Assembly: GCA_024741835.1 (NCBI GenBank)
Contig: JAENRP010000100.1
Location: forward strand, 17,591 to 81,590
Source: Diplocarpon mali
Lineage: Eukaryota > Ascomycota > Leotiomycetes > Helotiales > Drepanopezizaceae
Length of the DNA stretch: 64,000 nucleotides
Direction of reading: 5' to 3'
In this document: one piece after another, positions 1 to 64,000 of the stretch
How positions within the stretch are numbered: position 1 is the stretch's first letter
Layout: each line of letters opens with the position of its first letter
Translations under genes and position numbers: made by a program
The notes under the pieces: model-generated
The model's database searches: none
Seen by the model: the letters and a program-made list of their open reading frames with translations, nothing else
Told to the model about the DNA's origin: nothing

Positions 1-1282
1 AAAAAAGGAGAAAAAATAATAAAAATAGAAAAATAATAATACTAAGCCTACTGCCCCCTCTCTTTATAACTCCTTTGACCCCTCCTCTTCTACGCTTAAA
101 GAGATAAGCTCTAACTCTATTCTAAAGCTAGAGCTCGCCTCTTATCTACACCTTTACTTAAAATAACCCTAACCTCCTCTTACTGCTACTAGCGCCGCCC
201 TATTAGCCGCTGCGCCTAACGCTACCCTTGCTATTATAAGCCTCCCTCCTTTTATAAGAGACTCTGCCGCTATAGCAGTCTACTTTACTAATACAGTAAT
301 AGACCTTAAGAGGCTTAGTATAATTCGGCTGGATTGCTTTAACCTCGCTAGCTAAGACTTAATAAGGTCGCTGCGCTTCTATTAGAAAGTTAGTAATCGA
401 TTTAATACTAATTTAAGTTTAACTTATAGCAACCGTCGCCTAAACCCCCTTTAGCTGGCTTATTATAGCCTTTAGCTATAGAGTAAAGCTCCGCAAGGCT
501 AGCGCGCTTAAGTTAAGTGCGGCTAATCGGAGCTTTTGCGTTAGCTACTAGCAGAAGGTTGATAAGGATCTAAGCGCGCTAGACCGCCTTTTAATAGAGC
601 ATCTCGCGGTTCCTTGCCGAAACCGTACGCGCGTTATTATTATCGTTGTTATTATCTTTCTCTTACTGCTAAGGAGCCTCTCCTTACTACTCCTTAAGGG
701 CTGCAGATAGCGCTGCGAACTTCTTATTAATATAAGAGGGAAGCTATAAATAAGTATTAGCGTAATTAAAACTTTAGACTTAATTCAAGGTACTTATAGA
801 AATATACTCTGCCTTTTACTCCTAGTACTAATAGCACTTTTTACTACGCTCCAATTCAAACTTGCATTCGTATACAATATCGCGCATAAGATGCCGCACG
901 CACTAGTAATAACAAATGCGGTAGGCTACTGCAAGGGCGCCTGATAGCAGGGGAATTAGCACTACGCGTATTAGACGCGATTCGACCCTAGACTAGGGCA
1001 AACTTACTTATAGTAGTTAGTAGTAGTAATAGTAATTGTTTCTACTACTATATATTAGCCCTGTGCTATAATAGTAGGAGTAAAAGACCTATGTAATTAT
1101 ATATAGTTATTATATTAAAGAAGGAAGATCCTACGAAAGGAAAAACAAATTTAAGTATATAACGCAACTTATACTAAACTAAATATAGAATAGTACCGTT
1201 TGTATAATAACGCGCTAAGTATGTTATTATACGAAAATCATTATAACCTACTAACGCTTATAGACAAGTGTTCTTAAAGGGG
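1..1282. repeat. Degenerate repeat-derived DNA, family not identified
   Basis: No intact gene is visible. The + strand has broken reading stretches (for example around 220-330, rich in Ala and Ile) interrupted by TAG/TAA, as in the RIP-damaged retroelements elsewhere in the window. It ends in a purine run (GGGGGGAGG near 1279-1287) like a polypurine tract before an LTR. It may be the 3' part of an LTR element whose start lies outside the window. No conserved motif was recognised. Confidence 0.35.
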
Positions 1283-1287
1283 GGAGG

Positions 1288-1580
1288 TAGTATAATAGCT
1301 ATACCTCCACTTAGTGCAATTACCTAAGAGTATGGCGTTTTAAAGTTTTACAATCTCGATTCGATATAGGATTATTTCGAATCGACCCTAAAGGTATAAA
1401 AGGATATTCTTATATAATATTATATAAATGGGCAAAGAGCCTTAAGCTGCTAATATATATAAGGGAGAAGGGCTCTCCTATAAGAAAGGCTCTCTAACTT
1501 CTTCGTTTCCTTTGTATTAGACCTATAGAATACGCCTTTTGCACTACTTCTTGCTCCTATACTTGATCTCGCATTTCAGT
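1288..1580 (+). repeat. LTR-like segment
   Basis: This follows a GGGGGGAGG purine tract and begins near TATAATAGCTATACCTCC. It contains a TATA-like stretch (about 1417-1465) and ends near GCATTTCA, followed by TGGTTCTGTG, which could be a primer-binding site. These are LTR hallmarks, but no second copy is in the window, so the call is an inference. The copia remnant that follows starts too close for an intact element, so a deletion would be needed. Confidence 0.25.
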
Positions 1581-1599
1581 GGTTCTGTGTCGTTATAAA

Positions 1600-3190
1600 A
1601 ATAGTCGAATAAGCCCTCTCTTATACTAATGCCGATAAATGGCGATCTGCGATCAACTTTAAATATAATTCCCTCGCTTATAAGGATATATAAGTAGTAG
1701 TAAAATGCTTAAAACTCTTAAAAGACGATAGAGTACTTAGATTAAGGCTTATCTTTAAAATAAAAAGAGATTAAAATAAGGAAATCTCTTAATAGAAGGT
1801 CAGATTTATTATATAAGGCTATATATAATAATAAGGTCGAGATTACAATTAGACTTTTGCTAGCGTATATAAATCTGCGGTTTAAAAGATCGCAATTGCG
1901 CTTGCTGCGCTATATAACTTTAAGCTAAATTAGTTTAATATTAAGATAGCTTTCTTTAATTCAAAAGCTAACTCTAATATTTATATTAAATTACCTCTTA
2001 GATATACTTAAGATAAGGTTATTCTTTTACCTTAAGACTACTATCTTAAGCTTCTTAAGGCCTTATATAGCTTAAAGCAATCTCTATAACTATAGTAAGA
2101 AAAGCTACAGTCTAAGCTATAAAAGCTTGATTTTCAACCTTTTAATACTAACAATTGCGTATATATTAACCGCGCCTCTCGGATTCTTATTATTATATAT
2201 ATCAACGACTTCCTTATAGTAGCTAAGAAGGGTAATATATATAATAAGTTTAAAAGAGACCTTTGCAACCTCTTTAAGATCATAGGTAGCAAACCGGCTA
2301 ACTACTTCTTAAGAGTATATATAGTTAAAGATCGATAAAATAGAATGATCTTACTTTATTAAAACGCCTATATTAATAAGGTTCTTAAACGTTTTCATAT
2401 GACTAATTGTAAGAGCGTACTAACGCCTTTTGCTAATAGCTATAAAATTCATATGATTAAATTCGAAGGCTAAGCCACTTTATAAGAAGTAAAGCTATAT
2501 TAAAAGATCTATAGTTCTCTATAATACCTTACGCACTATATATATTAAGATATACTATACTATTGCTTAATTCTTAGCAAATTCCTTACTAACCCTTTAC
2601 TATAATATATAGTAGCTTTAAAACGAGTTTTATAATACTTATAAGGAATGCGATTCTATTATACTACCTTTGGAAGCAAAACAACTGACCTAGAGCTTTA
2701 GAAATTGCATAGTTATTACAATTCTAACTAAGTAGGAGATAGAAGAAGTAGAGCCTCCTATTCTAAGGCCGTCTTCTTCCTTAATAATAGCGTAATTACT
2801 GCCTCCTTTAAGCGATAGACTATTATCGCTCTCTAATTTATAAAAGTAGAGTACGTTACTATATGCAAATTCGCATAAGAGGCCTTTTAAATATACTAAG
2901 TTCTTAAGGAAATAGGCTATACTAGCGACGACGCTATTAAAGTCGAGATGATCTGCGATAATTAAAGAGCCCTTTATCTTATTAAAAACCCTAAATATTA
3001 TTAAAGAACGAAGTATATTAATATCAAGTTCTATTATATTTAGCAAAAGCTTTAAAAAGGCTATTTAAACCTTTAGTATACAAATACTAAAGATAATACC
3101 ACTAATAGACTTACTAAGAGCTTAAATAGCTTAAACCACGCTACCTTTATCAAATTGTTAAATATGAAGGTTCTATACCTCAATTAAGGG
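1600..3190 (+). pseudogene. Ty1/copia polyprotein remnant (RT and RNase H)
   Basis: The + strand translation, broken by many TAG/TAA, follows the copia reverse transcriptase order: a segment like KIKRD near 1755, a block reading IAIALAALYNFKLN near 1893-1935, IYIKLPLRYT near 1980, and the active-site region YINDFLIVAKKG near 2196-2231, where the family has YVDDF. Downstream, the RNase H end reads KYYxRTKYINIKFYYI near 2992-3035, and the frame closes near 3186. Stops fall where Gln or Trp is expected, which fits RIP. The antisense open frame at 2690-3046 is a by-product of this strand. The gag and integrase parts are missing or unrecognisable. Confidence 0.75.
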
Positions 3191-3203
3191 GTGATTTTTT
3201 TTT

Positions 3204-3226
3204 ACTCCTAAGCTGGGCCCGCGAGT
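3204..3226. repeat. 23-nt in-frame hairpin repeat, isolated copy
   Basis: Sequence ACTCCTAAGCTGGGCCCGCGAGT. The arms ACTC and GAGT plus the GC-rich core can pair as a stem of up to 11 bp around one central base. It lies just past the stop of the copia remnant, not within a recognisable domain. It matches the consensus of 23 further copies inside other retroelements in this window. Confidence 0.7.
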
Positions 3227-5844
3227 TGATTTTGACTTATTAAAGGGTGGATTTCCTACTCTAAAGTAGAGCGCGCTAGCGAACTCTACTCCATTTCCTA
3301 TATCTATAGAATTGATTTTTCATACGAAACTATATATTATAATAAAAGTTATAATATTATATATATTGCTAGCGAATACCTTTAAAGGTCTCCTTAAAGG
3401 GGTATATTACAGGTATGCCTATTATATATTTGTCATATAACCTATTATATAATACATTATATATATAATATATTATATAACTTGCTATATAACTTAGCGG
3501 CTTCGCTAAGAAGCCCGCTTACTTTAAATAGCTCTTAGTTAGAGAGCTCTTATGAATCAAGACATCTAACATCGTCGTTTGCACCTCATACTTCTTCGTG
3601 CCCTTTTCTAGTTTACTATTAAGTTTACTATCAAAGAACCTCCTTCCTATACTATACAATCTAGTACTAATGAGGTATATTGAAAGGGAAAAAAATCAAC
3701 CCGAGGAAAATGAAGTTAGAACTTTTCAAAAGCGCTGAAACTAGAATTTTTTCAATCCTGTTTTATAAATACCCTTTACAGTTAGACTCTACCTTGCGTT
3801 TGGGATTGTCTGGACATTACTTGTGATTAGAATAAGGGCTTGATTATAGATATAGAGAGGGATAAGGTGGATTAAAGTACATAAGGAAAAGGAAGAGAGG
3901 AAAGGACACACTTCAAAGCTTTATAGCTTCGAATATTTCTTCAAAATTTAAAGTTAAGAAGAAGGGTTGTAATTGATTATCGCCGCCAACTGGTGAAACG
4001 GGTAGTATGATTAAATAAATAATTGCATTCGCAAGGAGGGCTTATCCTTGGATAGGGAGCCTAAGGCGACAATATTTTCCTAGTACCTCTAGGAATATAC
4101 TTGCCTAAGGCCTAGAGAGAATAATAATTCACTAAGGTTCAAGTTAGATCCTCAGGAGAAGACGACTCGATACCTATATGCGGTATCTCTTAAAAACCTC
4201 TATCTCTTTGAAGAGTCGGCAAAGCTAAGATAAAGTCCCTTCGATATCGGAAGCAGATTCTTAGGCGTTTCGAAGTATATATAAGCACTTTTAACAACAT
4301 ATCAAAACTCCTCACCCTTTCATAAATACCCTCTAATTTCGACCATTACCTGCGTTTTCAAAGATTATTTATGATATATACTTACAATAAAACAAATAGT
4401 TCGATAGTAAAAAAAGACATAAGACAAAGGATAAAATCTAAAGAAAGAGTAAAAGAAAAGGGTATATTGCAAAGTTAGTATAAGCTAGTAAAGAGTTAAG
4501 TTTAGGTACCGGCGATAAGCACGACGCTGGATAAGAAATCAAGTATATAGTGGCAATTATTCAAGGAGGCGCTCGCAGCCTTGGGTAAAACAGTCAAGTT
4601 AGACTTAAAGCAATTCCTTAACTCTAATATCTTTTTGAAGCTCTCCCTTAAGATCTGGTTCAAGTTGAAGACCTAAAGAGCCTTATTTCGAATAAGGTAT
4701 AGAAAGAGACTCTTATTCAAGGAATTGTGTAGGACCAAGTACTAAATAGTAAATTGCGGAGTTTCTTAAGCTAGTTTTATACTGATATATGTAGAGATAT
4801 AGCTATAGCGTTTCCCACTTTTACTATATATTGTAAAACTAACATTGTATATTAAAGGGGAAAAAGAAATTATATTCTTATCTCATTAGAGCCTGCGGGT
4901 ATTGAGGACTAAATACTAAATTTAAGGAGTTATTAAACTAGTTTCTCCTCTTACCTAATGCGACTACAGCGTTTTCTGCTTAAGCTATATATCTTGACAT
5001 ATTCCATAGTACTGAAAAGAAAAAAAGGTAAATAGAATTCTTTAAGGGAGATTCCTTCTCATATATATAGTTGTTATCGATTATCTACTTCTTTTCTCAA
5101 CAAGTCCGGTTAGAAACTCATCTGTTCATTTAAGTTTGAAAGAACTATCGTGGAAAAATGACTATGTTTATGATTTTAAACCGTCTTACTCAAGGGTACT
5201 AGAAATAGCCGTAAGTGCCAGTCGCCTAGTTCTCGAAAAATTGCAGGCATGATGTAACTTCTGCGTTGAATCTCTTGAGTTTTTGTATTACAAGCAGCAA
5301 GTTCAACTCTGCTTGCCGCTTGTCAAATTTGGGAGGCTATTTCTGAACTTTGCTAGAGGCTTAGACGATTCATGCCCAGGTAATGGGCCTTGAAATATGA
5401 ATGTGAGCCAATTACGTGGATCGTTATCTAGTTTTTTTGGAGAAAAGAAGAAGAAAATACTTCGAGATGAGGCAAACGAAATGATCGGGTAAATAGCAAG
5501 AATATGATGGACATGTGATGCGTAGGGTGTATATGTAGATACATATCTTTATTATTAGCTCGGTCAAGATCTTATAATTCCTACTGTCCAAGGAAACAGT
5601 TCAACCGGACACGCAACTCCCAAATAATGTCATCGTCGCATAGCCCCGCTCCCTTCCCGTGGCAGCAATCTTGGTACTCGGCCAGCAGTATGATAATCAT
5701 ACCTGATAACATCCCCGGGTATGGGAGATCACGAACTCGAACCCGAGATGTCCCCTTACGCATACCTTCATTACAATTACATAAGCCTCTCGAAGGAGTG
5801 TATCTCAAATCATGCTCATCGCGACGGAAACCCAAAGAGACTCG
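3227..5844. other. Intergenic, no gene seen
   Basis: AT-rich up to about 3500, then moderate GC. Nothing protein-like was recognised. Two stretches resemble each other (4735-4805 and 4905-4985, both with a TACTAAATA then a GAGTTnnTTAAnCTAG pattern) and may be an old diverged duplication. The last 300 bases are the 3' flank of the phytochrome gene. Confidence 0.4.
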
Positions 5845-8800
5845 TCAAGGGAAGAACCAGCCGCCCTTCTCCCACTGGCCGGGTGTATACAGCGATTCCC
5901 GCTTCGCCGCGGCACTCTTGACGCCCTGGAGAATGAGATCCAGGCGCTGGAAGTCGAGCGGCTTCACGATCCAGCCATCGAAGCTGGAAGCTTGTTAGTG
6001 GCTGTTTGCCTCTTGGGGAGATCCATAGGACTTTCTCACCCGTTCTGAATGTACTCGAACCGGTTCTCCTCGTCCAGTTGGGTTGACATGGCGAGGATGG
6101 GGACCCGCTGCTTGGGCGGCGGCATGTCGCGACCGTTGGCTTGCTGCGCGCGAAAACTCGACTCTTTTTCGTAGAAGCGGATCATTCGAGCTGCGAGAGC
6201 TCCATCCACGGAGGGCATCTGGTTCGGTTAGTATGAAGGGTATGGGATGAAGGGTATGGGAGAAGGGCATGGGATGTATGAAATGTATGAAATGTATGAA
6301 ATGTATGGAGCAAAAGCCAGCTTACCTTCAGGTCCATCAAGATGATATCTACCTTGCCGCCACTTGCCGCGAACCGGTCATGGGCCTCCTGCCCGTCATT
6401 AGCCACCAGGACATCATGTCCTCTCGTCGCGATCTTCTTCCCCAACAGCTTCTGGCTCACGATGTTGTCCTCGGCGATCAGAATTGTCAGCTTTGGCCCC
6501 GTAGATATCGGGTCCGAGCTGTCAGTCTCGGTGATCGGGCTCGAGTTGCTGTCGCTGTGGGAACTCCTGCTGTTGATCAACCCGCGCCCACTGGACTCCG
6601 GGCGGCCGTTCAATTCCATGCCCGGTGCGTGCCGTGGACTGCCAGGATGGGTCCCAAATGCACGATCGGATTGACTCTGGCTTAAAGGCACTCCGGAATG
6701 CGGTCCAGATGTGCGATCCGCCTGGTTCTGACCCGGCGCAAAGACACGATCGGCTTGATTCTGGCTCGAAGGTCTACCAGCACGGGACTCAGATGTACGA
6801 TCCGCTTGGCTCTGACCCGGCCCAAATGCACGATCCGCTTGGTTCTGACTCGAAGGCCTCGCCTCAGTTCTCGGCGTGGGTGGAAAGTCGAGCTTCGGAG
6901 TCCCGCTCTGGGGTGGAGGGCTGGGAGGGGAGAAGCCACGGTGCGAGGCCAGCGAGGGCGAGAAGAGATTCTTGAGCTTGCGAGAGCGCGAGCTTTCCGA
7001 CGGGACATGCGTGAAGGGGATCTCGATCCGGAAGATGGTGCCTCTGCCGGGCTCGCTCGAGAGTCTGATCTGCCCGTTCACGTCGCGGATGTAGCGGGCG
7101 ACGACGGCGATGTCAGCCCGCGGGCCTTGGGAGGCGGCGGCCGGCCCCAACTCGTTGGTGGCAAAGAGCCAGTCCTCGTCGTCGTGAGCCTGCTCGAACT
7201 CCTGGAATGTGTCCTGAGGCGTCGTCAGCGGGAGTGGCAGATAGGCTTTGGAGAGACTCACGTCGAGTTCCGACTCGGACATTCCAGGTCCATTATCTTG
7301 GATCGTGAAGCCGATCGTGGAGGTGTCCCTCTTGGTGTGAAGAAGATCAACATCAACGTTGATTCTCCGCGACTGCCGGTAGGCGTAGCTCGTAAAGTGT
7401 TGCAGGACCTCTTTGAAGCGGTTCAGATCACCCTTGACCATCCGGGGCAGCTGTTGGTTGAATGACACCGTCATCTCGAGGTTCTTGCGCGCGGCATCCT
7501 TCTGCAGTCCCCTCATTGCTCGAGAAACTAGCAATGTTTAGCTCGAGCTGACGATGACCGCACGCAACTCACCGGTCAAACTGAGATTGAAAGGCTCGTC
7601 CGAGTCATGAAACGAGCTATCGTCGGGTTTCGTGAGTTTCAAGAGGTCTTCCATCACATACCCTAGGGATGTTGAAGCCTCCTGTGCCCTGTCGAGGATA
7701 TGCCGCGTCTTGTCATCGATTCTGTTCTCCAGTGCCATCTCCAGGTAATTCACGATTGCATTGAGGGGGGTCCGCACTGTTGTTAGGTCAGTCTTAGATG
7801 CAGGGATTGAGTTCAAGAGAAGGCGACTCACATTCACGGGAAGATGCCCGAATCTGCGATATTTGGTTGCTTTGCTTAGCGGACCCTTTCTGTCGCCACA
7901 CTTCAATGAATCTACCGTAGAGCAATCCCAGCACCGATGCAGTGTCGACTGAAGGTTCGTCAGCCTATCATCCACGCGATATTTGGGTTTTCGCATGAGA
8001 GAGACTTGCGTTGTTCTTCGGTCCACTCCCTACTGGTTCCAGTGACCGTTTCAACCCAGCGCTGGAAACTGGCTCGAGGTTCTAAATATTCTCCTTCCAG
8101 ACTCCGAAATTTCTTCTCGTGGGGATTACTACCGACATCCTAATGAGCACATTTTCCCCGAGCCCTTCAGGTGTTGCTCGATCTCGGGTGAGCATTGGCG
8201 TCCCTAAGCGACCGACAAATTTTGGAATAGGGGTAAAATTAAGCGAGAAAACGTACCCAGCCCATTTTACCTGCTTCGTCTGGCCCTTCCTGAAAAACAC
8301 AATGCAATCATTCCCTCCGCCAAAGTTCAATGGTACCAGCAGAAACCCAGCAATTGTTTTGATCTCACGAATTGATGCAATGGCAGGGAAGTCGGCCAAG
8401 ATATTGTCGGATGCACAGATACTGGTGAATTTGCAGGTCTGCAGGTACGAGGTGATCGCGATAGCCTCCTGGTAAGGATCCAACCTACCGATCGCGCGGG
8501 CGTCGTCGTCTACGCTGAGTATGGCAAACTCCGCATCGACGAGGTTCAACAGATCACTGGAAGAAGCCGCGATAAAGCCCGCGTTGTTGTGAGACGGGGT
8601 TGCCGTGGGTGCTCGGCGGGCGTCGATTCGTTTCTGCATCTGCAGTTGTTGGATCTTGGAGGCCGCGAATTCTCCCTGTAGTTTGATTCTGGTCAGTGTG
8701 TCTCACGACTTGGAAGATACCTATCCAAGGTGAGGACTATTTGCGATCAACTTACGATATTCCGACAGAGCTCTCGAATTGGCAAAGATACCTTGATGCC

Positions 8801-10582
8801 AACGTCGCCGTACCCATGGCAGGCCACAAGACCCCATAAGTCGCCGTCGATAACGATTGATATTGACATTGTCGAGCGGACCCCCATGTTTGCGAGATAC
8901 TTGCTGTGAATCGGGGACATGGCTCGCAAGTACGCATGAGTGAGGTCCAGGGGCTTCTCGAAGTCCCTTTCGTCCCGGCATACCTGTACTGGCATCAACA
9001 AATGCAAAGCCGCGGGTCCAGCTGAGCTCAGAGGAAGGTGAGGAAGACGTACCAGTCTTGATGTCTCCGCCTCACGATCATGTAAAACGCGTACGCGATT
9101 GATGATATACAGCTCTCTGGCCTGCTTTGGGATATCCGACGAAGGATAGTTCAGCCCTTTTGCCTTGGTTAGTCCTTGCAAAGTTCGCCCACCTTCGAGT
9201 TACTCACCCAGCCAGACATCAGTACTGGCTTGCGGGTTCACAAGTTCTGCTTCCACGCAACCATTCTTGTGGGAGTCGAAGCGATAGACCATTACTCGAT
9301 GGAAACCAGTCAACTCGGCAACGATGCCCACCACTACGTCGAGCACGTTTTGAACCGAAGTACACCAAGAGATCTGTCTCTGAGCCTGGGAGAGCGCATT
9401 GAAGAGATCCACGGACGAAAATTCCTTGTGCTTCCTCTGCCGCGCTACGTTGATGACCGGAAGCGGTCTGCTCTTACTCGTCGTACTTCTCGCCAGCTCC
9501 TCAGGAGTGACTTCCATAGTGCTCATAGGTGTCTCCGGAAGGGAGACGGCGGCCCTGATATCCCTTAGCATAAATGCATCAAGATACTCCTCAAACTCGC
9601 AAATCACCAGACCCTCGGGCTCTGACGCAAGGTGCATCGCGCACCAAAGGCGGATATCGGGTTCGAAGGGGAATTTAAGGATGACCTTGAAGATGTCTAA
9701 GCGGGTCTCTTGGTCTGTTGCGGTGGAGTCATGGAGGGTGTGGTTGACACGCGCGACCATCTCGTCGCGGACGTCGTCTTGGAGCACATCGAGGAAGGAG
9801 GTGAGTGCAAAGAGCTGCTCGGGCCCATAACCCACAATCTTTCGAGTGTTTTCGCTTGCGATCTGAACTTCGAGATCCCCAATGTCATTGTACTGCAGGC
9901 CAATCAAGGCGCCCAAGCTCTGAATTGCACCGGGGGTGCGGATAGGCTAGGAACAGACAGCTGAAGTTAGCCAGATGATCTTGAGTGTCCGAAGCCCAGT
10001 ACCAGGAGACTCTATCGATACATGCCCCAATCTCCAGCGAGCACCACATACCTCGTCTTCACATCTTTGGTAGCTGGCGTCTGGATCCAATCCCTGAACA
10101 ATACCCGGAGGACCCGACCCCAAAGAGACAAACTGTGACCTTGCCGAAACCTTGGGTTGTGCACGGCTGGTATTGCTACTCTTTGAGTGCACGCTACTTG
10201 GTGCTCGAGCAGTTCTGGTCGCATTGGTACGGGTGGAGGGCGTATAACTGTGTGCGTCGTCCCCGTTGTATGCAGAAACCAAGCCTTCCTGCTGTGTTTG
10301 CTAACCAAGCGTCAGCACATGTCGTCGGTCTGAAATGCACTGAAAGCCTACCAAGCTTCTACTCTGTCCATTCTGTCCATTCTGTCCACTCTGTCCACTC
10401 TGTGTATTCAACGTTTGATGGTATAATTCTGTACGGCTCTGAAGGTTGCGAATAGGGAAGACCCGCTCGTCATGAGCATTTTGGGGGGCTATAGATGGGC
10501 TGGATCTTGAGCCTGACGTCTGCTGTTGGTTCATTTGCTCGGTTATCTTCTTGCGCTTCAAAAGTCCTCGCACAGAATGCAT
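5845..10582 (-). CDS. Fungal phytochrome, hybrid histidine kinase with degenerate kinase core
   Basis: This is a red/far-red photoreceptor. Twelve exons: 10582-10352, 10300-10052, 9946-9208, 9156-9053, 8983-8756, 8675-8257, 8128-8010, 7948-7832, 7776-7573, 7518-6326, 6218-6040 and 5983-5845. They sum to 3921 nt (1306 aa) and all phases agree. Order: disordered N-terminus; PAS with the biliverdin-type Cys in RCEDE followed by PGAIQS; GAF with SDIPKQAR, SPIH and ACHGYG; PHY with the PRASF tongue motif; histidine-kinase region; Gln/Asp-rich repeat linker; receiver domain with AEDN, the phospho-acceptor Asp in LMDLK, and the Lys in VKPLD. Oddities: the H-box reads SSRELRTPLNAI (His to Arg, codon 7836-7838) and the N-box reads HFTSYA (Asn to Tyr, codon 7385-7387), while DNGPGM and GRGTIF are kept. 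Intron 7949-8009 uses a GC donor. The start ATG could instead be the one at 10534. Confidence 0.93.
6600..6890 (-). repeat. Tandem repeat encoding the kinase-receiver linker
   Basis: Within phytochrome exon 10, several diverged units encode a peptide around QNQADR / QSQADR / QSQSDR followed by (A/T)FGPG or TSGP. They lie between the HATPase G2 box and the receiver domain. The unit count is likely to vary between strains. Repeats of this kind make flexible spacers. Confidence 0.8.
10366..10410 (-). repeat. 9-bp tandem repeat coding for SGQ/NGQ
   Basis: Four to five copies of TCTGTCCAT/C on the + strand encode Gln-Ser-Gly and Gln-Asn-Gly units at the end of phytochrome exon 1, next to its GT donor. 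A simple repeat with no known function. Confidence 0.7.
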
Positions 10583-10672
10583 TAGGATTGTACCTCTGTA
10601 TATAACAGCAAGATGGCTAGACGGAGGCAATTATGGCAGCAGAATCACCAGGTTCACGGCGCTGGGTTCAAG

Positions 10673-10685
10673 TATTTATATATAG
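10673..10685 (-). promoter_or_regulatory. Possible TATA element of the phytochrome gene
   Basis: TATTTATATATAG lies about 90 bp upstream of the predicted ATG at 10582 on the minus strand. Spacing and sequence are compatible with a core promoter. No other promoter evidence is visible. Confidence 0.3.
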
Positions 10686-12576
10686 TCCTTTTTCTCCCCA
10701 ATAGACTGCGATACATATGTGGACCTTGGATTCCTGGAGCAGGCAAGTTTCTTTTGAGCTTAATTACTATCACCTGTCAGTTGCTGGAGGAAGGGGTGGG
10801 GGCATCTAACTGAAGCGGGTAGTTAGTAGTGCGGTCAATACCTGTTGGCAATAACATCTGTACCAAACTTTATATTAATTATGCTTAAGATTTATCAGAC
10901 TCTCCGGGAAATACAGCAGGAAGAGGGAAGAGTGTTGCTGCATTTAGATAGGATATCTTAGATGATATGTGTTCAACATTTCGAGAATAGAATTAAGTAT
11001 AGATCATAAGAGAATCTCAGTTTTGAAGCATCCTCTAAGTGTAGTATAACTAAGTCGTTGTGCCTTTGTACCAAGTACCCATGCTTTTTATTTTATTCAT
11101 TTGTTTGCTTGTCTATTTTCCCCATGTATAGAGGAGCTAAACCAGGGCGCAGAGGTCCGCTTAAAAGTACGAATTCGCACTAGTTACTTTGTGCTAGCCC
11201 AAACAAACACCATATGAAAGTATATTGAACCCTGCCTACGCACTTGAATCCACCTCTGGTAGTACGCCAACGCGGTGTTTGCTTGGCCTATGACGAAGTA
11301 ATAGCAAGCAAAGCAAACACAGGCTTTTCAAACTCAAATAGAATGCTTTAAACTCTAAGATAGAGAATTTTATCTTGTCTTTGTTTATCTCGGGAGCATT
11401 GGACCACTTGTCTTTGTTTATCTCGGGAACATTGGACCACGCATCAGATAGTATTCTAGCCACTCTGCTTTTACCAAGTAGCATCTGTATGTACGTCCAA
11501 TCGTTTTCCTGTAAGTATATCCAACTTGGGATGCGAGTTATCGGTGTTTGGGTCCACTGTCCTCCGAAAATAAATAACCGGGAGCAGTTGGTCCAAGGCT
11601 TTGTGATCGGCATCCTTACACCTCACTTTTGTCAGCTTATTGAAACCAGCTTCTTTAGGGCGTAGTTTAATCCATAGCATGCGATTTGACCGACTAATCG
11701 GTACTTGTGGATGCAGCACTCGCTGATCACCACTTACGAAGTAAGATCAGCGTTTCAGTACTGTGGCACAGCGGTGAGGTATTGTAATCCATCACTCGCA
11801 AAGGGGATGTAGGAGGCGGGACTGATCCAGCGATACCGGAAACGCCTTTAACACTGTGATTCCCTTATAACTTGGTACTTACTTTGTCGCATGGCATAAA
11901 AATACCGTATGAAAGTATATTAGACCTTGCAAACCCACCGAGAACTCTTGCATCCCACGCTGATTTGGTGTTTACTTGTATTTGGCCTGCAGCAAAGTAA
12001 TTTTGCCTTTAAGAAGGCAATTATATTGCTTAAGCTTCTTGACAATTGGAGAAAAGCCCCTTCCCCTGAACCATCATAAGAAAGAAAATCTACCAGACTG
12101 AATATAATTGATCTTCGGTTCTACCACATGCATACAGAATCTAGTGCAAACGGGCGTCAGGCGCATGTTTTTGATTCCCCCGCCACCCCCGAACTTCTAC
12201 CATCTCTGCTATTGACAGCTTCAATACTTCCCCGCTGTACCACAGCGAGCGCGCCGTCGGCATGTTACTGCGTCCCCGAATGCCAGAGCTTGCCAAGTTA
12301 CGTGGACTGGACTGAGCTATGCGCAATTTGAAATAGGTAATCCGAATAAGCACTATGGAGACGTATGAGTTTCTCTTGTTTGTAGACGAGATTGACAAAG
12401 GCCTACTGATAAGCAATCAAGCACTCAGTTAAATAGCCACTTGGAGTAGAGGGATGCACAAAAGTAACTAGGTGACTTTCAAGATATTTTTTGAACTTCA
12501 TTTCTTAAGAGCCGATTAGCTAGAAACTTAGCCTTGTCAAAACAATCTTGCCAAGTTGTTTGCGCAATGCAAGAAA
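10686..12576. other. Intergenic with old small repeats
   Basis: No convincing gene. Open frames here (11236-11613 minus, 12128-12416) show no domain and no coding pattern. There is a 33-bp tandem duplication (11374-11439). Two segments starting ACCRTATGAAAGTATATT (11209 and 11904), both followed by a GGTGTTTRCTTG block and AAGTAAT, look like diverged copies of one roughly 100-bp repeat. Confidence 0.45.
11374..11439. repeat. 33-bp tandem duplication
   Basis: Two adjacent 33-bp units beginning CTTGTCTTTGTTTATCTCGG at 11374 and 11407 differ at one base in the part compared (GGGAGC versus GGGAAC). The unit length is a multiple of 3, but no real gene is evident. Confidence 0.85.
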
Positions 12577-12578
12577 TA

Positions 12579-13859
12579 CTTCGTACTATGGGTAAATAAT
12601 GTACAATTCTAGGCCGTGCATACTAGATACTTGGCAATGCTGCTTTTACAATTTCCTTAATATTTTATATAGCCTCTTCCTGCTGCGATTATAGCTTTAT
12701 ATCTTTTTAGCATTTTCCTAATTAATTCTCTAATCCTTTTAATTATTATTGATTCTTACGCTTCTTTTATAGCTTTATATAGTCTCTTATAGGATCGATA
12801 AACCTTTAGATATTTACCTTTAATATAATCTTTCATTTTATCCTATACTATCTTAATTAGGTTTAAATTAAGAGAATTCGTAAGCTAAAAGATAGGGGTA
12901 ATCCTAATTGCTTTAAATACCGATTGAGTATATTTAAAAGCGTGCCCTTTTGCATTATCCTATTGGAATTTAAGCTTAGGATATTACTATAGAATCTCTT
13001 AAACCTTTAAGATAATAATTCTAGAGTACGAACCTTTATTTATTATTTCCTAATCCTTTTCTTAAAATAACCCTTAATGCCGACTGTATTTCCTTAATAT
13101 TATTCTTTAAAATATCTATCCGATCTTCCTTTAATATCGATTCTTAATATAATTAAGGTGATATTCTTCTTAAAACCCGATTTCTTATATGATCTATTCC
13201 TTTATATATTTCCTAGGATTAACCTACGTTTCGTCACTTTATAAGATTGAAAACTATTGCTCTTTAATCCAATCCTTATGCTTAAGAGCCTATTAAAGTC
13301 GAGAGATCTGATTCGTATATATAAGGACTAGTTTTCGATAAGCAATTTGTTAAACGAAGCCTTCCTTCTTAAAAGCTATACAAATAGCGTAGAAGCCGAC
13401 GTTTTAATAAAGAATCGAAGGAATATCAGCTTAAGGAGTACGTCGATTTAATCTTAAGGCTATAACTTATTAAATAAGGTATTTTCGTTATAGAGTATTT
13501 AAGTGAGCTTTATAGCCTCGAAGATGATATTAAGGAGTTAATTAAGTCTATAGAGCATATTGAACTTAATATTAAGTAAGGTTCAATTAAAGGGCGATCT
13601 GATCTTAAGTCCAACTGGTATTAAAATAAAGAGTCTAATAGCGTACTCATTTGTTATAAGAGGTCTATTTTATAAGCGTCTTTAGAGTCGGTATACTAAA
13701 TGAAGAATCCATATTAAAAGCGTTGATTTTCAGTATAAAAAGCGGCGAATCGTTATAGATAAATCATTGGCTATACCTCCTATATATAAGCCCTGTTAAT
13801 GGAAACCGGTAGAATTACGCTAAGATAGCACTTGTATATTATTTCGGGCATGTACCAAG
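12579..13859 (-). mobile_element. Tc1/mariner-type DNA transposon, full length
   Basis: The element is 1281 bp, flanked by TA on both sides (12577-12578 and 13860-13861), with imperfect terminal inverted repeats of about 28 bp (CTTCGTACTATGGGTAAATA at the left, the inverse of CTTGGTACATGCCCGAAATA at the right). A TA duplication and a coding length near 1.1 kb are typical of Tc1/mariner. It is strongly AT-rich. A deleted relative lies at 43086-43560. Confidence 0.9.
12650..13720 (-). pseudogene. Tc1/mariner DDE transposase, RIP-inactivated
   Basis: The minus-strand translation shows the second catalytic Asp block as TTCCAATAGGATAATGC (FQ-stop-DN, family FQQDNA) near 12960, the region before the third acidic residue where NSLNLNLIKIV stands for the family's NSPDLNPIE, and a downstream block like DKMKDYIKGKY near 12830. 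An upstream helix-turn-helix-like part spans about 13300-13700. Stops replace Gln and Trp codons (CAG or CAA to TAG or TAA). The protein cannot be made from this copy. Confidence 0.85.
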
Positions 13860-13861
13860 TA

Positions 13862-14705
13862 GAAGTCTAAAGTAACCAGCAAAACTCAAAACAAACATTT
13901 TAGTAATGTTAAGGTTCCAAGACTCGGCTTGTTCCCGCTCTTTTTATTGGAATGGCTGAGACTCCCCCACCTTATGCCAGCAAAGGTGCTAAACAGTGGG
14001 TTTGGGCCTTGAGTGTCCGCGAAATTATAAGAATTTTTGGCAGCGTGAACTCTATACCAACCCGCACATGACCACCAATACTGACCGAGGTAGGAAGTGA
14101 GCATCAGCTACCTTTCTTCGGCTGGGTGTAAATCATGGGGTAAGGCTGCGTCCCTGGAGGCAGAAGAGTTCCTAGAAGTAGCCCCTCAATGAGGCGACGC
14201 GTAATAACCTCTTTCTTGGTTATTAGGGGAGGTTGGTGGTTAGAGAAGCTACTTTTGGCATTGAGTAGGTGGCTAAGGATGGAGATGGTATTATTTCTCT
14301 TCTTTTGGTCACCCCGTAAATACTGGATTGATTGGAATAAAGTAGATTGCTACTCTAATGCTAGGGAGAAAAGAACATTCTCACCCTTCGTAGTAGGTAG
14401 CGAATGTGGGCATTACGTACATTTTGGCTAACTAAAAACTCACCTACCCTAGGAACCAAGGTTCTATGACGGCAGCCTGCTGAGCAAAGGGAGTACCCTG
14501 GTAGCATTTTACACTATGAATGCTTGAAGCCGAAAAGGGCTATCCAGCACGTACCACAGTAGTTTATTGACCGCGGAGAGAACGCAATATAAGATGGCCT
14601 AATATGTCAGTTCGTAAGGTTCAAAGTGTTCGGCTTGCCCGGCTTGCCCGGCTTGCTTTCTCGAACAGTCGGACTCGCGAATTTTGAGAGATTTTCCGCC
14701 TTGAA
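13862..14705. other. Spacer between two transposons, no gene seen
   Basis: GC content is nearer to that of the genic flanks than to the neighbouring transposons. Two short open frames (13886-14104 minus and 14189-14431 plus) have no recognisable domain. A 9-bp repeat, GGCTTGCCC in about 2.8 copies, sits at 14632-14656. Confidence 0.4.
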
Positions 14706-14724
14706 GGCGATCTACTGTGCTCGA
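14706..14724. repeat. Target-site duplication of the LINE, left copy
   Basis: GGCGATCTACTGTGCTCGA matches GGTGATCTACCGTGCTCGA at 42998-43016 except for two C/T differences. The two copies bracket the LINE and all its nested insertions, which fixes the ends of the nest. Confidence 0.85.
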
Positions 14725-14849
14725 TAATGATGATGATAGTCATTTTCGTCCAACAGTAGTAGGCTGGAAGCCTATCACCTGAGCCTCCTAAAGGGTATAA
14801 GGACGTATCTAGCTAGGGTCTTATCTATATATATAGTGCCTTTAGTAGA

Positions 14850-17800
14850 CAATTTCCAGCTCTAATAAGCGCTATGGCCTTAGCTGTTCTTCTTCGCCGA
14901 TCCCTTATATATAGGATAGTGCGCTAGTGTATTTCAAGATAGGTAGGTTTTACTAGTATATATTTATAGTATAGAATTGTACAAATATAAGCCGAAGCTA
15001 TATTCTATATTGCGTGATAGTAAAGAGATGTTCTAGCCTAGTGGCGGTAATAGAGGAAAAGGAAGAGAATGTTTTTAGTATTATTATTATTATTATATCT
15101 ATGCAATTATACAAAGTGAGAAAGCCCTTGAACGCTATAAAGTAATATAAGAAAAAGTTCCCCTAGGACGGTACTACGCTATCTTAAAGAAGGTTTAAAA
15201 ACCTTAAGGGGGATTGTTACCCTCTTAGGCAGATTTTAGAGTAGAACTCTATAAGGTCTAGGTACTGGACAAAGTACTTCGGGTTTCTAAGTAGAATCCT
15301 TAAGTACTCCCTCGTATCCTTTTTATTATAGCCGATCGGTACTAGTAGCTTTATAGGCTAGTGTTTATAAAGCCTCTAGGCCTTCTCGCATATTACTAGG
15401 TGTTTTAATGATTTATTTATATAGTAGGAGCACCTTAAGTTGGCATCCGCGTGTTTGAACTTCAGGTAGTACTACGTAAAGTCCCTATAAGAGGTCCTTA
15501 TCGCAAGGATCTGCTATAGTATCGATCGAGGGAGATTAAGAGTCTCTTACGGTCTGATGTTATATAAGAGTCCTTAGCGTCTATAGTAGGGTAAAAGGGT
15601 CTTTTCCTAAACTGTCTATTAGCTATCGAAAGCCTCCTCTTAGAGTTCTCGATAGGTAGACCTAATGCCACTTACTATAGGCTGGGATGCCTGGCTAGAG
15701 TCCTATGGCTTATAAGAGCTAAAGTCTGCTAGAAGATCCGCGGCCTTGTTTCCTTCGATGCCTATATAGCCTAAAGACCAATGGATAGATATATTATAGA
15801 CTTCTATAGCGTCCTAATACGTATAGAAAGCCTATTATAATAAGGTTAAAGCGTTACTATATAGGCATTAGATTACTAAAGTACTATTAATATATTGCCA
15901 GATCTTTTTATAGTATAGAGCTAGGTCTTATAAGACTCTCTATAATCCTTTCCAAGCGCCAATTGCTTTTGCATTAAAGATGTATAATGTAGTATTGATA
16001 GCTCCTAAGCTAGAGTATACCTGCTTTCTAGCGAAGTATACTATATAGCTATAGCTAACAAACTTGGCCCTATAGTTATATCTTTTAGAGCCGTTTGAGA
16101 ATACTATAACGATATCTAGTAGAAGTTTAGCCTATTACCTTTTGAATGCTATAGCAGCTCTTTCTTTATCTAATCCCTTTATAAGATCTATTCGACACCC
16201 TAGCGAGAAGTATAGTATGCAGAGCTTCTATCTTAAAGCCGCTGGAATGATTTGCCCTAAACGTTATACCTTAGTCTGAAGCACTTGCGGTCTCCTAGCG
16301 TGCTTGCCCTTAGCGATTGTAGGTAGTTGAATCCTCTGTACTAAGGGGTGTCGTTCGTCGACTGTTTGGAGCCGCATTGCAAGGCGGAGCTTGGCTTCTT
16401 TTAAAGCAGCTTCTGCTGATAGGACTGCTGCGTCCTTAAAGAGAGTGACATTCGGTATAGTCCTTTAAGTAGGTAAGACTCCTCTTAGCGCAATTGTAAG
16501 CGCCTTCTCGACTGTCTTAATATATTCGCCGACCTTAGTGCTAACTAGCCTATCCTAATCCGCTCTATTCTCTGCTAATAGCTTTTTCCTCTTACTATAC
16601 TAAGCTTCGGTACTATATAGTAATAAGGGGAGGATATAGGTTATAACGGCCTTATAGAGAGCTAAGGCCGAGGGACTGTGTTTTATATTAGCGAGGTTGC
16701 GTAGGTAATATGCGACCTATCTTGCTTTTGCCGCCTGCTTGTTTACGTATCGCTTGAACTTAAGCTTTCTATTAAACTAGACTCTAAGCTAATAGAAGGT
16801 AGGAACTTCCCTTTCCTTTTCTAATATTATAATTAGGTTGATTGTTAGGTTAGGGTTGACTTTACATACAGGTTATAGCATGCCCTGTTTATTAAATAGA
16901 TGTATTATCTCGAGTTTCTCTAGTGCGAAGAAGACTTTATTATTATTACCCTATTGTAGAATCGTCCTAACGTCTTTCGCAAGCAGTTGTACGTTTTGTA
17001 TTACTAATAGGGAGGCGCGGTATAGGGCGATATCGTTGGCGTAATCGAACGTAAGTAAGGGGTCTATTAGAAGGAGCTCCGCCAAGTATAGCATATAGAG
17101 CACTAGGGAGAGAGGGGATCCTTAGGGTATGCCGCAGTTGATAGTATAGTAGTCCGTAGTCTCGGATTCGAGCCTGACTTATACTTTCCGATCTATAAGG
17201 AAGCTTTATACTAGCTAGATGAGGTTGAGTGGCTAGCCCTATTCTATTATCCTCTTTAGCAGGCGCCGTTTAAGGAGGGCATTAAAGGCCCCTTAGACGT
17301 CTATAGTGATTAAAGTGACCTCTTACCCTTTTGCTAGGTAGTATTCCGTATTATAAGTAAAGCAGGCTATTAGGTCTATTGCTAACCGCTTAGGAAGGGC
17401 GCCTCTATATTAAGGGCTTAGAGTCTCGTAGGTAAGAGCCGTCTATGATATCCGGCTAGCAATGACCCTTTCGAGTCCCTTAGAGACGCAAGAGAGCAAG
17501 GCGATCGGCCTTTATAATCGGGGCGATTCTTTATCCTTCTTATTAACCTTTGATAGCATAGCGACCTTAGCATACTTCTAGGAGCTAGGGAAGTAACTAA
17601 AAGCTATATAAGCGCTAAAGAGAGCATATATAGGGCCTTAGATATAACTCTAGCAGGCCTTAAGCAGCTGTACTATAACCTTATCTATGCTTAAGGAGGT
17701 ACTAGAGACCCCTATTATATGCCTCTTAACCTCCTTAATCGATATAGTATTATCCTAGGGCAAGCTAGCAGTGCTTATCCATTGTATAAGTGGATCTTCT

Positions 17801-18643
17801 GGCAAGTTATCCTTCGAGCTGAATCTGTCTAATACCTTAGTATGCAAAGCCTTAGCCTTTTCTAATGTGTCCTCTACCATTTATCCCCTAATATTTAAAG
17901 GTAGGGCCTTGATATTTAGGACTATCTTATACCAAGCGACGACCTTATATAGAGCTATATTATTATAAATGTTATTTAAAACCGACTTCTAGTACTCGGC
18001 CTTGGCTTTCCGCACCTCCTTATAGAAGTGCCTAGTCTTATCTATAGCTCCTCTGCTAGTGCCGAAGCTCTCTAATCGTACAAGTAAGAGCAGGTGTTCC
18101 CGCCTAGTATTCTACACTTCCTCTATCTACTATAGAGCTGACTTAGCTATATCCTAGTTAGGCTTGCCTACTATCTCGATAGCAGTATGAAAGACTAAGC
18201 TAAGAGCTTCTACTAGAATATCTATTTATACGATTGAGGTAATACTCTAAGGGTCCGGTAGTTGCTATATTCCAGCTTCTATTAGGCTTGAGAATCGTAG
18301 GAGCTATACCTTAGGGACCTAGTACTTGAATTGCTTTAAAGGTACGTTGCCCTGGCTAAGGATGATCGAGACTTGCATTCTATAGTCAAAGCTATAGGAG
18401 AGTTCTAGTACAACGGTTGTACTTGCCCTAGGAATGTTTAAGAAAGTCAAATCTAGTACGTATTTGTAGTCTTAGGTTGCTACGCTAGGTTCTTTAATAA
18501 AGTCCATCCAACTGCATCTAAACCACTCTGCTAGCTCCGCTCCCCTTGAGAAGGGGGCTATCCTTAGCTTAAAGGTATTATACTGTACGTTAAAGTCTCC
18601 TCCTACTAGACATTTCTCTAGCGGAGTTAATATAGTAATATAT
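14850..18643 (-). pseudogene. LINE ORF2, 3' part: endonuclease end, RT, RNase H
   Basis: Read on the minus strand from 18643: GGDFNVQYNTF near 18590 (endonuclease core), KLRIAPFSRGAELAEWF, the RT segment with RRPIALLSCVSKGLERV at about 17530-17470, and the catalytic region FDYANDIALY near 17031-17060, where the family has FADD. RNase H follows with a DGS block near 16080, a HWSLGYIGIEGNKAADLLA segment near 15780-15720, and a tail ending near 14870. TAG/TAA stops sit at Gln/Trp positions. A dead copy. Confidence 0.85.
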
Positions 18644-18835
18644 TGAGCTTAAGTGAGTCGGCGCAGTAGGTAATGGAAACTTCTAGAGGTCGATAGTCGA
18701 TATATTAGTAAGAGTTAGGGAAGGAAGGTTACCCCTTTCTTTCTTATAGCTATATACGTATTAATATCCTACTGACTAAGCAGTAGGGTTATATGATAAT
18801 ACATTGGAGTGATAGCTATATCACCTATCTTAATA
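18644..18835 (-). repeat. Copia LTR (3' LTR of the minus-strand element)
   Basis: 192 bp, starting TGAGCTTAAGTGAGTCGGCG and ending TAATA, where the partner has CAACA. It differs from the copy at 24439-24630 mainly by C/T and G/A changes. Confidence 0.9.
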
Positions 18836-18973
18836 CCTCTATTTAGACCTTACTCTGATTGACCTGCAGTTGGGAAAATAACAACTATCCTTTTGCGCTA
18901 ATCTAACTCTTAGGTATCTCTTTAAATTAAAAATAATTAATTAATAGTAACCTCTATTGAAATCACCAATCCT

Positions 18974-19062
18974 ACTTGCGGGGTAGGACTGGGAGTTAAA
19001 TTTCCTAAAAGATGTTCCTTTATAAGACTACGTGACCTAACTCGCGGGGCAGGCCTAGGAGT
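18974..19062. repeat. Two 23-nt hairpin repeats at the copia 3' end
   Basis: Copies at 18974-18996 (ACTTGCGGGGTAGGACTGGGAGT) and 19040-19062 (ACTCGCGGGGCAGGCCTAGGAGT), 66 nt apart, so in the same frame. In the element's direction they read LTPSPTPQV and TTPRPAPRV. They lie just downstream of the RNase H end (VVGA-like). Confidence 0.8.
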
Positions 19063-22000
19063 CGTCCTTGAGCCTGCTAAGCCCCTACTATCTTCTGCAA
19101 CCTTAGTATATCTTTAAATGCTTCGAACTTTGCAACCGTCTCTAGTGGCTTTGTAAATCCATCTGCTACTATTCGATCGGTTAGGATATAGGTGATTGAT
19201 AACTTATTCTTTATAATAAGGTCGCAGATAAAGTGGTAAGCAATATTGATATATTTCGATCGCTTATGCAAGTGTGGATTCTTTATAAGTGCAATCGCCC
19301 TTATATTATCTACTTAAAGATTAATATAGTTCCTATCTTATTTAATATACTTAGCGAAACCTATATCTTTTAGAACTTAAGCGATCTATAATCCTTACTT
19401 GCAATTTGACGATATTGATATATATTCGGCCTTAGTACTTGCAGTAGCTATTGATTTCTGCTTCCTACTTCCCTATAACATAAGTCTGCTATATAGTACT
19501 GCTACGCTTCCAGATATACTTTTCCGACCTTTTATATTTGCCTAGTCGGAATCGGTATATACCTTAAGCTTTGCGCTTATATATTTTATTAGTCTGTATC
19601 TTACCTTTTATATGATTATCGATTGAAGGTATCTTTTAAGTCGCTTAACTGCATTCTTGTATCGAATCGTTAGATCCTTTAGGTTTTGACTAAGTTGCTT
19701 AGTAACAAAGGCGATATCTGGTCTTATATATACTATAGTATATATAATCGCTCTAATATCCTATTAGTACTTCTTTAGATCTTCTCTTTGCTTATTTTCA
19801 TTAGTAGGCTCCAACTTATTATACTTTCCTTCGATTGGAGTACGCTTTAGCTTAAAGTTAGGAGTATAAGTAGAGAGTCCTATTCGGTCTAGGATCTTCT
19901 TAATATATTGCTCTTAATCTAACCAGAGTTCTCGAGTGGAGCGGTTCCTTATGACGCGGATGCTGAGGATCTTATAAATTCCCCCTAGATCCTTAGTATT
20001 AAAACGTTTCCAAATTGTTATAAAGAACCAATCCAATTAAGTAGTTGTTTTCGCAGCTATAGTAATATTATTAATATATAGTAGCAACTTGATTCTACGC
20101 TTAGTATAGGTAAATAGACAAGGGTTAGCTAGGCTTTAAACGAATCCCATTTCTACTAAAGCAGAGCTATATAAGAGGTTCTAATCATAGGCTGATTATT
20201 TAAGCCCGTAGATACTACGGAGTATATAAAAAGAGTAGCTAGCGCGTATAGGAATACCATTAGGTTAGGAGAGAAAAATCCGTTCCTTTATAGTCGCTTT
20301 AGTGAATGCATTTTTAATATCATACTATCTGCATTTAAGGTCCTTAGCGGCTACTATTACTATGAATATGCAAAGGGTATCTATGCGAACTATTAGCGCG
20401 AACGTATTAAAGTAGTCTTCTCCATACTATTAGGAGAAGCCCTTAGCTATAAGCCTTGCTTTATAACGCTTTAGGGTTCTATCTACATATATCTTAATTA
20501 TAAAGACCCACTTTATTAATACTAGGTTCACGTCCTTTAGCATCGGTTCCTCTATCTATATGCCATTTGCAATAAGAGAGCTTATCTCCTCTTAAATTGC
20601 CTTACTCTATACTGCTCTATTTTTCAAATCGTTAATAGCTTTATCGTACGTCTTTAGAAGAGAGATTTTCATTATCCCTTTAGCAGCTAGGAATGCATTA
20701 TCTTCGTCGAAGCTCTATTGAAGTTTGAGCTCGTAGATCTTATACGCTATTATAGCCTAAATACGCTTAGACTCGCGTTCGTCTAAGGTATCTTCTAGTT
20801 CTAGGTTTCTATTCCTCTTTAAGGACGTAAGTTCGGCTGTAGGTTCTATAGGCTTATCATTTAGGGAACCGCTTTCTAGTGGTAGAGGCTTATCGTTACT
20901 TATACCTATTTTAGGAATATCCTTTACTATAGGTGCTTTAATTAAAGGGATAACGATATTAAAGTTGTTTTATACTTTAGGCAGTTTGCAAACAATAGGA
21001 ATAGTCTATTCGGCCTTTGGGCGACTAGTAGGTCGTTGATCAGCGGGTGCGCTTAATATACCCGAGCTTAAAGAGAGGGGTTATTAGTTCGGCTTGATAG
21101 TATTACTATTAAGTAGTATACCTTACGAATCTCTAGGTATATAGAGCTTTAAGGATAGCTCCCTCCTATTTCGAGATTTATTAAACTCAACTATCGAGGA
21201 TATGATTACTTGCCCTAAGTCTAGTATATATACTATCTATTGCTTTATTATCTATTTAATATACTTAACAAATATATACTCTTTACCTTAATCTATTAGC
21301 TTCTTGCTTTTTATACCCGCGGGCCAGGACTTCGGGCTAATATAGGAGTAGCAGACGCTTTTAAAGACGCAGATATAGTCTAGGCTTGGTTTCTATCCGA
21401 AATATGCCTTATATAGTAATATTTAAGTGCTATTGACTATTGGCCTACTACTTATTCTATTTCGCAAGTATGCGTCTGCCTTAACTGCAAGGTCCTAGAA
21501 TTCTAATAGTAAGTTAGCATCTTATAGTAGAGCGCAATAATTAGTCTCTATTTGCTAGATGCTTCACTTAGCGATGCCATTCTAGTAGGAACCTTTATAT
21601 ATTATAGTTAGTTTGTAATAAACTCCTTATTTTGCCTATTTGTTAAGCTTTACCCTAATCTTTAATACATTATCAGACCTAATAGTTATTAGCTTTAACT
21701 AGGTCTAGCGTTCCTCTATCACTTTCCAAGTTTCCAGCTTTTCTATAAGCTTAGATTTGGTCCTAGCGCAAATGGTCCATATCTACTAAGTAGAGTTATC
21801 TACTATTTAAGAAAATCAATTATTTCCTCTAATTAAGGTTATAAATGGTTTAGCAGTATTGATGGATATTAGCGTTAGTATCGAATCTTTCTATAGACTA
21901 AGCTTAGTTTGCGTCCGATTTCGAAGTTTTATTAGCTTGCAAATTCGGCATACTAGGCGATCTTTCGGTACTTAGATCTTCCGTTTTAGGGTTAAGACCT

Positions 22001-24100
22001 TATATAGGCCCTTTAATTTCTCTAGTCCTAAATACGCGAATCTTCTATATATTAGCTGATACCTTAATAGGCTTTTAGCTTCTAATAGCTTTAGTAGCCT
22101 ATTGTCAGTCGATACTTCGTCGTTAGCAGCTAGAAAGGACTAGTGATAGCAGTTCGAGGTTTTGCCATTTTCTAGTTGAGAGCCCGGCTTAGGAGTCGTT
22201 TTTAGTAAAACCGCAAGATCTACTTGCAGTCTTAGCTTAGGAGTCGATTTCCTAGAATTTGCAGAATCTACTCGTAGTCTTAGCCTAGGAATCATTTCTA
22301 CCAAATTCACTTATGATCCTAGCTTAAGAGTCATCTTTAAAGACACCTTGCAATCTACTTATAGTCTTAGCTTAGGAGTCATTTTCGCGAATTTTACTTA
22401 TGATCCTAGCTTAAGAGTCCATCCATTCTCCCTATCCTCGCTTAATTGTATTAAGGCAGAGAGTGCACTTTCTTTAAAGGAACCCACTTATAGGTCTAGC
22501 CTAAGAGTCAATTTCTATAATATTACCTTTAAGATAATATAAAGTCTATCTTTGATTTTAGCCTTAAAGATCACTTTATAGTTATTATTTATAAACTATA
22601 TAAATTGATTATTGAAAACTCTTATATAATTCAATTCTATATAGATCTTGCAACTAGATAAGAGATTAATGCCTAGGCTAAGCATAAGGAGAACATTTTA
22701 CAAAAGGAAAGAAACGCTAGCGACATTTATCTCTACTATACCTATTGAGTCTATATATAACCTTCTACTACTAACCTTAATAGAGCGCCTTTTTATTTTA
22801 ATAAGCAGGCCTTTAAATAGGTAGGGTTTATTAATCATATATGCTATATAACTAGTATTACTATACCAGTCGGATTCAAGGATCTTACGGAGATCGGCTT
22901 TTAAAACGTAGGCATCTTTATTATAATTATCATCTAAATCATTAGAAGTGGATTTAGGTTCAGATAACCTACTATTATTATTAGAGGTATCTGCTGAAGT
23001 TCTGGCTAAATAGCCTTTTCCTTTGCCTTTCCTTAATAGTTGCGGCCTTTAGTAGGATAAGGGCAGTTTACTTCTTAACTTCTGCTTCGATTGCTTTTTA
23101 ATATTAAAGCTAGCGATTATATTAATCAGTTGCCTTCTAACTTCACAATTAGTAATATTATAAGCACTATTATAGAAGTAGCATCCCCGATAAGCTCGAG
23201 GGCTTATCCTACGCTCCTTCCTCTTCTTGGGCTTATCTTTGCCCTATAACGCGGCATTTGCCGATTTAGAGTATCCTTTAAGGTCTTGCTCAATAGTTCG
23301 AAGGAGGTCGATCTTCTTATAGATCTTAAGGTTGGGTTAGACGAGAAGAGATTATTTTGCGATAGCAAACTTAAGAGGGAGGCTATTAAGTAGGAAATTA
23401 AAAAGCTAAGTTTCCTTAAAAGTTATAGCTATCCTAGGATCTATAGCTCTTACTCTCCTCCTCGCTTTATATAGTATAGATTAAGCAGAGTCTATATTTA
23501 TATTTATATCCTTACTATCTTTATCTTTTCTATATTGAAATGAAGTGATCTGCTATAGTAGATGCTAAGTATTAAGGGCAGTTGTCTGAGAGTATTTTAC
23601 CTTTAAAGTATCTTATCTTATCTTTACATTATTATAAATTCGAATAAAATCTCAGTCTTTGTCGCTTAAACCTCTATTGATCTTAAGCTTGCATTTGGCT
23701 AAGGCCAGCCTATACTCCTTCTCCTTTTCTACATTTAAAATCTGCCTTTAGGATTCTCGGTTATTATCTACTAAAGCTCTTAAGCTAAGCTTATTTAGTA
23801 TATTTGGCAAATCCTTAGCAGTTGTATTAGCTATTAAAGTGGAAGTAGACGAATCGGTAGAGGGAGTATAAGGGGCTATTCTTGCGTATTTAACAAATGT
23901 CTTTTGAATCGCTATTTCGATGCCTTTGCTCTTGAAGTAAAGCTCTAAATCGTCGAACTATTGTTGCTAGTTCTTTCGAAAGAGTTAGAGGTCTTTAAGC
24001 CTAGTATTTCGATCGGAATCGGAAGCTATTGCTGTTTCGAATAGAATTGCATTTAAAATCAAATAAATTAAATGGTTAAGGGCACTCCTCCTATCGAAAA
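19060..24100 (-). pseudogene. Ty1/copia gag-pol polyprotein, RIP-damaged
   Basis: Minus strand. The zinc-knuckle region is near 23180 (CYFYNSAYNITNC). Integrase core includes KPFITLIR and RSDNVLKIRVKLN (about 21850-21650) and TNYCALLxDANLLLEFWDLA (about 21550-21480). Reverse transcriptase has YINNITIAAKTT near 20045-20085, where the family has YVDD. RNase H ends with HKRSKYINIAYHFICDLI (19270-19215) and TDRIVADGFTKPLETV. Many Gln/Trp stops and Asp to Asn changes in the active site show it is inactive. Confidence 0.85.
22174..22508. repeat. Array of seven 23-nt hairpin repeats in copia
   Basis: Copies start at 22174, 22222, 22270, 22309, 22357, 22396 and 22486. Every interval (48, 48, 39, 48, 39, 90) is a multiple of 3. 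In the polyprotein frame each reads as a variant of TPKLRLQV. The array lies upstream of the integrase core, in the protease-integrase linker. Spacers of 16-67 nt are unrelated in part, so this is not a simple tandem duplication. Confidence 0.85.
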
Positions 24101-24438
24101 GTCGAAATGATTAAATAGCAGGTATTATAGAAGTATTAAATAGGAAGGAAGTCCTCTTATTAAAAAGGGTTTTTAGGTTATAACGCAGGGAATTATACCT
24201 CTTATAAAACATAGTAAAGCAAGGAATCATACCTCTTGCAGTACCAAAGGGGTTATAAAGTAAGGAATCATACCTCTTGCAATATAGGTTAGCTGAATAG
24301 GGAATCACACCTCCTATTCGCCGATTGCTTGCCTCTTACTATAAGTCTCGTTCAACTTCCTACTAATAGTTATAGCGCAAGTGCTTTTTAAAAGAAGTTA
24401 ATAATCTATTATCGGTCTATCTAGGGCTTATAACCTAT

Positions 24439-24630
24439 TGAGCTTAAGTGAGTCGGCGTAGTAAGTAATAGAAACTTCTAAAGGTCGATAGTCGATATAT
24501 TAATAAGAGTTAAGGAAGGAAGGTTACCCCTTTCTTTCCTATAGCTATATACATATTAATATCCTACTGACTAAGCAGTAGGGTTATATGATAATACATC
24601 GGAGTGATAGCTGTATCACCTATCTCAACA
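24439..24630 (-). repeat. Copia LTR (5' LTR of the minus-strand element)
   Basis: 192 bp, TGAGCTTAAG...CTATCTCAACA on the + strand. Just inside it (about 24415-24438) the minus strand reads AGGTTATAAGCCCTAG, a candidate primer-binding site. Confidence 0.9.
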
Positions 24631-24960
24631 TAATATAATCTATCACCTTATTTGTAAGTGGTTGTCGGTATATATTGAGTATAGCATAGCCGTTAACGTT
24701 AAGCCAGAGGAGGTCTCGGCTTTAGAGTGGCCGTCGCTATTAGATCTTAAGGGAGGCCCCTTTACGGACGTACGTGAGTACTCAGGGCCTATCTGCGGTA
24801 CTGTTCTAACTGTCTATAGGTATAAACAACTGGTATCTAGGGTGTATTTTTATTATAGTATCCCTATTCGTCTAAGGCTCTTAGATATATATAATATCGA
24901 TTCTCTATTTATAAGCCATACTAAGGAGCGCATTATAGCCTAAGCCTTTGCCTATATTCG
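24631..24960 (-). pseudogene. LINE ORF2 start: endonuclease domain, 5' part
   Basis: The minus-strand translation includes an EPxTNRDTIIKIHPRYQLF-like stretch near 24870-24810 (family: LQEPW...) and LTNKVIDYI just before the copia insertion, continuing as ITILTPLEKCLVGGDFNV at 18643. It is an apurinic-type endonuclease fragment. The small + strand open frame at 24662-24943 is its antisense. Confidence 0.7.
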
Positions 24961-26483
24961 CCTAATAGACCGTAAGGTCCTTAGGCTTAGTATTACGGCT
25001 AAAACCGCGGTGCTTATATTAGTTTCTTAATATTGGCTAGTTCTGGCCTCTATTTGTAAATCGCCTTCCTCGTCTAGGCTAATGCTTTGTTATAATAGGT
25101 GAAGGAGGTTAAGGTTTTTCCTAGCTCTACTTTATTAGATAGGCCTACCTACTATCTACATAGGCTGCGCTGCTTGCGCAGGCGTATGATCGACTTCTAT
25201 AACGTCCTCGGGGGTTGATGCTGCCGTAGAGCCCTGATTCTCAAAGGCTAGGATTAGACTGGCCCTCTTTCTCTTTAATGCTGCAGCTCAGTTACCCTAA
25301 GTGTTAGAGCTCCTTGCAGACGACCTTTGCAAGCTTGCTTCGAACGCTACTTATTAAGCTATCGCATCTTAGAAGAGCCTATCACCAGCCTTCCTAATAA
25401 TATTAATCTCGTTCTAAGTAAGCTTGATGATCTTCCTATTCTTCTAGGAAGGGGCTATTAGGCAGTTCTAGTAGTCGGTAGGGAAGGGGCTATAGCAGTT
25501 CGCACACTTTGCCTAGTATTGGCACTCCCTTCCTATAGGTCCCTTATATTAGTCATTCTGTCCTCTGCAGTGTCTGCATCTGCTATATCTTATATAGTAT
25601 CGCAGGTTATAGTACCCCTAGCAGCCTAGGTTATGCCAGGTGATCGGGGTCTTTTTAATAATAGGGCGAGCCTGCTCGCTAGCTTTAAAGAGTTTGAAAG
25701 GTTATACTAAGTCCTTAAAGGAGACGATCCAGGTGATGCGATAAGTGCTTATATTCGCACTATATTATAAGGGTCGGCAGCTGATTAGGTATCGCCCTAT
25801 TTAAAAGTAGGCCTCTATCGCTACTTCCTCTTAAGTGAGCTTAATAGGTTGCCTAAAGACGTCTTATATATAGAGTAGAACTCCTTGCACTGCGTAGGTA
25901 TGCCAGACCTTAGGGAGGCGGACGATCTCGCTATATATGATTTGGAGTAGAATCTCCTTATTCTCTTGTATTATAAGCTTATCTTATATTAATATATTGG
26001 CTAAGTGTAAGGCCTAGCCTTGCGCTATCTCCGTGACTTAAGGTAGCTCTATTATAAGGAGGCCTGGAATTTGCTTGCAAATCTCCTTGCGAATTGCATA
26101 AGGCTCCTATCGAGTTTTGCAGAATAAAGGTTGAATTCTAATAAGGATCCTCTTATCTTATTATAAAAAGGCCACACTAGTCCCAGAGGAGCAAAGTGAG
26201 ACCCCGCTAATAGAACTTTATCTAAAAGAGGAGACTTTGGCCTTAGCTGCAGAAGGCTTAGCAGCCCCTGAGTTTTTCAAGGTATTTGGGTCCCCTTATA
26301 CTTTGTTAGCCTAGGTAATTAAGGAAGGAGGAGAGGGTCGAGTTATTAGTGCCGTTATAAGAGGCAAGATTGAAGGTCGTTTAAGAGGGATAAAGTCGTT
26401 TGTAGCAGCGTAGTTGGCCGCTATAAAGTGTATGATAAAAGAATCCCGCACCTTCTATGCAAATTCGTAGAAGTCGGGCTACT
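24961..26483 (-). pseudogene. LINE ORF1, main part, with zinc knuckles
   Basis: Minus strand. It includes a segment LPKVWHTYAVQGVLLYI near 25915-25865 and cysteine clusters near 25640-25470 (CHNLGC..., CRHCRGQND, CANCYSPFPTDYQNC), which correspond to the CCHC knuckles of Tad1-type ORF1 proteins. These bind RNA in the retrotransposition particle. The N-terminal part lies on the other side of the gypsy-type insertion, at 42561-42875. Several stops interrupt it. Confidence 0.75.
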
Positions 26484-26728
26484 ATAAAACAGAGGGGAGA
26501 CAATATAAGAATAGGCCTAAGGGAAGACCTAAAAACAAAGAGGAGGAAGCACCACAAGCGGGCTCTCTTAGACAAGATGTTAGGAATAAGTCCTAAGTAT
26601 AGGGTATATTCAGTACTATAGCGACACGCGCTGTCTCTATATATAGAAGATGGCCCTTTTATCCTCCTACTATCCTACGTTAATTATATAATATATGTTA
26701 CGAGACCTATCTATCTTAGGTCTTTATA
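26484..26728 (-). repeat. Gypsy LTR (3' LTR of the minus-strand element)
   Basis: TATAAAACAGAGGGGAGACA...TTAGGTCTTTATA. It matches 42315-42560 throughout, with differences mainly C/T and G/A, as RIP would give. The open frame at 26381-26575 minus overlaps it by chance. Confidence 0.88.
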
Positions 26729-26916
26729 TATGTCTTAAATAACAAAAGTAGTGGCCCCTACTACTATTAGCAAAGAATATAAAATAATATAGGTTAAGGC
26801 AATAGCATGTCAGTTACTAGCAAACCCTAAGTGCGAGAAAACTAATATATCAAAAGGCCTAAACTAGGGCTATATTATTATTAAAGGTAAAAGGAAAAAA
26901 AAGAAGAGTTTTTTTT

Positions 26917-26976
26917 NNNNNNNNNNNNNNNNNNNNNNNNNNNNNNNNNNNNNNNNNNNNNNNNNNNNNNNNNNNN
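26917..26976. other. Assembly gap (60 N)
   Basis: Sixty unknown bases between a T-run preceded by A/G-rich sequence and TTTTTATGCAC. The true gap size is unknown. It lies at the downstream end of accessory unit A, so the end of that unit and any boundary there cannot be read. Confidence 1.
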
Positions 26977-29900
26977 TTTTTATGCACTTTTCACCTACGG
27001 GCCGGGCCCGGGAGTCAGAAAACGAAACTAGCAAAACAAACAAATAAGCTATAGAGTTGTAAAAACAATTAAAAATAGTACTAACCTAGATGTCAATTTT
27101 CCTTAGTTCTCTTCGGGGGATAGGAAGAACTATCACTAGATAACACTCTCTTTATAAAGCGCTCACTTCTTCTTAATAGTTCACTATTAGTATCGGAAGA
27201 GTCCGGTCTCGGTGTTGCAAAAGCTTTAGTATTTCGTAAAGATGCTAGTATAGCTTAACGGCTTCTGCCAATAGGGAGGGAGACTTATATCGCAGCATTA
27301 TTGTTATCATCCTCTTTATCATTATTATCATCCTTTAAAGAGTCATCTGCTACTAAGAGGGACGCGGCAGGAGATTCTATAGCCACGACCTCCTTAGCCT
27401 TGCCTTTTTCTAGATTGAGTCGCAGGCCGGGCCTGGGAGTCGTGTCAGGGGTTTTTGCATAAGGCTTTTTAGTGCTATACTTCTTAAGAAGAATTGTCTC
27501 ATCAATTACGTTATTAGCCTTAATATTATTATTAATGCCTTTCGTCTTAGCCTAGGATTTGTCCTTATACAGTTATAGCTCTAAGTGTTAAATCAGTTTC
27601 TAAGTATAGGTAAAATTATTAAAAAGTTCTTACTTATGCTTCTTTAAATAGGTTGTTAGCTGACCTATATCTTTGGATAGCAACTCTTTTACTATTATTA
27701 CTACTAATAGATCGTTCTATAGTCGTCTCCCTATAAGTGCTTCTAATAGTAGGCCACCTTTTGTCATACTAAGTGTTATACGAAACTTGGCTGACGATTC
27801 CCTAGTAATACTCTATCTTATAGTGCTCGGTTTCTTTATACAGATAGACTTAATATAAAACTCGTCCAGGTTGGCACTATTTTCAAGTGAGTTATTGCTA
27901 ATAACTTCTATATAGTTGTTACTAATAGCAAGGAACCTACCTTTTCCAGGCTCTTTGCTAGACTTTAAGTTAACAAACGTTCCTTATCTTATAAATATAG
28001 AGAATAGGGTGGTCTTATTAGAGATATATTCCTTAAGTAGCGTCTTAATCTTAGTATTTAATTCTTTTTACTATATTGCGTTTTATACCAGATTTAGTAA
28101 GACCTATTGAGCATTCTTTAGGCGACAGGAAGTAAAAGCTAATAATTCATAGGATTTTTCCCATATAGCGAATTCTCTAGTTGATTGTTTTACTATAGGT
28201 ATTATATAGTAATTGATAGTCCTACTATCAAGGGAGCTAACCCGCGAGCCGGGCCTAGGAGTTAGCCTTACGAATCTTGTATTAGCGTCAATCTTAGTAG
28301 AAACAACTCTCGAATAGTAGTTAATGCTTATAAATTGTATAGCCTTAGGATACGCCACTAGCTTATATAAAGAATTATAGCGAGTTAATAAAGCACTAAG
28401 ATATAGCCTATAGTGCATCCTTAAAGTCTATTATATCAAACTGTAAGTTATATTATAAAGGAAGGTAGAAGGAGGGGAAGGCTTCTTATCTAAGATTCGG
28501 AAATAGTGCTTATATATTTCTATTTCCTCTTATGCTAATATTAAAAATGAATTCTTTCCTTAAGAACTATGACTATATATGCGAACTATGCTTAAGAATG
28601 CGCAGCTAAACAATTTGGGCATATTTAAGAAACCCTTAGTGCAAAGCGATATTAAGGTATCCTTAATTAGTATCGTTTTATACTAGGCGGGGGTTTAAGC
28701 GATATTATGGAATAATTTTAAAGCCTTAGGTGCTACTCTAAACTTAAAGAAACCTAGCGATATATCTTTTTTAATCTAATTGGCCATTCTATTGCTAATG
28801 GCCACTATTATATGATTTCTAAGGTATAATAAGAATAATCTTAGATTAGGAGCAGTGCAAAATCTATAGAGGTTAGATAATACTTCTTTATTAGTAATGC
28901 CTATTAATGCTAATCTGTAGTATAGTGTATATTATTATTTATAAAGGGTATAAAATTTCTTAAAATGGAAGTCTTTAAATATCCCTATTATGAATTTACT
29001 TAAGCGAGTCTTTATTTCTAGTATCACTATAACTCTGAATCTATTACCACACTATAGTATTATCTTAACGTTAAGAGGGACTTGATAACATTCTATAAAG
29101 ATCATTGTTATAGTGTCTTCGGGCTTCTCCTTAAGCATATAGTAGTCGCCCTTTGATTTCTTATGGTTAATAAAGAACTATATAATATTGTTTAAGGAGA
29201 ATTCGTCTTATTGCAGTTTTATAATCTGTTTGACGGCTCTTGCTATTGCCTCTTGTGCTAATAAAATATCTCCCCGGTTTTCCTTTTTTAAACGCTTTAT
29301 TATAGACTTATAGAATTTCAGAATAAACTTTTGCAGATCTTCGGAAAAGGTTTGTATAATATCGGATATATCCTTCTTAGTATTATTAAAAATTTCTAAT
29401 ACATTAGTAATAGGGCTATCCACTTCATCTGTCAGCTTATCTTCTAAGTCTATATCGTTATGTATTCTAACCTATAGGCCGGGCCTACGACTCGATTTAC
29501 TTGCTACTAGCGTTTGAGGTGTTCGGGGGATTTCTAAGGACAGTAATTCAAACTCGTCTGAGTCGGAAGATAGGTGGTTAGGCTAGTATTCTACTTAAGC
29601 TTTAGGTATTATAGGTACCTTATGCTTAAGGACTTCTTTATTATATGCTTCTTCTACTTATAGGCCGGGCCCACGAGTTAAGTCGGGCTCATTTATTAAT
29701 TCGGCTATAGGTAGTAATAGCTTCGCAGCGGCAGGGATAATAAATTCCTATCTTTCCATTTTATTATCGAAGTAGTTTATAATATACTTAATAAGATAAA
29801 TTATCTTTTCTTTTATAATAAGTAGACTGCATTATGATTATTATAAGCTGAGCGTATCTAGAACTGTTTAGTTAAGGAGTGTAAAATTATTATACCAAGC

Positions 29901-30640
29901 GGGGTTGTCTTTTATAGTCTAAATGGTAGAGTGTATAATAGTGCTTGAGAATCCAATAAATCTTCTGCCTCGAATACTGTTTCCTTGCAACTTCTTTATA
30001 CCTTCTTAGATAGTGAAATAGTTTAAAACCTATATGGCCTTTGCTATAGGTTGGTATGTTTTAAAAATTTTACCAAGCTCCTATAGGGCGTTATTAGCAG
30101 TAATATCGGTTATAAAGTAGGTCTGGAAAAGTGTGCTATAAGTGCTATCTATGAATTATATCAATCTTTTTATATACTCATTTTTCTTATCTCGGTTCTT
30201 CTAAAATAAATCAATTGAATTAGCATACCTTTAATACTCTTATAAAAACTTTTTACAATTAATACCTTTGCCTTAGAGTTCCTTGTCTAAGAAATCATTA
30301 AAACCTAAGAATCCTTCCTTAATAGTAGAAATTCTATAGTTAAGCACCTTAATAGATGAATTTAGGAATACCTACTATTCGGTCTTACCTAATGTTCTAT
30401 AAGTGCTCACTATATCTTCTAATGATCTTAGTGACTTGCTATCCTATAAGAACCCTCCCTCTAATATTAGTTTATTATTAGTAGTGCTTAAGGACTTGCT
30501 ACCTAAGGCAATAACTAATATATTCTTCTTAGGTATGGCCTTTTTGCTTATGGTTAGTAGTACCATAATGAATTATTTAGCAAGGGAGGTAGCTCTAAAC
30601 GAAGAGATGATTATTTAGGAAAGATTAATAATATAGTAGA
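26977..30640 (-). pseudogene. Accessory unit A of the gypsy-type element, unknown protein
   Basis: Not recognised. Minus-strand reading from about 30618 gives long frames broken by TAG/TAA. Visible parts: an acidic/Ser stretch (about 29590-29560); a helical block SDIIQTFSEDLQKFILKFYK, followed by AIARAVKQIIKLQ and NNIIQFFINHKK (29380-29170); a middle part around 28418-28104; and a C-terminus rich in Asp, Asn and Ser ending near SSSYPPKRTKEN (27110). Five copies of the 23-nt hairpin repeat lie in it (26993, 27418, 28240, 29470, 29656); four of them are spaced by multiples of 3. It is homologous to unit B at 31130-34440, so the two are a diverged tandem duplication. A role in retrotransposition (gag- or env-like) or a captured host gene are both possible. 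Confidence 0.45.
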
Positions 30641-31129
30641 CTTGTACTTGAAAAGATTAATAACAGAAAGACAATAGTGGTGGTGCTAATGTTATAGGTC
30701 TGGTAGGGTTGAAAAGAGAAGTAAAAAAAGTAAAATCATAGTGCAAGGAGAGGCTTATTTATAGAGTTTGGAGTCGCATTAGTGTATAAAGGAAAAGTAG
30801 GCATAAAGAGGCTGGAAGTAGGAACAAAAGTGGGGTATGACGCATATAAGGACCTATAATTGGTAAATGATAATTATCAAAGGTAAGGTCGACATTTCAA
30901 AGGTAAGCGTTAGAAAGTTGCATATAAAGGGAATAATCAAAGAATGAATTATATAAAAAGTAAAGTAAATAAAGAATATATATAGAATGGAACAATAGGT
31001 TGAGAATAAAGGGGTATAGGTGTATAGAAAGTAGATAATCTTAAAAAATTCAACTATAATCTGCAATCTCTTTAAATAGTTTTTAAAGGGGGGTAGATTA
31101 TAATTCTCTAGATCGAGTCGACTCAATTA

Positions 31130-34100
31130 TCAGTTCTATTATTACTTCGGAGTCTTCTTCTCTTGCGTTAGTTCTTACTTCTTAGCGATTTCTCAGCTTT
31201 AGGGACCTCTTTCAAAGGATCTTCTATTAATACCTTTAGATTTAGTGACTAAGGTTTATTTAAACTATCTTATAGGCTTAAGCTAGCTGAGTCCAACTTC
31301 ACTCGTAGGCTAGGCTCGCGAGTCAGTCTTAGCGTTTCTAAGCTTAAGGGTAAAAATAGGGAATTGGTTTCCAAATCAGGGTCTAATACTATACTAGTAT
31401 CTTAGTTCGTCTCTTTTCCGAATTTTCTTACAATAATGCCTTTATTAATCAGTGCATTAGGCTCTTAGATAGCATTTACTTTATTGCATTATCCTTAAGA
31501 CTTAAGTCTATAAAGAAGCGACTTAGTATTTATAACGTTTGTCTAGGCCTTAATAAGGGCATTAAAGAGTTTTTGATTATATTTTATAAAGTGGATTTTC
31601 AATTTGTCCTTATTAAAAAGGAACAACTCCTGTACTTCGATTATAATAAAGGGATCCGTCTAAGAGCATCGACTAATAATAGCTTTAAAGAGGCTGCCGC
31701 AGTTCTCGAGATGGAAAGCTGCCTTAAAAGGTGCAGTGGTTCTACTTACGTTAATCTATTAAAGTACTAGAGGTTGCTTTAGAGCAAAGATTGAAAAGAT
31801 AAGATCGGAGATTCGAGTCTCATTTTTTAAGGTATTCTTATCGCAGACGGCCGTATAGTTGTTGCAAAAGGCTATAAAACTACTAGTCCTATAAGAATTG
31901 TCCGAAGGCATTTTAAGGAGGTATCCCTATTTCATTATTACTATAATTGGATTACTATTATTAGTAATAGGTTGCAAGATCTCCTTTCGCTTTAATTTTA
32001 TAATCATTCGAGCTAGTTGAGATTTTGAACCGAGTGCCTAGGAAGTCTATCGACTTATCTTCTTTACGGATAGAGTAAGTTTCATATTTAACTAAGAGCC
32101 GACCTACCTATTAAGGCTTCTAGAAGCTGGCCCTTATCCGATCGGTAAGATCTGATAATCTAAGATTTGCTTTCTAATAAAATTGACTTATAGGCCAGGA
32201 CTGCAAGTGAAAATCGGAATTTCTTTATTAGCAGCACTTGCATCTCTCTTTATCGAAACGACTTAATTATAAAGACTAAGGCCAATCAATTAGGGAGGTT
32301 TAGGGTAGGCTATAAGCTAATAGGTTCCTCTGCTTCTCGCTATTATAATTAAGAGGTAGAGTCCATAGTACATTTGAAGGACTTATTAAGTGAGACTGAA
32401 CATTATATTATAAAGAAAATAAGAAGGTATAGAGGTTGCGCTATCTATAAGGCAAAAGTGATAAAGATATATCTTTGCTTCTTATCTTATAATAGAGAGA
32501 AATATACTTATAAAAGTACTATCATCGGTAGTAAAATTGTTAGTTAGAAAGCGATATCCAAAGGGTTTAAGCATCACAATTGACCCTTCTTCCTCTATTT
32601 CCTCTTGCTATTTATTACTTAATAATATCGAAAAGAAAGAATTGTTCTATTCAATCGGCTCCAACGCCTTTAAGGCTTTAGGATTAGCCCTAAATTTTGC
32701 AGCACCTAGAGATGCCTCTATTATTAATAGGTTGGATTTGCGTATCTTTAAAGAGACGAAGAATTGATTATTAAGGTAGATTAGAAAAAGATTAATATCT
32801 TCTGCTGTATAGAGAAGTTCGAAGTGTTTAATAGTTTCGTTAATATCAAATCCTTTATAATTAAGACTATAGTAAACCGAAAGAGAGCGAATATAAAGGT
32901 CGCAAAGTCTTCTCCCTTCGACTCCTATGCTAGGAAGATACTATCGAAAGCGAGTTTTCATTGCAAAGGACACCTGAATATTATATCGTTCTTTAAGCTC
33001 GAGGTTAAGAATAACCGATTGAGGCATATTGCTATAATTACAAATGTCCTAATCAATAGATTCCTTTTCGCATTCTCTTTCTTATAAGATAAAATAGTCT
33101 TACTTAGCATCTGAGAGACTAGCTTCTTGACTTCTATAATTAATAAAGAATTGAATAATATCCGTAGGGGCGAACTCATTTAGGATAAGCTATTGAATCT
33201 GTCTAATAGCTCTCTTAGTTGTCTTTAGAGCAGTAGGAATAGGGTCTTCCCTTGCATTATCGTTTTCAAAGCAGTTGCATATAGATATAAAGAAGTCAAG
33301 AATTAGCTCTTTCAAGTTGTTAAGGAAGGAGTCCAGACGGGCGCGCAATCCTTTGGTTTCAAATTGCAAATTAGCTAAGGTGGCTATTAAACGATCTATC
33401 CTTTTTAAAGGTCGAACTAAAATTGGTCGTTTAGCTAAAGGAGAGTCCTTTAAAGATTCCGAAAATTCCAAAGAGGCTACGCTAAGCGTTTAGGCAGTTT
33501 GTTTAATAGCGGTTTCTAGAATCATTTTAATAAGAGGTAGGTTGGGTCCAGTTTTAAAATTCTCGTTTTTAACTCCTAGTCCGGGACTGCAAGTCAAATC
33601 ACATAGTTTAGCACTTATCGTATCTTTAGGCTAAGAAGCGAATTTCAAAGCAGGCTTGATTATAAATAACCAATTCCCTTCTTTATTATTAAAGAAATCT
33701 TGTCCAAATCCTGGTATAAGAGTCCAGTTCTCTCTTAAGATAAGCAAACTATAAGCAGAAGCGCGGAGCCCTAGTATATTAATAATAATGCTATTAGGTA
33801 AGGTAATATCTGCAGCCCAATTTGATCTTTTTATAGACCTATCAGCTGCTATAAGTACTGCATTAGATAGGCCTACAAATCTGCGACCGCGAATTCGATT
33901 ACCTTAGAATTTTGCTACTCCTTTCTAAATAATAAAGAAATTGAGAATCTGAATAGCTCTAGCGGTAGGAGTGTTTTCCTTAAGAATTTTTGATAATACT
34001 CGTCTTCTATTATTAGAATCAATATTTGTTAAGAAGCGCGAACGAAATAAGAGTCCTCTTTTGTTAGTGGCTAAATTATCCAGTTGTCGAATAGATTCTT

Positions 34101-34440
34101 CTTTTTTATCTTAGGCCGTTTTGAAAGTGTCGGCCAAGGTTATATATTAATCTGCGTCAGCTAAGAATTCCTCTTTAGAGATTCCCTTTAGTCTTAATTC
34201 TTCAATTAAGAAGTCGTCAAATTGGAGAATTCCAAGGGCCACTTGGGTTGAAAGGTTATTAATAGCATTCGCGTAAGCTAAAAGGAGTTTTTATTACTCT
34301 ATATCTCCTAAGGCTGCGTAGGTCGATTTAAAGCTCTCTAATAATGCAATAGCTCTGCTGTCTTAAGAGAAGTTTATAACTAGTATTTGTTTATCCCTTA
34401 TTATAGCAGACGAAACTATTTGTGAGTTCTTTAAAGGTAT
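31130..34440 (-). pseudogene. Accessory unit B of the gypsy-type element, unknown protein
   Basis: Not recognised. A diverged homologue of unit A: the block LARLDSFLNNLKELILDFF... / TTKRAIRQIQ / TDIIQFFINYRSQE (33390-33130) lines up with unit A's DLQKFILKFYK / RAVKQIIKLQ / NNIIQFFINHKK. The flanks also match in order, including an AATGCCTTT-ATTA stretch near 31435 (unit A 27532). Hairpin repeats at 31301, 32186 and 33572 are 885 and 1386 nt apart, both multiples of 3, and read LTREPSLRV, FTCSPGL and DLTCSPGLGV. RIP stops are frequent. Confidence 0.45.
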
Positions 34441-34693
34441 ATTACTTATAAAAGATGGGGATTATGAATAAGAGAGTTCAATAGGGTATAAGAATTAAAA
34501 GGGCATATAAGCTGCAATAGGTTTGCTATATATGTATTAAGGAATTGGACTTTTTATTTGTTATTTAAGGAAAGTAATAAGAATGCTATAATTAAAGGCT
34601 AATATCAAAAATGCAAAATAAGTCAGAGCAGGCAAGAATTTAAGGTAATCCTAAAAGATCTATATCTTAAATAACAAAGGAGGCGACCTTGCC

Positions 34694-34985
34694 TGTGACG
34701 ACTGGGAGTATAACCTCTGCTCGGCACCGATACGCGTACGAGTCACATAGCAATGCCAATAGAACGTCTCAGTAATGACTTAGAATCAACAACTACTAAG
34801 CCCTAAAGGAGTGGAAGGGCATAGAATATATATATGGAGAAAAGAGGGTCACCCGCTTAGGGGGAGCCGAACCGGATGCCAACCGGGGGTAACCCGGTTC
34901 GTGACCTACACCGAGATTGCGCCAAGCCGTAGCCGAACCGGGTACGAACCGGGGTACAACCTACACATAGTGACAATCCGTCACA
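34694..34985. mobile_element. Solo LTR with TTGCC target duplication
   Basis: 292 bp starting TGTGACGACTGGGAGTATAA and ending GTGACAATCCGTCACA, with 7-bp terminal inverts TGTGACG/CGTCACA. TTGCC stands directly before (34689-34693) and after (34986-34990). GC content is clearly above the surroundings and CpA sites are intact, so it escaped or post-dates RIP. It inserted just downstream of the gypsy pol end. Confidence 0.93.
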
Positions 34986-35039
34986 TTGCCGAAAATGTAA
35001 AAACAAGGATTGTAAGAAGGCAGGACAATTAATAGGCTA

Positions 35040-38000
35040 GGAAATCGTTTAGTATTCCCGTTTGCGTTCTTCGGATATTTTAAGAATAATAACTTAAGGT
35101 CGCGATTAGTTGGGTATTTTGATATTCTTTACTCGCAGGACCGGCTTATAGGTTAAGTTGGAAAAATTTTGATCTTCGTCTAAGGGTTTAAAATTGCTTA
35201 TATCGCTATCGGTTCCTATAGAAGATTCAGAGGTTGTATCAATTTCTGATTTATCTTTTAAGGGAAATAAGGTCTAGTCGCGTTGATAAAAGCGCTTTAG
35301 TCGGTTGGCTGCGAAGGTTCCTTTAATATCGATTCCATTAAGTTCCTAAAGAGAATAGTATCCCTTTTCTTTCTGCTCGGATTTAACCTTAAATAGACTA
35401 AGCTATTAATAGTCAAGTTTAGTATTAGCTGATATATTAATACTTCTTGTAACGTTATAGACTAGGACGAGATCATCTTTTCGAATAGGGTGCGTTTTAA
35501 GTACTTTAAAAGCAGCCTATGCTTCCTTAGCTTTTTCCTAATATCGTTTCTTTCGCAGAATGATTTCCTTTATATCTATATCTTAAAGCTTAAGTTGTCG
35601 GCATCTTATTGCAAGCAAATTAGAATAGTTCTAAATTTGACTATAGTCGAACAATCTCTAAATAGGCCATCGGGATTCAAAAGGAAGCTATACCTCTCTG
35701 CTATAGACAAGGAAAAATAGTATAACTCCAGTCGATTTATAGATTGTTATTCGATAAGCAAAGAGTATTTTATAAAAGTGTTTTATCTAATTCTTAAATC
35801 CTCCGCAGGTAACTTTAAATAGCCTATTAAGAATGTCGCGATATCCTCGCTCTACTACTCTATTAGCTTTCGAGTTGTACGCTAAGATTTGAACCTATTT
35901 GATACTATATTTTCGCGAAAAAGCTTTAACTACTTCTTTATTTTCCAAGCCTCCATTAATAGTTAGTCTGCTAAAAAGTCTATAGCGATAGACCACGTCT
36001 TCCTAGAGGAACTTCGCAATAGATTCAGAGTTAGCAGATCTCAAAGGTCGTCCTTTAGGCTATCCTAATAGGTCTTCCTTTACTAGAACAAAATATATAA
36101 TCTCATTTTCAATTATTAGTACTTATATAATATCGAGACTGACTTTATAGAAAAGGCCTAATGGCTAGGTTGGGAATAGGGGATTCTCTTTATAATTAAG
36201 TTTTCATTTCTAATAAGGGACGCAACTTTTCACAAAGGCTTTGCAGTCCTTAAAAGAACCCTTTTAAAAGAATTTCCTTAAGAGTCAGTAGTAGGTGAAC
36301 TCAGCTCCTCAGTGGCCAGTTTCCTTATAAATATCTTAAATAGCCTTAGCTTGCAGTTTTTCATTATCTATATAAAGCTATATAGGAAATGAGTTATTAC
36401 TCCTTTTAAACAATCGCCGTCCTTGTATTAGATAAATCAGAGCTTTAGCTTTAAACTTTTAAAAATCCTTAAAAGGAACTGTCTTTAGTCGTTTAAGCGT
36501 AACTAAAAATTTTACGATTTCCTTAAAGTCACCTAAGTAGTTAGGTGATAAAATTCTCTTATTTGACTTACGGGCTAGGACCGCGAGTTGAGTCCCTTTA
36601 AGGCGATATATCGATAGATAACCAACTTCATTCTCTACCCACTTATTAATATCTATTTCGTCTTCTTTAATCAAATCAAAGGGGTAGGGGCAAGCTCTTC
36701 TTAAAAGGCCGTCGGCAGCGGTATTTTTCATTCTTAGAATATGTTTAACTTCAAAGTCCATTAGTCTTATTTAAGCAATCTACTTCATTAGCAAGGCTCT
36801 TAATAGGTCGCTTGCAATGCTATTCAATTATTCTACTAGTACTTTAGCATCAGTTTCGAGGATGAAGTAAGTGCTATAGAGGTCGCTTTTCATCTTTTTC
36901 ATTGCCTTTAGGGCGCCTTTGCATTCCCGTTTAATAGCATTATACTTTATCTCTACTAGATTCTAAAGACTACTTTCAAAGCGAGCTAGATGTCTTTTCT
37001 ACTAGCTATTAGCTTATTAAAGGATAGCACCCTATTTAATTAAGCTTGCGTCAACTATTAGTATAATTAGCTTAGCGTCGGCTCTATAGTCTATTTTAAT
37101 CAGATATAGCGCTTTAAGCAACGCTTACTTCAATTGTTTCATAGCCTCTATTTAGGGTTCCTCCTATTGAAACTCAGCCCCTTTCCGAAATAAGGAGTAA
37201 ATAGGTGCTGCCTTTTTAGCGAAATCCTTGATTTAAATGCGATAGTATACCATAATACCAATAAATGCGCAAGCTTCTGCTACGTTATAATACCTCTTCT
37301 ATTTGTCGATTTTAAGTACTTTAGCCCTTTAAGGACTTCGGCCATTGGAATCAGTAACGAAACCAACAATTTCCATTAATAGAAGATAGTATTATAACTT
37401 CGGACCGACCGTTGCTCCTACCCTTTCGAATCGTATAAGCACCTAATCTAGGTTCTAAATGTATTTTATTATAAATCGTTATATACTAAGAAGAACTTCT
37501 TTATAGTTATAGAATGATCTTGATCCTTTTACTCTTATATCGTCTATATAAAGGAGCGCAATATTAGGTATACAATCTACTAGTATCTTATAGATTACTT
37601 AAACAAATTGAGCGATCGAATTTATAGCCCCTTAAGGTAATCTTATTATTTGAAGTAGCTTAAGAGGGGTTTGAATTGCTATTATATCTTTTAATTTAAC
37701 ATTAAGAATAAATTGGTTGTATCTAGAGAAGAAGTTAATAAGAGAGCTGCGGGTTAATCCTGCGAATTTATTTAAGAACTTATCCACATTCGGAGGAACG
37801 TTGGCGTCCTTAATAGTTACTCGGTTCATCTCTACTATTACTATTATTAGTCTATAAGTTCCCTTCTCTTTCTTAGCAACTAGGAACCATTTATTCCTAT
37901 AAGGGCTATTATAGAACTTGAGAATACCTTGCTTCAGCCTATCCTTTAATATTTCGATTACCTTTTCTTAAAGAGCTTTAGGGACCTCGAATATTTTCTC

Positions 38001-41000
38001 TTACTAAGCTTCGTAAGGTATTGTCCTAATCTTAATATAAGGCGTAACCTCTTCTCGAATCTAGCCAAGTTCTATCTAATCAAAAGCTAAGGCGTTCTCT
38101 CGATTTGTTAAGGTTTTATAAAGTAGTTCGCATTCTTACTCTATTAAGTCTTTGCTAATTTTCAGCATATCGAAACGTTCTTTTATTAGTCGATATCCGA
38201 TAGGTTTATTAGAAAATCTGCCTATAATAAACTTATCGAATTTGCCACCTGGCTTTAGAGGTCGAAGCTTCTTATCTTATTCAAACCAATCATCTAGTCC
38301 TCTAGGCTTTAAGCCGTTAGAGATTCCCTAATCCACTAGTCGTACTTTATTAGCCTTACTTTTATATATAGTTCGAATATTAGCTAGTACTATGCTTCTT
38401 TACTTCTTTCCTTTTTTATCAAATCCTGCGAAACGGTCCGAATTTTCCTTTTTAAAAACAAATAAAAGATTTTCTAAGTTATCAATTTAAAGTGTGTAGA
38501 TAGAAATATCATTAGTAATTTTATTGTTTTTCACTTGCAGGTCCGGCTTATAAGTGGTTTTTAAGTTTTTCAAAATGATTAATAAATTGTTAAGATTTAT
38601 AAAACAAACTCTCTTCTCTACCTTATTTTTCTTTTTTCTTAATTATTGAATTAATAAAACGCCGATTGTACTATTTTTTAAAATTCCAGATTTGACTCCT
38701 AGTCTAGGATCGCGAGTTAAATCATTATTATTCAAAATCGACAAACTCACCTTTCTTTTACTATAACTCCTTACTAAGTGCCTTCCTTTACTAGTATTAA
38801 GCCTAGCCCTTATGCTAGCTAATCGTTTCCCAAAACCTTATTCTAAAATTCGGCTATATCTCTTGCAATAACCATTTATCCTTTTAAGGATCGATCTATA
38901 TTCTAAAGGCTAGCTTTTATAAGCCTATCTTTAAGATAGTTAAATATTAGCTGAGATTTTAAAATAAAGGGCATTCTTAAAAGAATATCGTTTAAAGAAT
39001 TCTTTATTATTAGAAAGTCAGTATAATTAACGATTCCTTTAACTCTAACCTTTACGTTTTTCACCTATCTATCAAAATTGTATTTCGATCTAAAGATAGT
39101 CGAATAAATAAGGAGTCGATTGCTAACGATTGTCAATCGAGCCATTTCTACCACTTTTCTAGTTATTATATTAACTTCTGAACCATAATCGATTAGAGCC
39201 TTTGCTTTAATTGATTCTTCTATAAAATAAATAATAATAGGGCTTTTTATTGCAATTGCTAAACAATTTCAATTGATATTCTAAGATGTTAAAGCTATTG
39301 CCATAATGTTATAGTACCTCTAGGTTCCTTTGTCTTTTGCAATTTAAAGACATTTGATTAAGGCTAAGTGCTTCTCGGAGTTCTTTCGCATTACAATTTC
39401 CATTTCCTTATTATTATTCAAATCTTTAAAGGTAACTGGGATATGCTTTCTTAGCACTTTATCAAAGCGTTTAATCAAACTAAATAGGTCTTTAAATGTG
39501 AGGTTAATTTGCTAAGCTATAACATTCTCTATAGCTTTCTCTATTATAGTTGAACTAGCGTATTTGTCGACGAATTTCTCCTGTTTTAATATCTGTCTCT
39601 TTCGCTTAGGGTTAGGGGTCTGCGCAATAACTTCGACTTTTTAATCTTCGAGCTTAAAGCTATCTTCGTCTATTATATCTCTAATCAATTTGTCTATTAT
39701 ATCGGCTTTATCCTCGTCTACTGCAGTTCCAGATTATTAAGTATCTTTTAGCGTTTAGACTCTATATTAAGATTCCTAAGTTGCACGTATTGATTTCTAG
39801 ACTTTGGCTGGTTTTATTAGTATTAAGGGAGTGGTAGATCTAGAAGGACGATAAGTATTCTAAGGGTTTCTAGATATAGAAGTAGTATTAATATTAGTAG
39901 ATACGTTATTATTGACCCACCTTAAAATAGAGATTCCTCTAACTTCAGTGGCTGTTTAATTAAAAGCCGGGTCCTTAAGAACTCCCTTAGGTAGGTTACT
40001 AATTGGACCTATATATATATAAGTTGGAATTTTGGCGTTTATATCTATAATACGCTATCGTTCAACTAAATTCTTATCCTATTTCGTACCATATATCATT
40101 ATTCGAACAATCTATAACTATAAGCGATTCTGGTGCTTTTTAATAGGGATAGCTTTTAGCCTAGGATCTCTAATGCAAAGCATCCTATACTTATTAATAT
40201 GCATAACCCTAGTGTTAATAAAACGATAGAAAAGAGGGCAATCGTTGCGATACTTATATAAAGCGCAGTTGGGTTCTTTATTATTGCAAAAGTTATAGGT
40301 TAGTCGTCTTCTATTGCTATTCCCTTAGTACTCTATAGCATTAATATTAGCAGAGTGCTAATTGGGATTAATTTCTCCTTCTTTAGTCAACTGTTAAGTT
40401 CTTATATTAGCTAGTTATTCCAAATGATAAAAAGCAGGAGTCTAGTAATAAGAACTACTAAGTTAGCTTATAATAGCCGAGTTTTGCCTATTATTAAATT
40501 GCGGAATATGCTATTTTTCCTATAAGAGATTATTAATCTTAGTTTCTAAGCTTTAGATTCGGAGTTTTGTAAATTAGGTCTTAAGTTCCTTAATTCTAAG
40601 GTTGGATCTTACTCCTAGGTCGGGACCGCAAGTGAAAGGTATAACTACTAAGTTCTTCTTTACCTCCTCTATGACTTCTAGAGCTTTCGAGTGTTCTTAG
40701 ACCAGGCTCTTAAGGTCTTTAGTATAAGAGGGAGTAGGGGCTTTTTCCTATTCTATAGCATTAATAGTTCTCTTATTAAGATCTGATTTTAAAGCAAAGG
40801 CCGAGAATTCCTTAAATAAGGCGAAGGTTATAGGGTCTTGCTTATCGATCCTAAAATGCTTGATGATCTTATTTCAAAGGCTAATAGGTAATCCGAGTAA
40901 GAAAAGGCGGCCTTATTCAACTTTGCTAAGTATTTTCTAGCTGATTAAGGTATTTGATATATAAGTAAAAGTCCGATAGTAGTTCTTAAGTTCCTTAGGA

Positions 41001-41990
41001 GTTCGAGTGACTAGAATAAACTCCTTTAAGAAAGCCAGAGTATTGCAAATCTACTATCTGTCAAATTCTTAGAATTCAAACTTAAGAGCCTTAATAAGGA
41101 GTTCCTATAAATTATACGTCTTCTATTTAAGGAGGGATTTGATAATATCTTTGCTTATATAGTCATAGTAGCAAGGGAGCCGAGAAATCATATCCGCTTA
41201 TAGAATACCAAAATTGTAATAAGTTTCCTTATATTACTTAAGGAAATTAGTAATATTAGCTCCTATAAAGTAAGGAGTATTAGGAGAACTAAAGAGGGGA
41301 AAGTGGCTAGTAATAGCCTTAAATGCGGCTATTATCGTTTTATACTAACCGTTTAGATTAATAGAATCCATAGGGGGCAAAGGGGAAGCCTTGATATCGC
41401 GTAATTGGTTGCTAAGAGGAGTACTTCGAAATTCAAAAGGGCTTAAAGAACGTTCAGAATCCGAGTCAATCTTAGAGTGACTAGGACGAGTTTGAAAAGA
41501 TTCGGATAAAGGGTTGGCGAAAAGTTCAAAATTGATATTATTTTTAATGTTTTCTAATATCGATATTAAAAAAGTAAGTAGCAGCCTTAAGTTGTTTAAA
41601 GACGTCTTTTTATCCTTCTACTTATAAGCTAGGCTTAGGAGTGGAATTCCGGATTCTATTAAAAGTTTAATCCGAGTTTGCTAAGAGATTCTAAGTAGAT
41701 GCTAAATAGCTAATAGGAGCGTTGCGACTAATCGTAATAAGATAAGGTTTATTTAATCTAAGACAAATTTCTAAGATAAGGTTTGTATTTAAGATTCTTC
41801 TTAGCCTTTAGGCCAATTCCTATTAGTCCTTAGAATAAAGGGGTCTTTAGAGACGATTCCAAGGCAGTTTTTAAAGTTCTATCGAGCCGAGGCGGCTGAA
41901 TTATTAGATTCGGATTTCTAAAGATTCTAAAGAGACACTTCCAGTTGGAGTTTGCGCTTAGTATTACTTAAGTACTTAAAACCACCGCTA
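35040..41990 (-). pseudogene. Ty3/gypsy gag-pol, RIP-damaged
   Basis: Minus strand order: gag (NITNFLKxYKETYYNFG near 41250, RLPCYYDYISKDIIKSL near 41190-41140), a Cys-rich knuckle remnant near 40300, aspartic protease region (DYGSEVNIITRKVVEMARL, 39190-39130), RT with NIALLYIDDI near 37560-37535, RNase H (EIKYNAIKRECKGALKA near 36960-36910), and the integrase zinc region with H, C and C near 36330-36200, continuing to RVKNIKIPN near 35110. Order RT-RH-IN identifies Ty3/gypsy. Six hairpin repeats (35131, 36566, 38533, 38695, 40611, 41620) lie between domains or in the tail. Confidence 0.87.
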
Positions 41991-42314
41991 TTTAAGATTG
42001 CTATTATAGGGTTCGCCAAACTTTTTATACTAAAAAGCCGAAAATTCCGAAAATCTCAAAGTTAAGGAAGAAAATAGGGGTTTTTAAAGCAAAGCCGAAA
42101 AGGGAAAATCTGAGGTTATTAATAGTTGCTAAACGAAAATCGACAGTTTTAAGTAACTAGGCGATTAAGGATAAGGTTTTTAAAGTTGATTAAGATGCTA
42201 TAAGTGTTTCAAAGACGTATTTCAAAGGCCGGTCTCTTATCTGCGAACTAAGAGATCGATAAGGTTGTATAAGGACGGAAATCTTAAGAAATCGGTCCTT
42301 GCGTAGGTCACTAA

Positions 42315-42560
42315 TATAAAACAGAAGGGAGATAATACAAGAATAGGCCTAAGGGAAGACCTAAAAACAAAGAGGAGGAAGCACTATAAGCGGGCTCTCT
42401 TAGACAAGATATTAGGAACAAGTCCTAAGTATAGGGTATATTCAGTACTATAGCGACACGCGCTGTCTCTATGTACAGAAGATGGCCCTTTTATCTTCCC
42501 ACTATCCTGCGTCGATCATGTGATATATGTCACAAGACCTATCTATCTCAGGTCTCTATA
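42315..42560 (-). repeat. Gypsy LTR (5' LTR of the minus-strand element)
   Basis: The partner of 26484-26728. It ends CAGGTCTCTATA and is followed by CTAC of the target duplication. The internal side (minus strand, left of 42315) reads TTAGTGACCTACGCAAGGAC, which could be a RIP-altered primer-binding site (TGGTGACC...). Confidence 0.88.
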
Positions 42561-42875
42561 CTACTTCTTAAGCGAGTCTACGTACCTATCAATAGCTTTT
42601 GCAATGCCATTTAGTACCTCCTAGCGCAGCCGGGCAGTACGCTTGTAAGCCTTAAATTGCGCAGCAATTGCTACTTAAGCAGAGTTATTCTCAAGCGCAT
42701 TCTTACCGAAGGAGAGATAAGGAGGAGCTATTATATTAGCTATCTGGATTTGCTATCTCTTTGCAGTGCGCAGGTTGGTTAGGGAGGAGGGTTATTGCGG
42801 ACGCGTAAAATCCGCTGTTCGAACCTTAGAAATCGAGTTTCTAAGAGTTAAGGGCGCCATCTGGCCTAAAGACAT
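42561..42875 (-). pseudogene. LINE ORF1, N-terminal part
   Basis: Begins with ATG at 42875-42873 and reads through VAIAAQFKAYKRTARLR and AIDRYVDSLKK up to the gypsy insertion at 42560. It continues in frame at 26483 as PDFYEFA. The N-terminus is separated from the rest of ORF1 by 16 kb. Confidence 0.7.
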
Positions 42876-42997
42876 TAGAAAAATTGGTACAGCTATACTA
42901 GAAGGGTTCCTAATTACTTTCCAATAGTCGGGTGCCTTTTTAAGGGCGTGGTTGTGAAGTTATTGAACCTTTGGGTCAGTTTAGAAAAATGATATTC

Positions 42998-43016
42998 GGT
43001 GATCTACCGTGCTCGA
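42998..43016. repeat. Target-site duplication of the LINE, right copy
   Basis: GGTGATCTACCGTGCTCGA, the partner of 14706-14724, at the 5' end of the LINE. An A/T-rich spacer with an 11-base T-run follows. Confidence 0.85.
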
Positions 43017-43085
43017 GAAAGAACGGGCAACGGATAAGAAATCTTTTTTTTTTTAGTTATTTAATAGTACATAAGCACACGCATA

Positions 43086-43560
43086 CTTAGTACATGCCCG
43101 AAATAATGTATAAGTGCTATCTATGCGTAATTCTACCGGTTTCCATTAATAGGGCTTATATACAAAGGGTATAGCTAATGATTTATCTATAACGATTCGC
43201 CGCTTTTTGCACTAAAAATCAACGCTTTTAATATAGATTCTTCATTTAGTATACTAACTCTAAAGACACCTATAAAACAGACCTCTTATAACAAACGAGT
43301 ACACTATCAGACTCTTTATTTTAATGCCAATTGGACTTAAGATCAGATCGCCCTTTAATTGAACCTTACTCGACGTTAAGTTCAGTACACTCTACAGACT
43401 TGATTGACTCCTTAATATTATCTTTAAGGCTATAAAGCTCACTTAAATACTCTATAACAAAAACACCTTATTCAATAGGTTAGGAAATTGTAAAAGCAGC
43501 ATTGCCAAGTATCTAGTATGCACGGCCTAGAATTGTACATTATTTACCCATGATACTAAG
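43086..43560 (+). mobile_element. Internally deleted Tc1/mariner derivative (MITE-like)
   Basis: 475 bp, TA on both sides (43084-43085, 43561-43562). It is inverted relative to the element at 12579-13859 and keeps both ends (about 70 bp of one end and about 400 bp of the other), with roughly 0.8 kb of transposase sequence missing. The join falls at CAATTTCC|TAACCTATTGAATAAGG. It cannot encode a transposase. Confidence 0.9.
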
Positions 43561-43562
43561 TA

Positions 43563-45688
43563 GACGTAAAGTATGATAGTTGGCCCTTTGCAGGGGGGCG
43601 AGGAGCGGGGACTAGCCAAATCCAAAGAGTAGTAACACGCTCAACATCTGCCTGCAGTGAAATCCATGGAGAATCGAATTTCGATGGGATTTGAAATTTG
43701 GCATTTGTTCTTTGGGACCAGGGGAAAAGAGAAATCGTGCCACCGGATGCATGCCAGATTATTTCAACATTTTGGAAATAAGATCCAGAACAAATTGCAG
43801 TGTCATTGTGTTCAAGCATTACACCAAGGCATGCTTACGGTGTCCACAGTAAGTAAGCGTTGCAGCAGTGCGTACTCCCGGTGCACACAGTATTGCCTCA
43901 TTTGCTATATCAAGCCCCTCCCCTGCAACCGAAAGGCTATTGTACTTGACCGCTATCCTCGGTATGGTAAGCCGAGAGGTCCGGGCTGAATGCTTTGATC
44001 ATATTCTTATTCGAAAACGAGCCCACTGCATCCTTATATCCGGGCTCTCTATGACTTCTCATGATCAGGAAAATCAAGTCACTGTATCAAGCGCGACTTT
44101 TATAAGCCAGACCGACTGTTATGTTGGGCGGTCTAAACGAGCGAGTCCTGACACATTAGTAGAACAGGCGGTCGACTGCCTGAAGCAACTAGTAGGTGCT
44201 AGTGATCAGCAATTCGTAGGCGTCTGATACATGGTCAGTATGGCCATCATAGTTCCTGATCTAATGTAGGAACGGTAGAGGGGTGGAACGCAGCCAAAGG
44301 GGTGTGCTTCCAGAGTTTCGAGCCGCTGAGCCTGCACCATGCTCACGTCAGTACGGCGAATACAGCCACTGGGTAATTCCGTAAGCCGCTATTGCTTGGA
44401 GAATCCTGCCTTCATGCGGCACATCCGCACAGTAGTCGTTGCAGCCCCTTCAGCGGTGATTTAACAGCTGCAGGCACCCGTCGGATTGGACTTGGGGGTG
44501 GGTCTTGTGGTATTTGGCCATGGGCAGACAACAGCACAAGTCGTTCAATCTACCGGGATTGAGCGCCTGGTATATTTCAACTTGTCCTTAATACAGCATG
44601 GCGGGATTCGCAAACTCCCAACGTTGAGGTAGAGAGTGAAAGGTAGTAACCACTACAATCCAAGAGCTTCTAAGATAACAACAATGTCTGATATGAGGAA
44701 TCAATAACCACTCGCAGCCTCAGACAGATCCTATTCGAAAAAGGTCCAGGCTCAAATACGAGGAAGTGCGTTGTTGTTTCTGTTTTGTTCTGGCTACCGT
44801 AAGACCCACCCCCGAATCTGTGCAGTCCATCCGCTCGACATATCACCAGGGGTGAAACCTCGACAACGTGCTTTAAACCAGCCATCGCGTGTAAGATGAT
44901 AGATAGCCTTCGATACGACGCGGCAGTAGAAGAGCCAGCTGGCTCTGCCGTCCGGCTGGGGAAGAGGCGACGTTCTGATGTTTCCTAGATGTAGGCGGAG
45001 CGCCGACGGGTATTTGGCTTGCATACTCTTGCAAGAAGAAAGGCGAGATCCATAGATCGACTCGGGTCAGTTATCGGATCAAGAGCTGACAGCTTGAAAG
45101 GAACATATCTTTTGTTCCCAGGGTATAATGCGAAACTACTAAAACACAGAACACCCACCACCAGATACCTAGCTGCAGTGCGATATCCATGCCGAGCCCA
45201 CATCCTCTAGTACTCGGAGAGTGGTCGAACTCATGAATCGTTTCTCGTTTCTTCTGTCGTAGCAAGAGGCTGTGTGTTGTCTTGAAGTCTGAGGTGAATA
45301 TCACGTGCGGTGATTGTCAATATTGACAATTTAGCGAGATGGCACGCTCCCTGTTTCATTTCTCATCTGCAGAGGGTAAAATTCACGCGAGTTACAACAA
45401 CTACACACAGATATACACCCGGATCGGCCTGAAGCTCCTCTTTTCGCACTTTCCTTACCCAGTTATGTGTCTCTACTCCCCGTCGTGCTTGCCTCAACCC
45501 GTTGTCATAGTTGAAGCCAAACACCTTTTTCTATCAGCTTCTAATAAATTCAGCGGAATATCATCTCATTCACTTCCAAATCATACCAGTATTTTTGTCG
45601 ATCATCCGTTACTCCACAGTCTCGGTGACGTTCTGCGACGTACAAAGCCTTTCAGCATCAATAGCCACACCTCTGATTTCAACTGAAC
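43563..45688. other. Intergenic, no gene recognised
   Basis: Non-AT-rich DNA. Several short open frames on both strands (43556-45304) overlap each other and show no domain or splice pattern. An 18-bp perfect palindrome lies at 45313-45330, about 360 bp before the next gene. Confidence 0.45.
45313..45330. promoter_or_regulatory. 18-bp perfect palindrome upstream of the 212-aa gene
   Basis: ATTGTCAATATTGACAAT is a perfect inverted repeat, with an E-box-like CACGTG starting at 45302. Such symmetric sites often bind dimeric factors. The role here is inferred from position only. Confidence 0.3.
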
Positions 45689-46327
45689 ATGTCTCAGCTA
45701 CAGCAACCTCTCAGCCCAGCCACAGTTTCCTGTCCAATGCTACCCTTCTGTTGCGCCGGAGCCACGAGTAGCATGGACATCCGTCCGCGAGCTATCCTCG
45801 CCAGGCCCCGGGCTTATTCCTTCTACGATGTCTCGATGGACGAGCTGCTTACCGTCCAGCACAGCTTTGGAAACACGTTTCGCTCGAAGCTACCACTCCG
45901 CAAGGCCATCAAGAAGCGCCGAGCCTACAAAGACTCCATGCGCCATATCTGGCAGAAGATGACCTACCAAGCTATCCAGACGTTTCATCACCGCACTCGC
46001 TGTCCAAAATGCGACCAAACACCGCTCACTTCCACCTCGTACTTCCACATGAACCACCAGCTACCACGGAACGCATATACTGCCTGGAAAGCTTTGTGTG
46101 CGAGGATGCAAGCGCAGTTTCCGGAGATACTACACCCGAAAGATTGGTTGGAGTATTTGGGCGAGCTACGCTTCATCGAGATGTGGTACTGGGAGGGGAA
46201 TACGGCGAGTCTGTCCTGTGGACGGATGAGTTGGAATGGGAGTCTCGTCGAGAGCCCGGCCTACGGACCGAGTGAGAAGGCCGAAATTGCCGTGCCGAAG
46301 ATTGTGGTTTCGTTGCCGAAGGTGTGA
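45689..46327 (+). CDS. Hypothetical protein, 212 aa
   Basis: A single open frame with no recognised family. The start is the ATG after TTTCAACTGAAC; Met at residue 29 is an alternative. The N-terminal 30 residues are Cys/Ser-rich, a basic stretch (KLPLRKAIKKRRAYK) lies at about residues 67-81, and a CPKC pair near residue 109 could bind zinc only if two more ligands exist, which I do not see. A Trp/Tyr-rich segment follows (WLEYLGELRFIEMWYWEG). It lies between the transposon nest and broken genes, so it may itself be a remnant, but the frame is intact and codon use looks genic. Confidence 0.55.
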   Translation: MSQLQQPLSPATVSCPMLPFCCAGATSSMDIRPRAILARPRAYSFYDVSMDELLTVQHSFGNTFRSKLPLRKAIKKRRAYKDSMRHIWQKMTYQAIQTFHHRTRCPKCDQTPLTSTSYFHMNHQLPRNAYTAWKALCARMQAQFPEILHPKDWLEYLGELRFIEMWYWEGNTASLSCGRMSWNGSLVESPAYGPSEKAEIAVPKIVVSLPKV

Positions 46328-46576
46328 GCCATGAATAGAAAGCAGTCCTGGAGAGCCTCTGGGCCGGGATTGAAAATTTTCCACTTGATCGCATGAGGCC
46401 AAGGTAACGCGAATACATAGCGGAAATCGATTCTCAAGGCATTTCTCTTGAAAATTCTCCAGATAATCCGTATTCACCAAATGTCAGAGCAGAGAAGAAC
46501 CGTGTTCTGGGAATCAATCTTTTGTTGTCGTGATCGTCTTTGTAGGTCTGTGCCGCATCCAACTGTCTTCTACCCT

Positions 46577-48420
46577 CTATGTTATGCGATTCTCAAGGCC
46601 AATTCGCCAAAAGGAATCCTCTAGAGGCGCCACCTTGTTCAAATAGATCTCCTGCGTAAATTCTCCATCCTGCCAATCCGACTTTTCCTCGAAGTTGCAA
46701 TTCAAACAACACCCGATAATAGGTTTCAGCTCCGGCTTCTCCCCCCATCTCGACAATCGCGTGCCGTCATAATATCCGTACTCGGGTGCGCATTCCCGTC
46801 TCCGCCGACATGGTGCTTACGAAACTCTTGGTTCTCGACGGATTTTCCGGTAAGTAATTCCAGAAGTAGATTCCGAGGTTACTTATGCTGTTGCGGGTGA
46901 CGAGGCGGGATTCGAATGCTGTGAGGGTCACTTTGGGTTGGGGGCCATTAGGCCGTGGGAAAAAATGCGCGTGGTAAGGATGGTCGGACGAAGTTGCGGT
47001 ATCTCGCTGGAAGAAAAACATATTGCGCTTCTCGGGTTTCTCCACTACCCACGGCGTCTCTTGCAACTGCAATCGCGAGGTGGGAATGGTGGCAAGCTCC
47101 AGTCGCTTCTGCTGGCTGGGCTTGGAAGTTTCACGGCCTGATAGGACCTCTGCTAAGCATATGCGTGACTCTCGGCGAACTGTCTCGGATTCTGGGATGG
47201 GCCGGAATTCGTGCATGTACCGTCCGTCGCTCAAGTACCCGAGGCAGTCCCCGATGGATTGCTTCGAGCGGACTGCGTAACATAGATCTTCAATTAGAGC
47301 GATCTGAGTGACGTGGAGTATCTCAGTGACTTGGTCTGGGTCTGAGCTGCTAATGTTCACGCCAATCGAATAGCAAGATCAACCGGGGGCTCTACAAGCC
47401 TTACTGACTTTCTCGCTAATGGACTGTTGACTTTTTTCGCCTGTCTGGCCATAATCAGACTGCGCGCTATGGGCCCAAGAAGAGAGAGATGGGATAATTG
47501 AATGAATCATTGTCTACCTATCTGACCGTCTGGCCGCTTGCTATTCCAATATCAGAACTGATCCCTAAAGCCCGAATATGACCGGGCGATCAGTGGCCCT
47601 TATAGTTGTCGGTAAAATTGGCCGTGAAACAAAGTCAACTTGTGGAGGAGTTTGATACGAGTTCCTCGCGAAGATTGCCAAGCCCGTTCAGGAGATGGCT
47701 GTATTTCTCCCTCGCTAACAGCGGTCTGTCATCTTCCAACCTTAGAGCAGAACGATTCTCGGACCGGGCATCCTTCCTGATCTTTATAGTGACTTCTCGA
47801 CGAACACCAGTACGAGCATCCTGCGGAATACAAAAGCCCACATCAAGTCTCGAGTCCCAATCCGCAGTCTTTCGTTGTTCGAGTCGAAGTGTAGTCTGTG
47901 GAGCGCACTGAAAAGACCACGCAGCAGTAAGTGCGGTATGCAAGCAACTCGCATGTCGCCTTACGCATTGAAATACTCTTTCCCAAGTTTTACCTTTCCG
48001 TCTCACTCTTTCGCATCTAGCTTCATCATTCGCATCGAGTAGAGACCGGATGTCAGGGCTAAGAGCTTTGAGCCTTTCGACTGTTCGAACTCCTTTCTTG
48101 CAAAAGCTGATGTAAACTTGCTTCAATTGATAATCCCAACTGAAAGCACCCTCTTTCGACAATTCCTGCCAAGATTTTCCAGACCTAGCTACGGTCCGGC
48201 ATATTTCGGCACCGAAGGAAAATCTTACCTGGCCATCCTTCCTCAACGACAAAGCTGGCAAATCGAGCATTAGTCCGTTCATACTATTGAGATTGCTTAA
48301 GGACACGGCCAAGGAGGCTTCAAGCTTTGACCTGAGACAACCCAAAAACATAAGTCGTCGCCATCCTACAAATCTCGGCTTTTCCATGTACAGCTGTAGT
48401 TCGTCATCGTCAAAATCTGT
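46577..48420 (-). pseudogene. DUF7580-like protein, broken gene
   Basis: Two open pieces on the minus strand, 48387-47635 and 47360-46767, then a third in another frame to the stop at 46577. The first has a block RRHASCLHTALTAAW then LRLEQRK. The second has IEDLCYAV, DCLGYLSDGRYMH, LELATIPTSRLQLQETPWV and NMFFFQRD, then SNLGIYFWNYLPE. The last has PEYGYYDG, CCLNC and VAPLEDSFW. This order matches the fungal DUF7580 family as I know it (LA..L.SS.LQL..TPW, then LG..L.EL, then a final CL block). The frame changes at about 46800 and the 47361-47634 stretch is unreadable, so at least one frameshift plus an intron or deletion is present. Function of the family is unknown. Confidence 0.65.
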
Positions 48421-48914
48421 AGACCGTAAGTGATTCTCTCATGTCAAGTAGAAGAGCTGCTTCTGGATATCCACACAATCAACGGAAAAAATACGGCACG
48501 GAAGCTTTTGCATTTCATCAGTGGCTAAATCCTTTTTTGTAATGTTCCGCAGTTGTAATTAACAGTGGGAATGCTCCGAGTACAAGCCCAACGACTTCAA
48601 TGCCAGCCATGGCGACGACAAGATAAATGATGACAAGGCTAGGATCCGATTATGGAGGCCGATGATTTTTAATATCGTGAAACATGGGATACTAGGCTGG
48701 GCTGAGCTGACAATATACGTGCTGGTGCGGGAGCACAACAGAAGAGAATAATTGATCTTGAGCAGGGTACTGTGCATGACAGCGCTTACGCAGTAATTGA
48801 GGCCGCAAGTAAAGATTATCTTATATCGTCGCTCACATTTTTCATAATCTGGATATTCTTCTCAGCTTAGTCTGATTCAAATCCAGTATCGGTCTTGAGC
48901 AAGAAGAATCGACC

Positions 48915-50772
48915 TTGCTTAATAGCTTCATATGCGCCAGAGGCTATGTGCTCAAGAACCAGAAGGGAGAAAATTCTCAAAATCAATCAGGATGGCCGGC
49001 CAGAGTCAATATTTCGAGCCTCGAGGAGTCGGATCAGTGTTCTCCAATTTATAATCTTTTAAGGGAGTGCCTCAGCAGCTATCGAACACTCTGCGAACTC
49101 TTGCGAGAGATATCTGAAGACGAATCAGGCCAACATTCTTTCGACCGTAATTTAGCCATAGGTTTCGTTGAAGAGAGGTCTCGATTCAAAGCATGGGCGA
49201 CTAATATTGCAACCCTTTAAAAATATCATCCACGAAGCTCGTTAGGTTTTCGTTTGCGAGAAGCGATAGAGATGTGACATGGAATAATGAAAATCCTGGT
49301 GATTTAGTGGATTCCATAGAGTTCACCGCAAAAATAACGGCATTCGAGCTGGAATACGAGACGTGGAAAGTTGGTGCTGGCGCTCTGAGTGACTCTGAGC
49401 CTGCAATATCGCAGAGTGAGCATGCCGAAAGCTCGACCGAGGACAGACCCTGGACTTCAGAATTTCTTGAACTTCTCTCCTCTATCAAACTGGACAGCTA
49501 CGGTTCAATGGGGATTCATATTCTGACTCGGAATCAGCCAGGCAGAGATGACTATCTAAAGCCCGCAGCGCGGTATAGCCGAGATCCCCACTGGGACATG
49601 AGACATGTCTAGGAAAAGTTTGGATCGGCGTAAAGAAGCAGTGACTGGTTGATTGAGTGACTCGGGCAGTCTATAACAAGACCTCATCAGTATCTCGCAT
49701 ATCGTGACGGACACTACGATAAACTTTCTCGAAACTTGGGGCGGCTGCTGAAAACATAGACGACAACGAGCCGGTGAAGATGCTAACATCAGCGCTGACT
49801 AAAGCTACGACCTGGGTTGACCCAAAGTCTAGATTACAGAAGGACGGTAATGAAGTAGGATCAATCTGCGCGGAAACTTCATATGGCCAGACCGCTGCTA
49901 GTGAGCCATAAGAGCTTCGACTAGCTGTCTCTAGTCCACCGGCGGAGGCAATCGAGGGCGTCTCATTCAGGTTCGGGGAGTCCTTTCAGTGTCCCTACTG
50001 CTATGATAAGCCGATGGTAAATTGAATAAACACTCGGGATTACGTATCTGGTTCAAAATTGATTAGATAAGATTTTGAAAAATAATCAAGCATATATTCA
50101 AAGGAAATATGTCTTCTGGGAATTCCTACCCTGTGTCTGGATCTTCAAAGAATGTAACCTCCGGATGTCGCAAAGTCGCAACGAATGGTTCACCCAAAAA
50201 ATTTAACTCCACAGATGAGAATGGTTCTGTTCGACCTGCAGCAAGATTGGCTCTACCAAGCGCAGTTTTACAAGCCATCTTCTATCCCGTAGCTCCTCGC
50301 TAGCGAGGTTAGACTTTGAGGCGTTACTATTACAAAGTGAGGAGCCAATGGACCGGTTTACCGTTTCTGTATGCTCCATGTGCGATGATTGGGAAGAACA
50401 GATTCTTGATCCGAAACAGAGCGACAAGAGAGCTTTTCTCATTCGCGGCAAGAATGTGGTGCTGTATGGAACAAAGACGCTAATCCGGAGAAACTTGGGG
50501 AGACACATGGAGAAACGGGTTCTCTTTGCTTTGCCCAGAAATGAAACAAATAAGGCAGATAGGGATACCGACATCAAAAGAGCAGGTGAGGTCCACGATG
50601 AAAAATTTGATATGAGCACAGGAATGATGACCGTATGTAGGCAGAGTGAGATACATGTCACAGAGCAGGACTCAAATATTTCTCTATCAATAAAGCTCAA
50701 GTCGCCTAGCAAAGAATTAACCACGACCAAGGAAGTTCACAATCAAAACTCTCCTGCGAGAAGCATGAATTA
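48915..50772 (+). pseudogene. AcuF-type C2H2 zinc-finger protein, broken gene
   Basis: Consecutive + strand pieces match a common fungal family in order: LLRECLSSYRTLCELL then SRFKAWATNIA (49060-49210), DMRHV then KFGSA (49595-49635), a DWLIE-LGQSITRPHQYLAYR block broken by stops (49640-49710), FRFGESFQCPYCYDK (49970-50010), SRNEWFTQ (50170-50195), CSTCSKIG, then DRFTVSVCSMCDDWEEQILD (50348-50410) and GRHMEKRVLFALPRN (50500-50545). The family is predicted to bind nucleic acid, but the role is unknown. At least three in-frame stops and several frameshifts make it non-functional. The open frames on the opposite strand are shadows. Confidence 0.8.
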
Positions 50773-51478
50773 GGACTTTGCTATCGATGTTTGGGCGACG
50801 GGGAGCGAAGTCAATGATGAAAATGTCGCCTTGGGCCAGGCTCCGGAAAATATTGAGCATAGAAAAATCGCTCCAAAATACGAGGAAATGTGGGCTTGCG
50901 TACGTAATGACAGGAACAGTTGCGCCAGATTCGTCAAATTGACAAGAAGCAGCGCGAATGTAAATCTTGCGGCGATATAATCCCCTGCGAAATCGCTCGC
51001 TTTCGTGGGAAAGACGGCGAGCATGACCGATATGCCGAATGCCCTAGCACACTGGATGGGCCGCATCATCCGCCTGAGAATGATAGATACCCTTGGAAAA
51101 ACATATGTTCGAAACCAACGGGAAAAAGTATCGCGGTCGAACTCGTCTCGAGCTGAAATGACTTTCAAGCCCAGAGTCGCAGAAGTGTCTCGATTAGGCG
51201 ATACCACTCTCCGCATCGATTTAGAGGATAGAAATCCTCCTTATGAGATGCAGTTGAATATTTATCAGGATCCTAGCGTTACTGCGATAAATTTCATCGA
51301 GAAAAGTGGACTTCCGAGTTCGTACCAGGAGAAAGCACTAGGTTTCATGCTCCAGTATATTGAAAGTCTCAGAGAGCCTGATCAGGCATTGGCGAAAGGA
51401 AGTATGCGGGGGATCATATGGTTTGATAGCACAAGCATACCATCGAAACTGAAGAGCAGCATTCTTGAACTAGCCTGA
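50773..51478 (+). pseudogene. PFU-like fragment with a Cys-rich segment, broken
   Basis: Two frames follow the C2H2 pseudogene. One (50920-51153) has CKSCGDIIPC and later AEC and KNIC, a possible zinc-binding module, and ends in GKSIAVELVSS. The other continues from 51150 as AEMTFKPRVAEV, then PPYEMQLNIYQDPSVTAINF and IEKSGLPSSYQEKALGFMLQ. The last part resembles the PFU ubiquitin-binding domain of Doa1/PLAA proteins (family: dP..AA..Fi.kn.LP..Yl..v..Fi). A frameshift near 51150 separates the parts. The family call is tentative, and the fragment may belong to the same ancestral gene as its neighbour. Confidence 0.4.
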
Positions 51479-52189
51479 TTGACGAGAAAGGTGAAAAATA
51501 CAAGGCCCAAGCCTATTCAGGAACAACAGATTTTATTAGGAGCGTGTGGTTCCCTGAGAAGCCATAATGAGACCATGCTAAACAAAAAGAATAGCTCAAT
51601 AGACGCTCCGAGGGCAACTGTGAGTGTTGTGTTAAAACCAGAACATTTCTTTTGACATCCAAGGCTCGGCAGGCGCGGAAAGTCCGGGAATGAATATGAG
51701 TAAACGAACGTAGACATAGAACTCACTAGCGAACATCGTGCCCTCCAATTTAGACAAGAGAAAAGCAAGAAGAAGAGCAGCTAGCTGATAAGCCAGAGTT
51801 TTCTTTGGGAGGAGACAAGCCAAACGAAAAAGCCGATTTCGCAAGTGATCATGATATTCTTGATCATGGGGAAGAGGGAGAAGAGGGGCAGGCAGAGCCA
51901 GGTTTGCCTCTGGAGGGGTATGAGCTCACTGAGGAGGAGCTGAGAGGTAACGAGGGCACCTTCTTCATAGTCCTCATAGGGGGAAGATAGCTTATGCCTA
52001 CCATCGGCAATTGAGGCGCACAAGCCTCGAAGATCTCGACACAATGGCCCGCTGACACTCGCCAGAGCTCTCAAAGATAAGCAGAAGGCGAAATAGACGA
52101 AATTAAGTTCAGACGATGCGGAAGTAGAGTTGAAGACAAAAAAGTTAGTCAAATTGCCCTAATGCTTCAATAACTCGAGCAAAGAGAGG
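51479..52189. other. Gene-remnant DNA, not identified
   Basis: Broken frames on both strands. A + strand acidic piece (51805-51990, Glu/Gly/Asp-rich, ending GTFFIVLIGGR) and overlapping minus frames with hydrophobic runs (51517-51768, 51781-52152) are seen. None shows a known domain. It lies between two broken genes and may be the upstream part of the ubiquitin-like-domain pseudogene. Confidence 0.35.
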
Positions 52190-52771
52190 AGCCGTCTCAA
52201 AGCCCCAGCTCAACGCAGCAGAAGACAAGCCACCCGAAAATAAGGAGCCCATACGGTTCAAAAACGCCGTATACCACGAATTCGGTTTCCCATTCCACCT
52301 CTGCGCCACCTGGAAAGGCATGGAAGAGCTGATCAAGCAAGGTTTCCTGCATATTGATGTCATGGTCGCACATCCAACAAGGCCATTATGATACGGTTGG
52401 ACCTAATGGCGAGATTATACTCCCGCAGCTGTGGGAGACGACTTTTGAGCCGAGCCGGGTTGGCTATTAAGACATGTATGTGGCCGATGCCTAAACCGCA
52501 GATAGAAGACACGTCTGGATCCAACGTGAGTCGTGGTAAGCAGCGTAATCTTCCGCCTCCCCCGGGTTCGCATATGGGGGGTCACTCGGCGCCACCAGGC
52601 ACAAGCGCTGCAAGGCTTGGGTCCTTCGTAAGGAGAATGAGAGATCGGCCGGAAGTAGATGGTTGGTATCTGGGGATTGGATGCATGGTAGTTCTAGGGA
52701 GTCGAAGAAGTCGACCAAAGGAATCACAAGATTCTATTTCCAAGAAAGGATGGCCGTTCAGTATCGAGTAA
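52190..52771 (+). pseudogene. Fungal ubiquitin-like domain (ULD) protein, broken gene
   Basis: The + strand reads EPIRFKNAVYHEFGFPFHLC then ATWKGMEELIKQGFLHIDV (52245-52360), shifts frame to GHYDTVGPNGEIILPQLWET (52379-52440), and shifts again to AIKTCMWPMPKPQ (52466-52504), followed by a Pro/Gly-rich tail. This is the order of the fungal ULD family (PF/PH core, GHYD..GP.GEIILP..W, MWPMP). Two frameshifts and one stop inactivate it. The fold is ubiquitin-like; the role is unknown. It sits in a run of decayed genes. Confidence 0.8.
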
Positions 52772-52983
52772 CGGGATGGGAGAAGTAGGAATGGAGAGGA
52801 GCTCTGCCTGGATTCGAAGACTGAAATTACTTATGGGGTTCCTCCAGCAGGTGCCTTTCTTCTCAGATGGAACCTGAAGGGTAACTTGGACGTGATGAGA
52901 AACCAGTCTATCGGTCGTCAAGTTTGTTTGACGCATATTGGAGTCTGGTTCTGGGCATATCTTTAAAGTCCAACCAGGAGATT

Positions 52984-54159
52984 TTATACCTCAATCGCTC
53001 GCAAAAAAGCCGGGCTCTCATTGCCCTCAACCACCGCTGCGAACGGCGTGGCACTCAGATTGGTGCCCCCAGTCTGCTGTTGGAGTTGCCGAACGTAGGA
53101 TTGTGCCACATTGAGCCAGGAAGCTCGTTCTTTCTTGCTTGCACCCAATCCTCGCCAGACCCAGATAATACTTCCGGCATCAAGCAGAAAGACGTCGTTC
53201 GAATCAAAGTCCTCTTGTTGAACTCGTTGGCCGTCCTTCACGAGATTAAAAGTAAGTTCTCCAGATGCATCACTGAGCCGGAATAACTTCTTATTTTGGG
53301 GACTCGGAGTCTTGGAAGGCAGGCCAGGTCGAGGCGCCTTGAGATCGCTTGGTGTGATGTCGTCGCCGCCCAAGAGATTGATAAACACCCTTGATCTGGA
53401 ATCCGTCTGCGAGAGAACCTCCACATCGATATGTTTCGCTAACCTCATATCATGGGCGACCTGGGCTCCTTTCGCTTTCTCCATCGGACTGCACTTCTTG
53501 CCTTGCCACACCCATATCTTGTCCCCTTTATCCAACACAAACACGTCATCCTCGTCGAGACTCCGTGACGCCGGCTCGACTTCAACTACAACAATCCGTC
53601 CAGCATCATTCTTATATATCCGCAGCAGCGATGTGGTCTCCTTGGGCGTCTCCTCTTCCACATGCGTAAACCCGGACCTTACACCTCCAGCCAAAATTTT
53701 CAAGCGCGGAAACAGTTCTAGAAAGTCCTCCGAAGGCTGCTCCTGCGTCTCCCTCCGCTGCGTTGCCACCCCCGTCAGAAACTCATCCAGCTCAACAGTT
53801 TTATAAGCCGCAGTCCCCGCCTCGTCCTGCGAGGTCTTGCTCCCCAGCCAGAAGAAGATCTCATGAACCAGCTTTTCCCGGCCATCACTCTCACCCACTT
53901 TGTATGAGTGCAGCACGATATAGCTATCGCCGTCGAAGAACTGGCCCAACTTATCTCGCGGCCACGCAACTACCTCAAACTCTTCGATGCGCCATATATA
54001 TAGGCCTGCGAGTTGTCCAACGCGACCGTCGTTCCAAGCGGGTTCGGTGGTCGCGGAGTTGTATTTGACGCGGTGGTCGATTTCGGTCCCGATGAGCTCG
54101 ACGTTGCTGTCTTTGATATCGTATTCTCTGAGGTGGGTGAGGCCGTGGTTGGGTGGCAT
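52984..54159 (-). CDS. Gelsolin/severin-type actin-binding protein, three gelsolin repeats
   Basis: Predicted to sever and cap actin filaments in the cytoplasm. One exon, 391 aa, intact, which is a normal length for the fungal three-repeat form. Repeat 1 (about residues 45-150): FFDGDSYIVLHSY and IFFWLGSKTSQDEAGTAAYK. Repeat 2 (about 175-270): DEDDVFVLDKGDKIWVWQGK then CSPMEKAKGAQV. Repeat 3 (about 290-375): KLFRLSDASGELTF, DVFLLDAGSIIWVWRG. The start MPPNHGLTHL is the expected N-terminus of this family and LKEYDIKDSN-type sequence follows at once. It ends in NESPAFLRAIEV. It stands opposite the ULD pseudogene, with 213 bp between their ends. Confidence 0.95.
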   Translation of the reverse strand: MPPNHGLTHLREYDIKDSNVELIGTEIDHRVKYNSATTEPAWNDGRVGQLAGLYIWRIEEFEVVAWPRDKLGQFFDGDSYIVLHSYKVGESDGREKLVHEIFFWLGSKTSQDEAGTAAYKTVELDEFLTGVATQRRETQEQPSEDFLELFPRLKILAGGVRSGFTHVEEETPKETTSLLRIYKNDAGRIVVVEVEPASRSLDEDDVFVLDKGDKIWVWQGKKCSPMEKAKGAQVAHDMRLAKHIDVEVLSQTDSRSRVFINLLGGDDITPSDLKAPRPGLPSKTPSPQNKKLFRLSDASGELTFNLVKDGQRVQQEDFDSNDVFLLDAGSIIWVWRGLGASKKERASWLNVAQSYVRQLQQQTGGTNLSATPFAAVVEGNESPAFLRAIEV

Positions 54160-56235
54160 TTTTTAGGTGTTGGTGGCGAGGCTTTACGAGGTTCACTCGA
54201 AGTTGGAGGAGAGCTCGATGTGACGTTTTGGCGGGGTAATTCAGGTGCTGAATAGCATTCAGACTTAGCGTGCCCAAAGCTGACTCAGCAGCACCTGTAG
54301 TGGTTTTCAACATCAAGAGATTTCTTATATATTCTGTACTTCGTAGCCAAAGAGGATAAATTTATCTTACTTTTTCATTAAGCATCACCGCTGCTGTGCT
54401 CAACAACAAATTGAGGCGATAAAGCATGCTTGGAATTGACAACAGCCTATTACAGCCTGTTAAAACAGATCACAAAATAAGATGCTTTTTTACCTTTTCA
54501 TTCACAAACAAAATCAAGATTCTTTTGGAAACTATGTTTCTATTCAGATGTTAAAATCGGTGATCGAGGATAATGGGAAACAAAGTTGACGAACTAACCC
54601 TCTCAGAGGCATCTAAAAGAGAGTTTTACCTCAGAAGGCTAGGAGAAAAGCTCTTGCTTCATTTCACTCTACCGTCAAGCAAGTAGTTTTCGGCTTCGGC
54701 ATCCTCTGCTGTCAATCCGTTAAGCTTTAAATGTTTAATTCTAGTGCGGCGCCGCAGAGCTTCATTTTTTGGTTTCTCTCACACGTCTGACCTAAATACT
54801 TGTTCATATACCCAGGGAGCACTGATGGTCTGGGGTCTAGAGGCCGGTGTCCTTCAACCTGGACCATTTACACGGATTCAGGCACCTCGAGTTTGTAAGA
54901 ATCAATTATGCCATGTCTTTTCTTCGTTCTTAGCCGCACTATCGGCATGACTGTACAGCTCACGCTCGGTCGAACCTAGATCATAACTCGGAGGTCCTCC
55001 AAGCAGCATTCATCGCGCCAAAAGTATCGGAATAGCGGTGCTAGAAAGCTGTTGTGAACCAGTGGGTGGATATCAATCATTCTGACCTCTGACTGTTCGG
55101 CACCTCCCTGCATTTTGTCCTCTTCTAGCTCTGGTCAATATGCAGCACTTACAAAGAGGCGTAGGCGACATGCAAGCTCGCAGAAAAAGTATGCGGCAAA
55201 GAAGGATTATGTATACTGATACGGAGGTGGACATTGTGCTCGGCAACATCGTGAAGATGAAATACACATTGACACGCTGCCGATTATTTTCCGACGCTAT
55301 TTCCGGCGCATCCCAATCTTTCCCACTCGCACCTTTCATGGTTTCTATTTCTCATCACAAAAGCCAGAAAGCCCACACCTGCCCCAATAAAATGCAAAAA
55401 CGAGCTTAGATAACCCCCCGTCACCTGCGGCAGGAAATCCGAATATCTAAGTCATATCAACAACGCCCTTGGCGCCGTGCTCAAATAAGGACAGAATGTA
55501 CGCATTGGGAGAGTTACCTGCTGCGCGACATGAATTGACATAAGATCTGACCGGTTCTGGGAGCTATTTGACGAGCCGCTGGATATATAGCACGTAGCGG
55601 GGATTTCTGGATCATATCAAAGAATTCGGCCGATTGAGAGGAGTGAGAGGAGTGAGCAGTCAAATTTCAAAACTTGAGGAGATTAGAAACAGGTACAACC
55701 TCAAGTATAGGAAGGGAGGGCTGGAGTGGTATAAGTAGGGAAAGAAGGGCAGCTATATTAGGTTTGTTTATTTACAGGGTCGCTTAAATTCACCACCGCT
55801 CTCTGCAACAGCTTCCCGCTATCCAACCACTAGAGTCGAACCATTCATCGGTGAGAAAAGATATGAAAGATATCTCTGCTTAGAATGACTCAGGTCTCAC
55901 CATTAGTGTAGAGGGGCTTTTCTATCGCATCCTTCATTTTTCAGCTTAATCCCAAATCTCGTATTTACCGTGTCACAGACTCGTATCCAGGCAGGTGATA
56001 CCAGGCTGAACAGTGAATAGTGGTCAAGAATATTGTCCTTCAGTTTTGCTTTATTTTTAAACATCTGGCACTCGATATCCCGCGCCGGGCCCTGGCTGGT
56101 GTGCACGTAACAGAACAGCTGCTGGCGAGACCAACGTCCTTTTACTATATCTTGATCTTTTCCCCCACGCAACCATTGCCTCTGCCAACCGTCAAACTCT
56201 AAGCCCAAGAGTAAATAACAAGCCCACCTAGCAAG
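54160..56235. other. Intergenic, no gene recognised
   Basis: Contains the gelsolin gene promoter side and the upstream region of the secreted protein gene. Short open frames (54744-54950, 55073-55409, 55903-56439 minus) have no domain. A small GAGAGGAGT repeat lies at about 55636-55660. Confidence 0.45.
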
Positions 56236-56825
56236 ATGTACCTCCTGGCTCATGCCTCCGTCCTCCTTCTCCCCTTCGCAACCTGCACAGTCCTCTCGGT
56301 GCCCAGAGACGCGCCCCCCTTCTCCTACCGCAACGTCACCCTCTCCCTCTTCGGCGGCCCAGCATCCTACACCTTCTCCTTCCCCGCCGACGGCGGCAGC
56401 CACTCGCCCTCGGCCCCCAACCCGCTCGCCGTCTCGCAAATCCTCTCGGAGAACTTCAACATCTTCTACAGCTGCAATCTGTACTTCGCCGCTGGCCCCG
56501 GGGATGGGAAGGCCGTGGTGTTGACGAGCAACGCACCAGGGAACGAGGTTGCCGTGGGTCCGCCGAGGGCTTTGGCGGGTATTGCGTGTCAGCCGACGGC
56601 GGGAGGGCGCGGACAGTACTGTTTGCCTGAGTATGGTGAGTTGGCCTTTGGCATGCTGATATCAGGTCTTGGATCTATCTTCGGGCCACTCGGCTAGAGA
56701 GTAAGATGCTGACCGGCATAGCGACCTGCGAGTGGTGCGGCGGCTCGAATGGACTTGGTGGTTGCCGGGTCTTGCAGTGCTGTAGCGGCTATTGCGCCGC
56801 TACTAAATGTCGGCCTACGCATTGA
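56236..56825 (+). CDS. Secreted cysteine-rich small protein, effector-like
   Basis: Two exons, 56236-56635 and 56722-56825, giving 167 aa. The 86-bp intron has donor GTGAGT, a branch-like GCTGACC and acceptor ATAG, and the phases agree. Residues 1 to about 21 form a signal peptide (MYLLAHASVLLLPFATCTVL). The mature part has a Ser/Pro-rich start, three Cys in exon 1 (YSCNLYF, IACQPT, GQYC) and seven in exon 2 (ATCEWC, GGC, QCCSGYC, TKC), ten in all, fitting disulfide bonding. Reading through the intron instead would give a 153-aa protein without the Cys-rich tail. No named family was recognised; the QCCSGYC spacing resembles small Cys-rich folds in general. Low-GC repeats follow it. Confidence 0.72.
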
Positions 56826-58651
56826 GTGTCGTATAGGGGGACTTTTTCTTTTGATAAGTTTAACTTTCGAGTATTACTTTATTATTATTTTTATGAAGAA
56901 GCAGATCTTACCTCTTGTCTTGATTATGCATGGATCCAGCTTGTGATGTTGAATAATTCAGTAGGAGATCCGGGGGTCAACAAGACTAATTAGAAAACCG
57001 CGTAAATCGTGTACCTCTTGTGTTTAGAAGGGAGGGGGTTAAATTGCATCAAAACGTAGCTCAAATAGACTAACTGTTAATGGACTTCAAGAAGAATCTT
57101 TACTTAGAGTATTGATCGGCTACTAATGTTCATTATTTGTAAGTCTTCAGGCTATCCGAGGTTAGAAAGGGGCTTGCTTTGACTTGGCTCTTAATACTTG
57201 GCGGGAGAACAAGAAAAACAAATACTCTTGTCCGCCTAGCTAAAATCAATTATTGTTCCTAATATTACAATAGATCACTTTTAATCAAGAACTTATATGT
57301 GAATATATGGTTTCTATAAAATTTTTAATCATTATATGCGTAAGTACTCCTATTCGGCCTGTGATAATATAAATGATCAAGTCAGGCTCGCAGATAAGCT
57401 GCTTATGTAGTAATAATTTTTGCGTTGAAATATGTTTCCAATTCTTCTTGCATACGTCTTTTGGCTCGTAGGCAATGAATGAGGACTTCTCTACAGTAGC
57501 AATCAAGCAGCAGAGAGCCGGGCCACTGAAAATATATCTGTGAATCCGTTTATCATTGGCCATCCCAATTTACCAACACCGAAATGGTATACCTCTGATC
57601 AAACTCTCCATCAGCTCTTAGAAAGTGCTTCTCCAGCTCTAGCCACGTGAGAGCCGTGTTTTTGAATGAGCCGCACTCCTCTTTAGTCCCGCCGCCCTCC
57701 TCGGCTTTTTCAGACGTGGCTCTGGATCTAGTCATGCGAGTCACAGGGGGAAGCCGAGCTCCCCACAGATCTTGCGGTCTGAGGAATCGGTGATGCCAGT
57801 CTTGACGGGTCCACGCATCCCTCTTAGAAAGTGTCGCAAGATCTCGAAATTTGGGTAAATGAACAGATACTTGCTCAAAATTAGAGTGTACTGTTCAAAA
57901 ATGCGGTTTTTCTCAATTGCCAGTGTTGTTCTAATATCTCGCTAAAAAAGATTGTTAATAAATAGACCCTATCTGGTACGCAGGAAGCAACAAGTGTGCT
58001 CCAGCAATGCCTCGCGAGGAAACGCCACGACTGCTCATGCCTCATAGTGGCTAAGTTTAGTTCTCTAATCATTCATGTAAATGGTATCAGCCGGGGGGGT
58101 GGGGAAATCGATCAGAATTTACATCTTACCTTTCAATCTCCATGTCTTCCCCTCACATGTATAGTGCAACCTCAACTCCTATTATAAGCTCACGGTTCAT
58201 TAACCGTCGAGAGTCGATAACGCTAAAAGCTGTCTCTTTGATAAACCTCCAAATCAGCCACAGACCTTTCTCCGCCTGTCTAGCTCCTCGCGAGCCCCTC
58301 TCTCACTTGATCAAATCACCATAAAACAATCATCAAGGCCGAAGAGCCCGCATCTCAGACCAACAAACGCCGAGCAAGTATGCACTGGTTCAAGTCACCC
58401 CAACCAACCAAAATGACATACAAAGGTATAGCCCACAGATAGTCTGGAAAAACCGATTCAAGGTAACCCATGAATGTTTCCCCCCCTTAAACCTATTCGC
58501 TTAAGAAGCCCCTTGTTCCGGATATTACTACACATCAAGTTTTGAGCATCATGTCACATTACATCACCCACATCCCGCTGCACTTCCATATGCACTGCTC
58601 CACCTGCACTCCCTCAGCGGTATTCTTGCCTCGCCACCGCCGGCCAGTGGT
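56826..58651. other. Mostly non-coding; one unrecognised minus-strand frame
   Basis: AT-rich to about 57500. A minus-strand frame from about 57830 to 57553 (HHRFLRPQDLWGARLPP, then a Glu/Gly stretch, then a YTISVLVNWDGQ end) looks like a gene fragment but has no start or family I can name. No splice structure was found. The 57285-57563 minus frame has no domain. Confidence 0.35.
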
Positions 58652-60349
58652 TCATGATTCCGACTTCGCGTCGTCATCCAGTTCCTGGAACCTGCCTTCA
58701 TGGACCGCCTTCTCGACTGGATTCTGGACGCTCATGACGCCGGTCTTCTTCAGCCTGTTGTATCGCATTAGTCCTATTTTCAAGTTCTCATACCCTCCAG
58801 CTCCAAATCTCCAATTCCCACTCCGCATCTACCATCTGATCCCAAGCAAGAGCAGACGAGAGGGCTACATACCTCTCGAAGAGCACAAAAAGTCTCTCGG
58901 CCTCCCTCTCCTTCTCCTCTTCGGTCATTTGTACCTCCTCCACCCTCTCCTCCATCTCAAGCATCTGCCCGGTAATAGGATTCACCATCCCGGCCAAAGC
59001 GTCGTGGCCGGCACTCGCCGTCGTATGACTTCTATCGCTCCCTGGACTCCACGCCTCCAGTGCATTCTCCGGGAGCGGCACTTTATGCTGGAACAGAAAT
59101 CCCGATGCAAAGCCATACCCGACGTTCTGCACGAATGTTCGGGCGTCTTTATCCGAGAGCTCGAAGAGCAGCGCGGAGATGGATTCGCGCACTTGTGGCG
59201 TGATTGGGTTTTTGGTGAGGCGTAGGAGTGCGGAGGGGAGGGTGTCGGCACGGCCGAGGATCTGCTTGCGGTCTTCGGAGGAGGGAAGGAGCATTGTCTG
59301 CGCGTGCTGCTGCACAGACTCAGGGGCGAGGGGGTAGATCTTTCGCAGAAGGGTGAGGAGGGGGGACACGTTCTGCTCAAGTTCGTCGTCGGCGTAGACT
59401 TTGACACTCTTCTCGAGGATCTCGATCAGGCGGTCCAGATTGACGAGTGGTGTCGATGATGGGAAGAGTGTTGCGACATTGTCTTTGTGTTCTAGATCCA
59501 GATTCATCAGGGCGTTGACCAGGGACCCAATAGGAGGTTCTAGAGGTTTGCTGCTTGATATAGACCGCTTGGCGAGGATAATCAAGATTGGTTGCACCGC
59601 GGGCGAAAAGGCCGCAGTCCGCTGCGGACAGTGGTGTGTGATATTAAACATCAGCTTTGCCGTCTCTATCAATGCCATATCCTCCATCGGGTCCAGCGCG
59701 CCGACTTCCCATTCCTCCGTGGCGTATGGCTTCGCGCGCCTGCTAACACTCTCGCATATGTTCTCCGCCAGGTGGTGCTGATCCACCAGATTCTCCAGAT
59801 CAAGGTTTGTGTTGTAGGTAGTGAGGAAGATGATCCGCGAAACCAGAAAATCGTCGTCCCTGCTGGCGTTCTTCAGCTTGTTGCAGGCCTTCTGCTCGTA
59901 TCCCAGATCCACCAGTATCTGTCTTGTCTCGGGTTTGAGCAGTAGGGCGTTCGCCAGACATCGAAGAGCTTCTCGAGAGGTCGTCCAGGAGGGGCTGTGG
60001 AAGGCGTGCCGAGCTAATGTCTCGATTCCCTAGGACTGTCAGCATCTGCAGAAGTCATAGACTGTGCAACCTGCGTCTTTCGTGAATATCGGATCCGAGT
60101 CTGAAGGGTCGCGCCCATAGACCTTGACCTGTTCAAGCAATAAGTCTCGTTCTGCCAATGTTAGGCGGTTCCTGTAGAGGAGAAGGGCCGGACGTACGGT
60201 GCGGTGTTAGGCTGGCATTCTCCAGGTCCGCTGCCAGCGCTCCCATAAGGCTGGTGACCTCGTCGAGTTTCGCTGCTGTTGTCAGCCAGCTCCCACTCCA
60301 TACCGCAGTACCTACCTGTCCCCTTCAGATCCGCAGGCGGGCTGAACAT
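58652..60349 (-). CDS. ric8: RIC8/synembryn, G-alpha chaperone and exchange factor
   Basis: RIC8 proteins act on monomeric G-alpha subunits in the cytoplasm and at the membrane, as nucleotide exchange factor and folding chaperone; fungal RIC8 is needed for G-protein signalling in growth and development. Five exons: 60349-60316, 60275-60198, 60151-60075, 60029-58873 and 58754-58652, 482 aa, phases consistent. Family signatures: LLLEQVKVYGRDP (exon 3), GIETLARHAF and ALRCLANALLLKPETRQILVDLG (exon 4), FLTTYNTNLDLENLV, GYGFASGFLFQHK, NPITGQ, and the C-terminal LKKTGV, NPVEKAVHEGRF. The armadillo-like helical fold is expected throughout. Intron 1 is only 40 bp. Intron 60030-60074 needs a GC donor (or a weak GT donor adding four codons). 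The first two exons are the least certain. Confidence 0.9.
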
Positions 60350-61864
60350 CTTGCGCGTCGTGTAGTTGCCCTGTATGTATATCGTCTGGTCGCCAGTACT
60401 TGTGAATTGGGGGTTCTCCGCAGGCCGGCGCAGATATTGGAACCGCAATTGCAATGGCTCTGGCTTCAGCTTCAGCTTCAGTCTTCAGCTACAGCACCGG
60501 CACCTTGGTTCACCTACCAGCCGTGTCGCAGTTATTTGCAGACCGCAAAGTACGCCTCGTCCAAGCCTCCCACTCTTTCGCTTCTAGACCTTGCAAACGA
60601 GCTCTCGGGAGAGAAGAATGAGACTCTGCGTTGTCCAGTAAAGCCGCAGGTTCAGGGTGCCAACGCCTGGGTAATTTTTGCTGGCTCTCGTCTTCGTCGT
60701 CGGCAGCGCAATGCAGTGAGGAGATCCTTGTGATGAGCTCGTGCCGATGACTGCGATAACACCTCGGCGGGTGTGACCAGGCCTTGCGCAGCCTGTGTAT
60801 GGTGTGTTATATTGCCAGACTGGAGATGCGGCGGCTGGTGCAGGGGGAGCTTGGGTCGTGATGGCGGGGTAGAAGAGTCTGTGGGGGCGACTGGCGCCGG
60901 GCAATTGAGCTTTGTGGGAGAAGATTAAATCGGTGAGAATGCTAGAGCTAGAGCACCAAGCAGATGCGCTGGGAGTGGTGTTGTCGCATTTTGCAGGTGG
61001 TAATGTTTCGTGCTGTGTTTTATTATGGACAATGAATTTTATAGCTGCTATCGCGGAATTGAGGGCTCCAGTACGGTTCAAGGGCCGCACGGGGTCTGCT
61101 TACTATTCAAGACCAAGACCAGGTACTTTTTACTACATTTCTCCCTCTACTTACCACCACCAGGACTGAAGTTGTTGATATCTCTTTCCGCTAAGTCGTG
61201 TCTTCTTTTCGTTTCTTGTTCTCTTGCCAGCTGAGAAATATCAACGTCTTTTTGGAGAATTCTCCTTTATGGAGGTTACTTCCCTCCTTGCACGCACCTC
61301 AAGTAAAATCTCGCAAGCTATAGACTGGAATCAAATAAAGGGAAATGTTGGGAATAGATAGCAAGGAGACAGAAGGAAAAAATCAAGGGGTAGAGAGTCT
61401 GTGAGGTTAAGCGAAAAGCCGGCTATGCAAACACACTCGAGTACATCGCTCACGGAACCACCATTTTAATTACCAAGCATACTATCAGCGTCTTGAAATA
61501 AAGAGCCAGAGACCCTTTCATTCTGAATTCTTGAAAGAGGGTTCTGTTCCAAGGCGCCAGCCTCAGCTGATCGCTATAGCATAACAGAACACTGACAAGC
61601 CAAATCTACCACGGGCAAGGAGCTCCACAGATTCTCCAAATGTACTGATACGGTATTGGTATCTCATCGCTAGAGTACTAAATATCTCATTTTTGCACAA
61701 CTGCCCCTAATTCCTGCTCCCATTTTGCCTCTTCCCACCCTTCTCTCCTCACTCACGCCCGCGGCCAGCAGAAATCAGCCTACCCCCAAGGTCCACACCA
61801 AGCCGAAAAGATGCCCTAGACCACGCCATGCCATAGGAAAACTTCAAAAGGCCCCTTCCCTCTT
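60350..61864. other. Intergenic, promoter side of RIC8
   Basis: No gene recognised. An AGCTTC-type hexamer repeat lies near 60463-60480, about 110 bp upstream of the RIC8 ATG. The minus open frame 60584-61090 is low-complexity (Ala/Pro/Ser) and has no domain. Confidence 0.45.
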
Positions 61865-64000
61865 TTAACCTTCGCCAGCCATATTTCGCCCTCTCTTCCC
61901 AGCCTTATATAGCTGTTCCTTGGCATCCATAAACAGATCTTCCAAGCGATCCACTTCTCGTCTACTCAACGACGCACTCTGCAAGTCGCGGAGCAGGGAG
62001 TGTAATTTAGATGCCATACTCTCAACAGTAACCAAGGGAGTTTCGGGAATGGCTGAATCTTTTGGCGCCTGTGCTGGAGTTTCTGGCGGTGGAGACGTGT
62101 GGTCCTCTGATCCAGCGGCGCTTGACGTACCTGGCAAAATCGAGTCATCGAGTCGCATCTCCTCGCTTACAGGGAGCGGCGACACAAAGTTGCGCAAGAT
62201 AGATTCATCGATGAGTGACCCTTCGACAGTATCTGCGTTCGGCTCGAGTTCATCTGCTCCAGGCGTGTCCATGTATACATCTTCTTCTGTCGCCACTGGC
62301 TGCTGACTCACGGCTTGCGCAGCGCCTGTTATTACAGGGTAATCTTCGAACGACTCATCAATTTCGAGTTCCTTGGGCGATGTAGGCGGCACTTCTTTTC
62401 CTTCCTGGCTACGAGACCGGGAATGAACTACCTGTGCGATCTTATGCCACACCTGTTGTACAACGCCTATGCGATTGGTACTCTGGCTAGAGCTTTCCGT
62501 AATTTCAAGTTCCTTAGACGGTGTAGGGGGCACTTCTCTTTCATTGGTCTTGGTCTTAATTGGAGATAAAACCCTAGTTTTGTTCCATGCTTGCTGCTTC
62601 ACGTTCCGAACACCGATCTCGGCTTCCTTGCCGGGTGTACTCTCTCCGTCTGCACCCTCATTGTCTTCTTTGCCACCAGATGCAGCACCATCGCTCTCCA
62701 TCTCTGTGACCTGCTTATCAAGATGAACAGATATATCTTGGCTCTGAAAGCCATGGCTCGGCTCGACTTCAGGGCTATGTTGTTCGACTTGTGAGGACCT
62801 CCTTGGTCGCCCTTTTCGCTTCTTCTCTGGGGATGCCTTCTGGGATGAGGAATCTACGTGGTCAGTTTGATCCTACCAAACAATCAAACAACTTACTATC
62901 CATTTCAGCAGCGAGCTCCTGGCTGTCAGGCACTTCATTCACATCATCGCTAACTTCCTGGAGCTTTCTCTTCTTGCTAGTAAGAATTTTTCTAGAGCGC
63001 TTGGCCACAGGCTGGTGGTTTTCGAGGCTAGAAGTATCGACAACAATGGTATCCTTGTTGTTGTATTCAAGTCCGTCGTCGCCAATGGTTGGAACTCGCT
63101 CGCCGGTTTTAAGTCCAGGAGTCTCTGGGATTAAGGAAGGTATTGACGAGTACTCCATTTGATTTTTAGCAGATGATTTTCGATCGGTTGTTAGCTGCGC
63201 AGTTGATGTCTTGTTCAAGGTCGATCTGCGACCTGAAGTTCTACGGGCAAATGCAGGTGCGGGCGAGTTCATTGCCGAAGACTGTGCAGACGATGACCGC
63301 GTTTGACGTCGTTGAGTGTCATCCATGGGAGGTCTTCTCGCAGCTGCTTGATCGTACTCCTCCATAATCCTCTGGAGACTCGAGTCATTGCCAAAATCTG
63401 TGGGCGTGGACGGTATTTGAGCATGACTGAACTCTCCGACGATCGAATGCGGAGAAGACACAGCATCTTCAAATACCTGCTTGTCAGACGAAAGAGGACT
63501 GGACTCTGCATCAACAAAGTGACCGACTGGAGAGCTGCCCGGATATCTGGGATCAACTAGAGCTCTTTTGGTAGATGCGATCTCTATTGCAAGACTAGAA
63601 CTGATCTGCAGCGATTGCGCAAGATCCACATCAATATTCGTCTGGGACTTCAACTCTTCTTCTCGCTGAGAATATCTCAGTTGCTCGGAAGGGTCTTCCG
63701 GCGCAGGGGAGCTATGAAGTTCCGCGGGCGTAAACTCGACACTGGAGATTGTGTTGTCGGGGAAGTCGAGGGGCGTCTTGGCAAATAGACCAGATGATTT
63801 TACCACATTGAGAGACCCAGGATCCTCTATTGATGAGCGCTCATGCTCTAGCAGTTCAACCTTGGTCTCCTTGGTTTCTTCTGATGGGTTCGTGTCTATG
63901 ATTGTCTCACCGCAATCCTCGGATGGCATCTCAAAAGGAGAGGAGAGGATATCGATATTGTCGAACTTTTCAACAGCCTCTCTCAACTGTGCCTCTTGCT
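61865..64000 (-). CDS. Large disordered nuclear protein, C-terminal part (partial)
   Basis: The gene runs off the right end. Exons in the window: 64000-62897 and 62853-61865, with a 43-bp intron (GTAAGT...GTAG), phases consistent. The protein is rich in Ser, Glu, Pro and Thr, with KRSRKI, SKKRKLQE and a basic AT-hook-like KKRKGRPRRSS just after the intron. Two related segments (EVPPTPSKELEITES and EVPPTSPKELEIDES) form an internal repeat. The last 45 residues are helical (SLLRDLQSASLSRREVDRLE, then KAGKRGR). Basic patches and an AT-hook suggest a DNA-bound nuclear protein. A Rif1-type telomere/replication factor is one candidate because of the disordered C-terminus ending in a conserved helix, but the diagnostic N-terminal domain is outside the window. 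Confidence 0.7.

Follow-up and report, generated by a model that had tools for sequence, protein, structure and literature searches.

Analysis of the window, the 64,000-nt stretch of DNA studied here, revealed a 23-bp imperfect palindrome of rigid length that occurs across repeat families in both orientations, with a bias in reading phase, a lineage-specific presence and a changing tandem number. The explanation that we prefer, and to which we give about even chances, is that this palindrome would have spread as DNA among LTR retrotransposons, in either orientation, and then been amplified by transposition.

All 24 copies reported in the earlier note proved to be 23-mers exactly in place (24/24 starts; Table 1). 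A degenerate 23-nt pattern gave 6,575 exact matches in the 49.4-Mb genome, compared with none for the reversed pattern, and 10,833 places at ≤1 mismatch, compared with one for the reversed control. The uniform length claimed for the copies is indeed rigid, since a 24-nt version with one extra central base gave a single genome match (its control gave two). In 249 kb of sequence from the same genome, 69, 43 and 14 places showed 0, 1 and 2 mismatches to ACTYNYRRKCYNRGMYYRNRAGT, respectively, and its reversed pattern was not found there at ≤2 mismatches. A symmetric weight matrix, derived from the 24 window copies that it then scores, assigned them 21.6–31.7 bits and the next-best window site (21315) 15.6 bits; the maximum in 20 second-order-Markov shuffles was 23.0, reached in one shuffle. 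The motif comprises two 11-bp inverted half-sites, both obeying one degenerate consensus, around a free centre of strictly one base. As had been observed, the copies are GC-rich within AT-rich DNA (GC 0.488 inside the motif and 0.315 in the flanks). Undamaged copies numbered 123 versus 0 for controls, and all 20 undamaged regions retrieved were assigned, from their flanks by eye, to sites in A, B, C or E. No copy at ≤2 mismatches was found in the window beyond 41642, in L033, L036 and L037 (GC 0.50–0.60; 28.3 kb without N) or in family D, which is copia-like and occurs in L038 and L039, and the viral contigs examined for the motif in DNA of other species gave nothing.

The earlier note had distributed the copies over five host units; the copia, gypsy and unclassified hosts were recovered, but as three units only, a Ty3/gypsy element with 14 copies, an unclassified repeat with nine and a copia element with one. 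Element A showed RNase H and integrase zinc-binding matches and a weak protease match. Three plus-strand frames of L030, a relative of repeat B, had no Pfam match, and the array ORF had no protein homologs. On the genome side, the motif is hosted by copia E, Ty3 elements A and C and repeat B, in unrelated surroundings.

Table 1 Host repeats and 23-nt repeat copies in the window.
Feature	Position	Strand	Remarks
Copia-like element fragment, family E	1598..3656	+	86% match to C1c 16102-18191; RVT_2 in relative L028, frame 4602; one motif copy
23-nt repeat	3204..3226	.	End of copia element E, past RT match; exact position check
Repeat B, unclassified, multi-copy	18638..24635	.	90% match to C3 2467-8464; 9 motif copies
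23-nt repeat	18974..18996	.	Stop-rich part of B
23-nt repeat	19040..19062	.	Stop-rich part of B
23-nt repeat	22174..22196	.	Tandem array of B, copies spaced by multiples of 3
23-nt repeat	22222..22244	.	Tandem array of B
23-nt repeat	22270..22292	.	Tandem array of B
23-nt repeat	22309..22331	.	Tandem array of B
23-nt repeat	22357..22379	.	Tandem array of B
23-nt repeat	22396..22418	.	Tandem array of B
23-nt repeat	22486..22508	.	Tandem array of B
Ty3/gypsy LTR element A, ~15.6 kb	26977..42563	-	Coding strand minus; matches to C1b copies; 14 motif copies
23-nt repeat	26993..27015	.	Near 3' end of A
23-nt repeat	27418..27440	.	3' half of A
23-nt repeat	28240..28262	.	3' half of A
23-nt repeat	29470..29492	.	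3' half of A
23-nt repeat	29656..29678	.	3' half of A
23-nt repeat	31301..31323	.	3' half of A
23-nt repeat	32186..32208	.	3' half of A; common to distant relative C1d
23-nt repeat	33572..33594	.	3' half of A
23-nt repeat	35131..35153	.	After integrase region of A, pol phase 0; none seen in C1d, left flank poorly aligned there
23-nt repeat	36566..36588	.	Between RNase H and integrase matches of A, not phase 0
23-nt repeat	38533..38555	.	Directly upstream of A's aligned RT block, phase 0
23-nt repeat	38695..38717	.	Between A's protease match and RT, phase 0 of RT frame
23-nt repeat	40611..40633	.	5' side of A
23-nt repeat	41620..41642	.	Near 5' end of A; common to C1d

Within element families, 155 of the 165 aligned site pairs kept the copy in place, whereas site positions differed from one family to another; the constant aligned position that would mark inherited sequence is thus seen within families and not across them. 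Because copies recur at the same place within families, transposition is, judging from these alignments, what multiplied the few dozen sites observed. Over five sites, the best 40 of 295 copies of one element and the best 40 of 197 of another differed from the query by ≤13 nt in net length. One PR-RT linker holds a block with two copies, which was missing from 10/10 homologs of other fungi, among which linker lengths vary. Tandem number at one site was 1, 2, 3 or more units, many other sites were single, and the arrays had periods of 39, 45, 48 and 54 nt. Spacers of the C pair resemble, by eye, those of the B array. Comparisons of these best-ranked element copies and of homologs revealed no clean empty site with a defined single-unit junction. 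No convincing target-site duplication of the kind left by a MITE or DNA transposon was detected; among 24 tests of direct repeats at offsets 26–37, z peaked at 1.8 (raw) and at 2.1 (purine/pyrimidine, offset 30). One motif site is flanked by a TGATTTT pair.

Letter variation among copies was mostly of the RIP type (C/T and G/A), and CpA/TpG observed/expected values were 0.46/0.47 in the flanks versus 1.02/1.02 in genic DNA. Survival of RIP alone was rejected as an explanation; it accounts for the GC-rich look but not for 6,575 copies of identical length. A hypervariable motif, the first impression from two element copies, was also rejected because the motif diverged by 28% per G/C-containing column and the flanks by 34%, with transitions making up 90% of the flank changes. 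Transversions between element copies (155 pairs; 10 gapped pairs dropped) numbered 6/2,170 in the core, 343/18,475 in the flanks and 15/775 at the five free positions; these copies were chosen for pattern match, and the constrained/flank ratio had a wide bootstrap interval (0–0.66), with 7% of bootstraps at ≥0.5, a value that choosing copies in this way could by itself produce. Between A and its distant relative C1d, transversions reached 15–18% in the flanks and fell, within the motif, at positions 9, 12 and 15, with one more at 10 (two sites). Positions 3 and 21 were fixed or nearly so (95/95 and 87/95), and 6, 9, 15 and 18 were restricted. The repeat is possibly under sequence constraint.

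A possible alternative, about which we are doubtful, is a cis-acting recognition site, where a symmetric protein (a dimer), from the host or from the element, would bind both half-sites on DNA or cDNA; LTR elements would gain from many such sites, and the coding copies would be those accommodated in frame. The shared consensus of the two halves with its strict one-base centre is consistent with such a site, as are core transversions rarer than those of the flanks, flank-like free positions and the confinement of motif changes between A and C1d. However, the bootstrap interval is wide for copies selected by pattern match, no binder is known, and family D does without the motif.

According to the preferred explanation, spread as DNA followed by transposition, the 23-bp palindrome would disperse in both orientations among the fungus's LTR retrotransposons. 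Copying of the unit may occur as reverse transcriptase switches strands at the palindrome, each template-switch step being our conjecture, and this would explain why the motif is seen mainly in LTR elements. Coding regions would retain it almost solely in the phase giving T-P-G-P-G-P-R-V or T-R-G-P-G-P-G-V, presumably through selection against frame loss; transposition would raise the number from a few dozen sites to roughly 11,000 copies, most of which RIP would then blur through C/T and G/A changes. A bolder form of the idea, which seems to us rather improbable, is a self-copying 23-bp micro-element that parasitises reverse transcription, its palindrome making RT jump between copia and Ty3 elements and form arrays, and its sequence being readable in frame both ways. 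No partner enzyme or source element for the 23-bp repeat was found. Counted against the preferred explanation, alongside this and the failure to find a convincing target-site duplication or a clean empty site, are a sequence constraint that exceeds the needs of a merely tolerated passenger, the lack of the motif in copia-like family D, the stop-free undamaged form, the mixed frames in the 3' half of A, the P0054 protein without the PR-RT pair and the variable linker lengths of homologs (see below for the frames and P0054).

Undamaged copies encode TPGPGPRV on one strand and TRGPGPGV on the other. The pol-frame test placed 9/10 site clusters in one phase (hand-computed binomial p ~4e-4): 5/5 copies (3 clusters) of Ty3 element C were in phase against protein P0054, 6/6 copies (3 clusters) of copia E were in register with the RVT_2 frame by coordinates, the frame between being unchecked, and 3/4 in element A were in phase with pol homologs, two of these just upstream of the aligned block. 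The copy at 36566 showed another pol phase in 5/5 element copies, and the stop-rich group of repeat B is spaced by 61, 64 or 66 nt, i.e. not by threes. In the 3' half of A, 7/8 motif copies share one frame in copy C1b_A1, and there are two frames in C1b_A2 and the window copy and three in C166. The single frame described earlier thus holds for most copies but not for all, and a location in interdomain linkers applies to several copies, e.g. PR-RT and RNase H-IN. Both orientations occur in the shared phase, with half-site class YY in C and RR in A (C1b 7862) and E (C1c 14299). Since the undamaged motif is stop-free in all six frames (0/64 forms with a stop), stop avoidance alone is insufficient for the phase bias. 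An ORF-based phase count (50/52) was discarded, since the stops that RIP puts into the other phases bias it. P0054 is without the 234 nt holding the PR-RT motif pair of element C, probably a predicted intron, since a homolog-conserved block is missing too.

Three Diplocarpon coronariae proteins carry the peptide at the RNase H-IN site; P0045 and P0047 have look-alikes there, and none was seen in 10 other proteins. TREPGPRV (P0057) and TREPGARV (P0045) lie in pol proteins not named as Diplocarpon, and such scores occurred 0 times in 60 shuffles. Non-Diplocarpon matches numbered 5 versus 0.92 expected at a peptide score ≥9 and 4 versus 0.07 at ≥11, under a scoring devised after P0045 and P0001 had been seen and before P0057 was found. 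These peptides, the phase of the pol clusters, the copies in linkers and the coincidence of variable positions 9, 12 and 15 with third codon positions would suit a peptide module, T-[PR]-G-P-G-P-[RG]-V, that would be under selection for its role as flexible linker or as processing site and would spread as a coding repeat, its palindrome a codon by-product. We consider this unlikely, because opposite-strand copies encode a different peptide with unchanged DNA, third positions 3 and 21 are near-fixed and 6, 9, 15 and 18 restricted, one pol site departs from the phase and the stop-rich group is not spaced by threes.

The earlier note had also proposed a shared RNA hairpin signal. Positions 5 and 19 form no purine–pyrimidine pair in 5,730/6,575 exact copies, and positions 9 and 15 are neither G-C nor T-A in 4,374/6,575, so perfect hairpins are not kept. 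Among 50 listed undamaged copies, 47 had 5-19 unpaired (44 C.C, 3 T.C); at site level the mismatch was found in 31/41 (p 0.0005, weaker than it looks because array sites were counted separately). In undamaged copies, positions 9 and 15 were not significantly associated (p 0.13 and 0.41), although this is no proof that they vary independently. A covarying hairpin was not supported, as base pairs are not kept by compensation, with 5-19 and 9-15 mostly unpaired. The folding check suggested for the copies came out only slightly better than shuffles in the window (mean z -0.53 and -0.44). An RNA hairpin conserved because it serves packaging, dimerisation or translation is thus disfavoured and very unlikely: three undamaged 23-mers and their complements do fold at -10.6 to -14.2 kcal/mol, but these two pairs cannot form in most genome copies, no Rfam match was found, and 14 copies lie within one element. 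Least credible is ordinary inherited coding sequence with minisatellite expansion and no dispersal between families, which fits the retained positions, the array periods and the similar C and B spacers but is largely refuted by the cross-family distribution of the 23-mer, which occurs in both orientations in copia, Ty3 and unclassified repeats whose flanks are unrelated, as well as by the block missing in homologs.

A fungal family of in-frame palindromes, so far seen only in repeats and chiefly in LTR retrotransposons, common to unrelated superfamilies and with an in-frame reading on both strands, would reveal that repeats of under 30 bp can colonise retroelement polyproteins, and it would offer a natural assay for the copying of such repeats; undamaged copies beside RIP-damaged ones reveal its original form directly. 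The portions of the literature searched gave no description of this 23-nt repeat, and the main texts consulted on Diplocarpon coronariae (Marssonina coronaria) genomes and on M. brunnea contain 0 occurrences of 'palindrom'.

Fungal mitochondria contain mobile hairpins (byp elements, PstI palindromes, GC clusters), which are short palindromes, GC-rich within AT-rich DNA and in some cases intragenic; unlike the present motif, they are organellar and are not known to be tied to retrotransposons. The variable tandem number at one site recalls a minisatellite, although many other sites are single. In-frame palindromic repeats have been described from bacteria. Published accounts, taken here in excerpt, describe Rickettsia palindromic elements (RPE) as short palindromic repeats in coding sequence that leave the frame undisturbed (PMC4316617). 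The fungal RPE analogue suggested earlier holds insofar as a palindromic repeat is dispersed in unrelated coding sequences of LTR elements, mostly in one phase and several times in linkers, but RPEs measure ~100–150 nt and occupy genes, RNAs and intergenic DNA of bacteria, whereas our motif is a rigid 23 nt, fungal and confined in examined copies to repeats, mostly LTR retroelements. Bacterial REPs are likewise high-copy palindromic repeats of 20–40 bp (PMC3733652), but they lie mostly outside genes, with an unpaired GTAG or CGTC tag and a RAYT transposase link; the present motif is intragenic, has no known partner enzyme and showed neither end tag in the flank profile of 40 site representatives. 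PARCEL repeats share dyad symmetry in coding sequence and tandem number variation and have mobile-element links (PMC2996958), but their unit is 25 residues long, amphipathic and sequence-variable, whereas here 8 Pro/Gly-rich residues (TPGPGPRV) are encoded by conserved DNA. The inverted repeats inside protein genes of Nematomorpha mitochondria are perfect and up to 284 bp long (PMC6649704), in contrast to the short nuclear family described here.

Screening of the genome of Diplocarpon mali revealed that the 23-nt imperfect palindrome forms a discrete motif family. All 24 copies reported in the earlier note lie at exactly the positions given there, and, on a symmetric profile derived from the same 24, their scores are well clear of everything else in the window. 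Across the genome, the degenerate 23-mer ACTYNYRRKCYNRGMYYRNRAGT had 6,575 matches and the reversed pattern used as control had none; allowing up to one mismatch gave 10,833 matches against 1, and an extra central base left 1 against 2. In 249 kb of sequence from this genome, 69, 43 and 14 motif places were found at 0, 1 and 2 mismatches (control: 0, 0 and 0), and the count at 3 mismatches was at control level (5 versus 7). Three repeats hold all the window copies, and the motif also occurs in a second Ty3 element (C) outside the window. No copies were present in another copia-like family (D; L038, L039) or in regions with a GC content of 0.50–0.60 (L033, L036, L037; 28.3 kb without N).

Motif-bearing repeats and neighbouring features (window coordinates unless a region is named)
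Feature	Position	Coding strand	Observation
Ty3/gypsy element A	26977-42563	minus	14 motif copies; RNase H and integrase zinc-finger matches, weak protease match
Repeat B, unclassified	window		9 motif copies
Copia element E	window		1 motif copy
3' half of A	26977-34692 (~7.7 kb)		three minus-strand frames searched at E 0.01, none with a Pfam match; single short ORF with sub-threshold Gag_p24_C match
Segment within A	34693-34982		~290 additional bases relative to the C1b copies
Stop-rich motif group of B	18974-19062; L020:3624-3771; L027:7900-8049		two or three copies by element; spacing 61, 64 or 66 nt
AAGGGGTGATTTTTT-like repeats	3150-3204; L028:7650-7764		polypurine-tract-like, directly before the motif at the copia element end; more numerous in L028 than in the window
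Phytochrome-like host gene	6182-9946		HATPase_c and PAS_2 matches
Gelsolin and Ric8 genes	~53-60 kb		
L032	C100:7591-17590		10,000 N

Comparison of element copies showed that 90% of flank differences were C/T or G/A and that CpA/TpG was depleted, the pattern expected of RIP; the Y and R positions of the motif are RIP damage. The purine/pyrimidine classes at positions 5 and 19 agreed among all members in each of 41 site groups. A direct search for the undamaged form, with positions 5, 6, 9, 12, 15, 18 and 19 open and all others fixed, recovered 123 copies (controls: 0). Among the 50 undamaged copies listed, 47 were unpaired at 5-19 (44 C.C, 3 T.C); these encode TPGPGPRV (44) or TLGPGPRV (3) on one strand and TRGPGPGV (44) or TRGPGPRV (3) on the other. 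In each of the 64 forms of ACTCCYGGKCCNGGMCCRCGAGT, all six frames are free of stops. All 20 undamaged regions picked among the first 50 of the 123 places mapped to known sites of A, B, C and E (1, 1, 9 and 9, respectively; flanks compared by eye).

Since RIP stops bias ORF-based phase counts, protein matches were used to assign the reading phase. The earlier claim that the copies share one frame held for nine of ten clusters, with tandem neighbours counted once (hand-computed p ~4e-4): these were in phase 0, which in undamaged copies gives TPGPGPRV or, on the other strand, TRGPGPGV, and both orientations occurred in it (half-site classes). Five copies in C are in the frame of the Diplocarpon coronariae protein P0054; the PR-RT pair, flanked by two matches in that frame, lies inside 234 nt missing from P0054, probably a predicted intron because P0054 also lacks a block that other homologs conserve. 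By their coordinates, six copies in E agree in phase with the RVT_2 frame, the intervening frame being assumed continuous. Of the four copies at pol of A, three follow the pol frame in all element copies that cover them; two of these three lie a short way upstream of the pol block that was aligned. The claim failed at the fourth, 36566, which is out of the pol frame in 5/5 element copies. Frames are mixed in the 3' half of A. There, seven of eight copies share a common frame in one element copy (C1b_A1), so an additional long ORF is possible; two frames occur in a second element copy (C1b_A2) and in the window copy and three in a further element copy (C166), and the 3' half is therefore weak support for the phase.

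Within element families, motif sites are inherited: the motif was kept at ≤2 mismatches in 155 of 165 aligned pairs, some of the other 10 lacking it through misalignment. The best 40 copies of each of two elements had a net difference of ≤13 nt from the query. Sites differ across families. C1d, a distant relative of A, has two motif sites in common with it; the third is absent from C1d, the left flank there aligning poorly. The two-copy PR-RT block of C is absent in 10/10 homologs, among which linker length is variable. The motif peptide occurs at the RNase H-integrase site in three proteins of D. coronariae, the source of the nearest named proteins, with TREPGARV in P0045, a weaker TPEPSPQV in P0047 and no such peptide seen in ten other proteins; P0057 carries TREPGPRV at a different linker. 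With the three D. coronariae proteins left out, a peptide score of ≥13, devised after some of its matches had been seen, was reached by 2 peptides in 159 proteins versus 0 in 60 shuffles. One C site holds 1 tandem unit in L040 and C1b, 2 in C1c, P0043 and P0044, and 3 or more in L049 and L052. In L048 and L057, a short remnant resembling the motif minus its inner 15 nt follows the last tandem unit.

Substitution data favour some sequence constraint on the motif. Transversions numbered 6/2,170 at core positions, 6/620 at four third-codon positions, 15/775 at the five free positions and 343/18,475 in the flanks; with the core and these third-codon positions pooled, their bootstrap ratio to the flanks was 0.25 (0–0.66), a low value partly caused by choosing copies that match the pattern. 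In the two copies common to A and C1d, the fixed positions are unchanged but for one exception, over a larger distance. Such constraint would be best explained by the rival reading of the motif as a recognition site. The RNA hairpin proposed earlier is not supported as the working unit: position 5-19 was purine-pyrimidine in 845 and 9-15 paired in 2,201 of the 6,575 exact copies (copies of one site being non-independent), and therefore perfect pairing is not kept.

There is good support for the motif as a coding mini-palindrome dispersed in LTR retrotransposons. At 23 nt it does not have the length of Rickettsia palindromic elements and is not classed with them; like them, it is a palindrome that is tolerated within the reading frame.
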